The translations under genes and the position numbers were made by a program. Positions 1-64,000 of a DNA stretch of 64,000 bases are shown here, one piece after another (within the stretch, counting starts at the first letter, position 1; each line of letters opens with the position of its first letter). Origin of the DNA: Bacteroidia bacterium (lineage in GTDB: Bacteria > Bacteroidota > Bacteroidia > SpSt-205); the NCBI GenBank assembly GCA_026003215.1, contig BPGV01000001.1, positions 1,105,001-1,169,000 on the forward strand, in the 5' to 3' direction. Below the pieces are notes generated by a model that saw only the letters and a program-made list of their open reading frames with translations, made no database searches and was not told the origin of the DNA.

Positions 1-516
1 CGCTTCAGCTATCCTTACCGAGTCTCTGGAGGCATAGCCTTTCTTATCGGGAAAAAAGGCGCCATCAGCATAGAAGGGGACTTTTTAGACTATCGCACAG
101 CCACTTTTTCCTCCAGCGATTACAGCTACGACCGGGAAAACGAAGTGATCGGGCAACAGTTCAGTACAGCTTATAACCTCCGTGCAGGGGTGGAATGGCG
201 CCTCATAGAAGGGCTTAGCCTCCGAGGCGGGTATGCCTATTACAGTCCTGTACGCAATAGCGACGGGCGTCTGTATTACACCGACTATGTTAACCCTTCC
301 AACCTCACCAGCCTAAATATGCAAAGGCAGTTTATTTCCTTAGGGGGTGGGTATGCCATAGGAAAGTTTTTCGTAGATGTAGCCTATATCTATGCCATGA
401 GCGCGCAGAAATACCTCCCTTATAGCCTGAGGGATCCCGCTTATGCACCTGCGCCCGTAGTGGTTATTCAAAACCGTACGCATCGGGTAGTTACCACCTT
501 AGGCTTTCGCTTCTAA
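1..516 (+). CDS. Outer-membrane beta-barrel protein, C-terminal part (OmpP1/FadL-like)
   Basis: The frame is open from the first base of the window to TAA at 514-516, so the N-terminus lies outside. The visible 171 residues alternate short aromatic and polar strands (for example GAISIEGDFLDY, LRAGVEWRLIEGLSLRGGY, VDVAYIYAM) and end in a strand with terminal Phe, as expected for the last barrel strand recognised by the BAM machinery. Alternation of barrel strands with loops containing an NSDGRLYYTDYV-like insertion resembles the C-terminal half of OmpP1/FadL/TodX transport proteins of Bacteroidota. Family assignment is by general resemblance; an outer-membrane barrel is nearly certain. The next gene starts 4 nt later, so it may head the tdh-gpmI operon. 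Confidence 0.7.
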   Translation, partial: RFSYPYRVSGGIAFLIGKKGAISIEGDFLDYRTATFSSSDYSYDRENEVIGQQFSTAYNLRAGVEWRLIEGLSLRGGYAYYSPVRNSDGRLYYTDYVNPSNLTSLNMQRQFISLGGGYAIGKFFVDVAYIYAMSAQKYLPYSLRDPAYAPAPVVVIQNRTHRVVTTLGFRF

Positions 517-520
517 GGGT

Positions 521-1444
521 ATGCGTGTCCTGCTTACCGGAGCGGGTGGTCAAATCGGACAGGCCTTAGTACCCGCTTTGCTGCGCCGAGGCGATGAAGT
601 GCTGGCCACCGATATAAAATCGTTGGATTATCCCACCCAAACGGCTGTCTTAGATGTTACCGATACACAAGCGGTACGGCAGCTTCTCCGGGAGTGGCGC
701 CCGGAGGAAGTGTATCATTTAGCGGCGCTACTTTCTGGCCGTTCTGAAGAAAAGCCCCATCAGGGATGGCAAATCAACTTTACGGCCACTTGGCAGCTTT
801 TTGAGCTGTGCGTAGAAGCAGGGGTAAAGCGGGTCTTTTGGCCCAGTTCTATCGCCGCCTTCGGTCCGCACACCCCCCGCCACAATACCCCCCAATATCC
901 CCACATGGACCCCATCGGCTTGTACGGAATAGCTAAGCTCGCCGGCGAACGCTTGGCCGAGTACTTCTGGCACAAGCATCACTTAGACGTACGCAGTTTG
1001 CGCTTCCCGGGCATAGTAGGTCCGGGGCACCTGCCCAGCGGCGGAACCACCGACTTCGCCGTGCTTATGTTTTATGAGGCTGTACAAAAAGGCACTTACA
1101 CATGCTACCTTGATGCAGATACCCGTCTTCCCATGTTGTACATAGCAGACGCTATCCGAGCTGTTCTTTTGCTTATGGAAGCCCCTGCCGAAAAACTCAC
1201 CGTACGTGGCGCTTATAATATCCACGGGATGAGCTTTTCTCCAGCCGAGCTGGAAGCCGAAATCCGCAAAAAAATACCTTCTTTTCGGTGTGTATATGCC
1301 CCAGACTTTCGACAGAAGCTGGCAGAGAGCTGGCCAGAAAGCATAGATGACTCGTCTGCCCGGCGGGATTGGGGTTGGTCTCCTCACTATGACCTCCCCG
1401 CCCTGTGCGAAGCCATGTGGCAAGCGATCCCTTTACATTCGTGA
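521..1444 (+). CDS. tdh: L-threonine 3-dehydrogenase, SDR (epimerase-like) type
   Basis: Converts L-threonine and NAD+ to 2-amino-3-ketobutyrate, the first step of threonine breakdown to glycine and acetyl-CoA. The 307-residue protein has the Rossmann motif GAGGQIG at 7-13 and the SDR Tyr-x-x-x-Lys pair at Y135/K139 (YGIAK). It carries the family-specific stretches SSIAAFGP near 110, GGTTDFAV and LPMLYIADA in the middle, and the near-diagnostic C-terminal motifs DFRQKLAESWPESIDDS and ARRDWGWSP. These set it apart from generic UDP-galactose epimerases and from zinc-dependent Tdh. Length fits the family. It lies 4 nt after the barrel gene and 4 nt before deoC. No kbl (ketobutyrate-CoA ligase) gene is in the window. 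Confidence 0.93.
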   Translation: MRVLLTGAGGQIGQALVPALLRRGDEVLATDIKSLDYPTQTAVLDVTDTQAVRQLLREWRPEEVYHLAALLSGRSEEKPHQGWQINFTATWQLFELCVEAGVKRVFWPSSIAAFGPHTPRHNTPQYPHMDPIGLYGIAKLAGERLAEYFWHKHHLDVRSLRFPGIVGPGHLPSGGTTDFAVLMFYEAVQKGTYTCYLDADTRLPMLYIADAIRAVLLLMEAPAEKLTVRGAYNIHGMSFSPAELEAEIRKKIPSFRCVYAPDFRQKLAESWPESIDDSSARRDWGWSPHYDLPALCEAMWQAIPLHS

Positions 1445-1448
1445 CCTT

Positions 1449-2090
1449 ATGACGAGCCGTTCGCTCGCTCCTTATATAGACTACACGCTCCTGCGGCCAG
1501 GGTGCCGCCGGGAGGAAATCCACACCCTTTGCACTACTGCCATAGAACGCGGGTATGTAGCGGTATGCGTCCCCCCTTACTATGTCTCTGATGCCGTCCA
1601 GTATACCGATGGAACTCTCGTAAAAGTGGCTACCGTAGTGGGCTTCCCCCATGGGATGCACCTCACAGAAGTAAAAGCTCAAGAAGCGATTCTCGCCCTC
1701 CAAAGCGGGGCCCAAGAGTTAGATATGGTTATCGCGCTGGCGGCCTACTTCTCTGGCGACCTGGGGTATGTAGAAGCCGAAGTACGCCATATAGCCACCC
1801 TCGCCCATGAACATGGCGCCCTCCTCAAGGTCATCTTGGAAACAGCCCTGCTGACTCCCGAGCAAATCCAAGCGCTCTGCCGGCTCAGCGCCGAAGCCGG
1901 CGCTGACTTCGTCAAAACCTCCACAGGTTTTGCCAGCAAAGGCGCTGATTTAGAAAGTGTGCGCCTTATGCGCGCGTCTGTGCCCCCCTATATGGGCGTA
2001 AAAGCCTCAGGAGGTATCCGTACGCCTGAGCAGGCATGGGCTTTTATTGAAGCCGGCGCTACACGCATAGGCACCTCTACCGCCTTATGA
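1449..2090 (+). CDS. deoC: Deoxyribose-phosphate aldolase
   Basis: Cleaves 2-deoxyribose 5-phosphate to glyceraldehyde 3-phosphate and acetaldehyde in nucleoside salvage. It is a TIM-barrel class I aldolase of 213 residues. Visible active-site elements are D92 in QELDMVI, the Schiff-base lysine K156 in FVKTSTGF and the second lysine K185 in KASGGIR. The frame stays open upstream into tdh, but ATG 1449, 4 nt after the tdh stop, gives the normal N-terminus (SRSLAPYIDYTLLRP). Its TGA overlaps the next ATG (ATGA). Its product enters lower glycolysis, where gpmI at the end of the same run also acts. Confidence 0.95.
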   Translation: MTSRSLAPYIDYTLLRPGCRREEIHTLCTTAIERGYVAVCVPPYYVSDAVQYTDGTLVKVATVVGFPHGMHLTEVKAQEAILALQSGAQELDMVIALAAYFSGDLGYVEAEVRHIATLAHEHGALLKVILETALLTPEQIQALCRLSAEAGADFVKTSTGFASKGADLESVRLMRASVPPYMGVKASGGIRTPEQAWAFIEAGATRIGTSTAL

Positions 2091-2548
2091 AGGTCTACGG
2101 GTGGGTCATCCTCCTTACAGTGGGGGCCTTTCTCCGAGGACAGACTCACTGGAGAGACTTTCGTCCTACCTATCCAGCGGGGGGGCTTCCCTCTGCGGAA
2201 CGGCCGCGCCTACGGGACCCATCGCCCTTCCACGTAGAATGGCACCCCAGCCCCACCGCCCAAAATCTTTATGAGAAAGTCCTCACCACCTTCCGCACAG
2301 CTACCACGCTCCCTGGCTACCGCGTGCAAATCCTCACCACCGAACGCCGCGCCGAGGCCGACTCCGTGCGCTTCTTCGTGATGGAAACCTTCCCGGAACT
2401 GCCCGTCTATCGCCTGTATGAAGCCCCCGTCTATAAGATTCGGGTAGGTGATTTCTTGGACAAGCGAGAAGCCGAGCACTGGGCCAATGTGCTGAACCCA
2501 CATTTTCCCGGCGCTTTTGTAGTACCCGATAAAATCCTTCGGCGGTGA
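2087..2548 (+). CDS. Secreted SPOR-domain protein
   Basis: A 153-residue protein with an N-terminal signal sequence (hydrophobic residues 5-17, cleavage probably after RGQ near 19), a proline-rich linker, then about 75 residues (75-150) that look like a SPOR fold: GYRVQILTTERRAEADSV, a second half VYKIRVGDFLDKREAEHW and a closing FPGAFVVPDKI. SPOR domains bind denuded peptidoglycan, so a periplasmic or envelope role is likely. No catalytic domain is present. It overlaps deoC by ATGA and the PAS sensor by GTGA, which implies translational coupling. Confidence 0.7.
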   Translation: MKVYGWVILLTVGAFLRGQTHWRDFRPTYPAGGLPSAERPRLRDPSPFHVEWHPSPTAQNLYEKVLTTFRTATTLPGYRVQILTTERRAEADSVRFFVMETFPELPVYRLYEAPVYKIRVGDFLDKREAEHWANVLNPHFPGAFVVPDKILRR

Positions 2549-5500
2549 ATCTGCGGATACTGCTTTTTTGGCTTGCCAGCGCAGGCTTGTGGATAGGCGG
2601 GATAGCTTTTTACCAGCTGAGGTTACGCCCCACCCATCAAGAACGCCTCAAAGCCCTCCGAACTCAAGAGGGCACCCTTATGCGGGTATGGCAGATCCTC
2701 GCCCTTCAAGAGCCCCTCCCAGATAGCCTGATACTCGCCCTACAGGTTTTGCCTGAGGCCCGCACCATAGAAGCCTTGCTACGCCGCATTTCCGAAGGCA
2801 TAGAGACAGAAGCCGACCGCCAAAAGCTGTACCAGCAGCTGGAAACCATAGAGATCTCCCTCAAAAAGCAACTTGCAACTGAGGTCCACCAAGCGGAACG
2901 GCAAGAAGCATGGGTGCTTTATCTCCTCACCGCTGTCCTATTAGGATGGATAGGGGCAGGGATACTCCTCGGCTACAGAACCATTAGCCATATCCGGCAA
3001 CGCCAGGAGGCCACCTTATCTATACTTCGCCAGTGGGGACAAGGCCACTGGCACGCCGAGGTGCCCCCCGAAGTCTGGCACCGGGCGCTACTGCGCCGGC
3101 TACAGCTCACCTGGAGTGCTGTAGAAGCCGCCATGGAGGCCCTCACCCAAGGAAAAGACGCCTTTCCCCTGCCCGCACCCGAAACCCATCCCCTCATCCA
3201 GAAGCTCCATACCCTCCAAGAGTCCCTGCGCCTACGCTGGGGCCAAGAATCTGAGCAAGCCCTCACCATCCGCAGCTTAGCCGCCTTCAGCGAAATCCTC
3301 AAAGAATCCCAAACTATCCCGCAGCTGGCTGAGCGCACGATAGCCCTCCTGTGTAAGCAACTAAACGCCCCCATGGGCGCCCTCTTTGTACGTGAGGAAG
3401 ACGGATTGCATCTGGCCGGCACCTATGCGTATGACCTCGCCCAAGCTACGCAGCGCCGCTTCCGCTTGGGCGAGGGCTTTGTCGGACAAGCCGCCGCAGA
3501 AAAACGACTCTTGCGCATCCATCCCGTACCGACAGGGTACCTTCGCATCCGCTCCGGCCTCGGCGAAGCTACCCCACATACCCTCCTCCTCCTACCCCTC
3601 ATTTTCCAAGAAGAACCCTACGGCGTAGTAGAACTCGCCGCCTTAGAAGCTTTTCCGCCCTCTGCCGAAGCCTTCTTAGAAAAAATCGGCGAGCATATCG
3701 GCACAGCCTTAGCCAACTTTATCTCCCGCGAGAAACTTACCGCCCTCCTCTCCGAAGAACAATCCCTTCGTAAAACGTTGGAAGAAAAGCAAGCTGAGCT
3801 TCTACGCAGTGCACAACTGATGGAAGAAGCCCAACAACGTTTGATCGAGTCCCAAACCCAGCTCGCCAGCCAGCTCAGCGCTATCCGCAGCGCCGCCCTC
3901 GTCATAGAACTCAGCCCCAACGCCGAAATAGCCTACGCCAACGAAGCCTTCCTCTCCACTACAGGCTTCATCCTAAGCCAAATAGAGGCACAACCCCTCT
4001 TTTCCTTCATCTCCGATACCCTTTTAGCCGAGTCCGTACAAGAAGCTTTCATCCATAAGCGCACTTGGCAAGGCAGCTTACCTTTCCGGACTGCCACAGA
4101 AGCTATCCTCTGGACCCAAGCCACCTTCGCCCCCTTAGAGGGCCTCACCAATCAAGGCTATATCGCAATATGCTTTGACATCACCCGCCAAAAGCACCAA
4201 GAAGAAGAACTCCGCCGCCTCCTAGAACAGGCCCTCGCCCAAGAAGAGCAACTACGCGAAGCCAACCAACAACTCCAAGCCTTTAGTGAAGAGCTCCTCC
4301 GTATCCAGACCGAACTCAAAGGCCAAATCGCCGCCGTCGGCAATGCCGCTATCGTCTCCGAAACAGACCTCCAAGGCCGTATCATCCGCATAAATGACCT
4401 TTTCTTGCAGATATACGGCTACAAAGCCGAGGAAGTACTCGGCCAAAATCACCGAATCCTCAAGTCCGGCCACCAAAGCGACGAAATATTTGAAGACATG
4501 TGGCGTACCATCACCCAAGGCCAAGTATGGCGCGGGGAAGTACGCAACCGTTCCAAAGACGGCCAGTACTATTGGATACTCCTCACTATCACGCCTGTAC
4601 TCAACCCAGAAGGCAAAATCCTCAAGTATATAGGGGTAGGCTTTGACATCACCGCCCAGAAGCGCCAAGAAGAGGAACTCCGCGCAGCCCTTGAGCTTTC
4701 CCGCAAGCAGCAAGAAGAACTGCGCACCTACACCCAGCAGCTCCAAGCCGCCCAAGAAGAAATGCGCCGCACCCAAGTAGAACTCCGCGGCCAGATTAGC
4801 GCCGTACACAACGCCGCCATCGTCGCCGAGACCGACCCCGAAGGCCGTATCACCTTCGTCAATGACGCTTTCTGCACTATCTCCGGCTACACCCGCGAGG
4901 AGCTCCTCGGCCAAACCCATGCCCTCCTCAAGTCCAGCCGACACGACCCCGACTTTTATCGCCAGCTCTGGACCACCCTCACCGAAAAACGCGTCTGGAA
5001 AGGCATCTTCTGCAATCGCCGAAAAGACGGCTCCTTCTATTGGATTAGCTCAACTATTACCCCCGTAGTAGATACACGCGGCCGCCTCGTCAAGTTCATC
5101 GCAGTAAGCTTTGACCTCACCCCCCAAGTGGAGCAGGAAGAACGGCTACGAGAATACGCCGAGGAGCTGCGCCGCGCCCAGGCCGAGCTACGCGGCCAAA
5201 TTTTAGCCGTAGGGAATGCCGCCCATCTGATAGAAACCGACACCCAAGGCCACCTCCTCTACGCCAACGCCGCCGCTCTGGAAACTTGGGGCTATAGCTG
5301 GGAAGAAGTAGAAGGGCAAAACCTTCGCTTCCTCAATAGCGGCCACCATCCCCCAGACTTCTGGACCGACATGTGGCAAACCCTCACCGAAGGCCGCGTC
5401 TGGCAAAATGAAGTTCTCAATAAAACCCGCAATGGCACCCTCTACTGGCAACTCCTCACCATTACCCCCATCCGCGACTCCGAAGGCCATATCTTCAAAT

Positions 5501-6519
5501 ACATCGGTGTGGCTTTTGATATTACAGCCCAAAAGCGCCAAGCCGAACGCATCCGCGGCCTCCTCCACGAAGCCCAAGAAAAAGAACGCGCCCTCACCGC
5601 CTACGCCCAACAGCTGGAAAAAGTCCAAAACGAGCTCCTCCAAGCCCAACTGGAACTCACGGGCCGCATCAATGCCCTCAATAATGCCGCCATCGTCTCC
5701 GAAACCGACCCCGAAGGCCGCATCACCTTCGTCAATGACGAAGCTACCTACCTTTGGGGCTATACCCGCGAAGAACTCATCGGCCAACCTCACAGTATTA
5801 TACGCAGCCCTAATACCCCCGCCCGTGTCTTTGAGCGCTTATGGGATAAAATCAAAAGCGGCTTCGTCTGGCAAGGCGAGTTAGAAAACCACGCCAAAGA
5901 CGGCTCGCCTTTTTGGGTATATCTCACCATCACCCCTGTTTTAGACACCGAAGGACGCCCCTATAAATACATCGGTGTAGCCTTTGACATCACCCGCCAA
6001 AAAATCCAGGCCCGCCGCCTCAAGGAAGCCCTCCGCCAGCTGGAACAAGAAACCCGGGCCCTTCCCCACCACCTGGAAGCCCTCCCTTGGTTTATCACCG
6101 ATAAAGAGGGGATTATCCAGGCAGCCAGTCCCGCACTCCTACACCTCTTAAGCTACCCACCAGAACTCTTCATCGGCCAACCCACCCGCATCCTCCGTAG
6201 CCCCCAAACCCCCGACCATATCTTCTTAGACCTGTGGGCTACTATCGGCCGAGGCCGCCCCTGGCAAGGCTTCCTCACCAATAGAGACGCCCATGGCGTA
6301 GATCGCCTCTACTTCCTCGCTATCTATCCCCACAAGCAGTACTTCCTCGCCCTCCTCCTCCCCGCCGAAGAAGCCATCCACCTCCTCAAATCCGAATGGC
6401 TCAAAAACCACATCCCCGCAGAAGCCCTACATGACTATGAAGCCCTCCTCCAAGCCAAAGAATACGAAATCCACGAGCTGCGCCAAATCATCGAAGAACT
6501 GCAATCCAAGCTCTCATGA
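2545..6519 (+). CDS. Giant membrane sensor with GAF and six PAS domains, no output domain
   Basis: 1324 residues beginning at GTG, overlapping the upstream stop (GTGA). Two hydrophobic segments (about 3-22 and 125-145) frame a periplasmic helical region of about 100 residues. A GAF domain follows (about 240-395). Then come PAS units at about 445-548, 595-700, 751-855, 887-995, 1042-1148 and a weaker one at 1176-1272, separated by Q/E/L-rich coiled coils. PAS 2 to 5 are near copies, sharing NAAIV-ETD at the start, a VW-GE-N--KDG-YW block and KYIGV-FDIT at the end. The protein closes with a short coiled coil. There is no histidine kinase, GGDEF, EAL, phosphatase, methyl-accepting or DNA-binding domain. 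It probably signals by protein contact; the partner is unknown. ATGA overlap with gpmI. Confidence 0.85.
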   Translation: MNLRILLFWLASAGLWIGGIAFYQLRLRPTHQERLKALRTQEGTLMRVWQILALQEPLPDSLILALQVLPEARTIEALLRRISEGIETEADRQKLYQQLETIEISLKKQLATEVHQAERQEAWVLYLLTAVLLGWIGAGILLGYRTISHIRQRQEATLSILRQWGQGHWHAEVPPEVWHRALLRRLQLTWSAVEAAMEALTQGKDAFPLPAPETHPLIQKLHTLQESLRLRWGQESEQALTIRSLAAFSEILKESQTIPQLAERTIALLCKQLNAPMGALFVREEDGLHLAGTYAYDLAQATQRRFRLGEGFVGQAAAEKRLLRIHPVPTGYLRIRSGLGEATPHTLLLLPLIFQEEPYGVVELAALEAFPPSAEAFLEKIGEHIGTALANFISREKLTALLSEEQSLRKTLEEKQAELLRSAQLMEEAQQRLIESQTQLASQLSAIRSAALVIELSPNAEIAYANEAFLSTTGFILSQIEAQPLFSFISDTLLAESVQEAFIHKRTWQGSLPFRTATEAILWTQATFAPLEGLTNQGYIAICFDITRQKHQEEELRRLLEQALAQEEQLREANQQLQAFSEELLRIQTELKGQIAAVGNAAIVSETDLQGRIIRINDLFLQIYGYKAEEVLGQNHRILKSGHQSDEIFEDMWRTITQGQVWRGEVRNRSKDGQYYWILLTITPVLNPEGKILKYIGVGFDITAQKRQEEELRAALELSRKQQEELRTYTQQLQAAQEEMRRTQVELRGQISAVHNAAIVAETDPEGRITFVNDAFCTISGYTREELLGQTHALLKSSRHDPDFYRQLWTTLTEKRVWKGIFCNRRKDGSFYWISSTITPVVDTRGRLVKFIAVSFDLTPQVEQEERLREYAEELRRAQAELRGQILAVGNAAHLIETDTQGHLLYANAAALETWGYSWEEVEGQNLRFLNSGHHPPDFWTDMWQTLTEGRVWQNEVLNKTRNGTLYWQLLTITPIRDSEGHIFKYIGVAFDITAQKRQAERIRGLLHEAQEKERALTAYAQQLEKVQNELLQAQLELTGRINALNNAAIVSETDPEGRITFVNDEATYLWGYTREELIGQPHSIIRSPNTPARVFERLWDKIKSGFVWQGELENHAKDGSPFWVYLTITPVLDTEGRPYKYIGVAFDITRQKIQARRLKEALRQLEQETRALPHHLEALPWFITDKEGIIQAASPALLHLLSYPPELFIGQPTRILRSPQTPDHIFLDLWATIGRGRPWQGFLTNRDAHGVDRLYFLAIYPHKQYFLALLLPAEEAIHLLKSEWLKNHIPAEALHDYEALLQAKEYEIHELRQIIEELQSKLS

Positions 6520-8078
6520 AAAGAAAAGTCTTGCTCATTATCTGGGATGGCTGGGGCATCGCTGAAGACCCCACCCTCAGTGCCATAGACGCCGCCCATA
6601 CGCCTTTTTACGATAGGATCCGCAAGCAGTACCCCTTCACTACGCTCCAAGCCTCCGGCGAAGCCGTAGGCCTCCCCCCCAGCCAAATGGGTAACTCCGA
6701 AGTAGGCCACCTTCATATTGGGGCCGGCTTCGTGGTATGGCAAGACCTCTTGCGCATCAGCCGCGCCCTCACCGAAGACTTCTCCAGCCATAATCCTGCC
6801 TTCCAAGAGCTACTCTCCTACCTACGCGACACGCAGCGCCCCCTGCACCTGCTGGGCTTAGTCTCCGATGGGGGCGTCCATAGCGCTCTGTCGCATCTAC
6901 TCCAGCTCCTGCACCTCTTCAAAAAAGCCGAGCTTACCAATCCCATCTACCTGCACGCCTTCACCGATGGCCGCGATACCCCCCCTCAAAGTGCCCGCTC
7001 CTACCTCCAAGCAGCCGAAAAAGCCTTAGCCCATCTGCCTAATGCCCGTATAGCTTCCCTCATCGGGCGCTACTATGCCATGGACAGAGACCGCCGCTGG
7101 GAACGCACCCGCCTCGCCTACAGGCTCCTCACCGCCGCCGAAGGCGAAAACTTCCCTACCCCGTACGCCGCCGTGGAAAAAAACTACGCCGAAGGCATCA
7201 CCGACGAGTTTTTGCGCCCTGCTACGATTGGCGCCCCTGTCGCCCTCCAGCCCCACGATGCCGTGCTGTTTTTCAACTTCCGCAATGATAGGCCGCGGCA
7301 GCTGGTACAAGCCCTCTTCACCGGCGAAATACCCGACACCCAAAGCGGCCGAGCTCCTGTGCCCACGCCCCCCGACCTTACGCCCCTGCCCCTTTTCTTC
7401 GTCACCCTCACCGAATATGACCCGGCCTTCACCCACAAGGGCGTACGCTACCTTTTCGGCAAAGTACATATAGACCAACCCTTAGGCGCCGTCATCGCCG
7501 AGGCTGGACGCACCCAGCTGCGAATCGCCGAGACCGAAAAGTACCCCCACGTCACCTACTTCCTCAACGGCGGACGCGAAGAGCCCTTTCCCCAAGAGGA
7601 ACGCCTCCTCATCCCCTCCCCCAAAGTAGCCACCTATGACCTCAAGCCCGAAATGAGCGCTTATGAGGTCACCCCAGCCCTGCGCCCTATCCTCCAAGAC
7701 GGGAAAAAAGACTTCATCTGTCTCAACTTCGCTAATCCCGACATGGTAGGGCATACTGGCGTCTGGGAAGCCGCCGTCAAAGCCTGCGAAACCGTAGACA
7801 CCTGCTCTGCCGAGCTGACCGAGATAGCCCTGAGCCAAGGATATATAGTGCTGATTATCGCCGACCATGGCAACGCCGACCGCATGCGAGAACCGGACGG
7901 CACACCGCATACGGCCCACACTACTGCACCCGTCCCCTGTATCCTCCTCAGCCCAGAACCCCTGCCTTATCGACTCCGGCCCGGTATCTTACCGCAAGTA
8001 GCGCCTACGGTGCTTACCCTTATGGGACTCAAGCCCCCAGCTCCTATGTTACCCCCCCTCATAGAACCTCTCCCATAG
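6516..8078 (+). CDS. gpmI: 2,3-bisphosphoglycerate-independent phosphoglycerate mutase
   Basis: Interconverts 3- and 2-phosphoglycerate in glycolysis and gluconeogenesis through a phosphoserine intermediate and two Mn ions. The 520-residue protein is normal for the family. Alkaline-phosphatase-fold metal motifs are visible: DGWG near residue 11, the catalytic serine S61 in GNSEVGH, FTDGRDTPP near 150, GRYYAMDRDRRWER near 185, NFRNDRPRQ near 260, NFANPDMVGHTG near 410 and IIADHGNAD near 450. It is the last gene of the plus-strand run. Its 3' end overlaps the convergent glycosyltransferase gene by 30 bp, leaving no room for a terminator. Confidence 0.97.
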   Translation: MKRKVLLIIWDGWGIAEDPTLSAIDAAHTPFYDRIRKQYPFTTLQASGEAVGLPPSQMGNSEVGHLHIGAGFVVWQDLLRISRALTEDFSSHNPAFQELLSYLRDTQRPLHLLGLVSDGGVHSALSHLLQLLHLFKKAELTNPIYLHAFTDGRDTPPQSARSYLQAAEKALAHLPNARIASLIGRYYAMDRDRRWERTRLAYRLLTAAEGENFPTPYAAVEKNYAEGITDEFLRPATIGAPVALQPHDAVLFFNFRNDRPRQLVQALFTGEIPDTQSGRAPVPTPPDLTPLPLFFVTLTEYDPAFTHKGVRYLFGKVHIDQPLGAVIAEAGRTQLRIAETEKYPHVTYFLNGGREEPFPQEERLLIPSPKVATYDLKPEMSAYEVTPALRPILQDGKKDFICLNFANPDMVGHTGVWEAAVKACETVDTCSAELTEIALSQGYIVLIIADHGNADRMREPDGTPHTAHTTAPVPCILLSPEPLPYRLRPGILPQVAPTVLTLMGLKPPAPMLPPLIEPLP

Positions 8079-9083
8079 AACCGCTGCCTCTTCCCACAAC
8101 ATCGGTTCATAGTACGACCACCATAGCGAAGGTACCGGCCCTTCCTCCCTATACTGCCGCCAAAAGGCATCCCATGCCGCACTCACCCCTACCCGATACG
8201 CGCAAGGAACCCCCAAAGCCGCCGCCTCGTAAAACTTGCCCGGTATCTTCCCTACCAAATGCGGCAACGGCTGATAAAATGCATACAAAACCTGCGCATG
8301 GCGCTGGAGATTTTGTATAACGGGATAGGGCACAAAACGCCCGTATATACACAGCCACGCTGCATGATGTCTAAGCTTCTCCCGGATAAAGTGTAGCTCC
8401 TTGGGGTTTTTCAAGCTTCCGGCTATCACAAAAGGGCGATAAGGCTCTTGAGCAGCTTTTTCTACGGCCTCATACACCCCCCAACTTTGGGTAAGGTTTC
8501 CCGTGTAGAGGGCATAGGTCCCTACCAGGTCTGGGAGGAGAGGTGGGGCTTGCTCTACAGGTACAAACGCATTTGGGAAAAAACGGGTACGCAGTAAGGG
8601 GAAATGCGGCGCATACACGTACTCCGCCAGCCAGTACCGCTCCACACCGCACACCCCCCATCGCAGAAATGCCCACCCTACCCGCCGCAGCCACCGCCCC
8701 GCCCAAGAATAGACGGGATCGTGCCGAAAGTTTCGCGGATAATCTTCCCATACGTCCCATATTCTCGGCTGCTTCCGTTCCAGAAATGCCCTAAAAACCG
8801 CTACGGGATTAGTCAGTATGAGTATGCCGCCCGAAGGCAAGGGAAGGGGCTTTGTAAGGGTATAGGCCGGAACCCCCTGGGGCGGCTGGGTAAGGACTTC
8901 CCAAGTGCAGGGGTCCAAGTAGCGTTGGAGCGGTCCTTCTATATAGACAGGGGCAAGAGGCTGGCCCCATACTTCTGTGGGGAAGCGCTGAGCTAAGCTG
9001 CGGGCCAAGCGATAATACCCCCTGGGATGATAGCCTACATCGCGTCCCAACCACAGGATAAAGCGCCTTTGGGTAGATGCCAT
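8049..9083 (-). CDS. Glycosyltransferase, GT4-like (GT-B fold)
   Basis: 344 residues. The N-terminal half (FILWLGRDVGYHPRGYYRLARSL) and the C-terminal half (YALYTGNLTQSWGVYEAV, then KIPGKFYEAAALGVPCAY) match the two Rossmann-like domains of a GT-B glycosyltransferase. The KFYEAAALGVP stretch corresponds to the nucleotide-sugar-binding K-x-E region of GT4 enzymes. Donor and acceptor cannot be told. It is divergent from the macro-domain gene with only 11 bp between the start codons, so the promoter of that gene lies against this gene's start. No clear TAnnTTTG box is seen in front of it; TACCTTGC about 20 nt upstream is the nearest candidate. Confidence 0.7.
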   Translation of the reverse strand: MASTQRRFILWLGRDVGYHPRGYYRLARSLAQRFPTEVWGQPLAPVYIEGPLQRYLDPCTWEVLTQPPQGVPAYTLTKPLPLPSGGILILTNPVAVFRAFLERKQPRIWDVWEDYPRNFRHDPVYSWAGRWLRRVGWAFLRWGVCGVERYWLAEYVYAPHFPLLRTRFFPNAFVPVEQAPPLLPDLVGTYALYTGNLTQSWGVYEAVEKAAQEPYRPFVIAGSLKNPKELHFIREKLRHHAAWLCIYGRFVPYPVIQNLQRHAQVLYAFYQPLPHLVGKIPGKFYEAAALGVPCAYRVGVSAAWDAFWRQYREEGPVPSLWWSYYEPMLWEEAAVLWERFYEGG

Positions 9084-9090
9084 AGCTTTG
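9083..9090 (+). promoter_or_regulatory. -7 box TAGCTTTG of the macro-domain gene
   Basis: Perfect TAnnTTTG, 4 nt before ATG 9095. Its first base is also the first base of the divergent glycosyltransferase start codon, so the two genes share this site. Confidence 0.7.
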
Positions 9091-9094
9091 CCGT

Positions 9095-9598
9095 ATGGGC
9101 AAGGTAGAGATTATCCGGGGAGACCTTACGAAGGTAGGAGCGGATGCGATTGTAAATGCAGCTAATGAGGCGCTTCTGCCGGGGGGAGGGGTATCCGGGG
9201 CTATTCACCGGGCAGCGGGGCCGGAGTTAGCTGAGGCTTGCCGAAAGGTAGCGCCTTGCCCCACCGGCGAGGCGCGCATTACGCCCGGCTTTAGGCTGCC
9301 TGCCAAGTACGTCATCCACACGGTAGGACCTATTTGGCGGGGCGGCACCCACGGCGAAGCCCAACTCCTCCAAGCCGCTTACCGCAATAGCCTGGCCTTA
9401 GCCAAAGCCCACGGCCTGCACACCGTGGCCTTCCCCTCAATCAGCACAGGTATCTACGGCTACCCCGTGGAAGAAGCCGCTCCCCTGGCCTTACAGGTAC
9501 TTGTAGAAGAAGCCCCCCACTTTGATGCCCTCTACCTGGTAGCCTTTGACGAAAAAACCTACCAAGCCTACCTACAAGCTTGGAGAAAGTTTCAGTAG
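9095..9598 (+). CDS. Macro-domain protein (O-acetyl-ADP-ribose deacetylase type)
   Basis: Single macro domain, 167 residues, MacroD/YmdB-like. It shows the ADP-ribose-binding elements GDLTKVGADAIVNAANE (8-24), the loop LLPGGGVSGAIHRAAG, the HTVGPIWRGG strand and the second phosphate loop FPSISTGIYGYP. Enzymes of this type remove ADP-ribose from proteins and hydrolyse O-acetyl-ADP-ribose, the by-product of sirtuins. A sirtuin (cobB) is encoded 49 kb away in this window. The start follows a -7 box by 4 nt, so the mRNA is predicted leaderless. The 3' end overlaps the convergent proS by 7 bp. Confidence 0.92.
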   Translation: MGKVEIIRGDLTKVGADAIVNAANEALLPGGGVSGAIHRAAGPELAEACRKVAPCPTGEARITPGFRLPAKYVIHTVGPIWRGGTHGEAQLLQAAYRNSLALAKAHGLHTVAFPSISTGIYGYPVEEAAPLALQVLVEEAPHFDALYLVAFDEKTYQAYLQAWRKFQ

Positions 9599-11055
9599 GC
9601 TTTAGCAAAAACCACACGCTGCTGAGAGGGTCGCCCCGTATAAATACACTTGCCTTCTTCGGGCGGCGCATCCAACGGAATACACCGTATGGTGGCGCCG
9701 GTCTCTTCTTTTATAGCCAGCTCGGTTTCCGCCGTCCCATCCCAGTGCGCCAAAATAAACCCACCCTTTTCTTCTAAGATAGTCCGCATCTCCGCATAGG
9801 AATCGACCCGGTGCGTATTTGCCTCTATGCGCTTTTTTGCCCGTTCAAAGAGCTCTTTTTGGATAGTTTCCAGCCATTCTTTAGCAGAAGTGCGCGCTTG
9901 ATCCAAAGAGACGCTCTGCTTTTGGCCGGTGTGGCGCGGCGTTACTTCAACGGTGCCAGCTGATAGGTCTTTGGGGCCTATGACGAAACGCAGGGGTACC
10001 CCGCGCAGCTCCCACTCGTTGAACTTCCAGCCGGGTCGGTGATGGGGGTCATCATCTACCTTGACACGCACCCCTTGCGCTTGTAAGGCCTGAGCCAGCT
10101 GATGCGCCGCCGCCGTAGTCTCCGCTTGTTCGGTATCATTACGCCACACAGGCACGATCACCACCTGAATAGGCGCTACCCGTGGGGGCAGGACCAAGCC
10201 TTTTTCATCCCCATGGGACAGGATAAGCGCCCCTATAAGACGCGTAGAGACTCCCCAAGAAGTCGCCCACACATATTCCAGCTCGCTGCGCTCATTCAGA
10301 AACTGTACCTCAAAAGCCCGCGCAAAGTTTTGGCCCAAAAAGTGGGAGGTACCGGCTTGGAGTGCCTTCCCATCTATGAGAAGCGTCTCTATGGTGAAGG
10401 TCTCCTCCGCTCCGGCAAAGCGTTCCGTAGGGGTTTTGCGGCCTTTTATAACTGGGATAGCCAAATAGTTTTGTACAAAGTCGGCATAGATATCCAGCAT
10501 TTGGTGCGCTTCTTTGAGGGCTTCTTCGGCGGTAGCGTGAGCGGTATGCCCTTCTTGCCAGAGGAACTCCGTCGTGCGCAAAAAGAGGCGGGGACGTTTT
10601 TCCCAGCGTACTACATTGGCCCACTGATTGATAAGCAAGGGGAGGTCCCGATACGACTGAATCCACCGCTTGAAGGTATTCCAGATAATGGTTTCAGAGG
10701 TAGGCCGCACCACGAGCGGCTCTTCCAACTGAGCCGTGGGGTCGGGACGCACTGTATGCGAGACAGGGTCAGTTTGTATGCGGTAATGGGTCACTACGGC
10801 GCACTCCTGAGCAAATCCTTCTACATGCTGGGCTTCTTTGGCTAAGAAGCTAAGGGGGATAAACAGCGGGAAATAGGCATTTTGGTGGCCGGTGGCCTTG
10901 AAGGCTGCATCTAAGGGGCGCTGGATATTTTCCCATAAGGCCCAGCCATAGGGTTTGATAGTCATAGCGCCGCGTACCGGCGAATGTTCAGCCAGGCCGG
11001 CCTGCTCTACCACCTGCTGGTACCACTCGCTGATGTCCTGCATCGGGATTGGCAT
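9592..11055 (-). CDS. proS: Prolyl-tRNA synthetase, archaeal/eukaryotic type without editing domain
   Basis: Charges tRNA-Pro. 487 residues is the short ProS form with no INS editing insertion between class II motifs 2 and 3. Motif 2 (VVRWEKRPRLFLRTTEFLWQEGHTAH), the anticodon-binding domain (VVIVPVWRND to VKVDDDPHHRPGWKFNEWELRGVPLRFVIGPKD) and the C-terminal zinc-binding-like domain are present. The protein ends in the family's terminal tyrosine (FAKAY). An alternative ATG at 11043 would remove four residues (MPIP). Divergent from the lipoprotein gene at 11097 across 41 bp holding two oppositely oriented -7 boxes. Confidence 0.95.
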   Translation of the reverse strand: MPIPMQDISEWYQQVVEQAGLAEHSPVRGAMTIKPYGWALWENIQRPLDAAFKATGHQNAYFPLFIPLSFLAKEAQHVEGFAQECAVVTHYRIQTDPVSHTVRPDPTAQLEEPLVVRPTSETIIWNTFKRWIQSYRDLPLLINQWANVVRWEKRPRLFLRTTEFLWQEGHTAHATAEEALKEAHQMLDIYADFVQNYLAIPVIKGRKTPTERFAGAEETFTIETLLIDGKALQAGTSHFLGQNFARAFEVQFLNERSELEYVWATSWGVSTRLIGALILSHGDEKGLVLPPRVAPIQVVIVPVWRNDTEQAETTAAAHQLAQALQAQGVRVKVDDDPHHRPGWKFNEWELRGVPLRFVIGPKDLSAGTVEVTPRHTGQKQSVSLDQARTSAKEWLETIQKELFERAKKRIEANTHRVDSYAEMRTILEEKGGFILAHWDGTAETELAIKEETGATIRCIPLDAPPEEGKCIYTGRPSQQRVVFAKAY

Positions 11056-11063
11056 GATTTTCG

Positions 11064-11071
11064 TATATTTG
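11064..11071 (+). promoter_or_regulatory. -7 box TATATTTG for the W/Y/G-rich lipoprotein gene
   Basis: Perfect TAnnTTTG, but 25 nt before ATG 11097, so this gene should have a leader of about 20 nt, unlike most others here. Confidence 0.55.
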
Positions 11072-11080
11072 TTTCGGACA

Positions 11081-11088
11081 CAAAAGTA
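11081..11088 (-). promoter_or_regulatory. -7 box TACTTTTG for proS
   Basis: CAAAAGTA on the plus strand, 25 nt from the proS start at 11055. It lies downstream of the opposing lipoprotein promoter, so the two initially transcribed regions overlap. Confidence 0.55.
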
Positions 11089-11096
11089 CCACGCCT

Positions 11097-11894
11097 ATGA
11101 AAACCGCAGCGAAACTTGGGGGCACCACTTTGGCGCTCCTGCTCTTGTGGGGGTGTGGAGCCAGCCGCTCCACAACCTCCGCTACCGATGATACCTATCT
11201 CACCGCAAAGGAACGTGCCCAACTCAGCCAAAATAAATCCACTACTTCCTCCTCCTCAGGAGATGTAGATGCGCGAGAGGATAACTATGAGTCTTCCGAG
11301 CGTGCTACGCAGGCCCAACGAGGGGAGGACGATTATTGCTACAGCTGCCGGGTGCGTCGCTATTCCACAGGGGTATGGTATGACCCTTGGATGGACCCCT
11401 GGTATGGATGGAACCGGAGTGCGTGGTGTGGCCCAGGATGGGGGGGCTGGACTCCGGGCTGGAGCTATAGCTGGGCCTGGCGGCCAGGCTGGTATTATAC
11501 CCCCGGCTGGGGCTGGACCTATTACAGCGGCTATTGGGGACCTACCTACTATGCGGGCCCTGGATGGAGCTACTGGAACACCTATTACGACCCTTATTGG
11601 GGCTGGGGCGCCTCTTCTACGCCCTCTCGCCGCTATAACTACACGCCGCGCACTTATACCTCGCCGAGGGGTACTACCACCTATACTCCCCCGCGAGGCA
11701 CTATTGTCACACCGTCGGGCACCCCGCCGCGACGTAGCGCTACCCCCACCTCACCCAGTAGGCCTACTTATACCCCTTCCACGGGAGGGGGACGTAGTAC
11801 CGTTGCTCCCTCAGGTGGGCGGCCCAGCTCGGCCGGCGGCATGACCGGAGGCGGTATCCGTTCCTCCGGGGCTGGAGGCGCACGCCCACGCTAA
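11097..11894 (+). CDS. Lipoprotein with Trp/Tyr/Gly-rich low-complexity core
   Basis: 265 residues. A type II signal peptide ends in lipobox LLWGC (cysteine near residue 20). A Ser/Thr-rich linker with acidic residues follows, then two cysteines (CYSC near 79). From about 88 to 175 the protein is dominated by W, Y, G and P in irregular repeats such as GWTPGWSYSWAW and YDPYWGWG. The last 90 residues are Ser/Thr/Pro/Gly-rich with TYTPPRG-type repeats and a positive end. I recognise no named domain. It is probably an outer-membrane-anchored surface or matrix protein. Its stop codon TAA forms the first three bases of the next gene's -7 box. Confidence 0.75.
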   Translation: MKTAAKLGGTTLALLLLWGCGASRSTTSATDDTYLTAKERAQLSQNKSTTSSSSGDVDAREDNYESSERATQAQRGEDDYCYSCRVRRYSTGVWYDPWMDPWYGWNRSAWCGPGWGGWTPGWSYSWAWRPGWYYTPGWGWTYYSGYWGPTYYAGPGWSYWNTYYDPYWGWGASSTPSRRYNYTPRTYTSPRGTTTYTPPRGTIVTPSGTPPRRSATPTSPSRPTYTPSTGGGRSTVAPSGGRPSSAGGMTGGGIRSSGAGGARPR

Positions 11895-11899
11895 CTTTG
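11892..11899 (+). promoter_or_regulatory. -7 box TAACTTTG of the cystathionine beta-synthase gene
   Basis: Perfect box, 4 nt before ATG 11904. Its TAA is also the stop codon of the preceding lipoprotein gene. Confidence 0.7.
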
Positions 11900-11903
11900 G
11901 CCC

Positions 11904-13277
11904 ATGTGGCATAAAAACCTTTTAGAACTCATCGGCCGGACCCCCCTCGTGCAGCTTAATGCCGTCACACGGGGGGTGCCGGCCACCGTCTTAGCCAAAG
12001 TAGAATACTTCAACCCCGGCCATAGCGTCAAAGACCGCATCGCCCTCAAGATGATAGAAGAGGCCGAACGCGCCGGCCTCTTGCGGCCCGGCGGCACCAT
12101 CGTAGAAGCCACCTCCGGCAACACCGGCATGGGTTTGGCCCTTGTAGCCGCTGTCAAAGGCTACCGCTGCATATTTACCGTGCCGGATAAACAATCCCGC
12201 GAAAAAATAGACGCCCTACGCGCCTTAGGCGCCGAAGTCATCGTCACCCCTACCAACGTGCCCCCCGAAGACCCGCGTTCTTATTATAGCGTCGCTAAAC
12301 GGCTCGCCCAGGAAATCCCCGGCGCCTTTTACCCTAACCAATACGACAACCTCAATAACCGCCAAGCGCACTACGAAACCACCGGCCCCGAAATCTGGGA
12401 GCAGACCGAGGGACGCATCACCCACTTTGTGGCGGGTATGGGTACCACAGGTACTATATGCGGCATAGCCCAATACCTCAAAGAGCGCAATCCCGCCATC
12501 CAAGTGATTGGCATAGACACGTACGGCTCCCTCTTCCAGAAGCTTCATGAAACCGGCCAAATAGACCCCCGAGAGATCTACCCCTACCTCACCGAAGGCA
12601 TCGGCGAAGACATCGTCCCCGGTAACTTAGACCTATCCCTTATAGACCGGGTTATCAAGGTCAGCGACAAGGACGGCGCCCTCATGGCCCGCAAGCTGGC
12701 CCGCTATGAAGGGCTCTTTGTGGGATGGTCCAGCGGCTCGGCCGCCTGGGGTGCCCTCCACATCGCCCGAGAACTCTCCCCCAAAGACCTCGTCGTCGTA
12801 CTGCTCCCGGACCACGGCACCCGTTACCTCAATAAGATCTACAACGACGCTTGGATGCGGGCCCAAGGCTTCTTAGAAGCTACCGCAGAGCTCACCATTC
12901 AAGATGTGCTGCGGGCCAAAGCCCGAAAAACCCCTGGTCTCGCTACCGTAGCCCCCACCGACCCCCTCCGCAAAGCCGTGGAACTCATGCAGCGGTACGA
13001 AATTTCCCAGCTTCCCGTACGCGAAGGCGACCGCATCTTGGGTCTCCTCACCGAGTCCCGCCTGATTGAAGTCCTCATGGATGATCCCCACGCCAAAGAC
13101 CAGTCTATTGGCACTTATATGACGGACCCGCCTGCTATTGTGCTTCCTTCCACACCTGTGGACATTGTATCCAAAATGCTTACCCGGGAAATGCCGGCCG
13201 TCTTAGTCCAGTTAGACCACGGGGAGTGGGATATTGTGACGCGCTCGGACATTTTACACTCGCTGGTGGAGGGGTGA
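11904..13277 (+). CDS. cbs: Cystathionine beta-synthase with C-terminal CBS-domain pair
   Basis: PLP enzyme condensing serine and homocysteine to cystathionine in reverse transsulfuration. 457 residues. The fold-type II catalytic domain (1-325) shows ELIGRTPLVQL, the PLP lysine K43 in GHSVKDRIA, the substrate loop EATSGNTG and the phosphate-binding GMGTTGTICG. From about 331 to the end are two CBS motifs (EISQLPVREGDRILGLLTES and PAVLVQLDHGEWDIVTRSD), which usually bind adenosyl ligands such as SAM and regulate activity. The long form with NQYDNLNNRQAHYETTGPEIW and TEGIGEDIVPGNLDL indicates CBS rather than cysteine synthase. No cystathionine gamma-lyase is in the window. Predicted leaderless; the stop overlaps the next GTG (GTGA). 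Confidence 0.93.
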   Translation: MWHKNLLELIGRTPLVQLNAVTRGVPATVLAKVEYFNPGHSVKDRIALKMIEEAERAGLLRPGGTIVEATSGNTGMGLALVAAVKGYRCIFTVPDKQSREKIDALRALGAEVIVTPTNVPPEDPRSYYSVAKRLAQEIPGAFYPNQYDNLNNRQAHYETTGPEIWEQTEGRITHFVAGMGTTGTICGIAQYLKERNPAIQVIGIDTYGSLFQKLHETGQIDPREIYPYLTEGIGEDIVPGNLDLSLIDRVIKVSDKDGALMARKLARYEGLFVGWSSGSAAWGALHIARELSPKDLVVVLLPDHGTRYLNKIYNDAWMRAQGFLEATAELTIQDVLRAKARKTPGLATVAPTDPLRKAVELMQRYEISQLPVREGDRILGLLTESRLIEVLMDDPHAKDQSIGTYMTDPPAIVLPSTPVDIVSKMLTREMPAVLVQLDHGEWDIVTRSDILHSLVEG

Positions 13278-14377
13278 GCGGGTATGCGCTGACCCTACTG
13301 ACACTGCTATGGGGGCAGACGCCGCTTATCCTGCGTTTTATCCCGGGGCAGTTTCGGGAAAATGCCCACCATCAAATAGATCTTTATAATCCTTATCCGT
13401 ATGCCCTCGCGCTCGGGGGCTGGTTGGTCGTGACACGAGAATATTCTGTGCGTCTCCCTCCTACCCTTGTTTTAGCGCCTAAGCAGCAGTACCGCTTAGC
13501 CAAAAGAGGAGGGGACCTGCCGCTGCTGGGATACCCCGATTTTCTGATTCGATTCCCAGATGGGGCTTACCCTGGGGCGTATGTAGCCCTCCTGGATGAA
13601 AAAGGGCGGCTCCGAAAAGGCCTTTACTTGGCCCCATCTCCCCAAGTAGCTTTTTTACCGGACTCGGGCACCCATATCACCCCGGACAAAAAACGCATTT
13701 CTTTTACCCTGCCTTCAGAGACAGCGACTGGCTGGGAATATGTCCCCTGGGAAGCCGACCCTATAACTGGGGTAGTCCGTATAGGCTCTACCTGGCGCTA
13801 CACCGTCGCCGATGCCCAAAAAGAAATCCAACTGTACGCCCCACTGCGCTTCTCCGCCCCCTTGGCCGCCTACGAAGGCCAAGCTATCCACCTTACTTGG
13901 GAAGTAGAAGGCCGAGAACTCTGTGCTACCTATCACTTAGAGCGGTGGGACCCCAAACAAGGATGGCAAAAAATAGCGGGGTTTCCCTGCCCTTCTGTGC
14001 GTTCCCGCATAAAAGTAGAGTACTACGACCCAGCTATTCAGGCTGAGGCGCGTTATCGCTACCGGCTCCGGTATGAGCTGACCCCATCGGTATGGGTGGA
14101 GTCCTCCCCCACAGAAGTGTATACGTACCGGGTAGAGACGCCCCTCCGGATAGAATCGCACCCCGGCCTTGTACGGCTATGGGTAGCCCAAAGCCAACCT
14201 ATTAAGGTACGCCTGTTAGATGCTCACTTCGTTGAGCGGCTTCGGATTTATGATGGCTGGGTAAATGCCCAAGTGGAGAATCTCTTTGTATGGGACACCC
14301 TTCGTGTGCGGGAAGGAGCCTGGGTAGTGGTATGGACGCCCCAGCGGCGCTACTGGGCTCGGCTCCGTGCCCGATGA
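13274..14377 (+). CDS. Secreted protein with lamin-tail-like and fibronectin-type regions
   Basis: The start is taken as GTG 13274 because it overlaps the preceding TGA (GTGA) and gives a short signal peptide (YALTLLTLLWGQ); the frame itself is open further upstream. The product has 367 residues. Residues about 20-110 (HHQIDLYNPYPYALALGGWLVV, then FLIRFPDGAYPGAYVALLDEKGRL) resemble a lamin-tail domain, a beta-sandwich found in bacterial exported proteins. A later region (AIHLTWEVEGRELCATYHLERWD to YRYRLRYEL) looks like a fibronectin III or Ig sandwich. No T9SS sorting domain is evident at the C-terminus. Role unknown, probably envelope. The 3' end overlaps convergent folD by 28 bp. Confidence 0.6.
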   Translation: MSGYALTLLTLLWGQTPLILRFIPGQFRENAHHQIDLYNPYPYALALGGWLVVTREYSVRLPPTLVLAPKQQYRLAKRGGDLPLLGYPDFLIRFPDGAYPGAYVALLDEKGRLRKGLYLAPSPQVAFLPDSGTHITPDKKRISFTLPSETATGWEYVPWEADPITGVVRIGSTWRYTVADAQKEIQLYAPLRFSAPLAAYEGQAIHLTWEVEGRELCATYHLERWDPKQGWQKIAGFPCPSVRSRIKVEYYDPAIQAEARYRYRLRYELTPSVWVESSPTEVYTYRVETPLRIESHPGLVRLWVAQSQPIKVRLLDAHFVERLRIYDGWVNAQVENLFVWDTLRVREGAWVVVWTPQRRYWARLRAR

Positions 14378-15204
14378 ATCCGGCAGACATTCTGTAAGAG
14401 GCACGCTACCGTGAGAGGGCCTACCCCTCCCGGCACAGGCGTGAGAGCCCCTGCTACCTGCGCCACTTCGGGTTGTACATCGCCTACTAAGCGGCCCCCC
14501 TCCCGATGAATGCCCACATCTATGACCATAGCCCCGGGCTGCACCGCTTGCGGGGGAAACCACTGTGGCTTCCCTACGGCTACTACTACTATATCGGCCT
14601 CGCGGGTGTGCGCCCAAAGGTCTCGGGTCTGCGTATGGCACAGCGTGACCGTGGCATTTCCATAGTGAGCCGGACGCGAAAGGAGGAGCATCAGCGGCGT
14701 ACCTACGAGTCGCCCACGCCCTACAATAACCACCCGCTTCCCCGATGGTGAAAGCCCATAATGAAGGAGCAGTTCTACAATCCCCCACGGGGTTGCTGGC
14801 GCCCAGTCCGCCCGTCCTTGTGCCAATCGCCCTAAGTTATAGGCATGCAGCGCATCCGCATCCTTTGCCGGATCTATCGCTTCCAATACCCGCGTCTCGT
14901 CTATATGCGCAGGAAGTGGCAGCTGCACTATCATCGCTGTCACCGACGGATCGGCATTCAGCGCCTGAATGTGCTCTATAAGCGCCTCCGTAGAAGTATC
15001 TTCTGGCAGGTGATGCAGTACTGCATGCATCCCCACCTTTTCCGCTTGGCGCAGTTTGTGCGAGACATATATCCGACTGGGTTCATGCCCCCCTACCAAA
15101 AGGATATCTAACCGCAAAGGGAACCCTTGCGCATACTCAGCTACTTCCTGTAAGATTTTTTGTGCCACAGGCGCCCCTTTCAGCTCAATACAACCCTCTC
15201 TCAT
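14350..15204 (-). CDS. folD: Methylenetetrahydrofolate dehydrogenase / methenyltetrahydrofolate cyclohydrolase
   Basis: Bifunctional one-carbon enzyme converting 5,10-methylene-THF to 10-formyl-THF with NADP+. 284 residues. The catalytic Tyr-x-x-x-Lys is Y46/K50 (YVSHK), followed by the family stretches IVQLPLPAHID near 95, PAKDADALH near 115 and ATPWGIVELL. The nucleotide-binding motif is VVIVGRGRLVGTP and the C-terminal signature VPGGVGPLTVACLLQN. The start overlaps the stop of the upstream arginine decarboxylase gene (ATGA), so the two genes are probably co-transcribed although the pathways are unrelated. Confidence 0.96.
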   Translation of the reverse strand: MREGCIELKGAPVAQKILQEVAEYAQGFPLRLDILLVGGHEPSRIYVSHKLRQAEKVGMHAVLHHLPEDTSTEALIEHIQALNADPSVTAMIVQLPLPAHIDETRVLEAIDPAKDADALHAYNLGRLAQGRADWAPATPWGIVELLLHYGLSPSGKRVVIVGRGRLVGTPLMLLLSRPAHYGNATVTLCHTQTRDLWAHTREADIVVVAVGKPQWFPPQAVQPGAMVIDVGIHREGGRLVGDVQPEVAQVAGALTPVPGGVGPLTVACLLQNVCRIHRARSRAQ

Positions 15205-16592
15205 GAAGTATACCCTAAGAGTTTAAGGACTTGCTTACTATTCTGCTCTTCATACAGCACCTCAAAGTGAGGCTGCCCATCCCGATCCCGCCGTACCAAA
15301 ATATGCCGAGGGGTCGGAATAAGGCAGTGGTGGATACCCCCTACCCCACTCAGCGCCTCTTGATAGGCACCAGTATGGAAAAAACCGATATACATTTCCT
15401 TTCGCGTTTTAGGCAAAAAAAGTACATTAGTATGGGCATCTGTGTGGTAAAAGTCCAGCTCATCACAAGTTATGCCCCCTAAAATCACACGCTCATATTC
15501 GGCGCTCCAGTTATTGAGGGGTAGGATAATATATCGTTGCTTCAAGGCCCAGATATCGGGGAGTATGGTCATAAGGCTACCGTCTAAAATCAGCCAACTT
15601 TCTCGGTCATTTTGTCTTTTTCGCTCTAAAACCTTAAAGAATACAGCGCCCGACTCGGCTACGGTGTAGCTGCCAAACTCCGACACAATATCGGGTTCTT
15701 CTATCCCGTGCTGTACGCAGGCTGCTTTGATGCGCCGCACAATCTCCCCTATCACATACGGATAATCAAAGTCAAAGTCCAAAGAGTTGCGAAATGGCAT
15801 GCCTCCCCCAATATTGAAATAGCGCAGCGTAGAGGCTTCCTTTTTAAGCTCGCAATAGATATGTATCATTTTTTCCAGCTCATTCCAATAATAAGGCGTG
15901 TCTCGGATGCCAGAACTAATAAAGAAGTGTAACATTACAAGCTGGAAGTTGGGGTTAGGTTTGATTTTATCCAGATAAAGATCTACCACATCTTCGGCGC
16001 GAATGCCTAAGCGGCTGGTATAGACCGGAAAGTCTGGCCGCTCTTCAATAGAAACACGGATGCCGAGTTTCGCAGGAACCTCAAGTTCACTAGCGTAAAA
16101 GTTAATCTCACGCTTAGTATCCAATACAGGTATCAGATTTTGAAAGCCATCATGCAGCAAATCTACAATTCGTTGGGCATAGGCCGGCGTTTTATAGCCG
16201 TTGCATATAATCATGGTGTCTGTTTTAGAGATGAGGCTTCGCCGTTCCAACGCCTCCACAATCTCTATATCAAATGCCGAAGATGTTTCTATATGTACAT
16301 TATGGCGGAGAACCTCCTCCAATATATGCCGGAAATGCGAGCTCTTAGTACAGTAGGCATAGTGATACTGGCCATGGTAATCGTTCTTAAGAAAAGCCTC
16401 TTGGAAATACAGGCGTGCCTGCTGGATCTTCTTCGCAATAATAGGGAGATACGTCAAGCGCAAAGGCGTACCGTAAGTTTCTACGAGCTCTATGAGGTTA
16501 ATACCGTGAAAGTATAGCTCATCGTCTATGACTTCAAAGCCCTCTTGGGGAAAGCCTACGCTCAGGTCCAAGAACTCGGCGTAACTTTGCAC
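15201..16592 (-). CDS. speA: Arginine decarboxylase, Bacteroidota-type (biosynthetic, PLP)
   Basis: Decarboxylates arginine to agmatine, opening polyamine synthesis. GTG 16592 gives 463 residues and a normal N-terminus (SYAEFLDLSVGFPQEGFEV), and it lies exactly 4 nt from a near-consensus -7 box (CATATTTG). The open frame continues upstream to 16838 but that extension has no family character and runs through the divergent arginase gene. The alanine-racemase-fold PLP lysine is K83 in CTKSSHF, with ETSSAFDIEI, FNIGGGMPF, the catalytic-cysteine region GGITCDELDF and GAYQEALSG later. Forms an operon with folD. Together with nspC (26.2 kb) it marks a carboxy(nor)spermidine polyamine route. Confidence 0.92.
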   Translation of the reverse strand: MQSYAEFLDLSVGFPQEGFEVIDDELYFHGINLIELVETYGTPLRLTYLPIIAKKIQQARLYFQEAFLKNDYHGQYHYAYCTKSSHFRHILEEVLRHNVHIETSSAFDIEIVEALERRSLISKTDTMIICNGYKTPAYAQRIVDLLHDGFQNLIPVLDTKREINFYASELEVPAKLGIRVSIEERPDFPVYTSRLGIRAEDVVDLYLDKIKPNPNFQLVMLHFFISSGIRDTPYYWNELEKMIHIYCELKKEASTLRYFNIGGGMPFRNSLDFDFDYPYVIGEIVRRIKAACVQHGIEEPDIVSEFGSYTVAESGAVFFKVLERKRQNDRESWLILDGSLMTILPDIWALKQRYIILPLNNWSAEYERVILGGITCDELDFYHTDAHTNVLFLPKTRKEMYIGFFHTGAYQEALSGVGGIHHCLIPTPRHILVRRDRDGQPHFEVLYEEQNSKQVLKLLGYTS

Positions 16593-16596
16593 CCTG

Positions 16597-16604
16597 CAAA
16601 TATG
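16597..16604 (-). promoter_or_regulatory. -7 box variant CATATTTG for arginine decarboxylase
   Basis: CAAATATG on the plus strand; one mismatch to TAnnTTTG (first T is C). Exactly 4 nt before GTG 16592, which supports that start. Confidence 0.5.
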
Positions 16605-16630
16605 CAGACGAAAGCGAAAAAATAGTCTAT

Positions 16631-17563
16631 ATGGGTTTACAGGTAGTGGCGATACCGTGTGATTGGGGTGCAGGTCAGCCAGGAGGTGCAGCCGGTGTGT
16701 GGAGCTGGTACCACTTAGGTCTTTTTTATAAACATCTGGCCTGGATGGAGGCAGCGCATATTGTTGTAACGCCAGACGAGGGACGACCCGTATGGGTAGA
16801 TACGGGACCGCATGTATATGCCTGTCGCTTAGAGCCATGGATGACCTTTGCTCAAAAGGTTCGTCAGGTTATTTCTACGCTTTCCTTAGAGCCCCCTACC
16901 CTTTTCCTGACAGGGGACCATAGCTGGAGTGGTATCCTGCTACCCGCCATAGCTGCGCATATCCCCAATCTGGGCGTGATATGGATAGATGCACACGCAG
17001 ACCTACATAATCCCGCTACTTCGCCTTCAGGGAATCTCCATGGCATGCCTTTGGCGATGGCCACCGGACTCAACACGGATAAGTTTCACCCCCTTCCCGA
17101 AAAAACTTGGCAACTATGGGAGTCGTTAATACAGCCCGCTATTCCCCCACAAAATCTCCTCTTCATAGGCCTGCGTAGCTATGAACCGCCTGAGATGGAC
17201 TTGATACAAGCCCACCAGATGGCTTACTTCACCAGTGCAGACCTCATACAGCGGGGTATGGAAGGGGCGATACAAGCAGCCCATGCGTTGGCCCAGCGCT
17301 GCGATGCCCTCTATGTGAGCTTAGATGTGGACGTGTGGGATCCCAGTTTCGCCCGTGGAACGGGTAGCCCGGCTGCAGGCGGATTGAGCATTGCCCAGGT
17401 GCGCGCCCTCACTGAAGAGCTTTTCCGCTGGCCCCAAACCCACTTTGTGGAAGTAACCGAGATAAACCCGCTCTTAGACCGTGAAAATCAAACTGCCCTT
17501 TACGCTTACGGCACCGTCCGTACCTTTATAGAAGGTGGGCAAAACGGCGCTTCTCTGGAGTAA
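16631..17563 (+). CDS. Arginase-family ureohydrolase, probably arginase
   Basis: Hydrolyses arginine to ornithine and urea with two Mn ions. 310 residues. Metal ligands are visible: H97 in GDHS, D120/H122/D124 in IDAHADLH, and the Asp pair in SLDVDVWDP, followed by GTGSPAAGGLS. The segment SGNLHGMPLA at 133-142 is the arginase-type specificity loop; agmatinases lack this SGNxHG form. The gene is divergent from arginine decarboxylase, 38 bp apart, so the two arginine-consuming enzymes may be co-controlled. No TAnnTTTG box is obvious on the plus strand. The start of the next gene overlaps its 3' end. Confidence 0.82.
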   Translation: MGLQVVAIPCDWGAGQPGGAAGVWSWYHLGLFYKHLAWMEAAHIVVTPDEGRPVWVDTGPHVYACRLEPWMTFAQKVRQVISTLSLEPPTLFLTGDHSWSGILLPAIAAHIPNLGVIWIDAHADLHNPATSPSGNLHGMPLAMATGLNTDKFHPLPEKTWQLWESLIQPAIPPQNLLFIGLRSYEPPEMDLIQAHQMAYFTSADLIQRGMEGAIQAAHALAQRCDALYVSLDVDVWDPSFARGTGSPAAGGLSIAQVRALTEELFRWPQTHFVEVTEINPLLDRENQTALYAYGTVRTFIEGGQNGASLE

Positions 17564-18083
17564 AATCGGCCTGTCCCTCTGCTTGGGCCAACTCCCTGCA
17601 CGCTATGTGCTTAAAGCCGATGCCTTGGGGTTTCTCTGGCGGGAGCAGCGCCTCACCGCAGAATATCGCCTTTTTCGGTGGGCACCTCCTCTTAAGGCTT
17701 CGGTGGAAAGAGCCCGCTGGGATGGCCTCACCCTCACCCTCAACGGTAGCTATTACCGGCGCCTCCCGCTGCGAGGCGGGGTACTCCGAAGCGGGGTACG
17801 CTATTATCCCCTGCGGCCTGCCTATGCCCCAGAAGGCCTATGGGTAGGCCTTCACGGCACCTTAGGGCTCGTAGCCCCGGTACGGGAAACCCCTCAGTGG
17901 CAAGGCGGCCCCGGCCTTAGCCTCGGGTATCAGCACATCTTCCATCAAGCCTACGGAGGCGTAATAGAACCCTACCTCCTGCTGGACTTCCTTTTCGGAA
18001 GGTATAAAAACCTCATGCCCTTCCAAGTAGGCCTCCATATAGGCTTTGCCGCCCGCAAATGGAATCGGCGCAATATCCCCTAA
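17535..18083 (+). CDS. Outer-membrane barrel protein, DUF3575-like
   Basis: 182 residues from GTG 17535, overlapping the arginase gene by 29 bp. This start gives a signal peptide (MGKTALLWSKIGLSLCLGQ). The mature protein begins LPARYVLKADALGFLW, contains a YYRRLPLRGGVLRSGVRYYP segment, then GLVAPVRETPQWQGGPGLSLGYQHIF and a final strand GLHIGFAARKW. The ADALGFL opening and GPGLSLGYQ-F motif match the DUF3575 group of small Bacteroidota barrels. Role unknown. The 3' end overlaps aroE by 4 bp. Confidence 0.55.
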   Translation: MGKTALLWSKIGLSLCLGQLPARYVLKADALGFLWREQRLTAEYRLFRWAPPLKASVERARWDGLTLTLNGSYYRRLPLRGGVLRSGVRYYPLRPAYAPEGLWVGLHGTLGLVAPVRETPQWQGGPGLSLGYQHIFHQAYGGVIEPYLLLDFLFGRYKNLMPFQVGLHIGFAARKWNRRNIP

Positions 18084-18862
18084 GAAGTCCGACGTTTCTT
18101 GTAGTGCTGTAGCCAGACCTCATCCCACACCGCTCGGCTGTATTCGGCTTGTTTGCGCAGGAAAAGGTAGCCTGTTTCTATGGACGCCCCCCGTTCCTGC
18201 GCGCGCTGGGCAAATAGCGTCGGATTGGGATGGTAAATGAGCTCCCATACCACCCACCCCGGCTGAATAGCCGAGAGGGGAAAAGGAGGCATCGCTTGCA
18301 TCTCGGGGAACATGCCTATGGGGGTAGCTTGCACAAGGAGTGCCCCCTTAGGAAAGCTTGCGTGGCTTGCTTCTTCATACCCTAAAACAGTATGCGGCCG
18401 AGGGAAAGGCAGCTGTTTAGTCGGCGTGCGGGAAAAGAAAGTGATAGGAATATCTGGCAAAAGCTCGGCGTGCGCCCAGGCCACAGCACGAGCTGCCCCG
18501 CCCGTCCCTAAAATATATACGGCCTCCCAGGGGGCATATACCTGCATAAACTCCCCTAAGAGATAGCGGGCAGTAAGGTAGTCAGTATTATGACCGCGCC
18601 ATATGCCGCCAGGAAACACACATACGGTATTGGCAGCCTGGATAGCTTCTACTTCGGGGGCCTTTTGGGCCAACAGGGGATATATCCATTCCTTATACGG
18701 TGTGGTAACGTTGAAGCCTATCCAGCCTCGCCGGGTGACCTCTTCTTTTAGACTTTCTGGGGAAGAAGGCGTAAGTTTTTCATAAACCAATCCGTACATA
18801 CGACGGAAGTACCAAGGCGAGAAGGACAACACTTTTTCTCCGGCAAGTAGGCCCAAGCGCAT
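18080..18862 (-). CDS. aroE: Shikimate dehydrogenase
   Basis: Reduces 3-dehydroshikimate to shikimate with NADPH in aromatic amino acid synthesis. ATG 18862 (260 residues) is chosen because it starts the family fold (RLGLLAGEKVLSFSPWYF) and lies 5 nt behind a perfect -7 box; a longer frame reaches 18904 but overlaps the divergent promoter. The substrate-site serines are in LSFSP, the catalytic lysine is K57 in FNVTTPYKE, with the HNTDYLTA motif near 93 and the nucleotide loop ILGTGGAARAV. Convergent with the barrel gene, divergent from the esterase gene with 29 bp between starts. Confidence 0.93.
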   Translation of the reverse strand: MRLGLLAGEKVLSFSPWYFRRMYGLVYEKLTPSSPESLKEEVTRRGWIGFNVTTPYKEWIYPLLAQKAPEVEAIQAANTVCVFPGGIWRGHNTDYLTARYLLGEFMQVYAPWEAVYILGTGGAARAVAWAHAELLPDIPITFFSRTPTKQLPFPRPHTVLGYEEASHASFPKGALLVQATPIGMFPEMQAMPPFPLSAIQPGWVVWELIYHPNPTLFAQRAQERGASIETGYLFLRKQAEYSRAVWDEVWLQHYKKRRTS

Positions 18863-18867
18863 CGGCT

Positions 18868-18875
18868 CAAAGATA
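18868..18875 (-). promoter_or_regulatory. -7 box TATCTTTG of aroE
   Basis: CAAAGATA on the plus strand, 5 nt from the start at 18862. Back to back with the esterase box, 5 bp between the two. Confidence 0.7.
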
Positions 18876-18880
18876 GGGCA

Positions 18881-18888
18881 TACCTTTG
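18881..18888 (+). promoter_or_regulatory. -7 box TACCTTTG of the esterase gene
   Basis: Perfect box, 3 nt before ATG 18892. A TTG inside the box could serve as an earlier start only if transcription began upstream of it. Confidence 0.7.
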
Positions 18889-18891
18889 GGC

Positions 18892-19668
18892 ATGGCGGTA
18901 CCACTTCACTTTGAGCGGTGGGGAAACGGGCTGCCTGCTTATATTTTCCTTCATGGCTTCTTGGGAAACTTAGATAACTGGCGCACGATTGCCCGGTCGC
19001 TCGCCCTCCCAGGACGTTATTACTTAATAGATGCCCGAAACCATGGCCGTTCCCCCCACACTGCTACCCACCGCTACCCCGACATGGCCGAGGACCTTAT
19101 CTATCTCTTGGATCAAGAGGCTCTCCCCTCTGCGCATGTATTAGGCCATTCTATGGGCGGGAAGACCGCGATGTATGCTGCGCTTCATTTCCCTGAACGC
19201 ATAGCCTCCCTTATCGTCGTAGATATAGCCCCACGGGCTTACGCCGGGGGACATGAAGCCCTCCTCGCCGCCCTGGCGCAAGTCAATCTCCAAGTGCAAC
19301 GCCGTGAAGAAATAGAAGCCCAACTCGCGCACACCATAGCTGACCCCGGCATTCGACAGTTTCTGCTCAAGAACCTCGCTCGGCAAGCCGACGGTACCTT
19401 TTACTGGCGGATAAACCTCCCTGTGCTGATACGAACGTATCCTTTTGTAGGAGAAGCCATAACGGGACCAGCATATAAAGGGCCGGCTCTTTTTCTACGC
19501 GGCGAGCGGTCCACCTATATTCGTGCAGAAGACGAAGCTGTCATCCGCAGCTTATTTCCTCGGGCAGAGCTGCGCGTGATTCCGAACGCAGGACACTGGG
19601 TCCATGTGGATAATCCGGCGGCCGTGCTTAGCGAAATACAACGCTTCTGGGGGGCGCTTTCAAAATAA
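18892..19668 (+). CDS. Alpha/beta-hydrolase, YbfF-like esterase
   Basis: 258 residues. HGFLGNLDNW at 21-30 provides the oxyanion hole, S87 in GHSMGGK is the nucleophile, the DIAPRAY stretch follows, and the histidine is in NAGHWVHVDNP near the C-terminus. The order and the VVDIAPRAY motif are typical of the YbfF short-chain acyl esterase group; the natural substrate is unknown. ATG 18892 lies 3 nt after a perfect -7 box and is preferred to TTG 18886 inside that box. The 3' end overlaps the next convergent gene by 9 bp. Confidence 0.87.
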   Translation: MAVPLHFERWGNGLPAYIFLHGFLGNLDNWRTIARSLALPGRYYLIDARNHGRSPHTATHRYPDMAEDLIYLLDQEALPSAHVLGHSMGGKTAMYAALHFPERIASLIVVDIAPRAYAGGHEALLAALAQVNLQVQRREEIEAQLAHTIADPGIRQFLLKNLARQADGTFYWRINLPVLIRTYPFVGEAITGPAYKGPALFLRGERSTYIRAEDEAVIRSLFPRAELRVIPNAGHWVHVDNPAAVLSEIQRFWGALSK

Positions 19669-20385
19669 GTAACCTGTCAGAAAAAGCACCGAACCATTGT
19701 AAAAGCGTGTGTCCGGCGGTCGGGAAAATATATTGGTCAGCCCCGTGAAAGCGCGCACTTCAAAGGTCATCTTACCGCGTCCCATGGCATACGCGTTCCC
19801 TCCGCCTATCCAGACTCCTACATCCCCCCGACGGAAGCCTACCCGCGCTTTGTCTATGGGGCCCTGGGCTATAATCACTCGCGTTTGCGGTGAAAACCCA
19901 AAAAGCGGTAAAAAGTCTAATCCTTCTAAGGCTACCTGCGTGGTGCCGTAGTTTTTATAAAAGAGCATGTATCCTACATGCATACCCATCAGCAGGTAGG
20001 TACGCATTTGGTCTATGTGCTTGATAGCATACTCTACGAGTACAGGCAGCTCTAAGTGGGCCAGTTCTAAGCGGCCGTCGTTGGTGACGTGGACGGTATA
20101 TTCATCGCGGAAGCTGCCCACGGTAGTGTCGCCCGGATAGCTTTCTTGGACGAGGTAAGCGGAGTTTCGTTGGTTAAAAGTAAAGCCTGAGACGAGGGCC
20201 CATCGAGACTTGATTGGGTACCGGAAGGCCACCCCCCCCGTAAAACCCGGAAGCGCTGCAGCCTTTTGGACTTTCTCTGAACTGCGATAGGCCGGAAGGT
20301 TCAACCCTATTTGAGGGCCTATGGACCAACTACGCTGACCTTGTCCATATACCAGCCCAAGCACTATAAGCCTTACTATGCGCAT
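19660..20385 (-). CDS. Outer-membrane beta-barrel protein (PorT-like family)
   Basis: 241 residues from ATG 20385, which gives a short signal peptide (RIVRLIVLGLVYGQG). The mature part reads as an eight-strand barrel: SIGPQIGLNLPAY, FTGGVAFRYPI, WALVSGFTFNQRN, LELAHLELPVLVEYAI, YLLMGMHVGYML, GVWIGGGNAYAM, MTFEVRAFTGLTNIF, ending VLFLTGYLF. The LELPVLVEY strand and overall size fit the outer-membrane beta-barrel family that includes PorT. In front of the start are TTTGTTTG (6 nt) and TGTATTTG (10 nt), each one mismatch from the -7 consensus. Confidence 0.72.
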   Translation of the reverse strand: MRIVRLIVLGLVYGQGQRSWSIGPQIGLNLPAYRSSEKVQKAAALPGFTGGVAFRYPIKSRWALVSGFTFNQRNSAYLVQESYPGDTTVGSFRDEYTVHVTNDGRLELAHLELPVLVEYAIKHIDQMRTYLLMGMHVGYMLFYKNYGTTQVALEGLDFLPLFGFSPQTRVIIAQGPIDKARVGFRRGDVGVWIGGGNAYAMGRGKMTFEVRAFTGLTNIFSRPPDTRFYNGSVLFLTGYLF

Positions 20386-20420
20386 ACCCTTCAAACAAAT
20401 ACAGTAAGAGGCTTTGTTTA

Positions 20421-20428
20421 TATCTTTG
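20421..20428 (+). promoter_or_regulatory. -7 box TATCTTTG of the M43 metalloprotease gene
   Basis: Perfect box, 4 nt before ATG 20433. Confidence 0.7.
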
Positions 20429-20432
20429 GAGC

Positions 20433-22622
20433 ATGCGACCCCTCATCATAGTAGGCCTAATGGCCTGGGGCCTTGCCCAAGGAGAGTGGTGTGGCTTTGA
20501 AGGGTATTATCGCTTCCTACGAGCAGAAGAGCCCGAAATAGACCTGCGTCAAGCCCTTTTAGAAAGTAGCCGCCACTTTATCCAAGAGCAGCGCACCACC
20601 CAAGCCAGCTTGGCTTGCACGCCCAGCCGCTACGTGATACCCGTGGTTTTTCACATTATCTACTCTGGGCCAGGTGATAGCATTAGTTATCAGCGGGTAT
20701 GGAACCAAATGCTACGAGTATTTGAGGACTTTCGGCGGGTACCCGAGACGATGGGTTATGCCAGCGGTGGTATAGATACAGAAATAGAATTCTCCTTAGC
20801 TACAAAAGACCCGAATGGGAATCCTACCACGGGCGTAGTATATTGGCGCTATGACCAACCGCCCCTCAACTGGACTTCTCCGACCTTTTGCCGGGAAACG
20901 CAGGACTTTGACATGAAGCAGGCCACGGGATGGGATAGGAATAAATACCTGAATATCTGGATTGTACCTCGCCTATGTGTCGTCCCCAGTGGTCAAAGCA
21001 GCTGTGACCCTAATAACTGTGGCAATATAGCTGGCTATGCATACTTCCCCAGTAGTGGAGCGACGCAGTATGGCGTCGTGATTGGGGCGCAGTTTTTTTG
21101 GGGTTCAGGCAGCTCTCGTAGTATCCGTACCTTAGTCCACGAGCTGGGCCACAATCTCAATCTCTACCATACTTTTCAAAGTGGCTGTGGGAGCAGCTGT
21201 AGCACTACAGGCGATAGGGTATGCGATACCCCTCCTACCGCTGTAAGCACGGGCAACTTCTCTGTGGTTCGCCAAAACACTTGTACAAACGACCTGCCCG
21301 ACCTGCCCGATAATACCCGCAACTACATGGATTATGTGGATGATGTCAATATGGCTTACTTTTCTGTGGGGCAACGCACACGGGCATGGAATGCCATAAC
21401 GAGCAGTACTTCTCGGCTGTATCCTTTGGCGCAGGTAGCCAATCGCGCTGCCACAGGCACCGGTCCTTACGGCCATGTAAAAGCCTACTTTGCCGCCCAG
21501 CCTCGTGTAGGATGCGTAGGCTTCCCTATACGCTTTTACAGTTATAGCATGGGGATGCCTCATGTATATCAGTGGGATTTTGGGGGCGGCACACCAGACA
21601 ATCCCACCGCTTCTTGCCCCACCGTCACCTATGCGCAACCGGGCACCTACAGCGTCCAGCTAATCGTAGAAAACCTCAGCAGTAGGCGAGATACCCTGCT
21701 AAAAACCAACTATATTCAAATTTTAGACACGGTGTATGCCCTACCCTATCGGGAAGGGTTTGAAGGCACAGCTTTCCCTCCTGCCCACACTTATATAGAT
21801 AACCCAGACGGCAACCGCACCTGGGAGCGCTTCCGCAGTACCAACCCGCCACGCGGGGCCTATGGTCTATCTCAAACCTCTATGCGCCTTCTATTTTTTA
21901 GTTACAGCCGGTACAATGAAAGAGACAGTTGGTATTCTCCCCCCATAGACCTGAGCCCTTACACCGACCCAGACCTGGAAGTACGGCTACGCTTTTCTTG
22001 GGCCTATGCTTGCTTAGCATATGAAAATCCCAGTTCTACTTATCCCTCCTACCCTTTAGACTATACAGATAGCCTGCGGGTATATATTTCTACCGATTGT
22101 GGCAATACATGGACACTTTTATGGGAGATAGGCGGCCGCGATTTAGCCACGCACCCGAATGAATGCATATCCGTAAGCGGTTCATTTAGTAGCAGTTCTA
22201 ATTTCATTCCTACCGCAGCGCAGTGGCTCACCGATAGTATTGCTCTTTCTGCCTACAAGGGGCTTTCTCCCATACGCTTGCGCTTTGAAGGGGTTTCCGG
22301 CTGGGGAAATAACCTCTTCATAGACGATATAGAGGTAGATACGGTGCGACGCATTACGACGGGCTATGTTGCTGGGCAGCCCACTTGGCGGGCCTTTGTC
22401 TCGGATGATGCCCTGTACCTCCACACTGACGCTGCCCTCCCTTCCATAGAAGTACAGCTATACGATATGCAAGGGCGCCTACTGTGGAGAGAAGAACACC
22501 CGGGCCTTTCTGCCGGACGACATGTGTATAACTTGCCGGCTCAGCTCCCCAACGGCATTTATGCTTTGCGCCTCTATACCGGTAACGCTACGCAAACCTT
22601 GCATTATTATACAGCCGACTGA
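20433..22622 (+). CDS. Secreted M43 (cytophagalysin-type) metalloprotease with PKD-like and T9SS sorting domains
   Basis: 729 residues. Signal peptide (MRPLIIVGLMAWGLAQG), a short pro-region, then an M43 catalytic domain beginning VIPVVFHIIYSG. The zinc motif HELGHNLNLYH is at 236-246, followed by cysteine-rich CGSSCSTTGDRVCDTPP and the Met-turn region NYMDYVDD. A PKD-like domain is seen near 370-415 (YQWDFGGGTPDNP to PGTYSVQL), then a jellyroll or MAM-like region with two Asp-rich segments. The last 75 residues form a type A T9SS sorting domain (VQLYDMQGRLLW, LPNGIYALRLY). Export is through Sec and then T9SS, with release or anchoring at the cell surface. Predicted leaderless. Confidence 0.92.
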   Translation: MRPLIIVGLMAWGLAQGEWCGFEGYYRFLRAEEPEIDLRQALLESSRHFIQEQRTTQASLACTPSRYVIPVVFHIIYSGPGDSISYQRVWNQMLRVFEDFRRVPETMGYASGGIDTEIEFSLATKDPNGNPTTGVVYWRYDQPPLNWTSPTFCRETQDFDMKQATGWDRNKYLNIWIVPRLCVVPSGQSSCDPNNCGNIAGYAYFPSSGATQYGVVIGAQFFWGSGSSRSIRTLVHELGHNLNLYHTFQSGCGSSCSTTGDRVCDTPPTAVSTGNFSVVRQNTCTNDLPDLPDNTRNYMDYVDDVNMAYFSVGQRTRAWNAITSSTSRLYPLAQVANRAATGTGPYGHVKAYFAAQPRVGCVGFPIRFYSYSMGMPHVYQWDFGGGTPDNPTASCPTVTYAQPGTYSVQLIVENLSSRRDTLLKTNYIQILDTVYALPYREGFEGTAFPPAHTYIDNPDGNRTWERFRSTNPPRGAYGLSQTSMRLLFFSYSRYNERDSWYSPPIDLSPYTDPDLEVRLRFSWAYACLAYENPSSTYPSYPLDYTDSLRVYISTDCGNTWTLLWEIGGRDLATHPNECISVSGSFSSSSNFIPTAAQWLTDSIALSAYKGLSPIRLRFEGVSGWGNNLFIDDIEVDTVRRITTGYVAGQPTWRAFVSDDALYLHTDAALPSIEVQLYDMQGRLLWREEHPGLSAGRHVYNLPAQLPNGIYALRLYTGNATQTLHYYTAD

Positions 22623-22648
22623 GCCACCTCTGGCGCCTGCCTCGGTTT

Positions 22649-23311
22649 ATGCAGAGAGTGGTGGGGGCCTATGTGCCTCCACCCCTTCAAGCTAATGTCT
22701 TTTACCTCACCATAGATGACGGCCCAGCCGGCGAGGCTACTTATATGCTGCTGGATATCTTAGAAAAATATCATTTTCAAGCGACTTTCTTTTGGCTATG
22801 GAGCCGCTTTGTAGAAAAACACAAGGATTACCTCCGAGAAAGGCTCCTACAGGGAGGTCATCAGATGGGTCTGCATGGTTATGTCCATCTAAGTCTCTGG
22901 CGTGGAGGGAATAGCGTAAGTACCCTTATTTGGGCAGAGCGGCTTTGGCAAGAAGCAGGGATTGGGCCCGCAGCCTACTATCGTCCGCCTTATGGACACT
23001 TACCGGTGGGGCCATGGAAGAAGGGCTTGCCCTATAAGTTGATTCTATGGGACCTTATGCCGCCAGATTACAGGAAGGGAACCTCCTGGGCTGAGGGCCT
23101 TTTGGCCCGCTTACGTCCCGGTGATGTGGTAGTACTTCATGAACGGCGAGAGAATGTAGCGGAATGGAAGCGGTTTTTTAGCGGCGTCGCCGTGCGCGGG
23201 TGGCGGGCGATAGCTCTACCACCAGTGGTGGGGGCACCTCACTCGGCCGAAGCTCCACCGCAAGTGTGGGGGCCTTCAACTGAGGGGGGAGGTACGGAAG
23301 TGCCAAGATAA
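22649..23311 (+). CDS. Polysaccharide deacetylase (NodB/CE4 family)
   Basis: 220 residues. The NodB core begins FYLTIDDGP with metal Asp D24 and general-base D23; H76 and H80 (GLHGYVHL) complete the metal site. YYRPPYGH is motif 3, WDLMPPDY motif 4 and VVVLHE motif 5. It removes acetyl groups from peptidoglycan or another polysaccharide; no signal peptide is seen. The frame is open upstream to 22586 and the residues before ATG 22649 (LWRLPRF) resemble the family N-terminus, so a CTG start at 22619 is possible. The last 45 codons lie opposite the transglycosylase gene (134-bp antiparallel overlap). Confidence 0.85.
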   Translation: MQRVVGAYVPPPLQANVFYLTIDDGPAGEATYMLLDILEKYHFQATFFWLWSRFVEKHKDYLRERLLQGGHQMGLHGYVHLSLWRGGNSVSTLIWAERLWQEAGIGPAAYYRPPYGHLPVGPWKKGLPYKLILWDLMPPDYRKGTSWAEGLLARLRPGDVVVLHERRENVAEWKRFFSGVAVRGWRAIALPPVVGAPHSAEAPPQVWGPSTEGGGTEVPR

Positions 23312-24551
23312 AATCAGCTTTCCAGGCGGATTGGCCTTCTGCATACGCGCCCCAAGCTTCCCAGGCCTCCACATCTGGCTCCGGCTGAAGGCGAATCTTC
23401 AAGCGCATGCCTGGATATACCCTATAGCCCCACAGTTGATTCCAGCGCACGATTTGGTAGGGAGAGAGGCGATACTCGCGTGCGATACGGTAGAGGTTTT
23501 CACCGGGCTTGACCACATGCCACACATAGCCTCGTGCATAGGCAGAAGCGGCTGGCGCACGCACCGCCTGTAGGGTGAGTTCGCCGCTGAGGAAGCGGTC
23601 GCGCACTTGAGCTACCTCATACGCAGCGACTGCTGGGACGCGCAGGGTATACCCTGCCGGGATAATATCTGCCCGAAGTTCGGCATTATAAAACCTAAGC
23701 CAGGACAACGGCACCCCGGCCCACTGAGCTACCGCGGAAAGCTTGGCACGCACGGGAAAGAACACGGTATCTACCTCGCGCGGAATATCCGGGTATATCG
23801 GCTGAATCCCATGATCCGACGCGTAGTTCATCACATAGCAAGCCGCCACAAAAGCGGGCACATACCCTCGGGTTTCTACGGGTAAGAAAGGCGCTATTTC
23901 CCAATAGTTTGTGCGGCCTCCGGCACGTTTGATGGCGCGAAGGACATGCCCGATGCCGCAGTTGTAAGAGGCAATCACCAAGAGCCAATCTCCTAAGATT
24001 TGATAACTATTCCGCAGATAGCGCGCCGCGGCATGGGTAGATTTTATGAGGTCATATCGCTCGTCTATAATCCTATCTACCCGTAGGCCATAAAGCCGCG
24101 CCGTACTGGGAATAAACTGCCATATCCCCGCAGCAGCCATAGGGGAGAGCGCCTCAGGAACCAAAGCGCTTTCTATGACGGGCAGATATTTCAGCTCTGG
24201 GGGGAGACCGTATGCCCGAAGGATGGCTTCTATGGTGGGGAGATAATAATCAGCCAGGCCCAACAGCCGAGCGGTAAGCACCGCCTGAGGCCCCAAGTAC
24301 AGGTGAATAAACTGAAGCGTAACAGGATTGACCTCTAAAGGGATAGTTGTTTCTAAGGCCGATAGCCTTTCCTCATACTCCTCGGGCGAGATCTCTACGG
24401 TAGTGGGCAGCATAGGAGTAACTTCACCCCCTTCCCGCTCCCAGGCATAGTACGCTCGTATAAGGCTGTCCATGCGGGCTATTACGGCCACTGGAGCAGG
24501 TCCCTGGGCCCACAACCCCATTAGGCTACACCCCCAAAGCAGCCATCGCAT
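23178..24551 (-). CDS. Membrane-bound lytic murein transglycosylase (MltD-like) with LysM
   Basis: Cleaves peptidoglycan glycan strands. ATG 24551 gives 457 residues with a clean signal peptide (MRWLLWGCSLMGLWAQG); an ATG at 24581 would add ten residues. The SLT domain shows the catalytic glutamate E127 in LPVIESAL, then AAGIWQFIPSTARLYGL, STHAAARYL and ASYNCGIGHVLRAIKRAGG. A LysM repeat (HVVKPGENLYRIAREYRLSPYQIVRWN) follows near 345-390. The C-terminal tail of about 65 residues, ending RARRRR, is antiparallel to the deacetylase gene. The 5' end overlaps gatA by 26 bp; third gene of a tatA-gatA-mltD run. Confidence 0.9.
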   Translation of the reverse strand: MRWLLWGCSLMGLWAQGPAPVAVIARMDSLIRAYYAWEREGGEVTPMLPTTVEISPEEYEERLSALETTIPLEVNPVTLQFIHLYLGPQAVLTARLLGLADYYLPTIEAILRAYGLPPELKYLPVIESALVPEALSPMAAAGIWQFIPSTARLYGLRVDRIIDERYDLIKSTHAAARYLRNSYQILGDWLLVIASYNCGIGHVLRAIKRAGGRTNYWEIAPFLPVETRGYVPAFVAACYVMNYASDHGIQPIYPDIPREVDTVFFPVRAKLSAVAQWAGVPLSWLRFYNAELRADIIPAGYTLRVPAVAAYEVAQVRDRFLSGELTLQAVRAPAASAYARGYVWHVVKPGENLYRIAREYRLSPYQIVRWNQLWGYRVYPGMRLKIRLQPEPDVEAWEAWGAYAEGQSAWKADFILALPYLPPQLKAPTLAVELRPSEVPPPLVVELSPATRARRRR

Positions 24552-25932
24552 ACGCTGCAGTAAAAAGGCGATTTTCTTCATACAGCGGTCCCATTAGTTG
24601 TAAGCCGATGGGCAGGCCTTCCGCTGTTTGACCCACAGGTACTTGCAAGGCGGGGTGCCCTGTAAGATTCGCATATACCGTCAAAAGGTCAGACAAGTAC
24701 ATTTGGATAGGGTCTTGGGTCTTTTCCCCCAGCCGAAAAGGAGGCGTAGCACTGGTAGGTAACGCTATAATAGCATACTGGCCGAGCAGCGACTCGGTAA
24801 AGTCATACAAAATACGTCGGACCTTCTGCGCCTGAGTATAGTAAGCATCATAATAGCCCGCCGAGAGTACAAAAGTCCCTAAGAGAATGCGCCGTTTTAC
24901 TTCGGGTCCGAAACCTTCCCTGCGAGAACGGGCATACAACTCTTCCAACGTATGCGCTTGGGCGGAACGGTGCCCATACCGTACCCCATCATACCGTGCC
25001 AGGTTAGAAGAGGCTTCGGCTGTGGTGAGGATATAGTAGGCAGGAATAAGATACTCCCAGTATGGAAAATCCACCTTTTCTACAACGAAGCCTTTTTTCT
25101 GAAGGATTTCATATATTGCCTGCATGTGGGCTTCCACGGCGGGGTGGAGGCCCACAGGTTGAAGCCAAGCCCAGCGCTTAGGAGGTTCCTGGGAGGTATA
25201 CGGTTTTACCGGATAGGCGGCTGTGGTAGCGTCTCGGCTATCCCAGCCGGCCATTACTTCATAAAAGGCGATAAGGTCGTCAAGCGAAGCCGCTATGGGG
25301 CCTATTTGGTCAAAAGAGGAGGCATAGGCAATAAGCCCATACCGCGAGACTCGGCCATAGGTAGGCTTGAGGCCATAGAGCCCACAGAAAGCGGCCGGTT
25401 GACGGATAGAGCCGCCGGTATCGCTGCCAAGCGCTACGTGGCAAAAGCCGGCCGCTACGGCTGCGGCAGAACCGCCAGAAGAGCCCCCGGGCACATACCC
25501 TTCAGCCAAGGGGTTTTGCACAGGGCCATACGCGGAGTTTTCGTTAGAAGAGCCCATCGCAAACTCATCGCAGTTTGCCCGGCCGATGCAGATAGCCCCG
25601 GCCGCTTTGAGCCTTTCTATGACTGTCGCATCGTATGGCGAGACAAACCCCTCCAAAATCCGAGAAGCCGCACTAAGCCGATGTCCCGCTACGGCGATAT
25701 TGTCTTTATGCACATACAGTAATCCCGCCAGGCGAGGTAAGGGCTGCCCTGCCGCCGCCTGCTTATCTAAAGCTTCGGCCTGGGCAAGCGCTTCTTCGGC
25801 ATACACGTCTAAGAGGGCATTCAGACGAGCATTCTCCGCAGCTATGCGCGCCAAGGCCGCATGCACTATTTCTCCATACGAAGCCTGCCCCGGCCGCGGC
25901 AGAGTAGCTTTGGTGACCGCAGCGCTACTCAT
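24526..25932 (-). CDS. gatA: Asp-tRNA(Asn)/Glu-tRNA(Gln) amidotransferase subunit A
   Basis: Amidase-signature subunit that frees ammonia from glutamine for transamidation of mischarged tRNA. 468 residues. The Ser-Ser-Lys triad is K76 (VHKDNIA), S151 (VPGGSSGGSAAA) and S175 (GSDTGGSIRQPAAFCG). GLYGLKPTYGRVSRYGLIAYASSFDQIGPIA is strongly conserved in GatA. gatB and gatC are not adjacent. The start overlaps the tatA stop (ATGA) and the 3' end overlaps the transglycosylase gene. Confidence 0.95.
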   Translation of the reverse strand: MSSAAVTKATLPRPGQASYGEIVHAALARIAAENARLNALLDVYAEEALAQAEALDKQAAAGQPLPRLAGLLYVHKDNIAVAGHRLSAASRILEGFVSPYDATVIERLKAAGAICIGRANCDEFAMGSSNENSAYGPVQNPLAEGYVPGGSSGGSAAAVAAGFCHVALGSDTGGSIRQPAAFCGLYGLKPTYGRVSRYGLIAYASSFDQIGPIAASLDDLIAFYEVMAGWDSRDATTAAYPVKPYTSQEPPKRWAWLQPVGLHPAVEAHMQAIYEILQKKGFVVEKVDFPYWEYLIPAYYILTTAEASSNLARYDGVRYGHRSAQAHTLEELYARSRREGFGPEVKRRILLGTFVLSAGYYDAYYTQAQKVRRILYDFTESLLGQYAIIALPTSATPPFRLGEKTQDPIQMYLSDLLTVYANLTGHPALQVPVGQTAEGLPIGLQLMGPLYEENRLFTAAYAMAALGV

Positions 25933-26129
25933 TCTATGGTTTTCTCGGGGGGAAGGGTGGCTTTGTGTCCGGAAGTGCTCTCGTTACGATTCTCACCGCG
26001 CATCGCTTCGCGAAACTCCCGAATACTGGCCCCTAACCCTCGGGCCAGTTCCGGTAGCTTTCGCCCCCCGAATAGGAGTAAAAGCACCCCGAAAATCAGA
26101 AGCCACTCCCCATACCCTAATCCAAACAT
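25929..26129 (-). CDS. tatA: Sec-independent protein translocase TatA/TatE-family subunit
   Basis: 66 residues: a single transmembrane helix (about 6-22, YGEWLLIFGVLLLLFGG), the hinge GGRKLPELARGLG with the conserved Gly/Pro elements, an amphipathic helix ASIREFREAMRG and an acidic-basic tail. Homo-oligomers of TatA form the passage for folded twin-arginine substrates. tatC is not in the window. First gene of the tatA-gatA-mltD run, predicted leaderless, and divergent from nspC with 27 bp between starts. Confidence 0.93.
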   Translation of the reverse strand: MFGLGYGEWLLIFGVLLLLFGGRKLPELARGLGASIREFREAMRGENRNESTSGHKATLPPEKTIE

Positions 26130-26133
26130 GCCT

Positions 26134-26141
26134 CAAAGCTA
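26134..26141 (-). promoter_or_regulatory. -7 box TAGCTTTG of tatA
   Basis: CAAAGCTA on the plus strand, 4 nt from the start at 26129. The nspC box begins 2 bp further on. Confidence 0.7.
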
Positions 26142-26143
26142 CG

Positions 26144-26151
26144 CATTTTTG
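26144..26151 (+). promoter_or_regulatory. -7 box variant CATTTTTG of nspC
   Basis: One mismatch to TAnnTTTG (first T is C), 5 nt before ATG 26157; back to back with the tatA box. Confidence 0.5.
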
Positions 26152-26156
26152 CGCAC

Positions 26157-27281
26157 ATGCTACCCTCCCCTGCCTTTGTCATAGAAAGACCCAAACTACA
26201 AGCCAACCTTTCCTTGCTTAAGCAAGTCCAAGAGGCCAGTAGCGTACATTTTCTTTTTGCGCTTAAAGGCTTCGCCCTGCCTGCCCTTATGTCGGATATT
26301 TTAGAAGTAGCTGAGGGCATAGCTGCCAGTTCCTTAAGCGAAGCCCGCTTTGGCTATGAGCACAGCCGGAAGCCCGTCCACTTGTATGCGCCCGCGTATC
26401 GCCCCGCTGACATTCCTGAGCTTATTCCCTTGGTAGGCACATGGGTCTTCAATAGTCTATCGGCGTACGAGCGGTGGCTCCCTTACCTCCCTGAGGACAT
26501 AGAGATAGGCCTGCGCGTCAATCCCCATTACGGTTATGCTGGCGCTGATATTTACAACCCCGGACGGGCGGGTTCTCGCTTAGGGATACCGCCTGCCCAG
26601 GCGCAAGGGCTCCTACCCCCTCGGGTCCAAGGTTTGCACGTCCATACCCTTTGTGAAGCCACCGCTGATGCCCTGGAAGCGTTGGTAGCAGCCCTCACAC
26701 AGCACTTTGACGGCTGGTTGCGGCAGGCTCGTTGGCTTAACCTTGGCGGTGGCCACCTCCTTACCCATCCCGCCTATGATACGGCCCGCTTCGTAGAAGT
26801 GTGCCACACCCTACGCAAACGCTACCCCAACCTGGAAAAGCTCTATATAGAACCCAGCGCCGCCTACGTATGGGAGGCCGGCTACCTGCTTAGCCAAGTA
26901 TTAGATATTACGCAGACTGAGGGGCGCACCTGGGCCCTGCTGGATATTTCTTTCACCGCCCACCTACCTGATACCTTAGAAATGCCCTACAAGCCTATTA
27001 TCCGGGAAGCCTTACCGGAGCCTCAGCCCGGCTATCCCACTTATTGGATGGGGGGCGTCACTTGCTTAGCCGGGGATGCCATGGGACCTTACAGCTTCCC
27101 CAAGCCCCTAGAAATAGGCCAGATACTGACCTTCCACGACATGGCCCACTACACTTTTGTCAAAACGACCCTTTTCAACGGCGTAGCCCACCCCGCCCTG
27201 GTGATCCGAGAGGCCCAAGGCTACCGCATCGTCAAAGTATTTGGCTACGAAGACTATCGGCGTCGGCTAAGCAACGGATAG
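26157..27281 (+). CDS. nspC: Carboxynorspermidine decarboxylase
   Basis: PLP enzyme that decarboxylates carboxy(nor)spermidine, the last step of the alternative spermidine route. 374 residues. The PLP lysine is K37 in FALKGFAL. Family features include GIAASSLSEARFG, RVNPHYGYAGADIYNPGRAGSRLGI, LHVHTLCE, LNLGGGHLLTHPAY, EPSAAYVWEAGYL and the second-half GGVTCLAGDAMGPYSF. Carboxyspermidine dehydrogenase is not present here, but arginine decarboxylase is at 15.2 kb, so arginine to agmatine to putrescine to spermidine is the likely route. The 3' end overlaps the convergent dihydroorotase-like gene by 50 bp. Confidence 0.93.
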   Translation: MLPSPAFVIERPKLQANLSLLKQVQEASSVHFLFALKGFALPALMSDILEVAEGIAASSLSEARFGYEHSRKPVHLYAPAYRPADIPELIPLVGTWVFNSLSAYERWLPYLPEDIEIGLRVNPHYGYAGADIYNPGRAGSRLGIPPAQAQGLLPPRVQGLHVHTLCEATADALEALVAALTQHFDGWLRQARWLNLGGGHLLTHPAYDTARFVEVCHTLRKRYPNLEKLYIEPSAAYVWEAGYLLSQVLDITQTEGRTWALLDISFTAHLPDTLEMPYKPIIREALPEPQPGYPTYWMGGVTCLAGDAMGPYSFPKPLEIGQILTFHDMAHYTFVKTTLFNGVAHPALVIREAQGYRIVKVFGYEDYRRRLSNG

Positions 27282-28356
27282 TCCCTATTACCCGCAAGTC
27301 AGTGCTATAGCGCGCCCACGGCTCTGGTAGGGGATAGGGTTCTGCTGCCAAACGAAAGACCGTAAAATCCAATGGGTGCTTCTCTCGCAGCCCTACGTAG
27401 GGTAATCCAAGCCACCGCCGAGGATACTCCGACACCAGCCGTATCAAGCGAGAGAGGCTCCACCTTTCGGGGGCATGCTGCCTGAGCACGCCCCATACCA
27501 AGGGTACGGCTACCTCCAGCGTAGGCTGACCTACGGCTGCGGTGGCCCACTCTCGAAGTTTTTCTTCAGGAGGCGCCTGATAATCCCAAGAAGCCATGGC
27601 CCCCAGCTCTAACCGGATTAGCGCTTGCACGAGTGCTCGCCTATCCTCCCCTGAACGCAGCGGTGGATGCAACTTCCAGAAAGCTTCGTACGCCAAAAGC
27701 AAAGAAGCTTCCCCCACTGCGTAACTCACTCCCGAAAAGGCCGGCACGCCCTGCCGCTTAGCCTCTTGTAGGCCAGTGTGGGTAGTGAGCGGTCCTACCG
27801 CTATGTCTCCGCCATAAGCCCTCCACAGCGCAGCGATGGTGTGAAGGGCCACAGTCTCCGCATAGGTGGGGATCCCCTGCCATCCAGCCAGTGCGAGTTC
27901 TGGGACTTCGGGAACGCCTTTTTCGCCGATGGCTTCGGACCAAAAAGGCAGAAGCAGGAGCTTGCCCCCTACTTCACGCAAGTATGGCAAAGCGATTGGG
28001 AGCGTACGCCACGGTATAGGCCACTCTGGGGGCAGTATCCACCCGATAGCCCCGGCTTCTCTTAGGCTTTGGAGCGGGGCTATGCGTCCGTCGGGGTCAG
28101 CCCAAGCCGCCCATAACAAAAACGCCACCGAAAGGTTCTTAGCTTGCGCTTGAATCTCGGTAAGGACCTCAGGTTGGTACCAGCCATGCCAGCCGGCCAG
28201 CCCTACCGCCGTAAAGCCGCCCTGCCGTGCCCGTTCAGCTAAGGCCGCTAAGCCCTCTGCCGAGGGAACCTGTGGTTGATTGCTCCAAGCTATAAGGTCT
28301 ACCCAGCCGGGGGATATCCACACATCGGCTTCCTCGGAGGCCGCCCGTATAGCCAC
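27232..28356 (-). CDS. Dihydroorotase-like protein, apparently non-catalytic
   Basis: 374 residues from GTG 28356; an in-frame TAA lies 27 nt upstream. The alignment landmarks of the amidohydrolase-type dihydroorotase are kept (ISPGWVDL; LAALAERARQGGFTAVGL; later GDIAVGPLTTHTGLQEAKRQG). The metal-binding His-x-His after PGWVDL is replaced (IAW), and the second signature is also changed, so zinc-dependent catalysis is unlikely. Bacteroidota often carry a second, degenerate dihydroorotase; in other bacteria such pseudo-enzymes support aspartate transcarbamoylase. Last gene of the FHA-dnaA-nuoC-rsmA run, 59 bp after rsmA. Confidence 0.65.
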   Translation of the reverse strand: MAIRAASEEADVWISPGWVDLIAWSNQPQVPSAEGLAALAERARQGGFTAVGLAGWHGWYQPEVLTEIQAQAKNLSVAFLLWAAWADPDGRIAPLQSLREAGAIGWILPPEWPIPWRTLPIALPYLREVGGKLLLLPFWSEAIGEKGVPEVPELALAGWQGIPTYAETVALHTIAALWRAYGGDIAVGPLTTHTGLQEAKRQGVPAFSGVSYAVGEASLLLAYEAFWKLHPPLRSGEDRRALVQALIRLELGAMASWDYQAPPEEKLREWATAAVGQPTLEVAVPLVWGVLRQHAPERWSLSRLIRLVSEYPRRWLGLPYVGLREKHPLDFTVFRLAAEPYPLPEPWARYSTDLRVIGTIRCLADADSLRSQIL

Positions 28357-28415
28357 TACCCCCCTCTTCAGAAAGCGTTAGGGATACGCTTTGGCGATGC
28401 CAAGGAGAAGCTGGA

Positions 28416-29162
28416 TCATTCACTCGCAGGGGTCCTATCTCCATAGTTTCGCCATAAGGAAATCCATTCTGGTAGCGATAGCTGGTGCGGACGGAGGTGC
28501 CCCCACCACTCTGCCAAAAGTACAGCTCCTGTCCCTAAGTTTTTAGCCAAGGTACGCCTCGGCTGCTGAAAAGCCCGCCGAATAAAAGCCGCAAAAGAGT
28601 CCCATTCCTCCAGCGCTATCCGGGGCTGACGCGTAAAAAACACCACCTCGCTCCAGACCTTAGGCGGGGGCGAAAAAGCCCCCGGCGGCACCCGAAAAAG
28701 CCGCTTTACCGCATAAACGCTCTGAAACAGCACCGAAAGCCGGCCATAGGGCCGCTTCCCCGCAGAAGCATAGAGCCGTTGCGCCACTTCCGCTTGAAGC
28801 ATAATCACCCCTGCCCGTATCCAAAAACGATGCCCTAATATCCGAAAAAGCGCAGGTCCTGTAATGCTATAAGGCAAGTTGCTTACAAAAAAGAGCGGCT
28901 TCTCCGGCAAGGGCGCTTGGAGAAAGTCTCCTCTTAGAAAAGTAGCTTTCTCGGCGCCTGGGAGGGCTTGAAGGGTTTCTATCACGCAGGCGTCTATCTC
29001 TATGCCTACGTAGGGCACTGGTTTTTGGAGGAGGAACTGGGTAAGGGCGCCCCGGCCGGGGCCTACTTCTAAAAGAGTTTCTTCGGGAGAAGGGGCCACA
29101 ACATCGGTTATTTTTTTAGCATAGGCTAAATCACGCAAAAAATGCTGGTCAAACTTGGGCAT
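28416..29162 (-). CDS. rsmA: 16S rRNA dimethyladenosine transferase
   Basis: Dimethylates two adjacent adenines in the 3'-terminal hairpin of 16S rRNA, a late step of 30S assembly. 248 residues. FDQHFLRD at the N-terminus, SAM motif [10 protein letters not shown] at 32-41, acidic motif GIEID, and catalytic NLPYSITGP near 94. [18 protein letters not shown] is typical of KsgA. The 5' end overlaps nuoC by 14 bp. Confidence 0.96.
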
Positions 29163-29631
29163 CCGGTGGGAAAAAGTTTAGCGGTATGCCCCGGTATGCT
29201 TCGGGGAAGGTATAATCGGCTCGGAGGGGATGCCCCTCCCAATCTTCAGGCAGAAGAATACGGCGCAAGTCAGGGTGCCCTTCAAACTGTGCGCCTACTA
29301 AGTCATAGGCCTCACGCTCGTGCCAGTCGGCTGCGGGCCATATATGCGCTACCGACGGAGCCGCCTCCCCTTCTGGGAGCACAAAAGACACCGTGATATC
29401 GGTAAGGCAAAGTAGGCTTCGTAGATCATAGCGATAGCTTAGGCAAGGGGGCGTATGGGTGACCGTAAGGCAAACGAAATATTCTACCTGCCCTTCCTCC
29501 CGCAGAAGCCGCGCCAACACTGGCCACTGCTGAGGGTCAGCCAGGCTAAGGTGCCAGGAACGCCCTTCTGCAGTCAAGGTGCCATAAGCCCTAAGCTGAT
29601 CTAAAAAGGACTCGTTCCAGGTCTTGTACAT
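29149..29631 (-). CDS. nuoC: NADH-quinone oxidoreductase subunit C (NuoC), isolated
   Basis: The 30-kDa subunit of complex I, part of the peripheral arm near cluster N2. 160 residues, normal length. Signature [40 protein letters not shown] covers about 100-140. No other nuo gene is in the window; it is inserted between dnaA and rsmA, overlapping dnaA by 41 bp at its start and rsmA by 14 bp at its end. Expression would depend on the dnaA transcript unless a promoter lies inside dnaA. Confidence 0.93.
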
Positions 29632-30958
29632 GTTGCATGAGCTCTCGGTTAGAGAGATTTATTTGCTCTTGGACCCACTGGCAGCTATGCAAAATGGTAG
29701 AATGGTCCCGTCCGCCAAAATATTCGCCCAAAGCCTTAAGGGCATGCCGCGTATATCGCCGTGCCAGAAAGACCGCTAAGTGCCGAGCGTAAGCAACTTC
29801 TTTTTTGCGGGACTTTCCCCGCAGTTCCTCGGGGTGTATCCTAAAGTAATTGGAGACGGCACGCAAGATTTGCTCTACAGTGACCGCTCGGGTCCGCAGG
29901 GGCTTGAAGCGACTCACTACTTCCTGGGCCAAAGTCATGGAGATTTCCCGGCGCCGTATAGACGTTTCAGCCAGCAGTTGTATCACTACACCTTCCAAGT
30001 CTCGTACATGGGAATGTACATTTTCTGCAATATACCGTAAAACCTCTTCGGGTATCTCTACCCCTTCCTGTTGAAGCTTGAAGCGGAGGATAGCCAGACG
30101 CGTTTCATAGTCCGGCGGATACAGGGGGGCTGAGAGCCCCCACGCAAACCGCGAGGTGACTCGCTCCTCTAACCCCCGCAGCTCCTGTGGCGGAGCATCC
30201 GCCGTAATCACAATCTGCCGCCCACTTTGATGTAGTTGGTTAAAGATATGAAAGAACATGTCCTGTGTGCTTTCTCGTCCCACCAGAAACTGCACATCAT
30301 CTATAATTAGAATATCCACAGAGTGCAGCTTCTGCAGAAAATCTCCTACTTTTTTATTGCGTACGGCCTCCACATACTCTTGGGTGAAGCCCTCCGAGGT
30401 AAGGTACAGGATGACTTTCTCGGGGTGGAGGAGACGCGCGTAGTTGCCGATCGCGTGGGCTAAGTGGGTTTTTCCCTGGCCTACTTCTCCATAGATGAAG
30501 AGGGGATTGAAAGCCGTCTGTCCGGGGCGTTGCGCGACACTGATACCTGCGCTGCGTGCCAAGCGGTTACACTCCCCCTCTATGAAGTTTTCAAAGGTAT
30601 ATTTAGGGTTGAGGTGTGAGGGGAAGGGTTGGACGCCGCGCAAGCCTGGAAGTACCGTAGGCGGCGGCAGTTCTTGCGAAGGCAACCGCATAGGAGCCGC
30701 CTCACTGGCCGTCATTACGTGGTATTCCAGCCGGGCCTTAGGCCCCAGTAGCCGCCGTAAAGTCTTGACTATCAGTGTGGAGAAGTGCTGCTCAATATAC
30801 TCGTAAAAAAACTGGCTGGGCACTCGGAGGGTAAGTACGCCATCCTTAAGCGAGATGGGCTGTGCTGCGCCTAAAAACGTACGGATAGGCGCGGGGTTAT
30901 TCCCCATGTTGTGCTGAATCACCTCCATGCACCGCGCCCAGACCTCCTCAGCAGACAC
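29591..30958 (-). CDS. dnaA: Chromosomal replication initiator DnaA
   Basis: Binds DnaA boxes and melts the origin. GTG 30958, 14 nt after the FHA stop, gives 455 residues and the normal N-terminal domain ([18 protein letters not shown], then [16 protein letters not shown]). Walker [17 protein letters not shown] is at about 157-172, Walker [10 protein letters not shown] near 220 and sensor 2 in domain III. Domain IV carries the DNA-binding signature [14 protein letters not shown] longer frame to 31066 lacks conservation and runs into the FHA gene. dnaN, recF and gyrB are not adjacent and only one DnaA box is seen in the window, so the origin is elsewhere. Confidence 0.96.
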
Positions 30959-30972
30959 AGCCGCTATGCTTT

Positions 30973-31398
30973 TTACTTGTCCTGAAAGACCCACGGTCGA
31001 ACAAAAAAGTACAAAATAGCCCCTGCCACAACGATGGCTACTACCACCCATCCTAAGGTCATCCATACATTTTTCCCCTGAATGGGCACACGAGTCATGC
31101 GCGTGGGGCTCTCACTTCCTCCCCCAGGTGGCGGGGGCTTACGGAGAATCTCCTCCCAATCTACCCTATATGAACCAAAAAAAAGCGTATCCCCCGGCTG
31201 CAAAAACTTTGTCAATACTTTTTCTCCATTGACATACACCCCATTTTTTGAACCAACATCTTGTATCTCCACCCGGCCATCTGGGTGGATTGTAAGCAAT
31301 GCATGGCGCCCCGAGACTTCAGGGTGCGATAAAACAATATCGCACTCCGAGGATCGCCCCAATAAAAAGGTTCTTTTGAGGGAGGGAGAATGGGCCAT
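30973..31398 (-). CDS. FHA-domain membrane protein
   Basis: 141 residues. An FHA domain (about 8-85) shows FLLGRSSECDIVLSHPEVSGRHALL and DVGSKNGVYVNGEKV, with the phosphothreonine-binding Arg, Ser and Asn of the family. A proline/glycine linker follows, then one transmembrane helix (about 113-133) and a short positive tail. The FHA domain should face the cytoplasm, giving a C-tail-anchored phosphopeptide reader. No Ser/Thr kinase is in the window; a PP2C-type phosphatase is at 51.7 kb. Located 14 nt upstream of dnaA, so the leaderless FHA transcript probably also carries dnaA. Confidence 0.88.
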   Translation of the reverse strand: MAHSPSLKRTFLLGRSSECDIVLSHPEVSGRHALLTIHPDGRVEIQDVGSKNGVYVNGEKVLTKFLQPGDTLFFGSYRVDWEEILRKPPPPGGGSESPTRMTRVPIQGKNVWMTLGWVVVAIVVAGAILYFFVRPWVFQDK

Positions 31399-31402
31399 AG
31401 GG

Positions 31403-31410
31403 CAAAGGTA
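31403..31410 (-). promoter_or_regulatory. -7 box TACCTTTG of the FHA-dnaA-nuoC-rsmA run
   Basis: CAAAGGTA on the plus strand, 4 nt from the start at 31398. Confidence 0.7.
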
Positions 31411-31414
31411 TAAC

Positions 31415-32869
31415 TTACAGCGGAGGCAAGCGACGCCGTTCCCGCGCCGAAGGTATCCCCAACTGCTCGCGGTATTTGGCTATGGTACGCCTTTTGACTT
31501 CTATGCCCCGCTCTTGAAGTAGCTGCGCGAGCTTCTCATCCGAATACGGGGCCTTAGGGTCCTCTTGCTGGATAAGCTCCCGAAGTATGCCCTTTATAGC
31601 TTTATTCGCAATTTTCTTGCCTTCTTTTGTGCGGATGCCCTCAGAAAAAAAGTACTTTAGAGGAAATATGCCACAAGGAGTTTCTATATACTTACTATTC
31701 ACCACGCGACTTACGGTAGAAATATCCACCTTCACAGCTTCGGCGATATCCTTCAGGATAAGGGGCCTGAGGAACTTTTCATTGCACCCATTTAGGAAAA
31801 ACGGGCGCTGATGCCGCACGATCTCCTGGGCTGTGCGTAATAAAGTCTCTTCTCTCTGGCGAAGCAGCTCTATAAAATGTTCTGCACGCTCCACGCGTTC
31901 CCGTACATGTTTGAGTACCTCGGCTATTTCCCCTTCTTCTGCTCCTTTACGCGTATACCGCTCTAATAACTTGCGATACTCAGCATTCACCCGCAGCCGA
32001 ATAGGCCGATAGCGCACCAGTTCTACCCGAAGGGCTCCATCCTCTTCTATGTGCAGCACAAAATCTGGCGTCACCTGCGGGGCCGTCTCATCCGAAAAGT
32101 TAGCCGCAGGATTGAGCGTAAAGGAGCGCAGCTTATGTAAAAACTCCTGCCACTCTTCGTCCTTTATCTGATACTTACGCTGAATCTTGTCCAGCCGGCC
32201 TCGTGATAGAAGGGCAAAATCCTCCGTAAAGAGACGCAAAAAGTACGCTTTATAGGGGTCTGTATCTGGCAAAGCGTGCGCCTGTAGGAGGAGGCATTCT
32301 TGGGAGGAGCGAGCGGCAATCCCCGGGGGGTCCAGACTCTGTACCTTGCGCAGCACCGCTTCTACCTCTTCCACGGAGACAGGGGCTTCTTGAAACTCCG
32401 ACAAAAGCGAAAGGTACCGAGCAATCTTAGCCAGAGGCTCTTCTAAAAAACCCTTTGCATTCAAGTTTCCTATGATATATTCTGCAATAGTCCTTTCTCT
32501 TTCGGTAAGGTCCAAGGTAGAAAGCTGCTCCTTAAGCGTATCATACAGCGAACGCGGGGCACTGTAGTTAAAAGGTCCGTAATAGTCCTCCGGTTCTTCG
32601 GAACGCAGGAGGGGCGAAGGAAAATTTCCGGATTCAGTATCGGATTCAGGCGCCGGAGACCGCAAGCTATTTTGTATCAAGGGGCCTTCTGGCAAGGAAA
32701 TAGGCTCTTCTTCTGTATCCAAAGCGGGATTTTTCTCTATCTCTTCTTCTATGTACTTTTCTAACTCCGAGTCAGGGACCTCCAGGAGGCGAGCCAGTTG
32801 TATCTGATGGAGGTTCTGGTGCAGAACGGTGCGTTGTGCTAAGTGGGTGCGTAGCCGCGTGGAACTCAT
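31415..32869 (-). CDS. rpoN: RNA polymerase sigma-54 factor
   Basis: 484 residues. The N-terminal region I is glutamine- and leucine-rich (LHQNLHQIQLARLLEVPDSELEKYIEEEIEKNPAL). An acidic linker (about 60-105) follows, then the core-binding domain (about 110-300). The DNA-binding HTH region reads KVDISTVSRVVNSKYIETPCGIFPLKYFFSEG, and the RpoN box RRTIAKYREQLGIP lies about 460-473. Sigma-54 needs AAA+ activators; none is encoded nearby. The 5' 98 bp overlap the 3' end of truA in another frame, and the promoter is inside truA. Confidence 0.96.
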   Translation of the reverse strand: MSSTRLRTHLAQRTVLHQNLHQIQLARLLEVPDSELEKYIEEEIEKNPALDTEEEPISLPEGPLIQNSLRSPAPESDTESGNFPSPLLRSEEPEDYYGPFNYSAPRSLYDTLKEQLSTLDLTERERTIAEYIIGNLNAKGFLEEPLAKIARYLSLLSEFQEAPVSVEEVEAVLRKVQSLDPPGIAARSSQECLLLQAHALPDTDPYKAYFLRLFTEDFALLSRGRLDKIQRKYQIKDEEWQEFLHKLRSFTLNPAANFSDETAPQVTPDFVLHIEEDGALRVELVRYRPIRLRVNAEYRKLLERYTRKGAEEGEIAEVLKHVRERVERAEHFIELLRQREETLLRTAQEIVRHQRPFFLNGCNEKFLRPLILKDIAEAVKVDISTVSRVVNSKYIETPCGIFPLKYFFSEGIRTKEGKKIANKAIKGILRELIQQEDPKAPYSDEKLAQLLQERGIEVKRRTIAKYREQLGIPSARERRRLPPL

Positions 32870-33629
32870 AGCTTTCTAACAAAGATAAACAGTTTTCCGG
32901 ATAACTAACATGCCAGAGGAAAAGGCCCTGCGGAGGAGCTAAATGCATACCCCAGCGCCGATCGCCTGCTTGGAGAGCGGCTATAAACTTTTCCCACGCA
33001 AGCTTTCCCTGTCCTAAGCGCACCTGTGCCCCTACCAGCGCTCGTACCATCGCCCGCAAAAACCGATTAGCCGTAATCTCAAAACACCAATAGCCCGGCG
33101 CTACTTCCCACCACAGCGCTTGTGAGACGATGCAAATAGGTTGCTCCTCCGAAGGGCTTCCTTTCTTGAAAAACGCGCTAAAGTCATGCGTGCCTATCAA
33201 AAGTCTGGCCGCTTCTTGAAGGCTATCCATGTCTATTTTGAGCGAGACCCCCCAGCTATATGCTCGCCAGAAGGGATTAGGCCCAAAACGAATGTAGTAC
33301 CGGTAGGTACGGCTTAGCGCAGAATGCCGGGCATGGAAGGCTGGAGTCGCTTCATAGAGCGCCCGAGCTTGGATAGCTCCGGGCAAAAGGGCATTGAGCC
33401 GTCGTAGGAAAGCGCCGGGCAGAGTTTCAGGACCTTCCCAGTGGGCGACTTGTCCCCAGGCATGAACCCCCGCATCGGTGCGCCCTGCCCCTACCAAATG
33501 CACGGGTTGCCCGATCAGCTGCGCCAAAGTCGCCTCTACCGTGCCTGCGACACTTTCCCTATTGGGTTGCTTTTGCCACCCCCCGTACCGCGTGCCCTCA
33601 TACGCAAGCAGGAGTGCATACCGCTTCAT
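32772..33629 (-). CDS. truA: tRNA pseudouridine synthase A
   Basis: Makes pseudouridine at positions 38-40 of tRNA anticodon arms. 285 residues. Catalytic aspartate D52 in GAGRTDAGVHAWGQ; also YEGTRYGGWQKQPN near 10-23 and the C-terminal APPQGLFLWHVSY. The usual family end is near WHVSYPENC; the last 40 residues or so are a Ser/Thr/Pro-rich extension that exists only where the frame overlaps rpoN. It follows the DUF1460 gene with an ATGA overlap. Confidence 0.95.
   Translation of the reverse strand: MKRYALLLAYEGTRYGGWQKQPNRESVAGTVEATLAQLIGQPVHLVGAGRTDAGVHAWGQVAHWEGPETLPGAFLRRLNALLPGAIQARALYEATPAFHARHSALSRTYRYYIRFGPNPFWRAYSWGVSLKIDMDSLQEAARLLIGTHDFSAFFKKGSPSEEQPICIVSQALWWEVAPGYWCFEITANRFLRAMVRALVGAQVRLGQGKLAWEKFIAALQAGDRRWGMHLAPPQGLFLWHVSYPENCLSLLESYEFHAATHPLSTTHRSAPEPPSDTTGSPPGGP
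32880..32887 (-). promoter_or_regulatory. -7 box TATCTTTG of rpoN, inside truA
   Basis: CAAAGATA on the plus strand, 10 nt from the rpoN start, so a leader of a few nt is expected. It lies within the coding sequence of truA. Confidence 0.55.
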
Positions 33630-34510
33630 TCAAACGGTCGAAATACCGTAATACCTCGTATTTTTTCTTTCCTTCGGTCCAAATACGCACACAAATCTTC
33701 ATCTATGACCCACTTCTTCGCTACAAGGGACGCATGCGCAAAAGTAGGCCGCCCCTCCTTCCCTAAAAACACTCCTACATGCGACACATCCAACCCGCCT
33801 TCTGTAGGCACAAAAGCCACAATATCTCCATCACGCAAAGCCGGTAGCCAGTGGTGGATATCAGCTGAAGGGATAAAATACCGCGGCCTTTTAGTAAGCT
33901 GCTGCTCTATTTCTTGTATGAGTTCCCAATCACGAAAGCCGCGATATTTTTTAGAGTTTTGGGAGATATACCGGATAAGATGCGTGTCCTTTTCCCCCAA
34001 GGGAAGCCAAACGCCATAGCCGGCCTTTTCCCATTCTATAAACGCATGGGTGAGATAATGATACCTATCTTCCCATCGGCAAGGGGGATAGGCCTTATAC
34101 CGCACTTGGAGCAGCTTAGAAGCTACACCTTCTAAGGAAAGAAACCGTTCTTTATACGCCAGGTGCAAAGCCATGAGGTTTTCTATGGCGGTCATACAAT
34201 CCATCTGGTTTAGGTTGAGGAGGAGCATTTCTGGACCTAAGCCGGCCCCCCCACTCCCATAAGGGATTCCTTGCCACGCGTTTGCCACTAAAGCCGCCCA
34301 GGCGGCATACGAACGCCCCGCATGAAGGGCCAAGGCTTCCTGTACGCGGGTAGGCGTAGTCCCCACTATCCGCATCGGCGGTAAAACTATCCTGCCCAAA
34401 GCAGGGGTATCCACGGGCAAAGCTCCCAGGAATTTTTTCGGAAAAACTGCCCTAAACGAAGTAAACAGCCCAAAACTTGCACCTAAAATCCACAGCACTT
34501 GTCCCCTCAT
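33626..34510 (-). CDS. DUF1460 family exported protein (NlpC/P60-like fold)
   Basis: ATG 34510 overlaps the upstream stop (ATGA) and gives 294 residues with a signal peptide (MRGQVLWILGASFGLFTSF); an ATG three codons upstream is possible. The family core is visible: LNQMDCMTAIENLMALHLAY with the candidate catalytic cysteine, VRYKAYPPCRWEDRYHYLTHAF, and DGDIVAFVPTEGGLDVSHVGVFL with the candidate histidine. The family is related to N-acetylmuramoyl-L-alanine amidase-like cysteine hydrolases, so a peptidoglycan substrate is likely. Middle gene of the PD40 lipoprotein-DUF1460-truA run. Confidence 0.8.
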   Translation of the reverse strand: MRGQVLWILGASFGLFTSFRAVFPKKFLGALPVDTPALGRIVLPPMRIVGTTPTRVQEALALHAGRSYAAWAALVANAWQGIPYGSGGAGLGPEMLLLNLNQMDCMTAIENLMALHLAYKERFLSLEGVASKLLQVRYKAYPPCRWEDRYHYLTHAFIEWEKAGYGVWLPLGEKDTHLIRYISQNSKKYRGFRDWELIQEIEQQLTKRPRYFIPSADIHHWLPALRDGDIVAFVPTEGGLDVSHVGVFLGKEGRPTFAHASLVAKKWVIDEDLCAYLDRRKEKIRGITVFRPFE

Positions 34511-35574
34511 TCTATCCAATCGGCTATAAAAAGATTGGTTTCGCGTGGCTTGCGGCCGGCCCGATTGCTTGCCCAGATTAGCTTTTTCCCGTCCGGCGAG
34601 AACATCGGAAATGCATCAAACTCTGGGTCAAAAGTCACCTGCTCTAACCCTGTCCCATCGGTATTGATAAGGAAAAGATTGAAGTGTCGGCCGCCTTTGT
34701 CTAAGGTGTGGTGATTACTGGAAAAAATAATCTTTTTCCCGCTGGGATGGAAGAAAGGCGCCCAGTTTGCGCCGGGGAGATTCGTCACTTGATGGGGTAC
34801 AAGGGAGTCGATGTGCATAAGGAAGATTTGCATTTCGGTGGGTTCTACCAGGTGCTGGGCGAGGAGCGCCTTATACGACTCTACTTGGGGGCCTTTGGGC
34901 CGGCTGGCCCGCCAAACAATCGTGCGTGAATCCGGACCAAAAAAAGCTCCTCCATCATACCCAATCTCTTTTGTAAGCTGACGCAGAGTTTGCGTCTCAA
35001 AATCATACAGCCACAGGTCTAGATCGCCCGCACGCGCTGAAGTAAATACCAAAAAACGCCCATCTGGGGATAGGGTTGCTTCTGCATCATAACCTTTCGC
35101 GGGCAAAAAAGCTTCCAGCTTATCGGTGCGGGGGTCATACACATACAAATCGTATTCATACAGGGGCCAGGCGTACCTTCCTCGGAAAGCTGGAGGCTTA
35201 GGGCACGAGTCAGACACCCCATGTGTAGAAGCATAAATAATCCGTCCATCCCGCAAGAAATAACTACAAGTAGTGCGCCCTTTTCCGGTAGAAATGCGCC
35301 GATAACGCGGGGGATTATCCGCCAGGTCCAGCATAAATATTTGGTCGCAGCCTTGGGGATTGATCTCTACCCAGTCGCTTTGAAAGACGACTTTCTGACC
35401 AGTAGGGTCAAAGTAGCCCTCGGCGTTATTACCCCCGAAAGTAAGCTGACGCACATTGCGGAGGTGCTTTTCTTGGGGATACAGCAGGGGTTTAGTAGAA
35501 GGGGCCTCTGCGGTTTTTTGGGGTGTTTGGGCACAAGCTCCAAGACACAGGGCTACCCCGAGGATACTTCGCAT
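34507..35574 (-). CDS. PD40/TolB-type beta-propeller lipoprotein
   Basis: 355 residues. Signal peptide with lipobox CLGAC (cysteine near 14). A six-bladed propeller is built from PD40 repeats, each with an F-P-D/S-G-K-kind turn: GYFDPTGQKVVFQSD, ATLSPDGRFLVFTSARAG, GAFFGPDSRTIVWRAS, PFFHPSGKKIIFSSN and PMFSPDGKKLIWASNRAG. Such proteins are common in Bacteroidota; some bind peptidoglycan or act as peptidase-related sensors, but no enzyme domain is present. First gene of its run, predicted leaderless, divergent from the GT2 gene with 27 bp between starts. Confidence 0.85.
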   Translation of the reverse strand: MRSILGVALCLGACAQTPQKTAEAPSTKPLLYPQEKHLRNVRQLTFGGNNAEGYFDPTGQKVVFQSDWVEINPQGCDQIFMLDLADNPPRYRRISTGKGRTTCSYFLRDGRIIYASTHGVSDSCPKPPAFRGRYAWPLYEYDLYVYDPRTDKLEAFLPAKGYDAEATLSPDGRFLVFTSARAGDLDLWLYDFETQTLRQLTKEIGYDGGAFFGPDSRTIVWRASRPKGPQVESYKALLAQHLVEPTEMQIFLMHIDSLVPHQVTNLPGANWAPFFHPSGKKIIFSSNHHTLDKGGRHFNLFLINTDGTGLEQVTFDPEFDAFPMFSPDGKKLIWASNRAGRKPRETNLFIADWIE

Positions 35575-35578
35575 ACCT

Positions 35579-35586
35579 CAAAGATA
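35579..35586 (-). promoter_or_regulatory. -7 box TATCTTTG of the PD40 lipoprotein gene
   Basis: CAAAGATA on the plus strand, 4 nt from the start at 35574. The opposing gene has only a shortened TACTTTG at 35591-35597, 4 nt before GTG 35602. Confidence 0.7.
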
Positions 35587-35601
35587 CCGCTACTTTGTGG
35601 T

Positions 35602-36537
35602 GTGGCAGCCGTCGCTATCGTCATCCCTACCTACAATAACCTCCCCGAACTGCGCCGATGCTTGCAAGCCCTTGGCCAACAGACATTTAAGGATTTCATG
35701 GCGTATGTGTGCGTTGATGGCTCCACAGACGGCACCTTAGCCTACCTCTCTACGCATGCACCTGCCTTTGTACGGGTTCTTACGCACCCCGATGGACGAA
35801 ATCACGGCCGCAACGCCGCCCGCAACCTCATTCTACCGCACCTCCACCAGCACCGCTGGCTGGCTACACTGGACTCAGATAGCGTACCCCTGCCTACCTG
35901 GATGGAAAGTTTCCTGGCGGCGAGTCCTACCGAGAAAGAGATTCTTTTAGGCCAAATGCTCTATTTTAGTGAAGATAACCCCAATCCATGGCAGCTGTAC
36001 TTGGCCTGGCGAGAGAAAAAACGCGCTAAAGGACCCGTTGGATTTCAACACTTTTCCACGGGGAATACCCTTATCCCGGCCCAAGCCTTTGTAGCGATGG
36101 GGGGCATGGACCCCCAGATTCGGCGACACGGGTTAGGCGATGTGGAACTGGGGTGGCGTCTTGCGGAGGCGGGTTACACTTTCCGGTATGTAGCGGAAGC
36201 GCGGGTATGGAGCGCCGTGCAGCCTACGCCGGTACAAGCGCTGGTCCGAGCCTACGAAATGGGCCGGCATAACCTACCTTACTTGCACCGGAAGCATCCG
36301 GGCACCCAAGGCGTCCTTTTCGGGGGGAAGTGGCTCACACACCGAGGACGACGGCTCTTGCTATGGCCTTTCATACAACCAGCATGGGCTCGGCTTACCC
36401 TGCGGCTTCTCCCACGCCTTTCTCCATGGGGACGAAAGCGTGCCATGCGATACCTGCTCTTTTACGCAGTGGCTCGAGGCTACTGGGGGAGACGCTTAGG
36501 ACTGCCCTTGCCGGAGCGACTGAGCCCACGCCCATAA
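35602..36537 (+). CDS. Glycosyltransferase family 2
   Basis: 311 residues from GTG 35602; the frame is open far upstream, but the GT-A fold begins at AAVAIVIPTYNNLPELRRCL, and upstream codons run antiparallel through the lipoprotein gene. DGSTDGT near 36 and the DSDS (DxD-type) near 90 bind nucleotide sugar and metal. GGMDPQIRRHGLGDVELGWRLAEAG is the acceptor-side ED motif region. A basic C-terminal part (RLTLRLLPRLSPWGRKRAMRYLL) may associate with the membrane. It faces the heptose gene cluster, overlapping gmhB by 42 bp, so a role in glycan assembly with those genes is plausible. Confidence 0.85.
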   Translation: MAAVAIVIPTYNNLPELRRCLQALGQQTFKDFMAYVCVDGSTDGTLAYLSTHAPAFVRVLTHPDGRNHGRNAARNLILPHLHQHRWLATLDSDSVPLPTWMESFLAASPTEKEILLGQMLYFSEDNPNPWQLYLAWREKKRAKGPVGFQHFSTGNTLIPAQAFVAMGGMDPQIRRHGLGDVELGWRLAEAGYTFRYVAEARVWSAVQPTPVQALVRAYEMGRHNLPYLHRKHPGTQGVLFGGKWLTHRGRRLLLWPFIQPAWARLTLRLLPRLSPWGRKRAMRYLLFYAVARGYWGRRLGLPLPERLSPRP

Positions 36538-37044
36538 CGAGGGCCAAATCTCATGTGCAAAAGCCTCCTGGGGCGCCGGCGCTACCGAAGCAATCCACAC
36601 CGTATGCATCCCCAAAGTATGCCCAAAAAGCATATCGGAGTCGCTATTGCCTACCATCACCGCCCGACGAAAATCTATCTCCGGAAAATCCCGCTGTGCC
36701 CATAAGGCCATCCCTACCTGGGGTTTCCGACAAGGGCTGTCTGGGGCCACTTCCGTACAAGCATACACCGCATCAATCCGCCCGCCGGCCGCTTCAATCG
36801 CCACCCGCATACGCGCATGAATATCATTCAAGGCTTCTGGGGTCATGAGCCCTTTGCCTACCCCCCGCTGATTAGTCACTACGATAATCCGCCCAAATAC
36901 CCTGCTCAAGAAGGCTAAGGCTTCCGGCACGCCATCCAAAAACCTAAACTCGCTCCAGTCTACTACGTAGCTACCGACTTTTTCTTCGTTTATGACACCA
37001 TCCCTATCCAGAAAAAGCGTCCACGAGCGGTCAAAGGCGGGCAT
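36496..37044 (-). CDS. gmhB: D-glycero-D-manno-heptose 1,7-bisphosphate 7-phosphatase (HAD family)
   Basis: Removes the 7-phosphate of heptose 1,7-bisphosphate. ATG 37044 gives 182 residues; it overlaps the preceding gene by 14 bp. HAD motif I FLDRDGVIN is near residue 12, motif II VVTNQRGVGKG near 55, the ACTEVAPDSPCRKPQVGM loop (GmhB-type, with two cysteines) near 95, and motif IV MVGNSDSDML near 130. Last gene of the GT4-hddA-hddC-gmhB operon. Confidence 0.9.
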   Translation of the reverse strand: MPAFDRSWTLFLDRDGVINEEKVGSYVVDWSEFRFLDGVPEALAFLSRVFGRIIVVTNQRGVGKGLMTPEALNDIHARMRVAIEAAGGRIDAVYACTEVAPDSPCRKPQVGMALWAQRDFPEIDFRRAVMVGNSDSDMLFGHTLGMHTVWIASVAPAPQEAFAHEIWPSLWAWAQSLRQGQS

Positions 37045-37741
37045 ATTGAGGGATGAGGGTTTGGGCACGCTGGTAATCCTGGGGCACCCCAATATCTATA
37101 AAAGGAACCCCTTCAGCTAAGAAAGCCCCCACGGGAAGGGTAGGCACCGCGTGCATGAGATATTCCTCCCAAGAAAACTTGGCCGGCCAAGGCTGGGCTT
37201 GCCACCAAGTGCGTTCCACAAGTGCTATACCGCCATATATCCAGCCCTCGGGGCGAGGCTGCTTTTCCCGGAAAGCTTGTGCGCGTTTGTGGGCTACTTC
37301 CACCACGCCATAGCGATCGGCAGGGGAGACCTGCGCTAGCGCTATACTGAGGGGAACTCTTTCTTGCTGATGAAAAGCCCAAAAAGCCGCCAAGTCTATG
37401 GGAAAAAAAGTGTCTCCATTGAGCACGGCCACCATTTGCGCCTCAGTAAAAGCAAAAGCATACGCTATGGCTCCGCCCGTGCCTAAGGGTTCGGGTTCTA
37501 CGCAGGGGATCACCTGCAAGGGCCAGGCTTGCGTAGAGAGCCACTCGGTGACCTTATCAGCCAGGTAGCCTAAGGCCAAGACTACTCGTTGCACCCCTTG
37601 GTGGTGAATGTACGACAAAAGATACGAGAGGAAAGGAACGCCTTGGATGGGCGCCAGCACCTTAGGCACCTCGGCCACAAGGGGGCGTAAGCGCGTGCCC
37701 AGCCCGCCAGCCAATACAATCGCTTCCGTCACACCGTCCAT
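37031..37741 (-). CDS. hddC: Heptose-1-phosphate nucleotidyltransferase (HddC-like)
   Basis: 236 residues, GT-A nucleotidyltransferase fold. The N-terminal signature is AIVLAGGLGTRLRPL, then EVPKVLAPIQGVPFL, GTGGAIAYA, LNGDTFFPID and RYGVVEV. Length and close linkage to hddA and gmhB support D-glycero-alpha-D-manno-heptose 1-phosphate guanylyltransferase, making GDP-heptose. Sequence alone does not decide the nucleotide; similar proteins transfer GTP, CTP or UTP. It overlaps hddA by 13 bp and gmhB by 14 bp. Confidence 0.8.
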   Translation of the reverse strand: MDGVTEAIVLAGGLGTRLRPLVAEVPKVLAPIQGVPFLSYLLSYIHHQGVQRVVLALGYLADKVTEWLSTQAWPLQVIPCVEPEPLGTGGAIAYAFAFTEAQMVAVLNGDTFFPIDLAAFWAFHQQERVPLSIALAQVSPADRYGVVEVAHKRAQAFREKQPRPEGWIYGGIALVERTWWQAQPWPAKFSWEEYLMHAVPTLPVGAFLAEGVPFIDIGVPQDYQRAQTLIPQYARL

Positions 37742-38745
37742 GTGACTACCCCATGCTTGACAAAGTGGTAGGGGAAAACTTGGCCGCCGAGGGCGCTAAG
37801 CGCCTCCGCCACAGCATAGCGGGTGTTTTTAGGGCAGTAAAACACCATAAATCCACCCCCACCCGCGCCTGAGATTTTACCTCCGGTGGCACCGGCTTTT
37901 TTCGCTACTTCGTACACCTCTTCTATAAATGGCGTAGAGATACCTTCAGCCAGCTGCCGCTTATACTGAAAGCCTGTATCCAATATCTCGCCAATCTCGT
38001 CAATGCGCCCTTTGAGGAGGGCTTCTTTCATGCGGAAGGCCTCTTCTTTGAGGCGATGGGTAGCTTCTATGGATTTGCCCTCAGCCACCCGCTGCTGCTG
38101 CTGCTCAATAATTGCCGAAGAATACCGACTGGTAGCCGTATAGTAGAGGAGCAGGTTGTGTTCCAGTTCGTACAGGTATTCGGGCTTGATGCGGAGGGGA
38201 TTTACAATCACCCGCTCCTCGGCATAAAACTCCATAAAGTTTACGCCGCCGAAGGTAGCGGCGTATTGGTCTTGGCGTCCGCCGGCTTGGCGTAGGTCTA
38301 TGCGTTCTATCTCGTAGGCTAAGCGCGCAATCTCATACTCGCCGAGGGGAAGGCGCAACGTTTCTACGAAGGCCCCAATCACCGACACCACCAGCGTAGA
38401 AGAGGTGCCTAACCCCGAGCCGGGCGGCACATCTACGGAGGCAACCAACCGTATGGGGAGCGGCACCCCTACAAAATCCCGCACAATCCGATTATACACC
38501 CCACGCAAAAGCAAAAGCGGTTCTTCTAAAGGGAGAGCTTCCTGCGCCGGCAAAGTAACTTTTTCGCCTTTGTCCCGGGCCTCCAAAATAACCTGCGGCT
38601 CTTCCAGCCGTTCTATGGAAGCATGCGCGTACAAAGAAATGGTGGCATTCAGCACCGCGCCCCCATACAAATCACAATAGGGGCTTACATCAGTGCCCCC
38701 GCCGGCTAACCCAATACGCAAAGGTGCCCGGCTTCTATGAAGCAT
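37729..38745 (-). CDS. hddA: D-glycero-alpha-D-manno-heptose 7-phosphate kinase (GHMP kinase)
   Basis: Phosphorylates heptose 7-phosphate at C1 with ATP. ATG 38745 gives 338 residues and the standard start HRSRAPLRIGLAGGGTDVSPY; an ATG at 38772 would add nine residues in the overlap with the upstream gene. The GHMP ATP loop PPGSGLGTSSTLVVSV is near 110 and motif 3 KISGAGGGGFMVFY near 295. ERIDLRQAGGRQDQYAATFGGVNF is typical of HddA/fucokinase-like members. Together with gmhB and hddC it completes the conversion of heptose 7-phosphate to an NDP-heptose. Confidence 0.88.
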   Translation of the reverse strand: MLHRSRAPLRIGLAGGGTDVSPYCDLYGGAVLNATISLYAHASIERLEEPQVILEARDKGEKVTLPAQEALPLEEPLLLLRGVYNRIVRDFVGVPLPIRLVASVDVPPGSGLGTSSTLVVSVIGAFVETLRLPLGEYEIARLAYEIERIDLRQAGGRQDQYAATFGGVNFMEFYAEERVIVNPLRIKPEYLYELEHNLLLYYTATSRYSSAIIEQQQQRVAEGKSIEATHRLKEEAFRMKEALLKGRIDEIGEILDTGFQYKRQLAEGISTPFIEEVYEVAKKAGATGGKISGAGGGGFMVFYCPKNTRYAVAEALSALGGQVFPYHFVKHGVVTWTV

Positions 38746-39877
38746 GCGACAAACTTCGGATAAAATCCTCAAGCGCTCCTGCGAAAGCCCCCCAGCTGTA
38801 CTGTGCCTTAGCCGCTTGCAGATAGAGGCTAAAATACCCGGAGTCGCTTGTCAAAAACTGGGCTATGGCTTCACAGAGCGACTCTGGCGTAGGCTCGCAC
38901 AAGAGGCCCGTTTGGCCTTCTTGTATGACTTCGGGCAGCCCGCCTACCCGAGTAGCTATCATGGGCTTTTCAAAATGCAGCGCAATCTGGGTGATTCCAC
39001 TTTGCGTGGCATTGCGGTACGGAAGAATAACCGCATCCGCTGCGCTGAAATATAACTTTACCTTTTCCTCCGGCACGAAACCTTCGTGGAAAATGACACG
39101 CCCTACATTCGCCGGATGCGCTAAAAGGGGCTGATAAGCCTCATACGACTCATACAGCTCCCCTGCAATAAGCAAGCGCACATTAGAAAAGGTTTGAAGT
39201 TTTTCCGAAGCCCACGCCTGCAAGAGTAAATCCAAGCCCTTATACGGACGGATAAGTCCAAAGAAAAGTAGATACCGATAGGCTGGGTCTAATCCCAACG
39301 CTGCGCAAGCCTCTTCCTTCGGGAGCACAGCCCCATAGTGGTCATAGAGCGGATGAAATAAAAGCCGAAGGGGCTTAGGCGTACAAGCTTGCCAATCCTG
39401 CGCCACCGCCGCACTCATAGCCACAGCCCCATCCACAGACCCCACAAAGAAACGGGTAAAGACCCTATCTCCCAAGCGACTTTCATGAGGAAGAAAGTTG
39501 TGCAAGATTGCTATGCGTTTTACAAAAGGATGATAATGATGAAAGACTCGTAAGGCACTGCCTAAGGACACCCCCATCACCGGAAGCCAAAACTTTACCA
39601 GGACCGCTTCTGGCGTAAACTTAGCCAGGGCTTTGCCTGTACGCCACCAAGAAAAAGGTTCCAACGAATGTACTATCCGCCGAATGCGCACCCCCTCGGG
39701 GGGGGAGCCTTCGCGGTATTGGCTCTTTCCCGGAAAAAGAAAGCTGGGATATTGGACCGTAAAAGTAAAAATCTCTACGACATGCCCTCGGCGCAGGAGT
39801 TCTTGCGCAAGGCGTTCGTTATGGGTAGCTATACCTCCCCGGAAAGGGTAAGCCGGCCCTAAGAGCACTATCCGCAC
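38735..39877 (-). CDS. Glycosyltransferase family 4
   Basis: 380 residues from GTG 39877, which lies 4 nt behind a perfect -7 box. N-terminal Rossmann start RIVLLGPAYPFRGGIATHNERLAQEL with the Gly-rich acceptor loop; the second domain begins YLLFFGLIRPYKGLDLLLQAW. The E-x7-E region is replaced by LPYRNATQSGITQIALHFEKPMIATRVGGLPEVIQEGQTG. First gene of the operon ending in gmhB, so it may use the GDP-heptose made by its neighbours; this is inference. Confidence 0.88.
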   Translation of the reverse strand: MRIVLLGPAYPFRGGIATHNERLAQELLRRGHVVEIFTFTVQYPSFLFPGKSQYREGSPPEGVRIRRIVHSLEPFSWWRTGKALAKFTPEAVLVKFWLPVMGVSLGSALRVFHHYHPFVKRIAILHNFLPHESRLGDRVFTRFFVGSVDGAVAMSAAVAQDWQACTPKPLRLLFHPLYDHYGAVLPKEEACAALGLDPAYRYLLFFGLIRPYKGLDLLLQAWASEKLQTFSNVRLLIAGELYESYEAYQPLLAHPANVGRVIFHEGFVPEEKVKLYFSAADAVILPYRNATQSGITQIALHFEKPMIATRVGGLPEVIQEGQTGLLCEPTPESLCEAIAQFLTSDSGYFSLYLQAAKAQYSWGAFAGALEDFIRSLSHAS

Positions 39878-39881
39878 CGCC

Positions 39882-39889
39882 CAAAAGTA
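39882..39889 (-). promoter_or_regulatory. -7 box TACTTTTG of the GT4-heptose operon
   Basis: CAAAAGTA on the plus strand, 4 nt from GTG 39877. Three bp separate it from the opposing transaldolase box. Confidence 0.72.
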
Positions 39890-39892
39890 TCT

Positions 39893-39900
39893 TACCTTTG
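39893..39900 (+). promoter_or_regulatory. -7 box TACCTTTG of transaldolase
   Basis: Perfect box, 4 nt before ATG 39905; the 27 bp between the two start codons hold nothing but the two boxes and spacers. Confidence 0.72.
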
Positions 39901-39904
39901 TGAT

Positions 39905-40558
39905 ATGCGTTTCTTTCTGGACACGGCCCTCTTGGCCGAGATAGAGGAAGCCGCCGCTTTAGGAGTACTGGATGGCGTGACGACCAATCCGTCCCTCATG
40001 GCCAAAGCTGGCGTACAAGATTTTGATGCGCACTACAAGGCTATCGCTGCCCTCACGCCGGGCCCCGTTAGCGCTGAAGTCATCAGTACTACCTATGCCG
40101 ACATGCTGGTCGAAGCCCGCCACCTCCACAGCCTGGCCCCCAATATCGTGGTGAAAATCCCCTTCATTCCCGATGGGGTCAAAGCGCTGCGCACCCTCAA
40201 AGAAGAAGGCATACCCACCAACTGCACCCTCATTTTTTCGCCTTTGCAGGCCCTGATTGCCGCCAAAGCAGGGGCTACCTACGTCAGCCCGTTCTTGGGG
40301 CGGCTGGACGATATCGGCCATGAAGGCATAGAACTTATCCGGCAGATCCGCCAAATCTTTGACAACTATGGCTTTGGAACCCAGATTTTAGCGGCCAGCC
40401 TGCGCCATCCTTATCATGTGCTCCTCTGCGCATTGGAAGGCGCGGATGTAGCCACCATGCCTTACAGCGTCCTCAAGCAACTTTTCCCGCATCCCCTTAC
40501 CGAAAAAGGCTTAGCCCAGTTCTTAGCCGATTACCAAAAGCTGCATGCCCGCCCCTAA
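39905..40558 (+). CDS. tal: Transaldolase, short (TalC/fructose-6-phosphate aldolase) type
   Basis: Schiff-base TIM-barrel enzyme of the non-oxidative pentose phosphate pathway, moving a dihydroxyacetone unit between sugar phosphates. 217 residues. FFLDTALLAEIEEAAALGVLDGVTTNPSLMAKAG at the start, catalytic lysine in IVVKIPF near 88, and SPFLGRLDDIG later. The short class includes both true transaldolases and F6P aldolases; most Bacteroidota members are transaldolases. Sedoheptulose 7-phosphate, its substrate, is also the source of the heptose precursors made by the divergent operon. Overlaps cinA by 14 bp. Confidence 0.93.
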   Translation: MRFFLDTALLAEIEEAAALGVLDGVTTNPSLMAKAGVQDFDAHYKAIAALTPGPVSAEVISTTYADMLVEARHLHSLAPNIVVKIPFIPDGVKALRTLKEEGIPTNCTLIFSPLQALIAAKAGATYVSPFLGRLDDIGHEGIELIRQIRQIFDNYGFGTQILAASLRHPYHVLLCALEGADVATMPYSVLKQLFPHPLTEKGLAQFLADYQKLHARP

Positions 40559-41798
40559 GGCGCACCTATTGTTAATAGGTAGCGAGCTTACCGAAGGACG
40601 CCTATTAGATAAAAACGGCCAGTTCCTCGCTAAAAAGCTCTCCGACCTGGGCTTCTATGTAGAGCAGATTAAGCTACTTCCCGATAACCCCGACCTCCTG
40701 CGAAAATCCTTTCAGGAGTCTCTCCACACCCCCGTATCTGTGTTGTTCTCGTCAGGGGGTTTAGGGCATACCTCGGATGACCTGACAGCCGAGCTGTGGG
40801 CAGAAGTCTTAGGCGACTCGCTGCACTTTTCAGAAGAGCTGTACGAGCAGCTTCGCGCTCGCTTAGAAGAGCGGGGCGTTAAGGCCTTGCCTTACTTGGA
40901 ACGGTATGCGCGGATTCCTCAAAAAGGCGAGGCCCTCCCTAATCCTGTAGGCCTGTCGCCAGCCCTGTACTGGGAGGTAGGGGAGCGGGCTATTTGTGCG
41001 CTACCGGGGCCCCCATCGGAGCTGCAGGCCTTATGGGAGCAGGTACAGCCCAGGCTTATACAAAAGTTCAAGCCTGTGCCCCCGCTGCAACATACCTTTC
41101 GTACCACGGGGCTGACAGAGAGCCGCGTCTCCGCGCTTTTGGAGTCGTGGGAAACTACCTTGCCCCCAGGCCTCCAGCTGGCCTATAACCCTTCCTGGGA
41201 AGGGGTGAGCTTGCATCTGCGAGCCCCTGCCGAGATAGGGGAAGCTTCCTTTCAGGCAGCCGTAGCCAGCCTGCGCGACCGTCTCAAGCCGTACCTCTAC
41301 GCAGAGGGCAATACGCCTCTGACTGCTGCTATCTTAGCTGAGCTCAAAAGGCGGGGCGAAACCTTAGCCATAGCAGAGAGCTGCACAGGCGGGCACATTG
41401 TCGCTGCGGTGGTAGATATCCCAGGGGCTTCCGAAGTGCTCGTGGGGGGGATAGTAGCCTACGCCAACTCCGCTAAAGAATCCCTTCTGGGCGTCCCTCC
41501 AGCTGTTTTGCGAGAAAAAGGTGCCGTCAGCGAAGAGACCGCTCGGGCCATGGCGGAAGGGGTGCAAAGGCGCTTTGGGGCCACTTGGGGGGTAGCTACT
41601 ACGGGCATCGCTGGCCCTACAGGCGGTTCGGCGGAAAAGCCAATAGGTACCGTCTGGATAGGAGTAGCGGGGCCTTCGGGCACCTGGGCAAAAAAGTATA
41701 TCTTCCCCGGCGGTAGGACTGCCGTGATAGGCCGGGCCACGGCGACAGCGCTTAGCCTCTTCTGGCAAGCGGTACGCGGCGTACTTTCGTTCGCATGA
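40545..41798 (+). CDS. cinA: CinA family protein with nicotinamide-nucleotide amidase domain
   Basis: 417 residues. The N-terminal MoCF-like (COG1058) domain has IGSELTEGRLLDKNGQFLAKKL and FSSGGLGHTSDDLT. The C-terminal amidase domain (about 260-410) has AIAESCTGGHIVAAV with the catalytic-serine region, ANSAKESLLGV, GAVSEETARAMAEG and ATTGIAGPTGGSAEKPIGTVWIGV. The fused protein recycles NMN to nicotinate mononucleotide and may act on ADP-ribose. Follows tal with a 14-bp overlap and precedes hldD with an ATGA overlap. Confidence 0.93.
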   Translation: MPAPKAHLLLIGSELTEGRLLDKNGQFLAKKLSDLGFYVEQIKLLPDNPDLLRKSFQESLHTPVSVLFSSGGLGHTSDDLTAELWAEVLGDSLHFSEELYEQLRARLEERGVKALPYLERYARIPQKGEALPNPVGLSPALYWEVGERAICALPGPPSELQALWEQVQPRLIQKFKPVPPLQHTFRTTGLTESRVSALLESWETTLPPGLQLAYNPSWEGVSLHLRAPAEIGEASFQAAVASLRDRLKPYLYAEGNTPLTAAILAELKRRGETLAIAESCTGGHIVAAVVDIPGASEVLVGGIVAYANSAKESLLGVPPAVLREKGAVSEETARAMAEGVQRRFGATWGVATTGIAGPTGGSAEKPIGTVWIGVAGPSGTWAKKYIFPGGRTAVIGRATATALSLFWQAVRGVLSFA

Positions 41799-42772
41799 CC
41801 GGACTACTTGTCATCACGGGCGCGGCAGGGTTCATCGGCAGCGCCTTAGCCGCCCACCTAAACGAAGAAGGCTGCACCGACCTCGTACTCGTGGATGACT
41901 TCTCCCGCCCAGAAAAACGCCCCAACTGGACCCACCGCAAGTATCGCTTCACCGTAGAAAGAGACCAACTCTTTGAGTGGCTCCCAGCCTACAAGCGGGA
42001 TATTGCCGCTATCTTCCACTTAGGGGCACGCACCGACACCACGCTCCAGGACGAAGCCCTCTTCCGAGAGCTTAACCTCGCTTACTCGCAGCGGCTGTGG
42101 ACCTTTGCGGCAGAGGCCGGTATTCCTTTCTTTTATGCTTCCAGTGCAGCCACCTACGGCAACGGCGAACAGGGTTTCTCCGATGACGAAAGCCTCTTAC
42201 CGCATCTGCGTCCCCTCAACCCCTATGCCCGCTCTAAGCATGCCTTTGACCTGTGGGTTCTCCAGCAGTCCGCCAAGCCCCCACGCTGGGCCGGCTTTAA
42301 GTTTTTCAACGTCTTTGGCCCCAACGAATACCACAAAGGCCGCATGGCCAGCGTCGTCTGGCACGGCTATAACCAGATTCGGCGCGAGGGGATGCTTCGT
42401 CTTTTTCGTTCTCATCGGCCGGACTATGCCGATGGTGAGCAAAAACGCGACTTTATTTATGTCAAGGATGTGGTGCGCGTGCTTGTGTATTTTCTCCGTC
42501 ATCCCCTCCCTTCGGGCTTGTACAACTTAGGTACAGGAACTGCGCGCACTTTTGTAGACTTAGCGCATGCGCTTTTTTCTGCGATGGGGAAGCCCCCACA
42601 CATCCACTTCATAGATACGCCCGCAGAGATACGCGAGAGCTACCAATATTTTACCCAGGCGGAAATGGGGAAGCTCCGCAGGGTCGGCTATACGGCTGAG
42701 TTTACCCCGTTGGAGGAGGCCGTAGCCGACTATGTCCAACACTACCTGCTCCCCGAACCCCAGCCGTGGTAG
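41795..42772 (+). CDS. hldD: ADP-L-glycero-D-manno-heptose 6-epimerase
   Basis: SDR enzyme inverting C6 of NDP-heptose for LPS inner core. 325 residues. NADP motif ITGAAGFIGSAL at 7-18, DDFSRPEKRPNW, HLGARTDTT near 71, SSAATYGNGEQGFSDDE, catalytic Tyr/Lys in NPYARSKHAFD near 145, FFNVFGPNEYHKGRMASVVWH, and EQKRDFIYVKDVV. This combination is specific for HldD (RfaD). The only heptose kinase and nucleotidyltransferase in the window are of the GDP (Hdd) type, so its substrate may be made by enzymes encoded elsewhere. Third gene of tal-cinA-hldD. Confidence 0.93.
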   Translation: MTGLLVITGAAGFIGSALAAHLNEEGCTDLVLVDDFSRPEKRPNWTHRKYRFTVERDQLFEWLPAYKRDIAAIFHLGARTDTTLQDEALFRELNLAYSQRLWTFAAEAGIPFFYASSAATYGNGEQGFSDDESLLPHLRPLNPYARSKHAFDLWVLQQSAKPPRWAGFKFFNVFGPNEYHKGRMASVVWHGYNQIRREGMLRLFRSHRPDYADGEQKRDFIYVKDVVRVLVYFLRHPLPSGLYNLGTGTARTFVDLAHALFSAMGKPPHIHFIDTPAEIRESYQYFTQAEMGKLRRVGYTAEFTPLEEAVADYVQHYLLPEPQPW

Positions 42773-42808
42773 CAGCCGAACGAACATTTGGGAGAAAGAA
42801 AAACTTCG

Positions 42809-42816
42809 TATATTTG
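42809..42816 (+). promoter_or_regulatory. -7 box TATATTTG of the paa operon, with -33 TTTG at 42787-42790
   Basis: Perfect box 4 nt before ATG 42821. TTTG lies 18 nt upstream of it, close to the Bacteroidota spacing, giving one of the best two-part promoters in the window. Confidence 0.78.
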
Positions 42817-42820
42817 GGGT

Positions 42821-43816
42821 ATGTACGGGAATCTGACTGTCCGCCCCGAAGACGTAGAAAACTGGGGCAAAAAGGTGGACCAAGAGAACCCGGAGAAGCT
42901 GGCCGAATTTGAGGCCCGCATTGAACGGGGTGAAAAAATAGAACCGCATGATTGGATGCCTTTTGAGTATCGGCGCCAGCTTATCCGCCTGATAGAGCAA
43001 CATGCACATTCAGAGATCATCGGGGCCTTACCGGAGGGTACGTGGATCACACGGGCGCCTAACTTCCGCCGGAAGCTCGCCCTCATGGCTAAAGTCCAAG
43101 ACGAAGTCGGCCATGCCCAGCTCCTCTACAGCGCCGCCGAAACCCTCGGCAAATCCCGCGAGCAAATGATAAACGACCTCCTCTCCGGCAAATCCAAGTA
43201 CTCTAATGTCTTCAACTATCCTGCCAAGACGTGGGCCGATACCGCCATCATCGCCTGGCTGATTGACGCCGGGGCTATCATCAACCAAACTACTAACGCT
43301 AAAGGTTCGTATGGTCCCTACGTACGGGCCTTGGAACGCATCTGCTGGGAGGAATCGTTTCATCTTAAGTATGGCTACGATAGTGTGGTGTATTTAGCCA
43401 CGGGAACGCCTAAGCAGCGCGCCCTGCTTCAAGATGCACTTAATCGGTGGTGGCGCCCTATTATGCACTTCTTCGGCCCGCCGGATACCGCCTCCGTCCA
43501 CACCGAAAAGCTCGTCAAGTGGAAAGTGAAGCTCGCCACTAACGACGAGATGCGCCAGCAGTTTTTAGACATGTACGTACCTAAGATTTGGGAACTGGGA
43601 CTGACTATTCCGGACCCCAACCTCCGTAAAAACCCCGAAACAGGAAAGTGGGAATATTCGGATCCGAACTGGGAGGAATTTTGGCAAGTCATCAACGGGA
43701 ATGGCCCCTGCAATAAGGAACGGCTGGCGGTGCGGCGCTTCGCCGAAGAAAAGGGCCGATGGGTACGCGAGGCCCTCTTGCAACCTAACGCCCGCTATGT
43801 AACCCCGCTGGCCTGA
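42821..43816 (+). CDS. paaA: 1,2-phenylacetyl-CoA epoxidase, subunit A
   Basis: Catalytic di-iron subunit of the ring-epoxidising monooxygenase of aerobic phenylacetate breakdown. 331 residues from ATG 42821, fixed by the -7 box. Ferritin-like helices carry the ligands, including EDEVGHAQ-type ([12 protein letters not shown] near 99) and [12 protein letters not shown] near 175, with [12 protein letters not shown] later. [30 protein letters not shown] is characteristic of PaaA. First gene of paaABC-arsC-paaD. Confidence 0.96.
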
Positions 43817-43817
43817 T

Positions 43818-44201
43818 ATGCCATCGCTGGACCCCCGTATCACTCGGGCAGAACCCGAGCTATGGAGTCTGCCCGAACGACCTCTTCACCCCTTAGAACA
43901 CTGGCCTACCTATGAGGTATTTGTGCTGCGCACGCGAGGCAGCCACGCCCAACATGTGGGGTCCCTGCACGCTCCTGACCCCGATATGGCCCTCGTGCTG
44001 GCCAAAGAACAATATGCTCGCCGTAGCCAGTGCGTAGCCGTCTGGGTCGTCCCCACCGAAGCTATCCGTTGGACCCCCACCGAAGACGAGGACCTCTTCC
44101 AACCCGCCACCGACAAAAGCTACCGCGAACCCCAAGGCTACCTCCACACCCGAGAACGCTTAGAAAAATACCGCGACCGACTCAAACCCCTCCCCTCATG
44201 A
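43818..44201 (+). CDS. paaB: 1,2-phenylacetyl-CoA epoxidase, subunit B
   Basis: Small structural subunit that bridges PaaAC heterodimers. 127 residues. HWPTYEVFVLRTRGSHAQHVGSLHAPDPDMALVLAKEQYARR is the conserved core, and WVVPTEAIRW plus a C-terminal FQPATDKSYREPQGY follow. One base separates it from the paaA stop; its TGA overlaps the paaC start (ATGA). Confidence 0.95.
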   Translation: MPSLDPRITRAEPELWSLPERPLHPLEHWPTYEVFVLRTRGSHAQHVGSLHAPDPDMALVLAKEQYARRSQCVAVWVVPTEAIRWTPTEDEDLFQPATDKSYREPQGYLHTRERLEKYRDRLKPLPS

Positions 44202-44962
44202 TAGAAGCCTTAGAAACCCTCCTCCTCTCACTGGCGGATGATGATCTCTGCATGGGGCATCGTCACGCCGAATGGATAGGCCTGGGCCCCATCTTGGAAG
44301 AAGATATCGCCTTTGCGTCTATTGCCCAAGATGAGACAGGACACGCCCAAGCGTATTACCAAATCCTCACAGATTTAGGGCTGCGCACCCCCGATGAATA
44401 TGGGTTCCACCGAGCCCCTGCGGAATACCGCTGCGCCCATCTGGTAGAACTGCCCAACTTTGAGTATGACTATGGCTTCGCGCTCATGCGGCACTTCCTG
44501 TATGACGCCGCCGAGCAAGTGAAGCTGCAAGCCCTCAGAAATAGCAGGTATGACCCCTTAGCCGGCCTGGCCGAACGGCTCCTCCGAGAAGAAAAGTACC
44601 ACTGGCTCCATGCCCAGACATGGATACACCGCCTGGGCCGCTCTACCGAAGAAGCACACACTCGCCTCAAAAATGCCCTCCAAATGACCTGGCCATATGC
44701 GTGGATGCTCTTTGAACCCCTCCCCTATGAGGCCGAAATGGTAGAAGCCGGCTGGACCCCCCCTATGGCAGAGCTACGGACCCGCTGGCTCGAACTGATT
44801 GCGCCTATCCTTCAGGAAGTAGACCTTTTCCCCCCGGCCCCCTCCGAGGAAGAGCTCTCCTCCCTTGCCGGAGCCCGAAGCGGCCGCCGCAGCCCCTACT
44901 TTGAGGACCTGTACCGCGAGTTTACGGAAGTCTCCGCCTCCGAACCCGGCGCCGAATGGTAA
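44198..44962 (+). CDS. paaC: 1,2-phenylacetyl-CoA epoxidase, subunit C
   Basis: Non-catalytic ferritin-like partner of PaaA. 254 residues from ATG 44198 (ATGA overlap with paaB); the frame is open further upstream inside paaB. LSLADDDLCMGHRHAEWIGLGPILEEDIAFASIAQDETGHAQAYYQIL and LREEKYHWLHAQTWIHRLG are typical. PaaC normally keeps part of the helix bundle but lacks a working iron site. Overlaps the next gene by 7 bp. Confidence 0.95.
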   Translation: MIEALETLLLSLADDDLCMGHRHAEWIGLGPILEEDIAFASIAQDETGHAQAYYQILTDLGLRTPDEYGFHRAPAEYRCAHLVELPNFEYDYGFALMRHFLYDAAEQVKLQALRNSRYDPLAGLAERLLREEKYHWLHAQTWIHRLGRSTEEAHTRLKNALQMTWPYAWMLFEPLPYEAEMVEAGWTPPMAELRTRWLELIAPILQEVDLFPPAPSEEELSSLAGARSGRRSPYFEDLYREFTEVSASEPGAEW

Positions 44963-45360
44963 GAATACTCGTCGTCTGCACCCACAATAGCGCCCGCAGT
45001 CAGATGGCTGAGGCTTTCCTTCGCCGGCTTCTGGGGCAAAAGGCGGAGGTGCACAGCGCAGGAACCCATCCTACGCGCGTCCACCCCTTGGCCCAAGCCG
45101 TCATGCACGAAATCGGATATGGCCTCTCCTCCCATACCTCTGACCCCATAGACAAGTACCTCAGCCAAACCTGGGACTATGTGATTACGGTCTGCGACTC
45201 GGCCCGCGAAACCTGCCCCTACGTCCCCGCTAAGCACCACCTGCATGTAAGCTTTCCTGACCCCTCACAAGGCGATACAGAAACCTTTAGGACTGTACGG
45301 GACGCTATCCACACATGGGCAAAGCAGTTTAGCCAAGCCCTGCATGAAGCCTTCACCTGA
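44956..45360 (+). CDS. arsC: Arsenate reductase / low-molecular-weight phosphatase fold (thioredoxin-type ArsC)
   Basis: 134 residues. The P-loop CTHNSARS places the nucleophile at C8 and arginine at R14. SAGTHPTRVHPLA, SHTSDPIDKYL, VITVCDSARETCP and FPDPSQGD are the landmarks of thioredoxin-coupled ArsC, with the redox cysteines in the CDSARETC segment. It would reduce arsenate to arsenite or act as a tyrosine phosphatase; the two cysteines favour arsenate reductase. No arsenite pump or ArsR is present. It overlaps paaC by 7 bp and paaD by 17 bp, so it is fully embedded in the paa operon. Confidence 0.88.
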   Translation: MVRILVVCTHNSARSQMAEAFLRRLLGQKAEVHSAGTHPTRVHPLAQAVMHEIGYGLSSHTSDPIDKYLSQTWDYVITVCDSARETCPYVPAKHHLHVSFPDPSQGDTETFRTVRDAIHTWAKQFSQALHEAFT

Positions 45361-45823
45361 GGAAATACGAGCTTGGCTACGAGCCGTGCCCGACCCCGAA
45401 ATACCCCATGTCTCCGTGGTAGATATGGGCATGATAGGAGCCATCCGAGAGGAGAACGGAAAAGTTCGGGTAGACCTTATTCCCACTTTTGCGGGCTGCC
45501 CAGCCATAAAACTCCTCCAGGAGCAAATCCGATCCACCTTGGCCCAGCATGGTGTAGAAGCCGCGGTGGAGGTGCAATATGAGCGCCCCTGGCGCCCCGA
45601 AGCCGTGACAGAAGCGGGATGGGCAGGCTTACGACGGGCCGGCTTTGCCCTGCCGAAAAAGCTCACGGCCGACCCAGCTGAACTACTGGCCAATGTGGCT
45701 TGCCCCCGCTGCAGCTCAGAAGAAGTCAGCCTCATGTCGCCTTTTGGGCCTACCGCCTGCCGCGCCCTCTTCTATTGCCATGCCTGCCAAGAAGCTTTCG
45801 AACTCTTTAAGCCGCCTCTTTAA
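45344..45823 (+). CDS. paaD: Phenylacetate degradation protein PaaD
   Basis: Maturation factor of the PaaABC(E) epoxidase, thought to serve iron or Fe-S assembly. 159 residues. An N-terminal MIP18/DUF59 domain (RAVPDPEIPHVSVVDMGMIGAI) with FAGCPAIKLLQ, and a C-terminal zinc-ribbon-like tail with CPRC near 119 and CHAC near 143. Last gene of the operon; the reductase gene paaE, which often follows, is absent here. A gene-free stretch of 189 bp follows. Confidence 0.93.
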   Translation: MKPSPEEIRAWLRAVPDPEIPHVSVVDMGMIGAIREENGKVRVDLIPTFAGCPAIKLLQEQIRSTLAQHGVEAAVEVQYERPWRPEAVTEAGWAGLRRAGFALPKKLTADPAELLANVACPRCSSEEVSLMSPFGPTACRALFYCHACQEAFELFKPPL

Positions 45824-45896
45824 GCCTTTCAGACACCCCTTGATACCACTCAGCACGTACTCTTAACCCCTGAGGACAAAAAGCGGAAAAATCCCC

Positions 45897-45925
45897 TTGG
45901 AATTATCCTAAACTCCGTACCTTTG
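45897..45925 (+). promoter_or_regulatory. Orphan promoter: -33 TTGG and -7 box TACCTTTG
   Basis: TTG at 45897-45899 and a perfect -7 box at 45918-45925, 18 nt apart. No start codon follows; the hairpin at 45945-45987 begins about 20 nt downstream. The gene-free part before it (45824-45896) shows nothing else I recognise. Confidence 0.6.
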
Positions 45926-45944
45926 TGTAAGCCCAGCAGAGAGG

Positions 45945-45990
45945 CCCCCGGGTTGATTCCCTTCGGGTTGAGTCCCCGGGGGTTTTTGCT
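45945..45990 (+). terminator. GC-rich hairpin with T-run between paaD and purD
   Basis: Arms CCCCCGGG (45945-45952) and CCCGGGGG (45975-45982) form 8 GC pairs. The inner part contains CCCTTCGGG, able to form a C(UUCG)G tetraloop. TTTTT follows at 45983-45987. It is a convincing intrinsic terminator on the plus strand, for paaD readthrough or for the orphan promoter just upstream. Confidence 0.75.
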
Positions 45991-46000
45991 TTTAGGGGGG

Positions 46001-46008
46001 TAACTTTG
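46001..46008 (+). promoter_or_regulatory. -7 box TAACTTTG of purD
   Basis: Perfect box, 4 nt before ATG 46013 and 13 nt after the terminator T-run. Confidence 0.72.
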
Positions 46009-46012
46009 CTGC

Positions 46013-47284
46013 ATGGAAAAACTCCTGGTTCTGGGCCGGGGTGCCCGCGAGCATGCTATCGCCCATAAAGCCCTTCGTTCTCCCCGCCTCCAAGTGTATG
46101 TGGCCCCAGGCAATCCCGGCATGCTTCCCCCCATTCAACGCATCCCTATCGCCGAAAGTGATATTGCAGCCTTACGCGACTTTATTCGCCGAGAAAAAAT
46201 CACTTATGTCGTTGTAGGCCCCGAAGCCCCCATCGCCCGAGGCATCTACGATGACCTCCACGACCTTGCTACCGTGATAGCTCCCCCGCAAAAGCTTAGC
46301 TTCTTAGAGGCCAGTAAAGCCAAAACCAAAAAGTTTTTAGAATCAGCCGGCATCTCTACCGCTTCAGCTTTTATTTTTGACCACACCCAGCAAGCCGAAG
46401 CCGAAAAATACCTGCGCACGGCTGCCTACCCTTTGGTTCTCAAGGCCAGTGGGTTGGCTGCGGGGAAAGGCGTGCTTATTGCCCATGCAGCCGAAGAAGC
46501 TTTGGCTTTTGCCCGAGGGTGCCTTTCAGGGGAGCGCTTCGGCCCTGCAGGGCGTACCCTGGTGGTGGAGGAGTTTTTGGAAGGGGAAGAATGCTCGGTA
46601 TTTTTGCTCGCTGACGGGAAAGGCTACCTCCTCCTCCCCACCGCTCGCGACTATAAGCGTTTGCGCGACCGAGATGAAGGCCCCAATACCGGCGGTATGG
46701 GTGCCTACGCCCCTGCCGAAGAAAAAGCCTGGCTCCAAGTCGTCCAAGAAAAAGTGATAGAGCCTACCTTACAGGCCCTAAAGCGCGCCGGTACCCCCTA
46801 CCAAGGCTTCCTCTACCTGGGCCTGATGAAAGTCCAAGGCGAACCCTACGTACTGGAATACAACGTGCGCTTAGGAGACCCCGAAGCCCAAGTCATACTC
46901 CCCTTGATAGCCAATGACTTGGAGGAGCTTCTGTACTATTACCGCATTCAAAAAGTAGGGGAGCTCAAGCTGCGGCAGACCGCCGGCTACGCCGTCGGCG
47001 TCGTAGCCGCCACCTCCGGCTATCCCGAAAATCCTACCTCCGGCCAAACGATACCCCTTCCCCCTCTCAGCGACGGGGGGACTCAGCTCGCCGAACATAC
47101 CTTTGTCTATTGGGCAGGCGTTGATTCTGTAGAAGGGAACGCCCTACGTACCACCGGTGGACGTACCTATACCGTCGTGGGCTTAGGCGATACCTTGGCA
47201 CAGGCCCGCGAGCGCGCCTATAAAGGGCTGGAGGCCCTCCCTTTTGAAGGAAGGCATTATCGTGGAGACATCGCCGCCCGCTAA
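46013..47284 (+). CDS. purD: Phosphoribosylamine-glycine ligase (GAR synthetase)
   Basis: Joins phosphoribosylamine and glycine with ATP in purine synthesis. 423 residues. N-terminal KLLVLGRGAREHAIAHKAL, VAPGNPGM, VVGPEAPIARG; the ATP-grasp domain shows VLKASGLAAGKGVLIA, VVEEFLEGEECSVF, ARDYKRLRDRDEGPNTGGMGAYAPA and YNVRLGDPEAQVILPL. Stands alone here with its own leaderless promoter. Convergent with dnaG, with 6 bp between the stop codons. Confidence 0.97.
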   Translation: MEKLLVLGRGAREHAIAHKALRSPRLQVYVAPGNPGMLPPIQRIPIAESDIAALRDFIRREKITYVVVGPEAPIARGIYDDLHDLATVIAPPQKLSFLEASKAKTKKFLESAGISTASAFIFDHTQQAEAEKYLRTAAYPLVLKASGLAAGKGVLIAHAAEEALAFARGCLSGERFGPAGRTLVVEEFLEGEECSVFLLADGKGYLLLPTARDYKRLRDRDEGPNTGGMGAYAPAEEKAWLQVVQEKVIEPTLQALKRAGTPYQGFLYLGLMKVQGEPYVLEYNVRLGDPEAQVILPLIANDLEELLYYYRIQKVGELKLRQTAGYAVGVVAATSGYPENPTSGQTIPLPPLSDGGTQLAEHTFVYWAGVDSVEGNALRTTGGRTYTVVGLGDTLAQARERAYKGLEALPFEGRHYRGDIAAR

Positions 47285-47290
47285 CGCGCC

Positions 47291-49099
47291 CTATCCCTCT
47301 GCTTGACGGTAAGGCAAAATAAGCCCTTGGCGAAGGGCTATTTCCGCCCGCTGCCGCAAAAGCACCTGATGCAGCACTAAGTGCTCTTCATAACTCGGGG
47401 TCTCTGGCAAAAGAGTCTCTAATATGCGTAGATTTTCTTGGAGGAGATGTTGTACATGCGCCAGGTGGAGTAGATTTAGGTTGCTTTCTGCGATCTGAAC
47501 GGGGTCTTCTACGAGGGGGCTATCATCCCAGGTACGCCAGTGTTCGCTCAAGGTATATCGCTCTAAGAGGAGGCCTGTAGCCCAATCTTGCACCTCTGGG
47601 AGGAGCGCTTCCATGAGGTCTTGTAAAGAAGGAGGGCGATTCTCACCCCAACTACAAAAGGCTTTTCGTAAAGCTTCGGCTTCTGGTTGGGTAAAAGTCA
47701 GGTGCTTAAGCTCCTCTTGGAGCACAGCCCACAGCGGTAACCCTCCAAAATCCACCTCTGGATATGTAAAAGCCACCCGCAAAAGCTCCCGTTCTGCAGT
47801 CACCCGCGTAGGAGGCACTGCTTCTGGGGAACGGGGGGGGGCCTCTATCCGCTCAAAGCTTTCCCAAAACTCGGGCGGAATATGGAGGCTCGTCGCGATC
47901 TCCTCCGCATAAGCCCGTCGCAGATACGGGTCAGGCAAAGCCTGTAACCCTTGCCCCAACTTTTGCAGGAGGGTATATCGCTCTTGGGGCGAAGGGGTAG
48001 GTCCCACCCGCTGCGCCAGATACAAGGGCCAGCTTAGGCTGTTGTGGAGGACTTCTTGAAAAGCTTCTGGTCCTTTCTCTTGGAGGAAAGCGTCGGGATC
48101 TTTCCCCTCCGGCACATGAGCTACCCGCACAAAAAACCCTGCCCGCAAAGCCGGTTCTATGGCCCGTTCGGCGGCGGCCTGACCCGCAGAATCGCTGTCA
48201 TACAGAAGTACGACTTCTCGGGTGTAGCGGCGCAGCCGTATGAGGTGCTCCTCCGTGAGGGCTGTACCGCACGTAGCCACTGCCTGTGTAAAGCCTGCCT
48301 GATGTAAGCTAATCACATCCATGTAGCCTTCCACGATGAGAGCGGCCCCCTCTTTACGCAGCACAGGACGCGCCAGCCAAAGCCCATAGAGCACCTCTGA
48401 TTTACGGTAGAAAGGCGTCTCTGGCGAGTTAAGGTACTTAGGCTGGTCCGCCTCATCGGCTAACAGGCGACCCGCTAACGCCACTACGCCCCCCTGCTCC
48501 TCTATAACCGGAAATATCACTCGCCCCCGAAACCTATCATACAGCCGCCCTGTGCCCTCCTGACGTAGCGCTACTCCCCACTTGACCAGGGTTTCTTCTT
48601 CGTAGCCTAAACGTAAGAGGTACTCTGTAAGGGCTTGTCCCTCGGGCGGGGCATACCCCAGCCGAAACCGCTCTATGCTCTCTCGTGTCACCCCACGGCG
48701 GACCAAATAGGCCTCCGCTGGACTCCCCGTTAATCTCCGCTGATAAAACTGCACCACCGCCTCATACAAGGCCAAGTAGCGCTGCCGCTCACGCGAGGTA
48801 TAGCGCTCTTCTTGGGTGTCAGGTACTGCTATGCCGTACTTCTCTGCCAGCTTACGGAGGGCCTCTCCATACGAGAGGCCTTCCATCTCCATCACAAAGC
48901 GAATCACATCGCCGCCCTTCCCGCTGGCAAAACACTTGAAGATCTGCTTCGTAGGGCTCACCGCAAATGAAGGCGTGCGCTCCGGCTTGAAAGGCGATAG
49001 CGCCCAGTAGTTAGACCCGCGCTTCTTAAGGGGAATATATTCGCTGACCACCTCCACAATATCCGCCCGACGCAAGACCTCATCGCGCAGCCAGCTCAT
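47291..49099 (-). CDS. dnaG: DNA primase
   Basis: Makes RNA primers for replication. 602 residues. The N-terminal CHC2-type fold (RADIVEVVSEYIPLKKRGSNYWAL to KGGDVIRFVMEMEGLSYGEAL) is present. Of its four zinc ligands only the third remains: the Cys-x-x-His is Ser-Pro-Phe-Lys (SPFKPERTPSF) and the second pair reads KCFASG. The TOPRIM domain has the glutamate in LIVEGYMDVISLHQAG and the acidic pair in LLYDSDSAGQAA. The C-terminal helicase-interaction domain (about 430-602) is helical. A near-consensus box (TACATTTA) lies 4 nt from the start. Confidence 0.94.
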   Translation of the reverse strand: MSWLRDEVLRRADIVEVVSEYIPLKKRGSNYWALSPFKPERTPSFAVSPTKQIFKCFASGKGGDVIRFVMEMEGLSYGEALRKLAEKYGIAVPDTQEERYTSRERQRYLALYEAVVQFYQRRLTGSPAEAYLVRRGVTRESIERFRLGYAPPEGQALTEYLLRLGYEEETLVKWGVALRQEGTGRLYDRFRGRVIFPVIEEQGGVVALAGRLLADEADQPKYLNSPETPFYRKSEVLYGLWLARPVLRKEGAALIVEGYMDVISLHQAGFTQAVATCGTALTEEHLIRLRRYTREVVLLYDSDSAGQAAAERAIEPALRAGFFVRVAHVPEGKDPDAFLQEKGPEAFQEVLHNSLSWPLYLAQRVGPTPSPQERYTLLQKLGQGLQALPDPYLRRAYAEEIATSLHIPPEFWESFERIEAPPRSPEAVPPTRVTAERELLRVAFTYPEVDFGGLPLWAVLQEELKHLTFTQPEAEALRKAFCSWGENRPPSLQDLMEALLPEVQDWATGLLLERYTLSEHWRTWDDSPLVEDPVQIAESNLNLLHLAHVQHLLQENLRILETLLPETPSYEEHLVLHQVLLRQRAEIALRQGLILPYRQAEG

Positions 49100-49103
49100 G
49101 GCC

Positions 49104-49111
49104 TAAATGTA
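49104..49111 (-). promoter_or_regulatory. -7 box variant TACATTTA of dnaG
   Basis: TAAATGTA on the plus strand; one mismatch (last G is A). 4 nt from the start at 49099. Confidence 0.45.
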
Positions 49112-49121
49112 GTGATTTTGT

Positions 49122-49129
49122 TACCTTAG
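49122..49129 (+). promoter_or_regulatory. -7 box variant TACCTTAG of the DUF4159 gene
   Basis: One mismatch (TTAG for TTTG), 4 nt before ATG 49134. Confidence 0.45.
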
Positions 49130-49133
49130 AAGC

Positions 49134-49781
49134 ATGCGAGGGCTTCTTCTGCTGGGGGCATTCCTCTGGGCACAAACCCGCCCCCTGGTCAAAATAGGCA
49201 AGCTCCACTATGGCGGCGGCGGGGATTGGTACGGCAACCGCGCTTCCCTCCCTAACCTCCTCCGGTACATCCAAGAACACGCCCCTATCCCGGTGCAACT
49301 CCATGAAGATATAGTCAAACCTTCCGCGCCTAACTTAGGTGACTACGCCTTGCTTTACGCCTCCGGCCACGGAAATATAGACTTCACCGATGAAGAGGTG
49401 AAAAACCTACGCAAGTACCTCCAAAATGGTGGCTTTTTGCTCTTAGACGACGATTATGGCATGCACGAATACGCCAAAAAAGCCTTACAAAAGCTTTTTC
49501 CCGAAGGACAGCTTATCCCCGTGCCGGCAGACCATCCGATTTTTCACTGCTATTATGACTTTCCGTATGGCCTCCCCAAAGTGCATGAGCACGACAATAA
49601 GCCACCTGCCCTCTATGGGCTTTTTTATGAAGGTCGGTTGATAGCCATCCTCACCCATGAAGCTGATTTAGGGGATGGCTGGGAAGACCCCCACGTGCAT
49701 AAAGATCCGCCCGAAGTACGCGAGCTGGCCTTTAAGATGGGGGTAAATATCCTGTGCTACGTTCTCACCCATCCGTGGTAA
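49134..49781 (+). CDS. DUF4159 family exported protein
   Basis: 215 residues. Signal peptide (MRGLLLLGAFLWAQT), then KIGKLHYGGGGDWYGNRASLPNLLRYIQE, DYALLYASGHGNIDFTDEEVKNLRKYLQNGGFLLLDDDYG and ILTHEADLGDGWEDPHVHKDPPEVRELAFKMGVNILCYVLT. This order (GGGDWY, ASGHG, LDD) is diagnostic for DUF4159, a glutamine-amidotransferase-like fold often seen near N-terminal VWA or gliding-related genes in Bacteroidota. No enzymatic role is established. The next gene starts 14 bp later with its own promoter box. Confidence 0.88.
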   Translation: MRGLLLLGAFLWAQTRPLVKIGKLHYGGGGDWYGNRASLPNLLRYIQEHAPIPVQLHEDIVKPSAPNLGDYALLYASGHGNIDFTDEEVKNLRKYLQNGGFLLLDDDYGMHEYAKKALQKLFPEGQLIPVPADHPIFHCYYDFPYGLPKVHEHDNKPPALYGLFYEGRLIAILTHEADLGDGWEDPHVHKDPPEVRELAFKMGVNILCYVLTHPW

Positions 49782-49783
49782 GC

Positions 49784-49791
49784 TACCTTTG
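49784..49791 (+). promoter_or_regulatory. -7 box TACCTTTG of the OstA-like gene
   Basis: Perfect box, 4 nt before GTG 49796, which it supports as the start. It begins 2 nt after the DUF4159 stop codon. Confidence 0.7.
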
Positions 49792-49795
49792 ACCG

Positions 49796-51250
49796 GTGCG
49801 CTACCTAAGGTATTGGGGGATAGTAGGACCTCTCCTGTGGGCCCAGGCGGTCTTCATAGAAAACGCCGATGAGCTGGGAGGCACACCAGAGGAGCGGGTT
49901 CTACGGGGCAATGTACGCCTGCGCCAAGACACCCTTATCCTCCTCTGTGCCGAAGCCCGCCTGCGCGAAGATGGCAGCTTCTCCGCACGGGGAAAGACCC
50001 AAACTATCATAGGCCAAAGCGGCACCATCACCGCCGAAGAGCTTCACTATGCCCCCCAAAAGCGCTTGCTAAGCTATCTGGGAAGTGTCCGGGCAGAGTT
50101 TCCCCCAGCCACCTTTCAGTCGCCCAGTCTTTTTTATGACCGCACCACCGAAGTTGTCTTTTACACCGAGGGTGGCACCCTCCGAGACACCACCGGCACC
50201 ATCCAAAGCCGCTGGGGTAAGTATCAGGTGCCCACAGAGACAGCGTACTTTTCGGGGAAAGTACGCCTCCAGCGGGAGGGGTATATCGCCCTCACCGACT
50301 CGCTGATATATGAAACACACGCCTATAAAGCGACTTTTCCCCTGCCGGTGTATTTTTTGGACACCGCCCGTTCGGATACGCTTTATGCTCGCCGGGCCCA
50401 GTGGTATCGCCTCACCCAAGAAATTTACGGCTATGATAGCGTAGCTTACTGGGATACCCTGCACTTTTTGAAAGCCCAAGCGGCGTACCTGCACGCCGGC
50501 TGCGACTCAGGGAGCGCCTCCTGTGAAGTGCATTACACCCGTAAAGACAAGCGCGTATGGGCTTGGGGCGATAGCGCCCAGTGGTTCCGAGACACCCTCC
50601 ACCTCTGGGAAAATGCCGCTCTCTTCTGGCGCGACTCAGCCGAAAAAGCCTTCCTACAAAGCTACCATCTGTATGCCAAGGATTCTGTCCTCTGGGCCAC
50701 CGGTCTGGTAGAGCTTCTTCAGCCGCCGCTCTGGGCTCGAAGCGACACCCTCCTCTACGACACTACCCAGAAAACCATCCATTTACGAGGTTCGGCGTGG
50801 TTAGGGGATACGACTACGCAGTTGTGGGCCGATAACATACGGCTGCACCTGCAAGGTAAAAATCCCGACTCCGCTTGGGCCGCAGGCAACGTACGCCTTC
50901 TTTTACAGGCAGATACGGCTTTGCATTTTTTCCATCAAGTACGCAGTGACTCAGCGGTAGCTGCCTGGGATAGCTCAGGGAAGCTCCACACTTTACAGTT
51001 TAGAAAGGCGGTACAGGTGCTCTATTATCAAGCGGGAGAGAAGGGCTGGCAAGGCGCGCACCATGTTACCGGTACAGCGCTCTGGCTACGCATGGACAGT
51101 ACCCAAAGCCCTGCATACGCCCGCATTAGCGAACATCCCCAAGGGGTGTATTATCCCCTCCAGAGCTTTTTAGACCGTCCTCTGTGGCTGCCGAAAAGTC
51201 GGTGGTTATGGCCTTCGGAGCGCCCTCGGTGGCCTTTCCCCCAGAAATAA
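49796..51250 (+). CDS. OstA-like (LptA/LptD N-terminal-type) exported protein
   Basis: 484 residues from GTG. Signal peptide (RYLRYWGIVGPLLWAQA). The body is a chain of beta-jellyroll repeats of the OstA type, each about 25 residues with recurring D-L-Y-D and G-V-L units: VLRGNVRLRQDTLILLCAEARL, ITAEELHYAPQKRLLSYLGSVRAEF, TAYFSGKVRLQREGYIALTDSLIY, and later TLLYDTTQKTIHLRGSAWLGDTTTQLWADNIRLHLQGK. Such proteins form the periplasmic LPS bridge or a related structure. It differs from LptD in having no C-terminal barrel. Leaderless prediction. Confidence 0.82.
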   Translation: MRYLRYWGIVGPLLWAQAVFIENADELGGTPEERVLRGNVRLRQDTLILLCAEARLREDGSFSARGKTQTIIGQSGTITAEELHYAPQKRLLSYLGSVRAEFPPATFQSPSLFYDRTTEVVFYTEGGTLRDTTGTIQSRWGKYQVPTETAYFSGKVRLQREGYIALTDSLIYETHAYKATFPLPVYFLDTARSDTLYARRAQWYRLTQEIYGYDSVAYWDTLHFLKAQAAYLHAGCDSGSASCEVHYTRKDKRVWAWGDSAQWFRDTLHLWENAALFWRDSAEKAFLQSYHLYAKDSVLWATGLVELLQPPLWARSDTLLYDTTQKTIHLRGSAWLGDTTTQLWADNIRLHLQGKNPDSAWAAGNVRLLLQADTALHFFHQVRSDSAVAAWDSSGKLHTLQFRKAVQVLYYQAGEKGWQGAHHVTGTALWLRMDSTQSPAYARISEHPQGVYYPLQSFLDRPLWLPKSRWLWPSERPRWPFPQK

Positions 51251-51253
51251 TCC

Positions 51254-51261
51254 TATATTTG
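51254..51261 (+). promoter_or_regulatory. -7 box TATATTTG of the lipocalin-like lipoprotein gene
   Basis: Perfect box, 4 nt before ATG 51266, in a 15-bp gap between genes. Confidence 0.7.
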
Positions 51262-51265
51262 ACCT

Positions 51266-51709
51266 ATGCGTAGAGGAACGCTGGCATTCGCTATGCTGCT
51301 GGCCATCGCCATAGAAGCTTGCCAACCCGACAAGCCTGCCCCGGCAAGCCCTACTACGGCTACCCTCTTGACTGGGGGGAATAGCCGTACCTGGCGTCTC
51401 CAGGCGCTTTCTGAGCGGGGGAATAGCCAACCTATCCCCCCTTGCCGAGCCGATGACCGGTGGACTTTCCACAGTGACGGCAGGGGTACCTTTCAAAATA
51501 CTACTGCCTGCGATGCGAATGACCCCAACGACCCTACCCCCAGCGCCTCCATCCAGTGGCGCCTCACCAATAGCGATCGTTTCCTCGTGATACAAAACCA
51601 AACGCTTTTCCTCAATAGAGAGATCATCCAGCTTTCCGACAATATCTTGGTCTGGGAATACACCGGAAATAACGGGGCCTTAGTCCAAGAAACTTGGGTG
51701 CCTAACTAA
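51266..51709 (+). CDS. Small lipoprotein, lipocalin-like
   Basis: 147 residues. Signal peptide with lipobox AIEAC (cysteine near 19). The mature part begins LLTGGNSRTWRLQAL, continues PPCRADDRWTFHSDGRGTFQNTTACDAND, and ends in alternating beta strands (IQWRLTNSDRFLVIQ, EIIQLSDNILVWEYT). The SRTWRL start, the C-x-x-DDRWTF-DG-GTF motif and the final W-Y pattern match lipocalin-like lipoproteins of Bacteroidota. Ligand unknown. The last 4 bp overlap the convergent phosphatase gene. Confidence 0.7.
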   Translation: MRRGTLAFAMLLAIAIEACQPDKPAPASPTTATLLTGGNSRTWRLQALSERGNSQPIPPCRADDRWTFHSDGRGTFQNTTACDANDPNDPTPSASIQWRLTNSDRFLVIQNQTLFLNREIIQLSDNILVWEYTGNNGALVQETWVPN

Positions 51710-53463
51710 GGGACACGCACCCCTAACACCAAAATATCATCGGTTTGACGGGTAGTGCCCATCCAGCGGCTAAGTTCGGACTCTAAAAGCATATTTTGCT
51801 GACGGGCAGGCTGATCGGCGATCAACTCAAAAAACTCATACAGCTTGCGCAGCTGGTAGCGTTTGCCCTCTGGACTAAGCTGGTCGGTAAAGCCGTCCGA
51901 AAAGAGATACACCATATCGCCGGGCATGAGATCCAAGGTATGCAGCGAAAACTCTGGGGCTTCCCCTTCGTACGGGGCACCTAAGGTGATGCGGTCCGGC
52001 CGAACCTCTATGCCTTTACCCTGCCGCACTAAAAAGAGGGGACGACCCGCGCCGGCATAGAGGAGTTTGTGCCGCTTAGGATCCACTTGCACTAAGGCCA
52101 GCTCCATGCCTTCCTGAAACTGCTGATACCGAGCATCCTCATGCTGTAAGGCCGCCCGCAGACGCAAGTTCAAGAGATAGAGAATTTCCGATGGCTTGAA
52201 GACCCCTTCCAGTTCTACAATCTGGCGCAAGAGCGTATTCGCAATAATCGTCATGAAGGCCCCTGGAATCCCGTGTCCTGTACAGTCTCCCACCGCGATG
52301 ATAGCCTTACTTAGGCGCTGCGCATACCAATAAAAATCCCCGCCCACAATCTCCCGCGGCTGATATAACAGAAAGCTCTCGGGGAAAGCCCGCTGGAGCT
52401 CCCCCCAGGGGGGGAAGATAGCCCTCTGTACACGCTGCGCATACCGCAAGCTGGCTAAAATATCTTCATTTTGTTGGCGCAGAAGGAGGCTCTGCCGCTC
52501 TATCTCTTCTTTTTGGCGAATAACTTCTTCGGTGCGCTGGCGCACCCGCTCCTCCATCTCTGCATATAACTGGGCATTATGGAGCGCTACCGCCGCAGGC
52601 GCCGTGAAAAGCTTAAGAAACTCCACCTTTTCAGGTTCAGCGGCCAGAGGATGGGTTCTATGGAGGAGATAGACCAGCCCTATGAGCCGTCCTTGATACA
52701 CCAGCGGCAAGAGCAGAATATCCGCCACGCCTAAGCTCTCCCACTCAGAATGCCTGTGCCAGAACTGCACATTTTCGGCCTGGGATAAATGGAAGTTTTC
52801 GCGCAAGCGGGCCACATGTTCTACTAAGGGAGCAAATACGCGGTTTTCTTCTAAAAGCGGTATAGGGTTATAAGCCCTTGGCTCATGATCGGTAGCTTCT
52901 ACATACCCCACCACTTGTAAAGCTGTGGCTTGGGTAGGGTCGGGTACGATGAGGAAAGCTGCCTCAGCGCCGCTATTGTCTATGGCTATGCGCAGGAGTT
53001 TGAAAATGAGCCAGTTCAGGCGCACTTCCCCCGTAAGGGAAAGGGAAACCCGATGCAGCTCCGATAGAATAGCCGCTTGACGCTCTTGGGCCCGACGCTC
53101 TAAGTAGCGTTGCCATAAAAGCCGCACATACGAACGGAGGGTGGAGCACGGCTCATCTACATGGGCGACGACATAGGGAGGGGCTTCCTCCGTGACTGGC
53201 CCGCCTTGGGTCAAGGCAAGCCCATAGCCCTTAGGCCAGCGCTGAAGGGCTTCCTCTAAGAAAGACGCTCCACCGGCAAGCGGCGCCAAAAAAAGGAAGA
53301 GTTCCTCTCCTGCCAGAATAGACCGCTCTATGTAAGCCTGCGCCTCTTGGGCTTGGGAAAACACCTCTACACGCGCTGCACTTAGCTCCTCTTCAAGCTG
53401 AGCACGCAACTTTTCCTTGCTTTCGCGATCCGGCCACCAGACCACTACCAATGGAGCCCCCAT
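51706..53463 (-). CDS. GAF-SpoIIE (PP2C-type) serine phosphatase
   Basis: ATG 53463 gives 585 residues and lies 6 nt behind a perfect -7 box; a longer frame to 53562 would cross the divergent porX gene. An N-terminal region of about 110 residues resembles a degenerate receiver (PLVVVWWPDRESKEKLRAQ). A GAF domain spans about 140-310 (ILSELHRVSLSLTGEVRLNWLIFKLLRIA to APAAVALHNAQLY). A coiled coil (ERVRQRTEEVIRQKEEIERQ) leads to the SpoIIE domain (about 360-585) with YQPREIVGGDFYW, VGDCTGHGIPGAFMTIIANTLL, YLFSDGFTDQ and TDDILVLGVRV, the metal Asp residues of PP2C. Probably acts on an anti-sigma-antagonist-like or FHA-type phosphoprotein. Confidence 0.88.
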   Translation of the reverse strand: MGAPLVVVWWPDRESKEKLRAQLEEELSAARVEVFSQAQEAQAYIERSILAGEELFLFLAPLAGGASFLEEALQRWPKGYGLALTQGGPVTEEAPPYVVAHVDEPCSTLRSYVRLLWQRYLERRAQERQAAILSELHRVSLSLTGEVRLNWLIFKLLRIAIDNSGAEAAFLIVPDPTQATALQVVGYVEATDHEPRAYNPIPLLEENRVFAPLVEHVARLRENFHLSQAENVQFWHRHSEWESLGVADILLLPLVYQGRLIGLVYLLHRTHPLAAEPEKVEFLKLFTAPAAVALHNAQLYAEMEERVRQRTEEVIRQKEEIERQSLLLRQQNEDILASLRYAQRVQRAIFPPWGELQRAFPESFLLYQPREIVGGDFYWYAQRLSKAIIAVGDCTGHGIPGAFMTIIANTLLRQIVELEGVFKPSEILYLLNLRLRAALQHEDARYQQFQEGMELALVQVDPKRHKLLYAGAGRPLFLVRQGKGIEVRPDRITLGAPYEGEAPEFSLHTLDLMPGDMVYLFSDGFTDQLSPEGKRYQLRKLYEFFELIADQPARQQNMLLESELSRWMGTTRQTDDILVLGVRVP

Positions 53464-53469
53464 TTTCCC

Positions 53470-53477
53470 CAAAGATA
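53470..53477 (-). promoter_or_regulatory. -7 box TATCTTTG of the SpoIIE phosphatase gene
   Basis: CAAAGATA on the plus strand, 6 nt from the start at 53463; 21 bp from the porX box. Confidence 0.66.
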
Positions 53478-53498
53478 CATAGTCTCGCCCGAAAGTGT

Positions 53499-53506
53499 TA
53501 TCTTTG
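53499..53506 (+). promoter_or_regulatory. -7 box TATCTTTG of porX
   Basis: Perfect box, 4 nt before ATG 53511. Confidence 0.72.
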
Positions 53507-53510
53507 AAGC

Positions 53511-55073
53511 ATGCGTTCCCGCATCCTTTGGGTAGACGACGAAATAGAACACTTAGAACCACATATTTTGCATTTGACCCAGCGGGGCTTTGAGGTGCTC
53601 CCCGTACGTCATCCTTCAGAAGTGTTGGAAACCCTCAAAAATCAGCCCGTAGATCTGTTGATTGTGGATGAACACATGCCAGGCATGCAAGGCATAGACC
53701 TGGCTCGCCAAGTTAAACGCACCTATCCCTACCTCCCCGTTATCATGGTCACCAAAGATGAAGCGGAACGGCTCATGGAAGCCGCCGTCGGGGTAGATAT
53801 TGCTGACTTCCTCATCAAGCCTGTGAAGCCCCAACAACTCCTTTCTGCTTGTAAACGCCTCTTGGCCAGCGGCCCCCTCCAGCGCCAAGAAACGGTAGAA
53901 GCCTATCAACGCGAATTTCGTCGCCTCAGTACCCTGATTGCCTTCGGTCCCACCCGGGAGGAATGGTGGGGCCTCTATAAAGACCTCGTTCACTGGGAGC
54001 TCGCCTTAGAAAAAACCGAAGCGACCGACCTACGTGACATCTTAGACGGCCAAAAAACCGAAGCTAATCATGTATTTAGCCGCTTCTTTACCCAAAACTA
54101 CTTAGAGTGGGTCAATAGCACAGAACGCCCGCCCCTCTCGCCAGACGTGCTGCCCAACTACTTCCTACCGCATCTCTCCTCGAAGTCGGCCCAACCCACC
54201 GTCTTAGTACTCTTAGATGGGATGCGCTACGACCAGTGGAAAGTCATAGAAGGCCTCCTCAGCCCCTACTACGATACCGCCGAAGAGCATCTCTTTTTTT
54301 CTATTCTGCCCACAGCCACCCAATATGCCCGTAATAGCCTGTTTTCAGGACTTTTCCCCGCCGATATTGCCCAGCGCTTCCCACGTTACTGGGCCGACGA
54401 CGACGAAGAAGGCGGGAAGAACCTCTTTGAAGAAGAGTTTTTCAACGACTTCCTCTTACGGCATAAAATATCCCTCAAAGTAGGATATGTCAAAGTACTT
54501 CGCCCAGAAGATAGCAAAAATCTATTAGGTCAGCTACCCCAGCTCATGCATAACCACGATATTATTCTGCTTATCTTCAACTTTTTAGACCTTATGGCCC
54601 ATACCCGCGTTCAGATGAATATCCTCAAAGAACTGGCCGCTAACGATACAGCCTTACGGGCTACCACGCGTGCGTGGGTAGAAACTTCGGCTTTTTTCCA
54701 GACCCTAAAGCTCCTCCCCCAATATACCTCGCAGGTATTCCTCACTACCGACCATGGTTTTGTACAAGTAAGGCGGCCTATTCGGGTACTGGGCGACCGA
54801 GAAACGACGACAAACCTCCGCTACAAACAAGGCCGCAACCTCAACTATGACCGAGACGAAAAGGGGGTATTTCATATTCGCAAGCCGCACGAAGCTCGCC
54901 TCCCGCGCGCCACAGCCAGCTCTACCTACCTTTTCGCTTGTGAGGACCACTTTCTCGTATATCCTACCAACTACAACGATTATGTACGCCTCTATCGAGA
55001 CTCTTACCAGCATGGCGGCGTAAGCTTAGAAGAACTTATCGTACCCTTTGTGCGACTCCTCCCTAAAAGTTAG
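53511..55073 (+). CDS. porX: PorX, response regulator with PglZ domain (T9SS regulator)
   Basis: 520 residues. The receiver domain (1-115) has the acidic pair D9/D10, phospho-acceptor D53 in LLIVDEHMPGMQ and lysine K103 in FLIKPVKP. A helical linker follows, then a PglZ (alkaline-phosphatase-superfamily) domain from about 215: VLVLLDGMRYDQW with the metal Asp, FSILPTATQYARNSLFSGLFP with the Thr nucleophile region, FNFLDLMAH, TTDHGFVQVRRP and HGGVSLEELIVPF near the C-terminus. PorX acts with the sensor PorY to drive T9SS gene expression in other Bacteroidota, and its PglZ domain is a phosphodiesterase. Neither porY nor the extracytoplasmic sigma factor is adjacent. Confidence 0.95.
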   Translation: MRSRILWVDDEIEHLEPHILHLTQRGFEVLPVRHPSEVLETLKNQPVDLLIVDEHMPGMQGIDLARQVKRTYPYLPVIMVTKDEAERLMEAAVGVDIADFLIKPVKPQQLLSACKRLLASGPLQRQETVEAYQREFRRLSTLIAFGPTREEWWGLYKDLVHWELALEKTEATDLRDILDGQKTEANHVFSRFFTQNYLEWVNSTERPPLSPDVLPNYFLPHLSSKSAQPTVLVLLDGMRYDQWKVIEGLLSPYYDTAEEHLFFSILPTATQYARNSLFSGLFPADIAQRFPRYWADDDEEGGKNLFEEEFFNDFLLRHKISLKVGYVKVLRPEDSKNLLGQLPQLMHNHDIILLIFNFLDLMAHTRVQMNILKELAANDTALRATTRAWVETSAFFQTLKLLPQYTSQVFLTTDHGFVQVRRPIRVLGDRETTTNLRYKQGRNLNYDRDEKGVFHIRKPHEARLPRATASSTYLFACEDHFLVYPTNYNDYVRLYRDSYQHGGVSLEELIVPFVRLLPKS

Positions 55074-55076
55074 ACC

Positions 55077-55964
55077 TTACCGTTCCCGTCTATCTACCCC
55101 CCAGGACAGGCGACTCCGCAAAGTCTGGAAGTAGCTATGCGTAGGGAGCTTCGCTATTTTTAGGTCAAAAGCGGCGCGACGCAATGCCACCAGCGTCTCC
55201 TGCGGAACAGCCACACTGCGGCCATCTAAGGCTATCTGTACTTGCCCTGTACGGGACTGAAAGGATAAAGTGAGCACCCCATCATCAGGCAGCACCAGGG
55301 GCCGCACCGTAAGCGAGTGCGGTGCCATCGGGGTAATAACAAAGTTTTGGCAGTCAGGCGTAAGAATAGGCCCTCCACAAGCCAAAGAATACGCCGTAGA
55401 ACCCGTAGGCGTGGCTACAATCACCCCATCCGCCCAATAGGTATTGATAAGCTCCCCATTCAAATACACATCCACCAGGATCATCTCCGCGGTCACAGCC
55501 TTAGAAAAAGTAACTTCATTCAAAGCGAAGGCTTCTTGGGGCTGGAATACTGCGGGGTCGGTGGTAATGGCCAGCAGGCTTCGGCCTTCCAGCCTATATT
55601 GACCTGTCAAGAGGGCTTGGGTGGCAGAGATAAGGGCCTGCTGCGGAATCTCTGTGAGAAAGCCAAGCCGCCCAGCATGTATCCCCACCAAAGGTACGCC
55701 CAAGAGGGCTACCACCCGCGCCGCATCCAAGAACGCTCCATCACCCCCAATCACGAACGCTAAGCTGACCTGCCCTTGAATCTCCTGCCCCCGGCAAAAG
55801 GTGGGAAGTTCCCCTATCGCCGGCTGCCTTTGGCTCCATACCTGCGCGAAACTTTCCTCTATCCAGAGCAGCACCCCCTCCTCCCGCAAAAAAAGCCGCC
55901 AGTGGTCTAAAATGTCGGGATTTACTTGGGCTGTCCAACGCCCAAATAAAGCGATACCCTTCAT
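55077..55964 (-). CDS. nadK: NAD kinase
   Basis: Phosphorylates NAD to NADP with ATP. 295 residues. The GGDGAFLDAAR motif at 73-83 contains the catalytic Asp; HAGRLGFLTE follows, then LNEVTFSKAV, WADGVIVATPTGSTAYSLACGGPIL and ALDGR near the end. The start overlaps the upstream gene stop (ATGA) and its end lies 3 bp from the convergent porX stop. Confidence 0.95.
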   Translation of the reverse strand: MKGIALFGRWTAQVNPDILDHWRLFLREEGVLLWIEESFAQVWSQRQPAIGELPTFCRGQEIQGQVSLAFVIGGDGAFLDAARVVALLGVPLVGIHAGRLGFLTEIPQQALISATQALLTGQYRLEGRSLLAITTDPAVFQPQEAFALNEVTFSKAVTAEMILVDVYLNGELINTYWADGVIVATPTGSTAYSLACGGPILTPDCQNFVITPMAPHSLTVRPLVLPDDGVLTLSFQSRTGQVQIALDGRSVAVPQETLVALRRAAFDLKIAKLPTHSYFQTLRSRLSWGVDRRER

Positions 55965-56431
55965 CGCCCCTGAAACTCCTTATAAGCATCGGCCTCCAGC
56001 TGCCGCTGCAAGACCAAGCTCTCCATACGCACCTCCGTATTACGCGTGAGGATATTTTGGTCGTAGAGCAAAGTAGCGCGCTGACCTATCCATCGGTAGC
56101 GTGGCGCATAGCCCTCTTGCTTGCCCGGACCCAAAAGCGTCTCCAATAGCACCCGCATGGCCTCACTGGCCTCAGGCCCTTCCACCTTAATTAAAATAGT
56201 ATGCAGCTTGCCTCGGTAAAAAGCATAGCGCACCTCCGCCAAGGGAATGCCCTCCCATACGGTATCCTTTGGGCTTCGGTACCAGTCTTTCCGCTGGAAA
56301 GACCCCTTCGGAATAAGTCCGTCAAACGCAGCCTTGGGACTCTCTAACTGCCGCCCTAATAGTCCATAAATAGAATCCACCGGCATCTGGGCCCACAATC
56401 CTACACTTATACTTAGGAACACCCGCCACAT
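55961..56431 (-). CDS. Exported protein of unknown function
   Basis: ATG 56431 gives 156 residues with a signal peptide (WRVFLSISVGLWAQ); the frame is open further upstream but that part overlaps the next gene. The mature part is soluble and mixed alpha/beta: DSIYGLLGRQLESPKAAFDGLIP, WEGIPLAEVRYAFYRGKLHTILIKVEGPEASEAMRVLLETLLG and LYDQNILTRNTEVRMESL. I recognise no family. A TACTTTCG (one mismatch to the -7 box) lies 7 nt before the start. Co-oriented with nadK (ATGA overlap). Confidence 0.65.
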   Translation of the reverse strand: MWRVFLSISVGLWAQMPVDSIYGLLGRQLESPKAAFDGLIPKGSFQRKDWYRSPKDTVWEGIPLAEVRYAFYRGKLHTILIKVEGPEASEAMRVLLETLLGPGKQEGYAPRYRWIGQRATLLYDQNILTRNTEVRMESLVLQRQLEADAYKEFQGR

Positions 56432-56456
56432 GCAGAAACGAAAGTACTGAAAAAAG

Positions 56457-57869
56457 CTATTCTGTCCTCGGCAGCACTTGCAGTTGGGTACGCACGAGGG
56501 GAAGTTCCGTGAGGAATGGGCGTCCTTCTCGGATCTGTACAGGCCGCCAAAAAGGTCCTTCACTACCCAGCCCCAAGAGGGTATATGTGCCAGGGGGAAG
56601 CCATACTTCTGCGCCGGGGGGAGCCTCGCCTATCCAGCCTTGCGGTCCATAGATACGCCATCGCCGCACCCCCGACGGGGAGTCTTGGGGTAGAGACACC
56701 GGATATTTGCGTGCAGGCAGTTTAAGCTTCACTGTATTTACCGTATCTCGGGTAGGGAGGGAAATATTCACCTCCACCGCTGCGGCCGTAAGGAGCGGAT
56801 AAAGGCATATTTCGTGTCCCCGATACTGCAGCTCTGCAGCGTACAGGGTATCTCCTATCCGCCCTACCCAAAAGGAGTCGCGAGCCTCCCATGTTTCCGA
56901 GCTACGCAAGAGCCACTGGGGTAGGGTAAGATTCGCCCCCTCCCAAGGGGTAATCACAGGCTCATAGCGCTGAGTATCGGATCGGCCCACAAGTAAGATA
57001 TCCCGTAAGAAATGCCCCGCACTATCTGCTACTGCAAAAATGGTGCCGTTACGCAGTAAGAGGGTCTTAGCTGAGAGTGAATAGCCCTCGCCTTGTACCA
57101 CCGAGAGCAAGACCGGCTCTTTGAAAGTCAAAACCGCCCATACCGAATCTCGCCAGGACACCCGCGGCAAAGAGGGAGGGAGGGTATCGGCTTGCCAAGC
57201 GGTCCATACTATGGTGTCTTGTAAAGCCCCTTTAAGGCTATCGGGCCGGCGCGCCGGCGGCCATATGAGCGGAGAAGGGTACAACCAAATGCTTTCGGAG
57301 AGGCTCCAGCGGCCATCCCCGTCTTCATCGGCCCAGGCCCAGGCATGGTAGGTACCCTGCGGCAAATAACCTACCTGAAGGGTAATACTTGCCTCGCCCT
57401 TAATGCCTAAAAACCTATAAGTCCGGCCCTCTGCATATAACTCAGCCCAGACTGGAGCTTCAGGCGGCGCCTTACTCTCCAAGGTGTAAGCGACCAGAAG
57501 CGTGTCAGCGGTAGGACAGCTCACCCACAGCGGCTGAGGGGAGAAGGGGTTCCCCTCGGTAAAATCCTTGAGGCCTTCGCCCCCCCATACGACCCAACAG
57601 CCACTCACACTATCTATGCGCAGACGGAGTCGCTTGCCAGCAAGTTTGGCTTGAAAAGGATGCGGGGGATTGATCCATATCCCTTTGCCGGCAAGCTCAG
57701 AAGCCGGCGAAAGGTACTCTCGCCAGAGGATAGTGAGGTACGCTTTCTGCCCTCTTTGAGAGAAGCGCATGCGGCGCACAGTCGGGGACGTTCGGTCAGG
57801 AGGCCCTCCATCCGGCGGGTGAATAGAAGCACAGCCCACCAAGAGTACTGCCCACCCGAAGTGCTTCAC
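56457..57869 (-). CDS. Ig-like-domain lipoprotein
   Basis: 470 residues. Lipobox LVGCA (cysteine near 13), then HPPDGGPPDRTSPTVRRMRFSQRG, a common opening of Bacteroidota lipoproteins with a bacterial Ig-like (SbsA-type) domain at about 20-115 (ISPASELAGKGIWINPPHP, FTEGNPF). The middle, about 140-210, looks like a carboxypeptidase-regulatory-like or prealbumin sandwich (ASITLQVGYLPQGTYHAWAWADEDGDGRWSL with an Asp-rich loop). Further beta domains follow to the end (PPGTYTLLGLGSEGPFWRP). Probably surface exposed. Follows cobB with an ATGA overlap. Confidence 0.78.
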   Translation of the reverse strand: MKHFGWAVLLVGCASIHPPDGGPPDRTSPTVRRMRFSQRGQKAYLTILWREYLSPASELAGKGIWINPPHPFQAKLAGKRLRLRIDSVSGCWVVWGGEGLKDFTEGNPFSPQPLWVSCPTADTLLVAYTLESKAPPEAPVWAELYAEGRTYRFLGIKGEASITLQVGYLPQGTYHAWAWADEDGDGRWSLSESIWLYPSPLIWPPARRPDSLKGALQDTIVWTAWQADTLPPSLPRVSWRDSVWAVLTFKEPVLLSVVQGEGYSLSAKTLLLRNGTIFAVADSAGHFLRDILLVGRSDTQRYEPVITPWEGANLTLPQWLLRSSETWEARDSFWVGRIGDTLYAAELQYRGHEICLYPLLTAAAVEVNISLPTRDTVNTVKLKLPARKYPVSLPQDSPSGVRRWRIYGPQGWIGEAPPGAEVWLPPGTYTLLGLGSEGPFWRPVQIREGRPFLTELPLVRTQLQVLPRTE

Positions 57870-58594
57870 GACCGTAAAAGTTCTACCAGGCGGACGGTGC
57901 CTTCGCTGGCAGGCGCCGCTATTACCTCTACCCCGTGCGTTAGCGTAGGACGCGGGTCTATTAGAAACTTTCGGGCATGTTCCGCTTCATACACCAGGCC
58001 GGCGGCCGGATACACCTGGAGGGAGCTGCCAATCACAACGAATATATCGGCCCGGCGCGCCCACGCCTCCGCTATCGGATACGCCGGCACCTCTTCCCCA
58101 AACCATACCACATGCGGACGCAGCTGAGAGCCCTTTTCACACTTATCCCCTAAACGTATCGGCGCATATCCAATCTCATATATGAGGCTTTCGTCAGCGG
58201 TGCTCCGAGCCTTGATTAGCTCGCCATGCAGGTGTAAAATATAAGTGGAGCCGGCCCGCTCATGCAGGTCATCCACATTTTGGGTAATCACGATTACCGT
58301 GTAGTCTTTTTCCAGTTCTTTGAGGAGGAGATGGGCGTGGTTAGGCTGCACCTCGGCCAGTTGCGCACGGCGGGCGTTATAAAAGTCTAAAACCAGCTGG
58401 GGGTTACGTTGCCAGGCTTCTGGGGTAGCGACTTCATAGATGGAATACTTTTCCCAGAGGCCGCCCGAGTCGCGAAAGGTAGAGAGGCCACTTTCGGCGG
58501 AGATGCCCGCACCCGTGAGCACGACGAGGAGCCGGCCTGGCTCCGCTTTGGGCGGCTGCTGGAGCCAGGCCGGCCAGGGAGGAACCCGCCGCAT
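57866..58594 (-). CDS. cobB: Sirtuin, NAD-dependent protein deacylase (class III-like)
   Basis: Removes acyl groups from lysine using NAD+, producing O-acyl-ADP-ribose. 242 residues. GAGISAESGLSTFRDSGG at 28-45, FYNARRAQL near 71 (the Y-x-x-R of desuccinylase-type enzymes), TQNVDDLHERAG, catalytic H123 in LHLHGEL and GSSLQVYPAAGL near 190. The zinc-binding cysteines are missing, as is usual for Bacteroidota members. The macro-domain protein at 9.1 kb could process its product. Leaderless promoter. Confidence 0.93.
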   Translation of the reverse strand: MRRVPPWPAWLQQPPKAEPGRLLVVLTGAGISAESGLSTFRDSGGLWEKYSIYEVATPEAWQRNPQLVLDFYNARRAQLAEVQPNHAHLLLKELEKDYTVIVITQNVDDLHERAGSTYILHLHGELIKARSTADESLIYEIGYAPIRLGDKCEKGSQLRPHVVWFGEEVPAYPIAEAWARRADIFVVIGSSLQVYPAAGLVYEAEHARKFLIDPRPTLTHGVEVIAAPASEGTVRLVELLRS

Positions 58595-58598
58595 GACG

Positions 58599-58606
58599 CA
58601 AAGGTA
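58599..58606 (-). promoter_or_regulatory. -7 box TACCTTTG of cobB
   Basis: CAAAGGTA on the plus strand, 4 nt from the start at 58594, in the 18-bp gap before the next stop codon. Confidence 0.7.
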
Positions 58607-58612
58607 GGGCCC

Positions 58613-59995
58613 CTACTCCTTCAGGAAGCGCTGGAAGAGCCGCTCTCCGCTGGAACGGCGAGCTTCTAAAAGGTAGAGGCCTGCCGGCAAATGCCCTACA
58701 AACAACGGCCCCGTGGGACGGCGCCATGCCCCCACCTGCTGCCCCTCGCTGTTATACAAATAGAAGGCCTCCACATCCACCGGCGCTTGCCACGATACCC
58801 AAGCCACTGCCGGTGAAGGCCATACCCGCAAAGAAACCGGACCTGCCGCAGAGGAAATACCAGTCGATACACTCCGACTCGTATCATCCTCCACATAGAT
58901 AAACCGCCCTATGGCAGGATACCCTATACCACCGCTCCCCATAGAGACAAACATCGTGTCCAAGTATGGCGGAGTAGGTACCCGCGTAGGATCGCGCAAG
59001 ATTATCAAGCTGGTATCTAAAAAGTTAGTGAAAGTCACCCACAGCTGCTGCCCTACCCAAAAGACCCCATAAGCCGTAAAAGGCGAGGTCACAGAAACTA
59101 TATTTAGATAAGCGCCGGGGGCCGTCTGACCATTCGTCACCGCAAACGCCCGCAACGTATCCTGACCATCCCAGAAAAGAATCGTATCCTTCACCCCCCC
59201 GGTATCTGTCGCAAATCCCCCATAACTCACATAGCCAGCATCCCAAGTAGTTACAGCAGAAACCGTAGGAATGATTTGTGAAATCTGCAGGTTACCTAAA
59301 TAACTTCCGTAGCAGCCAGCATATATCGCCGATCCTACCCGAACCAGGGCGGCCGGGTTAGCGAAAGTGGTCCAAGACCCGACCACTTGCCGAGTACGCA
59401 AGTTTATAGCAAGCACCAGAGAATCTTTATCCAGCACGTTGGCGGGGTTGTAAGCGAGCCCTACGTAAGCGGTATCCCCCCACACCAAGAGGGCTTCTGG
59501 GACACTGCGTAAGAGGGCACTTGTAGGAGACCACAGCGAATCCAATAGAAGACTCCCTGTGGAAGGATTGTAATTGATGCGATAAGCTGTAAAGAAAGGC
59601 GGCCGATTACGAGTAACCAAGAGAAGGGTATCCCATACGGCGAGCCGCCGCGCCCCTATGCTATCCAAGAAGGTAGGCAGCGGCACCGTGGAGTGCCATA
59701 CATCTAAGGCATACACACTGCCACGCCAATTACCTGTGGTGGGATTGGCGCCGCCTACTACGAAAAGAAGCTTAGTCCGAGGGTCATACGCCAGATCAGT
59801 CCCAAAGGGCTCTACCGACTGTACAGCGCCTATACCTGCACTCATAATCCCCGTGCCTACATCTTCCCACCGGTAGAAAAGGCCGGAGTTAGGGTAGTTA
59901 ACATAGTCTCCCTCGGCTAAACCAAATACCGCTTTGATACGCTGCGCATAGAGTACGGCAGCCAACGCAAGCCCCAAACGCATTAGCTTGTACAT
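58613..59995 (-). CDS. Secreted beta-propeller-like protein with T9SS sorting domain
   Basis: 460 residues from ATG 59995; ATG 59983 is an alternative. Signal peptide (MRLGLALAAVLYAQR). About 350 residues read as repeated propeller blades: DLAYDPRTKLLFVVGGANPTTG, YALDVWHSTVPLPTFL, RLAVWDTLLLVTRN, LVWGDTAYVGLAY, LAINLRTRQVVGSW, and FATDTGGVKDTILFWDGQD. The last 75 residues form a T9SS type A sorting domain (VSLRVWPSPAVAWVSW, FYLYNSEGQQVGAW, LPAGLYLLEAR). Cargo for T9SS; ligand or substrate unknown. A TTTATTTG box variant (60003-60010) is 7 nt upstream of the start, directly next to the tRNA terminator. Confidence 0.85.
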   Translation of the reverse strand: MYKLMRLGLALAAVLYAQRIKAVFGLAEGDYVNYPNSGLFYRWEDVGTGIMSAGIGAVQSVEPFGTDLAYDPRTKLLFVVGGANPTTGNWRGSVYALDVWHSTVPLPTFLDSIGARRLAVWDTLLLVTRNRPPFFTAYRINYNPSTGSLLLDSLWSPTSALLRSVPEALLVWGDTAYVGLAYNPANVLDKDSLVLAINLRTRQVVGSWTTFANPAALVRVGSAIYAGCYGSYLGNLQISQIIPTVSAVTTWDAGYVSYGGFATDTGGVKDTILFWDGQDTLRAFAVTNGQTAPGAYLNIVSVTSPFTAYGVFWVGQQLWVTFTNFLDTSLIILRDPTRVPTPPYLDTMFVSMGSGGIGYPAIGRFIYVEDDTSRSVSTGISSAAGPVSLRVWPSPAVAWVSWQAPVDVEAFYLYNSEGQQVGAWRRPTGPLFVGHLPAGLYLLEARRSSGERLFQRFLKE

Positions 59996-60010
59996 ACCAA
60001 GGCAAATAAA

Positions 60011-60034
60011 AAGAAAAAGCCCCGCTTCGGGGCT
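60011..60034 (-). terminator. Intrinsic terminator of the tRNA operon
   Basis: On the minus strand AGCCCC, loop GAAGC, GGGGCT, then a T-rich run (TTTTTCTT). It begins 1 nt after the tRNA-Leu 3' end. Confidence 0.9.
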
Positions 60035-60035
60035 G

Positions 60036-60119
60036 TGCCCAGAAGGAGACTCGAACTCCTACGGCCTTTCGGCCACCGCCCCCTCAAAGCGGCGCGTCTA
60101 CCAATTCCGCCATCTGGGC
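60036..60119 (-). tRNA. tRNA-Leu (anticodon GAG)
   Basis: 84 nt. Acceptor GCCCAGA pairs with TCTGGGC, D-arm GCG...CGC with GG in the loop, anticodon stem CCGCT/GGCGG with loop TTGAGGG (GAG), long class II variable arm GGCC-GAAA-GGCC, T-arm AGGAG TTCGAGT CTCCT, discriminator A. CCA is not encoded. GAG reads CUC and CUU, the former being a favourite codon here. Confidence 0.96.
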
Positions 60120-60120
60120 G

Positions 60121-60193
60121 TGACTCCGCTGGGACTCGAACCCAGGACCCCTTGCTTAAAAGGCAAGTGCTCTACCGGCTGAGCTACGGAGTC
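60121..60193 (-). tRNA. tRNA-Lys (anticodon TTT)
   Basis: 73 nt, canonical cloverleaf: GACTCCG/CGGAGTC acceptor, D-arm GCTC/GAGC, anticodon stem CTTGC/GCAAG with loop CTTTTAA, T-arm CTGGG TTCGAGT CCCAG, discriminator A, no encoded CCA. One nt separates it from tRNA-Leu, so both come from one transcript. Confidence 0.97.
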
Positions 60194-60211
60194 CCTCCCA
60201 CCTGGGCAGCG

Positions 60212-60219
60212 CAAAGATA
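60212..60219 (-). promoter_or_regulatory. -7 box TATCTTTG of the tRNA operon, with -33 TTG
   Basis: CAAAGATA on the plus strand, 18 nt before the tRNA-Lys 5' end. TTG lies 18 nt further upstream on the minus strand. As a tRNA promoter it calibrates the box: transcription must begin within about 18 nt after it. Confidence 0.75.
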
Positions 60220-60226
60220 CAACAAA

Positions 60227-61750
60227 TCAGGGGAACACAAGTAACCGCCAAGTGTAGCCGGTTCTATCCCGGCAGAGATATACCCCAGGCGCCGCAGGGG
60301 CTTCGACGCTTTCTCTCCAAATAGCCACACGCCGACCTACCGCATCCCACACTTCAATAGGTAGGAGCGCAGCCGAGACCGATACCTTCTGCCCTACCTG
60401 AAGGACTGCAGGCCTATTTTCAGCGGCATGCTGTGCCGTCGCTATACCTGTAGCCGGCGAAGCTGTCTCTATACGCAGCATCATACACCCCCGTACTTGC
60501 GAGGGCACCCATTCCCCGCCTGAGGCATACTGCACAAACCCACTCCCCCCGGAGGCATCCCATCCCACCCCTAAGGGTTGATCATCCGCCTGCATAAAAC
60601 CCACACATACTTCCCCACTCACTACCAAAGATGTGTCTATCGGATACCACACCCATCCGCTTACACTGTCTACCACCACTCGTTCATATTTGAGATACAA
60701 GGGAGTAAGCCCCTCGGAGGGACGCCACACCCCCAACTGAAAAGGCTTTCCGTACTGCGTAGGCAGCGGAAAGAACCGCACCCCCACCCGGCTTATTCGT
60801 ACGATGGTATCTAAGAAAAAACGCTGACAAAAAGGCCTATTAGCTTGGCGTAGCCCATAGCCTGTTTCCATTTCCCCATCTTCATAGCTCCAAGTGGCCC
60901 CTTCCAGAGAGAAGCTATCGCCTATCAGGACGGTGTCTTGTCCAAAAGCACTCACCGACCAGCTCAGCGCATAAATGCCGGCTTGCTGGGGACGTGGAGC
61001 CAGTAGTTCTATCTGAGCGGTATCGGCAGTAAGGGCGCCGCTCCATGTGGCGATAGGCTGACCACTTTGGAGGAGGGCGACTTCCATCACGGTGCCGGGC
61101 CAGCCTCCCACGATGCACGCGATAAGGCTGTCTGACAGGGCCTTTCCCGGAGGCCAAGTGCCATACAGGCCGCCATATACCCGAGGTATCGCCTGCCAAA
61201 ACACCGTAGGCAGGGCCGTATCTCCCTTCACATACGTGTAGGCAATATGCCAGTTATCATAGGGGCCATAAGCGCTGCCCCAGGCGCTCCACCGCAGCCG
61301 GAAGCAGTGGTGCTTCCACCGGGTATCCGTAAGCGGAAGCACCACGCGGGTAAAGCTCGTATCTCCTTGCCAGCCACCCACAGCATACCATAGAGGCTCC
61401 CATACGCCGTCACTGGAGAGCCCCCACAAGCGTAGCGTATCATCCGATTCAGGGGAGTCCATAAGCCCCCCCCGTTGGTAGGCGAAAAGCGCATACACCG
61501 GCCCTTGCACCTGACTAAGGTCAATACACGGGCTTACCGCGCTATCGGTCCAAGTCTGAAAGCGGCTATCTTCGGTCTGATAGGGTAGGCCCCGAGCGTC
61601 CGCGCCATTTAGCAGGAGAATATACGCACGCGGCGAAGCTATAGCCGAAGTCTTACGCAGCTCAGCCCCATACAGCTGCCACCCACTGCTGGGAAGCTGG
61701 CCCCATTCTGCCCCTAAAAATATTTGCAAGCCTACCCACAGCCACGTCAT
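60227..61750 (-). CDS. Secreted protein with T9SS sorting domain
   Basis: 507 residues. Signal peptide (MTWLWVGLQIFLGAEWGQ). The first half (about 20-175) looks like a jellyroll or MAM-type adhesion domain: SPCIDLSQVQGPVYALFAYQRGG, DDTLRLWGLSSDGVWEPLW and RWKHHCFRLRWSAWGSAYGPYDNWHIAYTYV. The second half has a further beta domain (ATWSYEDGEMETGYGL to EVCVGFMQADDQPLGVGWDA). The last 60 residues (VSVSAALLPIEVWDAVGRRVAIW, PAAPGVYLCRDRTGYTWRLLV) form a T9SS sorting domain. No catalytic motif seen. Follows the PASTA gene with an ATGA overlap. Confidence 0.82.
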   Translation of the reverse strand: MTWLWVGLQIFLGAEWGQLPSSGWQLYGAELRKTSAIASPRAYILLLNGADARGLPYQTEDSRFQTWTDSAVSPCIDLSQVQGPVYALFAYQRGGLMDSPESDDTLRLWGLSSDGVWEPLWYAVGGWQGDTSFTRVVLPLTDTRWKHHCFRLRWSAWGSAYGPYDNWHIAYTYVKGDTALPTVFWQAIPRVYGGLYGTWPPGKALSDSLIACIVGGWPGTVMEVALLQSGQPIATWSGALTADTAQIELLAPRPQQAGIYALSWSVSAFGQDTVLIGDSFSLEGATWSYEDGEMETGYGLRQANRPFCQRFFLDTIVRISRVGVRFFPLPTQYGKPFQLGVWRPSEGLTPLYLKYERVVVDSVSGWVWYPIDTSLVVSGEVCVGFMQADDQPLGVGWDASGGSGFVQYASGGEWVPSQVRGCMMLRIETASPATGIATAQHAAENRPAVLQVGQKVSVSAALLPIEVWDAVGRRVAIWRESVEAPAAPGVYLCRDRTGYTWRLLVFP

Positions 61751-62538
61751 TCGCCGACAGGTTTAGGAGGCTCACCATTAACAAACAAGTCAATAGCCAG
61801 GCCCATGGGCAACGAGTCGTTAGCCACTCTTTCAGGGTATTGCCTATAGACATACCCGGTGGGCACACCCGGCGCAGGCTTATAGCGGATATGCCCCACC
61901 GAAAGGCCCACGCTATTGAGCTTAGCTACGGCTTCCTCCAGCGGGAGGCCCACCACCGAGACAAAAGGTACCTTTTGGTCGCTTAACCCCCGGCTCACGA
62001 CCAAGGTGAGCTTAGCATATTTGGGCACTGGCGCTCCAGCCGACACTTTCCGCCCTTCATAACGCACCTCTACCACAATATCTGGCACATCCCCTGCCAC
62101 ATACACCACCTCTCCCAGTTGGAAACCATACGTTTCTCGAAGCAGCCGGTAAGCCTGCTCATAAGGCAGCTCTTCCACTCGGGGCAAAGGCACCTGCGGT
62201 GGGGTGCTGCTGGCGACCGTGAGATAAAGCTTCCGTCCTTTTTTCACGCGGCTTTTAGGTGGAGGTTCCTGTAAAAGAATCGTCCAAGGTGCTTTATTCG
62301 GTACATACTGCGAGTCTATCACCACCGGCTGAAAACCAGCCTTTTCCAAAGCTTCATGCACCTTATGATAGTTTCGCCCTATCAACGAAGGTAAAACATA
62401 CTCGTCTCCATGCCGAGTGATAGCTGGTAATAGCAAGAAAAAAAACAAGAACCACCCTACAATAAAAAAAGCTAAAACCCCTAAAAAGAAGTAGCGCCCT
62501 TCTTTTTCAGAGAGGTAGGCCCACAGCCGCTTCACCAT
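61747..62538 (-). CDS. PASTA-domain membrane protein
   Basis: ATG 62538 gives 263 residues. One transmembrane helix (about 17-38, FLGVLAFFIVGWFLFFFLLLP) is followed by three PASTA repeats at about 48-112, 113-185 and 186-255, each opening with a conserved P-L-GL--EA kind of turn (LPSLIGRNYHKVHEALEKAGF, PRVEELPYEQAYRLLRETYGF, VPFVSVVGLPLEEAVAKLNSVGL). PASTA domains bind uncrosslinked peptidoglycan. No kinase or penicillin-binding domain is attached. The gene overlaps the marR-like gene by 32 bp and has its own -7 box within it. Confidence 0.9.
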   Translation of the reverse strand: MVKRLWAYLSEKEGRYFFLGVLAFFIVGWFLFFFLLLPAITRHGDEYVLPSLIGRNYHKVHEALEKAGFQPVVIDSQYVPNKAPWTILLQEPPPKSRVKKGRKLYLTVASSTPPQVPLPRVEELPYEQAYRLLRETYGFQLGEVVYVAGDVPDIVVEVRYEGRKVSAGAPVPKYAKLTLVVSRGLSDQKVPFVSVVGLPLEEAVAKLNSVGLSVGHIRYKPAPGVPTGYVYRQYPERVANDSLPMGLAIDLFVNGEPPKPVGE

Positions 62539-62986
62539 TGGTATGCGCTGCAAAGGTAGCGCGTCGGAGGCCTTCTATCCACTGCCGCAGCTTAGGCACA
62601 GGCATATTCGGAAAGGCCGAGCGCACAACGTGTGCCCGAATTGCTTCTAACTCTTCTAACAGGGTATGAGCTGGTGGCAAAAGACGTACCAGCAGACAGC
62701 GCCTGTCTGCCTTATCCCGTCGTAGCTCCACAAACTTCCAGTAGGCCAGATGCCGCAGGATTCGGCCTATCGCTGGCTGCGTAAGCGCAAAGTACGGATA
62801 CACCCGCCGCACTGGAAGCCAATCTTCACTCGCCCCCAGCCGATTAAGCACATACAACATCTCCACATGTGTAGGGCCCAACTGATAGCGAAAAGCCAGC
62901 TCTTTTTCCTCCTTTTGCAAAAGGTGATACAGCCGCATCAAAGAGAAGCCCAGCTCATTCCAAAGAAATGCCTCTTCTCGCCCCAT
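62507..62986 (-). CDS. MarR-family transcriptional regulator
   Basis: 159 residues from ATG 62986, the likely start (GREEAFLWNELGFSLMRLYHLL); the frame is open to a TTG at 63055. Winged-helix core: LAFRYQLGPTHVEMLYVLNRLGA, the recognition helix region LTQPAIGRILRHLAYWKFVELRRD and the wing KADRRCLLVRL with the DxR-x-R of MarR proteins. Ligand and targets unknown. It is upstream of the PASTA and T9SS genes; no clear -7 box precedes it. Confidence 0.85.
   Translation of the reverse strand: MGREEAFLWNELGFSLMRLYHLLQKEEKELAFRYQLGPTHVEMLYVLNRLGASEDWLPVRRVYPYFALTQPAIGRILRHLAYWKFVELRRDKADRRCLLVRLLPPAHTLLEELEAIRAHVVRSAFPNMPVPKLRQWIEGLRRATFAAHTNGEAAVGLPL
62551..62558 (-). promoter_or_regulatory. -7 box TACCTTTG of the PASTA gene
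   Basis: CAAAGGTA on the plus strand, 12 nt from the start at 62538, inside the marR-like coding sequence. Confidence 0.5.
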
Positions 62987-63083
62987 ACCTGTCTCTCTTG
63001 CAAAAAATGTTCCATGATGGGATAAAGACCTCTCTCTCAATAGTCTAATAGCCAAATACCTTTTCGTGGCTGGGCCTTAGGTG

Positions 63084-63722
63084 TCATTCACGCCATACAT
63101 AGCTGCCTAATAGAAAATACAAGAGTGTCTCGAGGAAGAAAAGCCCGCCGAGCGGCAGCAAAGGCGGCTGCGGGCGTAAGGTTAGCCATAAAAGGGGGAA
63201 AAGACACAAGGGGAAAGCCAAGATAGCGGCCAAGGCATAGGCAGCCTCTGCGCGAGCCGTCAAGAAACTGGCTATTAGGAGCGGCACGGCAAGCACAGCC
63301 CCTCCTACCTCCACTTGTAAGAAAGAGGGCCTATAGCCCCAAAAGAAAGCACTACCCACCCATAAGCTTGCTCCCATACCTAAGGTGAGACCAAACACAT
63401 ATACCCAAAGCCCCCCCAATCCACCCCTTTCTGATACCAAGCTATAGAGCCAGCGCCATTCTTCTGGTCGGCGTTCTAAAAGCAAGCGAGGAATAGCCAA
63501 AAAAAGCCCGAAAAAATACATAAGCCAGAAAAGAAACTGCAGGACAGGCTCAGAAAAGGGGGCGCGGCGCTGGGCCAGCCCCCCTAAGAGCAGCCACAGC
63601 CCCAGAAAAAAAAACACGATAGCGAGGCCTTGTTTGCGTCGCTGTTCTAAGCGCCACCACCAGCCCGAGCCCCAAAGTATTTCCAGTACTTCCTCCAGAA
63701 GCCCCCTACCGTAAATATTCAT
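63084..63722 (-). CDS. CcmB-like membrane protein (heme-export family)
   Basis: 212 residues with about six transmembrane helices (near 32-48, 62-78, 105-125, 140-155, 162-180, 190-207). The LEEVLEILWGSGWWWRLEQRRKQGLAIVFFFLG opening, the central ERRPEEWRWLYSLVSERGGL loop, ARAEAAYALAAILAFPLCLFPLLWLTL and the end FLLGSYVWRE follow the plan of Bacteroidota CcmB, the membrane part of the cytochrome c maturation ABC exporter. ccmA and ccmC are not in view. Other small ABC permeases could look alike. Overlaps the preceding penicillin-binding-protein gene by 17 bp. Confidence 0.6.
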   Translation of the reverse strand: MNIYGRGLLEEVLEILWGSGWWWRLEQRRKQGLAIVFFFLGLWLLLGGLAQRRAPFSEPVLQFLFWLMYFFGLFLAIPRLLLERRPEEWRWLYSLVSERGGLGGLWVYVFGLTLGMGASLWVGSAFFWGYRPSFLQVEVGGAVLAVPLLIASFLTARAEAAYALAAILAFPLCLFPLLWLTLRPQPPLLPLGGLFFLETLLYFLLGSYVWRE

Positions 63723-64000
63723 CCAGTGCGGGGGCTTCTTGAGCGCTCTCGGGGGTAGGTTGCTGGCAATCGGGCAGTTGTACGCCGGCAGGGGGGAGAA
63801 TGCGCTTACGCGGCAGGGCTAAGGCCGAGTCGGCATAAGCAGCCTTCATATACAAGGCCCAGATGGGCATAGCCATGCGGGCGCCTTGCCCATTCACCAG
63901 CGAGTAGAGGTGCACCGCTCTATCGGCTGTCCCCACCCATACCCCCGTCACCAGTTCTGGCGTAAAACCCACAAACCATCCATCCGCGTGGTTTTGCGTC
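63706..64000 (-). CDS. Class A penicillin-binding protein, C-terminal end (transpeptidase)
   Basis: The frame is open to the end of the window, so only the C-terminal 97 residues are seen. They begin TQNHADGWFVGFTPELVTGVWVG, the segment just after the KTGTT box of PBP1A transpeptidase domains, and continue DRAVHL and GQGARMAMPIWALYMKAAYAD, then a proline- and Asp-rich tail ending LDEYLR. Peptidoglycan polymerase and crosslinker anchored in the inner membrane. Its 3' end overlaps the CcmB-like gene. Confidence 0.9.
   Translation of the reverse strand, partial: TQNHADGWFVGFTPELVTGVWVGTADRAVHLYSLVNGQGARMAMPIWALYMKAAYADSALALPRKRILPPAGVQLPDCQQPTPESAQEAPALDEYLR

Follow-up and report, generated by a model that had tools for sequence, protein, structure and literature searches.

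Bacteroidota lack Shine-Dalgarno (SD) sequences, and how they choose their start codons is an open question. The published transcript maps of the phylum judged leaderless mRNAs too rare to explain that choice: leaders under 10 nt make up 3.7% in B. thetaiotaomicron, where the median leader is 32 nt (PMC7366714); 5.5% are leaderless or near-leaderless in F. psychrophilum, with a median leader of 24 nt (PMC9723704); and 13% have leaders of at most 10 nt in F. johnsoniae, with a mean leader of 33 nt (PMC6847099). Zheng (2011), whose method was tuned to a different box, reported such genes from one of 37 Bacteroidetes/Chlorobi genomes (PMC3160421). Outside the phylum, about 60% of the genes of D. 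deserti are leaderless (PMC9031893). A literature search, with most subscription journals outside its scope, returned no description of default leaderless genes in Bacteroidota. Judging from its genome sequences, the family from which the present DNA comes looks like an exception, with leaderless initiation as the default for first genes. We describe it below, beginning with a 64-kb window, i.e. the whole stretch of DNA that was analysed.

Boxes before the start codons of the window

The original prediction listed 17 perfect TANNTTTG boxes a few nucleotides before start codons. All 17 were found where it had placed them, and its gene names agree with the Pfam domains at every one. In 14 cases the end of the box lies exactly 4 nt from the start codon (12 ATG, 2 GTG); in what follows, the gene is given first, then its box and the span from box to start codon. 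On the forward strand, the 4-nt spacer leads to the ATG of a macro-domain gene (9095-9598; TAGCTTTG, 9083..9097; Pfam Macro), a cystathionine beta-synthase-like gene (11904-13277; TAACTTTG, 11892..11906; Pfam PALP+CBS), an M43 peptidase gene (20433-22622; TATCTTTG, 20421..20435; Pfam M43), a transaldolase gene (39905-40558; TACCTTTG, 39893..39907; Pfam TAL_FSA), a paaA-like gene (42821-43816; TATATTTG, 42809..42823; Pfam PaaA_PaaC), purD (46013-47284; TAACTTTG, 46001..46015; Pfam GARS), a lipocalin-like gene (51266-51709; TATATTTG, 51254..51268; Pfam Lipocalin_4) and a porX-like gene (53511-55073; TATCTTTG, 53499..53513; Pfam Response_reg+PglZ). The same arrangement on the reverse strand precedes tatA (66 aa; TAGCTTTG, 26127..26141; Pfam TatA), an FHA gene (30973-31398; TACCTTTG, 31396..31410; Pfam FHA) in a 16-nt gap behind a same-strand gene, a PD40 gene (34507-35574; TATCTTTG, 35572..35586; Pfam PD40) and the Sir2-family gene cobB (57866-58594; TACCTTTG, 58592..58606; Pfam SIR2). 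GTG takes the place of ATG in a reverse-strand glycosyltransferase gene (38735-39877; TACTTTTG, 39875..39889; Pfam GT4), from which the transaldolase gene diverges, and in a forward-strand OstA-like gene (49796-51250; TACCTTTG, 49784..49798; Pfam OstA_2) in a 14-nt gap behind a same-strand gene. The other three distances are likewise as predicted, all before ATG: 3 nt for the forward-strand alpha/beta hydrolase (esterase) gene (18892-19668; TACCTTTG, 18881..18894; Pfam alpha/beta hydrolase), 5 nt for the reverse-strand aroE-like gene (18080-18862; TATCTTTG, 18860..18875; Pfam Shikimate_dh_N) and 6 nt for the reverse-strand SpoIIE-domain gene (51706-53463; TATCTTTG, 53461..53477; Pfam SpoIIE).

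Three of the four one-mismatch cases that had been named were recovered, each with a 4-nt spacer: a speA-like gene starting with GTG (15201-16592, reverse strand; CATATTTG, 16590..16604), dnaG starting with ATG (47291-49099, reverse strand; TACATTTA, 49097..49111) and a DUF4159 gene starting with ATG (49134-49781, forward strand; TACCTTAG, 49122..49136). The fourth, nspC, has no certain placement; it is likely the 374-aa gene at 26157, which carries CATTTTTG at 5 nt. Perfect boxes also lie 10 nt before the gene at 31415-32869 and 12 nt before that at 61747-62538, and one (TATCTTTG, 60212..60219, reverse strand) stands 18 nt upstream of tRNA-Lys (60120-60193), i.e. the same box is found before an untranslated RNA.

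The description of all these genes as first genes of their transcription units holds less firmly for FHA, OstA, lipocalin and cobB: each of them starts just 14-18 nt behind a gene on the same strand, so it is in part the box that makes them count as first genes. Box and 4-nt spacer are squeezed into these gaps (31396-31415, 49781-49796, 51250-51266 and 58594-58613 of the window), and it is possible that they represent leaderless promoters inside gene arrays.

Enrichment across the genome and the nature of the box

Pattern counts were made over the whole source genome (2,268,343 bases, one contig), and further counts over an 864-kb sample comprising the window and 40 stretches of 20 kb (38% of the genome). 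One of these stretches, L017, starts with a 2000-base run of N (G000:C1:793001-795000). Genome-wide enrichment at 4 nt, set beforehand as the test that could refute the prediction, is strongly present: TANNTTTGNNNNATG, i.e. TANNTTTG-N4-ATG, occurs 223 times as against 16 for the reversed pattern. In the sample, where box-to-ATG distances were counted without any gene calls, ATG is found 20, 87, 38, 25, 29 and 17 times at 3, 4, 5, 6, 7 and 8 nt past the box, respectively, and about 9 times at distances elsewhere; the 29 alternative orders of these letters give no comparable 4-nt peak there. Together with the genome-wide count, the Poisson probability of this peak in the sample (P ~1e-55) excludes chance. 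The spacing of 4 nt is the commonest one across the genome, as predicted, but "exactly 4" was an overstatement: the spread is 3-8 nt, and 4 nt accounts for about 48% of the excess in that range, a share exceeded by the 14 of 17 boxes in the window.

First genes were examined with a simple gene-calling script that is blind to the box and leaves starts uncurated. By its calls, a perfect box lies 3-8 nt before the start of 45% of the 176 divergent genes in the sample (49% when other in-frame starts count too), and a box with at most one mismatch before 65-71%; for the reversed box the figures are 0-1% (perfect) and 1-7% (one mismatch). In about a third of the divergent first genes no box lies at 3-8 nt even when one mismatch is tolerated, and in 36 of 291 first genes the perfect box is present solely at 9-80 nt. 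"Default", as applied to leaderless first genes, means a majority and not all of them. Among genes at most 25 nt behind a same-strand gene, 16% have a perfect box; most same-strand neighbours in the source genome overlap or are at most 25 nt apart. SD motifs at positions -18 to -4 of the divergent genes stand at 0%, below the control positions and with no enrichment.

On the ribosome side, a search for 16S rRNA throughout the source genome sequence did not find it, and the 14-mer matches that we considered as a 16S anti-SD in relatives are chance matches, not rRNA. bS21 is present in the source genome, which rules out its loss as a cause.

The TANNTTTG box is enriched upstream of genes, as expected of the -7 element of a sigma-ABfr promoter. 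In F. johnsoniae G is avoided at both variable positions, TAHHTTTG (PMC6847099); among 73 boxes at 4 nt in the source genome G makes up 8% at each, the same avoidance. Column frequencies of these 73 boxes, with spacing held constant, show no clear -33 TTTG signal; that element is not evident in F. johnsoniae (PMC6847099) and is not a firm defining feature. Promoters of this type go with a short, divergent primary sigma factor; a search for it gave one RpoD_Cterm match, a 300-aa frame that scores beneath the curated cut-off. The transfer RNAs are informative here: a perfect box lies within 18 nt of the 5' end in 12 of the 17 tRNAs of the sample; the reversed box is so placed in none of the 17, and of the five box-less tRNAs four come directly after another tRNA. 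The occurrence of the same box before tRNAs indicates that it is a transcription signal, and the box of tRNA-Asn, 4 nt from the tRNA, limits the transcription start to at most about 4 nt past it. Start sites in F. johnsoniae lie 4-5 nt downstream of the same box (PMC6847099); by that published spacing, a 4-nt gap would put +1 on the A of AUG. The commonest spacing in the source genome is thus the one that places +1 on the start codon, as in leaderless genes.

The shoulder of spacings at 5-8 nt raises the question of whether leaders are short (about 3-10 nt) rather than absent, with a start nearer the box or a variable spacing, and ordinary SD-less initiation. The sole genome of the sister family, in which the boxes of divergent genes lie mostly at 6-7 nt, could be read in the same manner, and initiator preferences at the expected +1 are not decisive: a purine/pyrimidine signature there is weak, occurs in box-less genes too and was not used as evidence. 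We nevertheless regard this as unlikely: the most frequent spacing equals the one published from elsewhere in Bacteroidota and sets +1 on the A of AUG, the tRNA-Asn gene is too close to its box (4 nt) for a later start, and a 4-nt gap cannot give a leader longer than 4 nt if that box is the one used. Alternatively, the box might be a translation signal, namely a U-rich element aiding ribosome binding on leadered mRNAs made from a promoter farther upstream. Such a role would agree with the way in which the box hugs start codons in the 864-kb distance count, and the sequence just before the start does tune initiation in SD-less Bacteroidota (PMC6847099). However, the same perfect box precedes those 12 untranslated tRNA genes, matches the known sigma-A -7 consensus exactly, occurs about three times as often in front of divergent first genes as in front of closely packed downstream ones and, in orthologues outside the family, sits farther upstream at the ordinary promoter place (see below), all of which makes a translation signal very improbable.

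Spread over the family and relocation of promoters

The source family comprises 12 genomes, i.e. the source genome, ten of the same genus and one of another genus (relatives G393-G403); many of the genomes compared in this work are metagenome-assembled (MAGs). The same-genus relatives are MAGs mostly labelled "Bacteroidia bacterium" (SKW103, SKYB116, KatS3mg026 and others), which we take to be of hot-spring origin. The 4-nt pattern is enriched in all 12 (for instance, 192 versus 8 and 152 versus 6 for the reversed pattern). The only sister-family genome in the same order has 50 versus 39, and with its boxes at 6-7 nt it is an intermediate state; a 4-nt trait of the whole order is unsupported by it. 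A second family of the class, f93 (G438, G446, G447), is enriched as well (356 versus 75 in its best genome); its genomes are of low GC, about 44% of their implied leaders are at most 4 nt, and it is possibly an independent, partial switch. Hence, the trait is one of the source family and not of Bacteroidota at large; at least one further family has it in weaker form.

Individual loci conform to this pattern. The porX box is perfect and exactly 4 nt from the start in six of nine relatives and 3 nt in one, and none of the nine lacks a perfect box 4-9 nt before the divergent SpoIIE gene; the sequence around these boxes has changed among the relatives while the boxes stayed. A distant relative (38% identity) has no such box. 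The rpsU gene of the source genome (G000:C1:1778600-1779500) has its box 6 nt before the ATG and no SD, and the box lies at 5-7 nt in eight of nine family members, whereas in all eight readable genomes outside the family the nearest box is 23-51 nt from the ATG. This difference indicates that orthologous promoters have moved. Three of those eight outside genomes have an SD in the rpsU leader, and self-control of rpsU through an SD is reported for F. johnsoniae (PMC10783764); in the source genome such SD-based self-control should have been lost.

We consider it highly probable that promoters moved onto start codons throughout the family, giving leaderless first-gene mRNAs and the loss of leader-borne controls. 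Under this model the box would serve as the -7 element in housekeeping promoters of the Bacteroidota sigma-ABfr type, and in the common ancestor of the family promoters would have shifted beside start codons at the expense of the 5' leaders. RNA polymerase would then begin most first-gene transcripts on the A of the start codon or 1-4 nt before it, and ribosomes are predicted to initiate on the 5'-terminal AUG or GUG of the leaderless mRNA. The later genes of operons, tightly packed or overlapping, probably rely on coupling. Controls carried by leaders, such as the TPP and cobalamin riboswitches, would have vanished along with them.

The original prediction also proposed a comparison with other Bacteroidota, and in it the source family stands out. 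With the same script as used for the source genome, four control Bacteroidia (G427, G049, G012, G445) give medians of 13-19 nt for the implied leader, and 4-23% of their leaders are at most 4 nt long; the corresponding values are 1 nt and 74% in the source genome (Fisher P ~5e-20 against the controls) and 1 nt and 84% in the other genus of its family. That most genomes of the phylum would look alike if counted in this way is scarcely credible: a 393-genome survey of the phylum does show a small 4-nt excess in many members of the class, and 3.7-13% of leaderless or near-leaderless mRNAs have been published, but the source genome tops the survey in excess per Mb (about 91, the next about 43, as read from the survey table) and this, like the gap to the controls, already contradicts it. 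The predicted leaderless default for first genes is accordingly supported by the 4-nt peak, this comparison and the tRNA boxes, in the restricted form of a majority of first genes with spacings of 3-8 nt.

Riboswitches and comparison with known systems

Rfam searches over at least 844 kb of the source genome returned tRNAs only. The TPP riboswitch is found in none of the 12 family genomes and in 26 of 28 other Bacteroidia, and the counts for the cobalamin riboswitch are the same (in both cases the source genome was covered by the 864-kb sample). The gene usually under TPP control, thiC, is kept in 11 of the 12, and in at least nine family genomes a box precedes its ATG by 4-7 nt; in the source genome this reads TATATTTG-ACAC-ATG. 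All seven ordinary genomes found to have thiC carry a TPP element about 1 kb or less upstream on the same contig. In the sister-family genome the thiC box is 23 nt away from the gene, there is no TPP element, and one cobalamin riboswitch is present. As the 12 genomes form one clade, their shared absence should be counted as a single event rather than 12 separate ones. We offer it only as a hypothesis that leader loss caused riboswitch loss in the family; both riboswitches persist, unlike in the source family, in the control genomes of Thermus and Deinobacterium, whose phylum is rich in leaderless genes, which indicates that loss of leaders need not force their loss. On balance, we lean towards a switch of the whole family from leadered to leaderless mRNAs in which leader-based control (riboswitches, SD-type control of rpsU) was abandoned.

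If this is true, the family is a natural experiment on the loss of 5' UTR regulation in bacteria, possibly repeated in a second family. The sister family and the ordinary relatives let the switch be traced gene by gene, and the fact that two common riboswitches are missing hints at a cost of leader loss that can be tested. As a practical rule, the box would mark true start codons and correct gene starts in the group.

Among described systems, the sigma-ABfr promoters of B. thetaiotaomicron, F. johnsoniae and F. psychrophilum (PMC7366714, PMC6847099, PMC9723704) share the TAnnTTTG -7 box and the lack of SD sequences with the source family, and their -33 element is weak or absent; in those species, however, leaders are the rule, as against an implied median of about 1 nt here. 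Mycobacterium (PMC3898074, PMC9031893) resembles the family in having a leaderless class beside leadered genes, but about 20-25% of its genes are leaderless with SD-led genes alongside, whereas here most first genes would be leaderless and there is no SD signal. In the "-10 region adjacent to ORF" of Deinococcus-Thermus (PMC12340547), a core promoter box is likewise fixed a few nucleotides before the start codon of many genes, with conservation across the clade and many extremophile members in both cases. That box is TANNNT, in another phylum, as opposed to the TAnnTTTG of sigma-ABfr; Deinococcus-Thermus keeps a class of genes with ribosome-binding sites, whereas no SD class was detected in the source genome; and leaderless expression has been shown there by experiment, whereas in the source family it is deduced from sequence.

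Follow-up and report, generated by a model that had tools for sequence, protein, structure and literature searches.

A conserved, doubly bulged hairpin upstream of purD suggests a small RNA gene and a covarying RNA family in Bacteroidia

With moderate confidence, we propose that positions 45918 to 45988 of the window (the whole 64,000-nt stretch analyzed here, from a single-contig genome of 2.27 Mb) form an autonomous small RNA gene, whose product would act in trans through a hairpin predicted to be recognized by a protein. Comparison with related genomes shows a putative promoter box of the sigma-ABfr type, a conserved RNA predicted to begin at A45930, a doubly bulged hairpin leading into a U-run, and membership in a family of covarying RNAs (Table 1). 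Transcription would yield an RNA of 58 to 60 nt that ends at its own terminator. Post-transcriptional control in the Bacteroidota is little understood, and the small RNA families reported from the phylum are few.

Table 1. Predicted elements of the small RNA gene and of the adjacent purD promoter (window positions).
Feature	Position	Strand	Basis and remarks
Candidate -33 element TTGG	45897..45900	+	From sequence; 17 nt 5' of the -7 box; weak conservation among congeners
TACCTTTG, Bacteroidota-type -7 box (TAnnTTTG)	45918..45925	+	Sequence; congener alignment
Small RNA gene (start predicted at A45930; about 58-60 nt predicted)	45930..45988	+	Conservation onset; 10/11 congeners; R2 match
5' leader AGCCCAGCAGAGAG; candidate seed, predicted to be single-stranded	45930..45943	+	One substitution among 10 congeners
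Outer stem, 5' arm GCCCCCGGG	45944..45952	+	Folding; outer-stem covariation across families
First UU bulge	45953..45954	+	UU or UC in family members read; UA in some second-paralogue copies
Core helix, 5' strand GAUUC (family: GAYUC)	45955..45959	+	Comparison of family members, A2 alignment
Inner stem-loop CC-UUCG-GG	45960..45967	+	Inner-stem covariation: 122/123 cells paired vs 65 shuffled
Second UU bulge, opposite strand	45968..45969	+	UU; UA in G009; some array units have UC
Core helix, 3' strand GAGUC	45970..45974	+	Comparison of family members, A2 alignment
Outer stem, 3' arm CCCGGGGGU	45975..45983	+	Folding; covariation
T-run TTTTT; hairpin doubles as predicted intrinsic terminator	45983..45987	+	Terminator scan; T-rich in all congeners
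TAACTTTG, separate leaderless-type purD promoter box, outside the RNA gene	46001..46008	+	Sequence; similar box kept at purD loci without the RNA

The hairpin (45944-45983) begins 18 nt downstream of the TACCTTTG box and continues into TTTTT, folding into an outer stem of 9 pairs, then a UU bulge, a 5-pair GAUUC/GAGUC helix and 2 CC/GG pairs that close the UUCG loop, with a second UU bulge in the opposite strand (folding z of about -3). A first-pass annotation of this DNA had recognized both promoter elements, TTGG and TACCTTTG, as well as the hairpin with its T-run and UUCG loop, but it had spaced the promoter elements by 18 nt where the sequence has 17 and had reduced the hairpin to an 8-bp stem. 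Taken from the window sequence alone, box and hairpin would be weak evidence, and in a generic promoter and terminator scan the terminator-like sites of the region are no more numerous than expected by chance from shuffles. We count the feature as real because of its relatives, which are 99% identical inside 45930-45982 and about 25 to 30% identical outside. Two other readings of the conserved block were dropped: an encoded peptide, since the block, judged by eye, has no plausible start codon, and a tRNA T-arm-like fold with GGGUUGAUUCCC as a separate mini-hairpin, which is incompatible with the inner stems of other families.

Within the genus, a 76-nt query matched 10 of 11 sampled congeners at 93 to 100% identity, with one strong match per genome; the sole congener without a match, G007, is an assembly that is 81% complete. 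The congeners found by pattern are "Bacteroidia bacterium" MAG records, whose isolate names suggest a hot-spring-style habitat. In an anchored alignment of the 10 congeners, pairwise identity is 99% between A45930 and the stem's end (predicted transcript, 45930-45988), 74% in the -7 box and 24 to 31%, the random level, in the flanks beyond, with sharp borders at the predicted start and at the terminator. The few substitutions inside the RNA are confined to the loop, the second bulge or the 5' end. The distance from the -7 box to the RNA is identical in 9 of the 10 (one base more in G006), and conservation sets in at A45930, the expected transcription start, 5 nt after TAnnTTTG; the same box-to-start spacing places the purD start at its ATG. 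The first-pass annotation had offered a small stable RNA as one reading of the region, to be refuted by a lack of joint conservation of box and hairpin in relatives together with the lack of a short transcript. In 10 congeners box and hairpin have been kept jointly while the flanks diverged; the computational half of this test thus strongly supports that reading. Small, single-copy and nearly invariant in the genus between fully diverged flanks, the RNA is likely to be functional.

Beyond the genus, a covariance model built from genus sequences alone (R1) matched other families of the class with E values down to about 1e-6, and the distant matches have GGUUGAYUC ... UUGAGUCC in common. The pattern GGTTGAYTCN{5,20}TTGAGTCC, which fixes only the bulges and the core helix, was run against 395 Bacteroidia genomes and matched 81 times, in 24 of them, compared to 3 times for a reversed control; one of the 24 genomes, G217, has no stem and represents a chance match. 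Because the pattern does not select for complementarity of the flanks, the flanking stems offer a fair test. Among the 53 distinct pattern matches, 419 of 424 outer-stem cells pair, against 331 in shuffled sets (SD, 7; maximum, 355), and 122 of 123 inner-stem cells pair, against 65 (SD, 5; maximum, 79). The paired cells show many different pair types, with G-U among the covarying pairs. In the model-fitted alignment A2, 99.1% of cells are paired and 137 show double changes, compared to 38 in shuffles, and structures slid out of register collapse. The covariation comes solely from other families, the stems being invariant in the source genus; across families, the covariation check that had been suggested earlier for this hairpin shows that both stems covary strongly.

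These comparisons define a common architecture, that is, outer stem, UU, GAYUC, inner stem-loop, opposite-strand UU, GAGUC, outer stem and U-run, in which the sequence of the bulges and the core helix is constant and the stems on either side are free to change. An AGCA or AGCU element occurs in the 5' leader region of other families too, and a TAnnTTTG or TAnnnTTG box lies 10 to 80 nt upstream of 41 of the 52 non-array copies, compared to 9.3% of random positions. The window locus carries both hallmarks, with the double-UU-bulge architecture at 45944-45987 and its own TAnnTTTG-type promoter at 45918-45925. Searches of Rfam 15 at gathering and relaxed thresholds returned no relevant family for the window or related loci (a RybB match of 17.6 bits, against a cut-off of 40 bits, was set aside as chance), and we found no description of the RNA family in the literature searched. 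We regard a family of covarying RNAs as well supported; its transcription and function are inferred.

A second model, R2, which was built from the family matches and hence is not independent of them, gives a single match in the window (45930-45989; E = 2e-19) and finds the RNA in 12 of 12 genomes of its own family (counting a second paralogue), in 18 of 22 genomes of the order of G213 and in 3 of 3 of the order of G051; among 396 genomes drawn across the phylum, it found only the source genome and one weak match. Over these three orders of Bacteroidia, copies number 1 to 48 per genome and occur singly or in tandem arrays. The arrays, found in f3 genomes, are built of 52- to 58-nt units, with about 40 consecutive 56-nt units in G213 (C1:6190685-6192927), and the array loci L212, L218, L233 and G365:C543 show UU-to-UC changes in the bulges together with covarying inner stems. 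The T-run in every array unit would make long arrays hard to transcribe. Several f3 copies (L104, L116, L213, L222 and similar) have an extra variable 5' hairpin before a AGCAAGGG or AGCUAGGGG linker. The second paralogue, a small RNA of the source genus that is longer and shares the architecture, lies outside the window (G000:C1:649390-649438, minus strand; L089), near a tRNA thiouridylase-type (tRNA_Me_trans) gene. It reads GGUUGAGCUCCC-loop-GGGUUGAGCUCCC, has a conserved 5' region (AGAGUAGYCGCCCACACGAAGCA) and, in most genomes, a TAnnTTTG-like box, and the palindromic sequence of its core helix, GAGCUC, brings out the two-fold symmetry of the module.

From this contrast between a fixed core and freely varying stems, we propose that the invariant module, two opposite-strand UU bulges flanking GAYUC/GAGUC, is probably a binding site for an RNA-binding protein other than Hfq. 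Hfq is not a general partner, since it went undetected in 128 of 129 genomes, with no match above the cut-off in any and one weak sub-cut-off match, in a search that found it in the controls E. coli and B. subtilis; the carriers do not show the encoded Hfq expected of an Hfq-dependent small RNA. Near invariance in the genus extends to the leader, so a seed there may add to protein recognition, and the leader would be the likely contact to target RNAs.

Possible, but in our judgment rather unlikely, is a classical base-pairing regulatory RNA, whose leader pairs with mRNAs and whose hairpin serves only as terminator and stabilizer. The near invariance of the leader in the genus and the AGCCCAG common to both small RNAs of the genus fit such an RNA, as does the parallel with the RbpB-associated FopS/GibS small RNAs of Bacteroides, which are 65 to 70 nt long, mostly intergenic and multicopy, are preceded by sigma-ABfr promoters, and consist of a single-stranded 5' stretch followed by a terminator hairpin (PMC11697453). 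However, it is the bulged core of the hairpin that is most constrained across families, and a plain terminator needs none. A conserved target of the leader was also sought and not found: its reverse complement, CTCTGCTGGGCT, with one mismatch allowed, occurs at about 27 sites per genome, equally on both strands.

That the hairpin acts at the DNA level, as a mobile or recombination element of the REP-like or attC-like type, strikes us as very improbable. Multiple copies and tandem arrays in the f3 genomes would suit such an element, but the source genus has one copy per genome, the promoter box stands at a fixed distance, the U-run is directional and G-U pairs take part in the covariation.

Least probable are the readings that tie the hairpin to its neighbors. 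The RNA gene lies immediately upstream of purD in 6 of 10 carriers (G000, G001, G004, G006, G008 and G009), as would suit the cis-acting attenuator or decoy promoter for purD raised by the first-pass annotation; yet it is found elsewhere, beside unrelated genes, in the other 4 (G002, G003, G005 and G010), and in these and in G011 purD keeps its own leaderless-type promoter with no RNA gene adjacent. The location in the purD 5' leader that a riboswitch or attenuator would share across relatives is thus lacking, and purD is absent from the recurrent neighbors of the RNA in other families, and we reject this reading. As the first-pass annotation stated, purD itself (window 46001-46013) looks leaderless: the G of its separate TAACTTTG box is placed precisely 5 nt ahead of the start codon, the ATG at 46013. 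Most congeners have the same arrangement. Loci in the genus differ in context (purD; glycosyltransferase/PAS; TPR; lpd/GH57), and across family members we found no common neighbor gene, the contexts being mostly intergenic and the neighbors mixed; the most frequent neighboring family, ScpA, stands beside 6 members, which we interpret as a single conserved f3 locus. We likewise reject the idea, suggested earlier for paaD, that a chance promoter accompanies a plain terminator of the upstream operon: stem and T-run make a good intrinsic terminator, but leader and box are conserved, the latter at a conserved distance, 53 nt are near-invariant, and the upstream genes differ, that of G004 and G006 not being paaD. 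Inside the paa cluster, overlapping paaD, we noted by eye a low-molecular-weight phosphatase/arsenate reductase-like protein (window 44956-45360), an arrangement also kept in L003, L004 and L005.

Plasmid and phage record collections gave chance matches only. The same double-bulge hairpin also occurs on four IMG/VR contigs, immediately 5' of tRNA-Asp within tRNA clusters (L160:8779-8836; L192:9100-9153; L193:4373-4426; L208:6800-6848), preceded by another conserved structured hairpin and with a covarying inner stem (CCAUG/CAUGG versus CCUUG/CAAGG); an Rfam scan of the hairpin in L160, the only phage contig scanned, gave no match. These loci could reflect a widely recognized module or convergence.

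Returning to a protein-recognized, trans-acting RNA, the f3 tandem arrays may be multi-site binders or titrators of the same putative protein. We tentatively extend this proposal, as a possibility we would not put higher than that, to the opposed-UU-bulge GAYUC/GAGUC module as a recurrent protein-recognition site in single small RNAs, in titrating arrays of about 40 hairpins and in phage tRNA-cluster RNAs, all tied to a putative global RNA-binding protein in genomes where Hfq is undetected. The exact recognition module would make a direct pull-down of the partner protein possible, and genomes with one copy and with 48 copies would allow binding to be tested against titration.

CsrB/RsmY-type RNAs titrate a protein through repeated hairpin binding sites with a GGA-loop motif. 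The f3 arrays resemble them in repeating identical hairpins and may place several putative protein sites on one RNA, whereas the window locus has a single hairpin; unlike CsrB/RsmY, the present RNAs have no GGA-loop motif, and single-hairpin genes are more widespread. Flavo-1, Bacteroides-1 and similar motifs are orphan structured RNAs of Bacteroidetes in Rfam; the window RNA is likewise an orphan structured RNA of the phylum, but none of these motifs scored on the RNA loci in Rfam 15. In function, the closest parallel is offered by the FopS/GibS small RNAs of Bacteroides, with which the window RNA would share its short length, a mostly intergenic, multicopy family, a sigma-ABfr promoter, a single-stranded 5' stretch and a terminator hairpin. 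The covariance models of Rfam 15, which may not include one for FopS, gave no relevant match at any threshold used. FopS, a small RNA reported in Bacteroidaceae, shows its conservation in the 5' seed (PMC11697453), whereas here a doubly bulged hairpin is conserved, in other orders of Bacteroidia.
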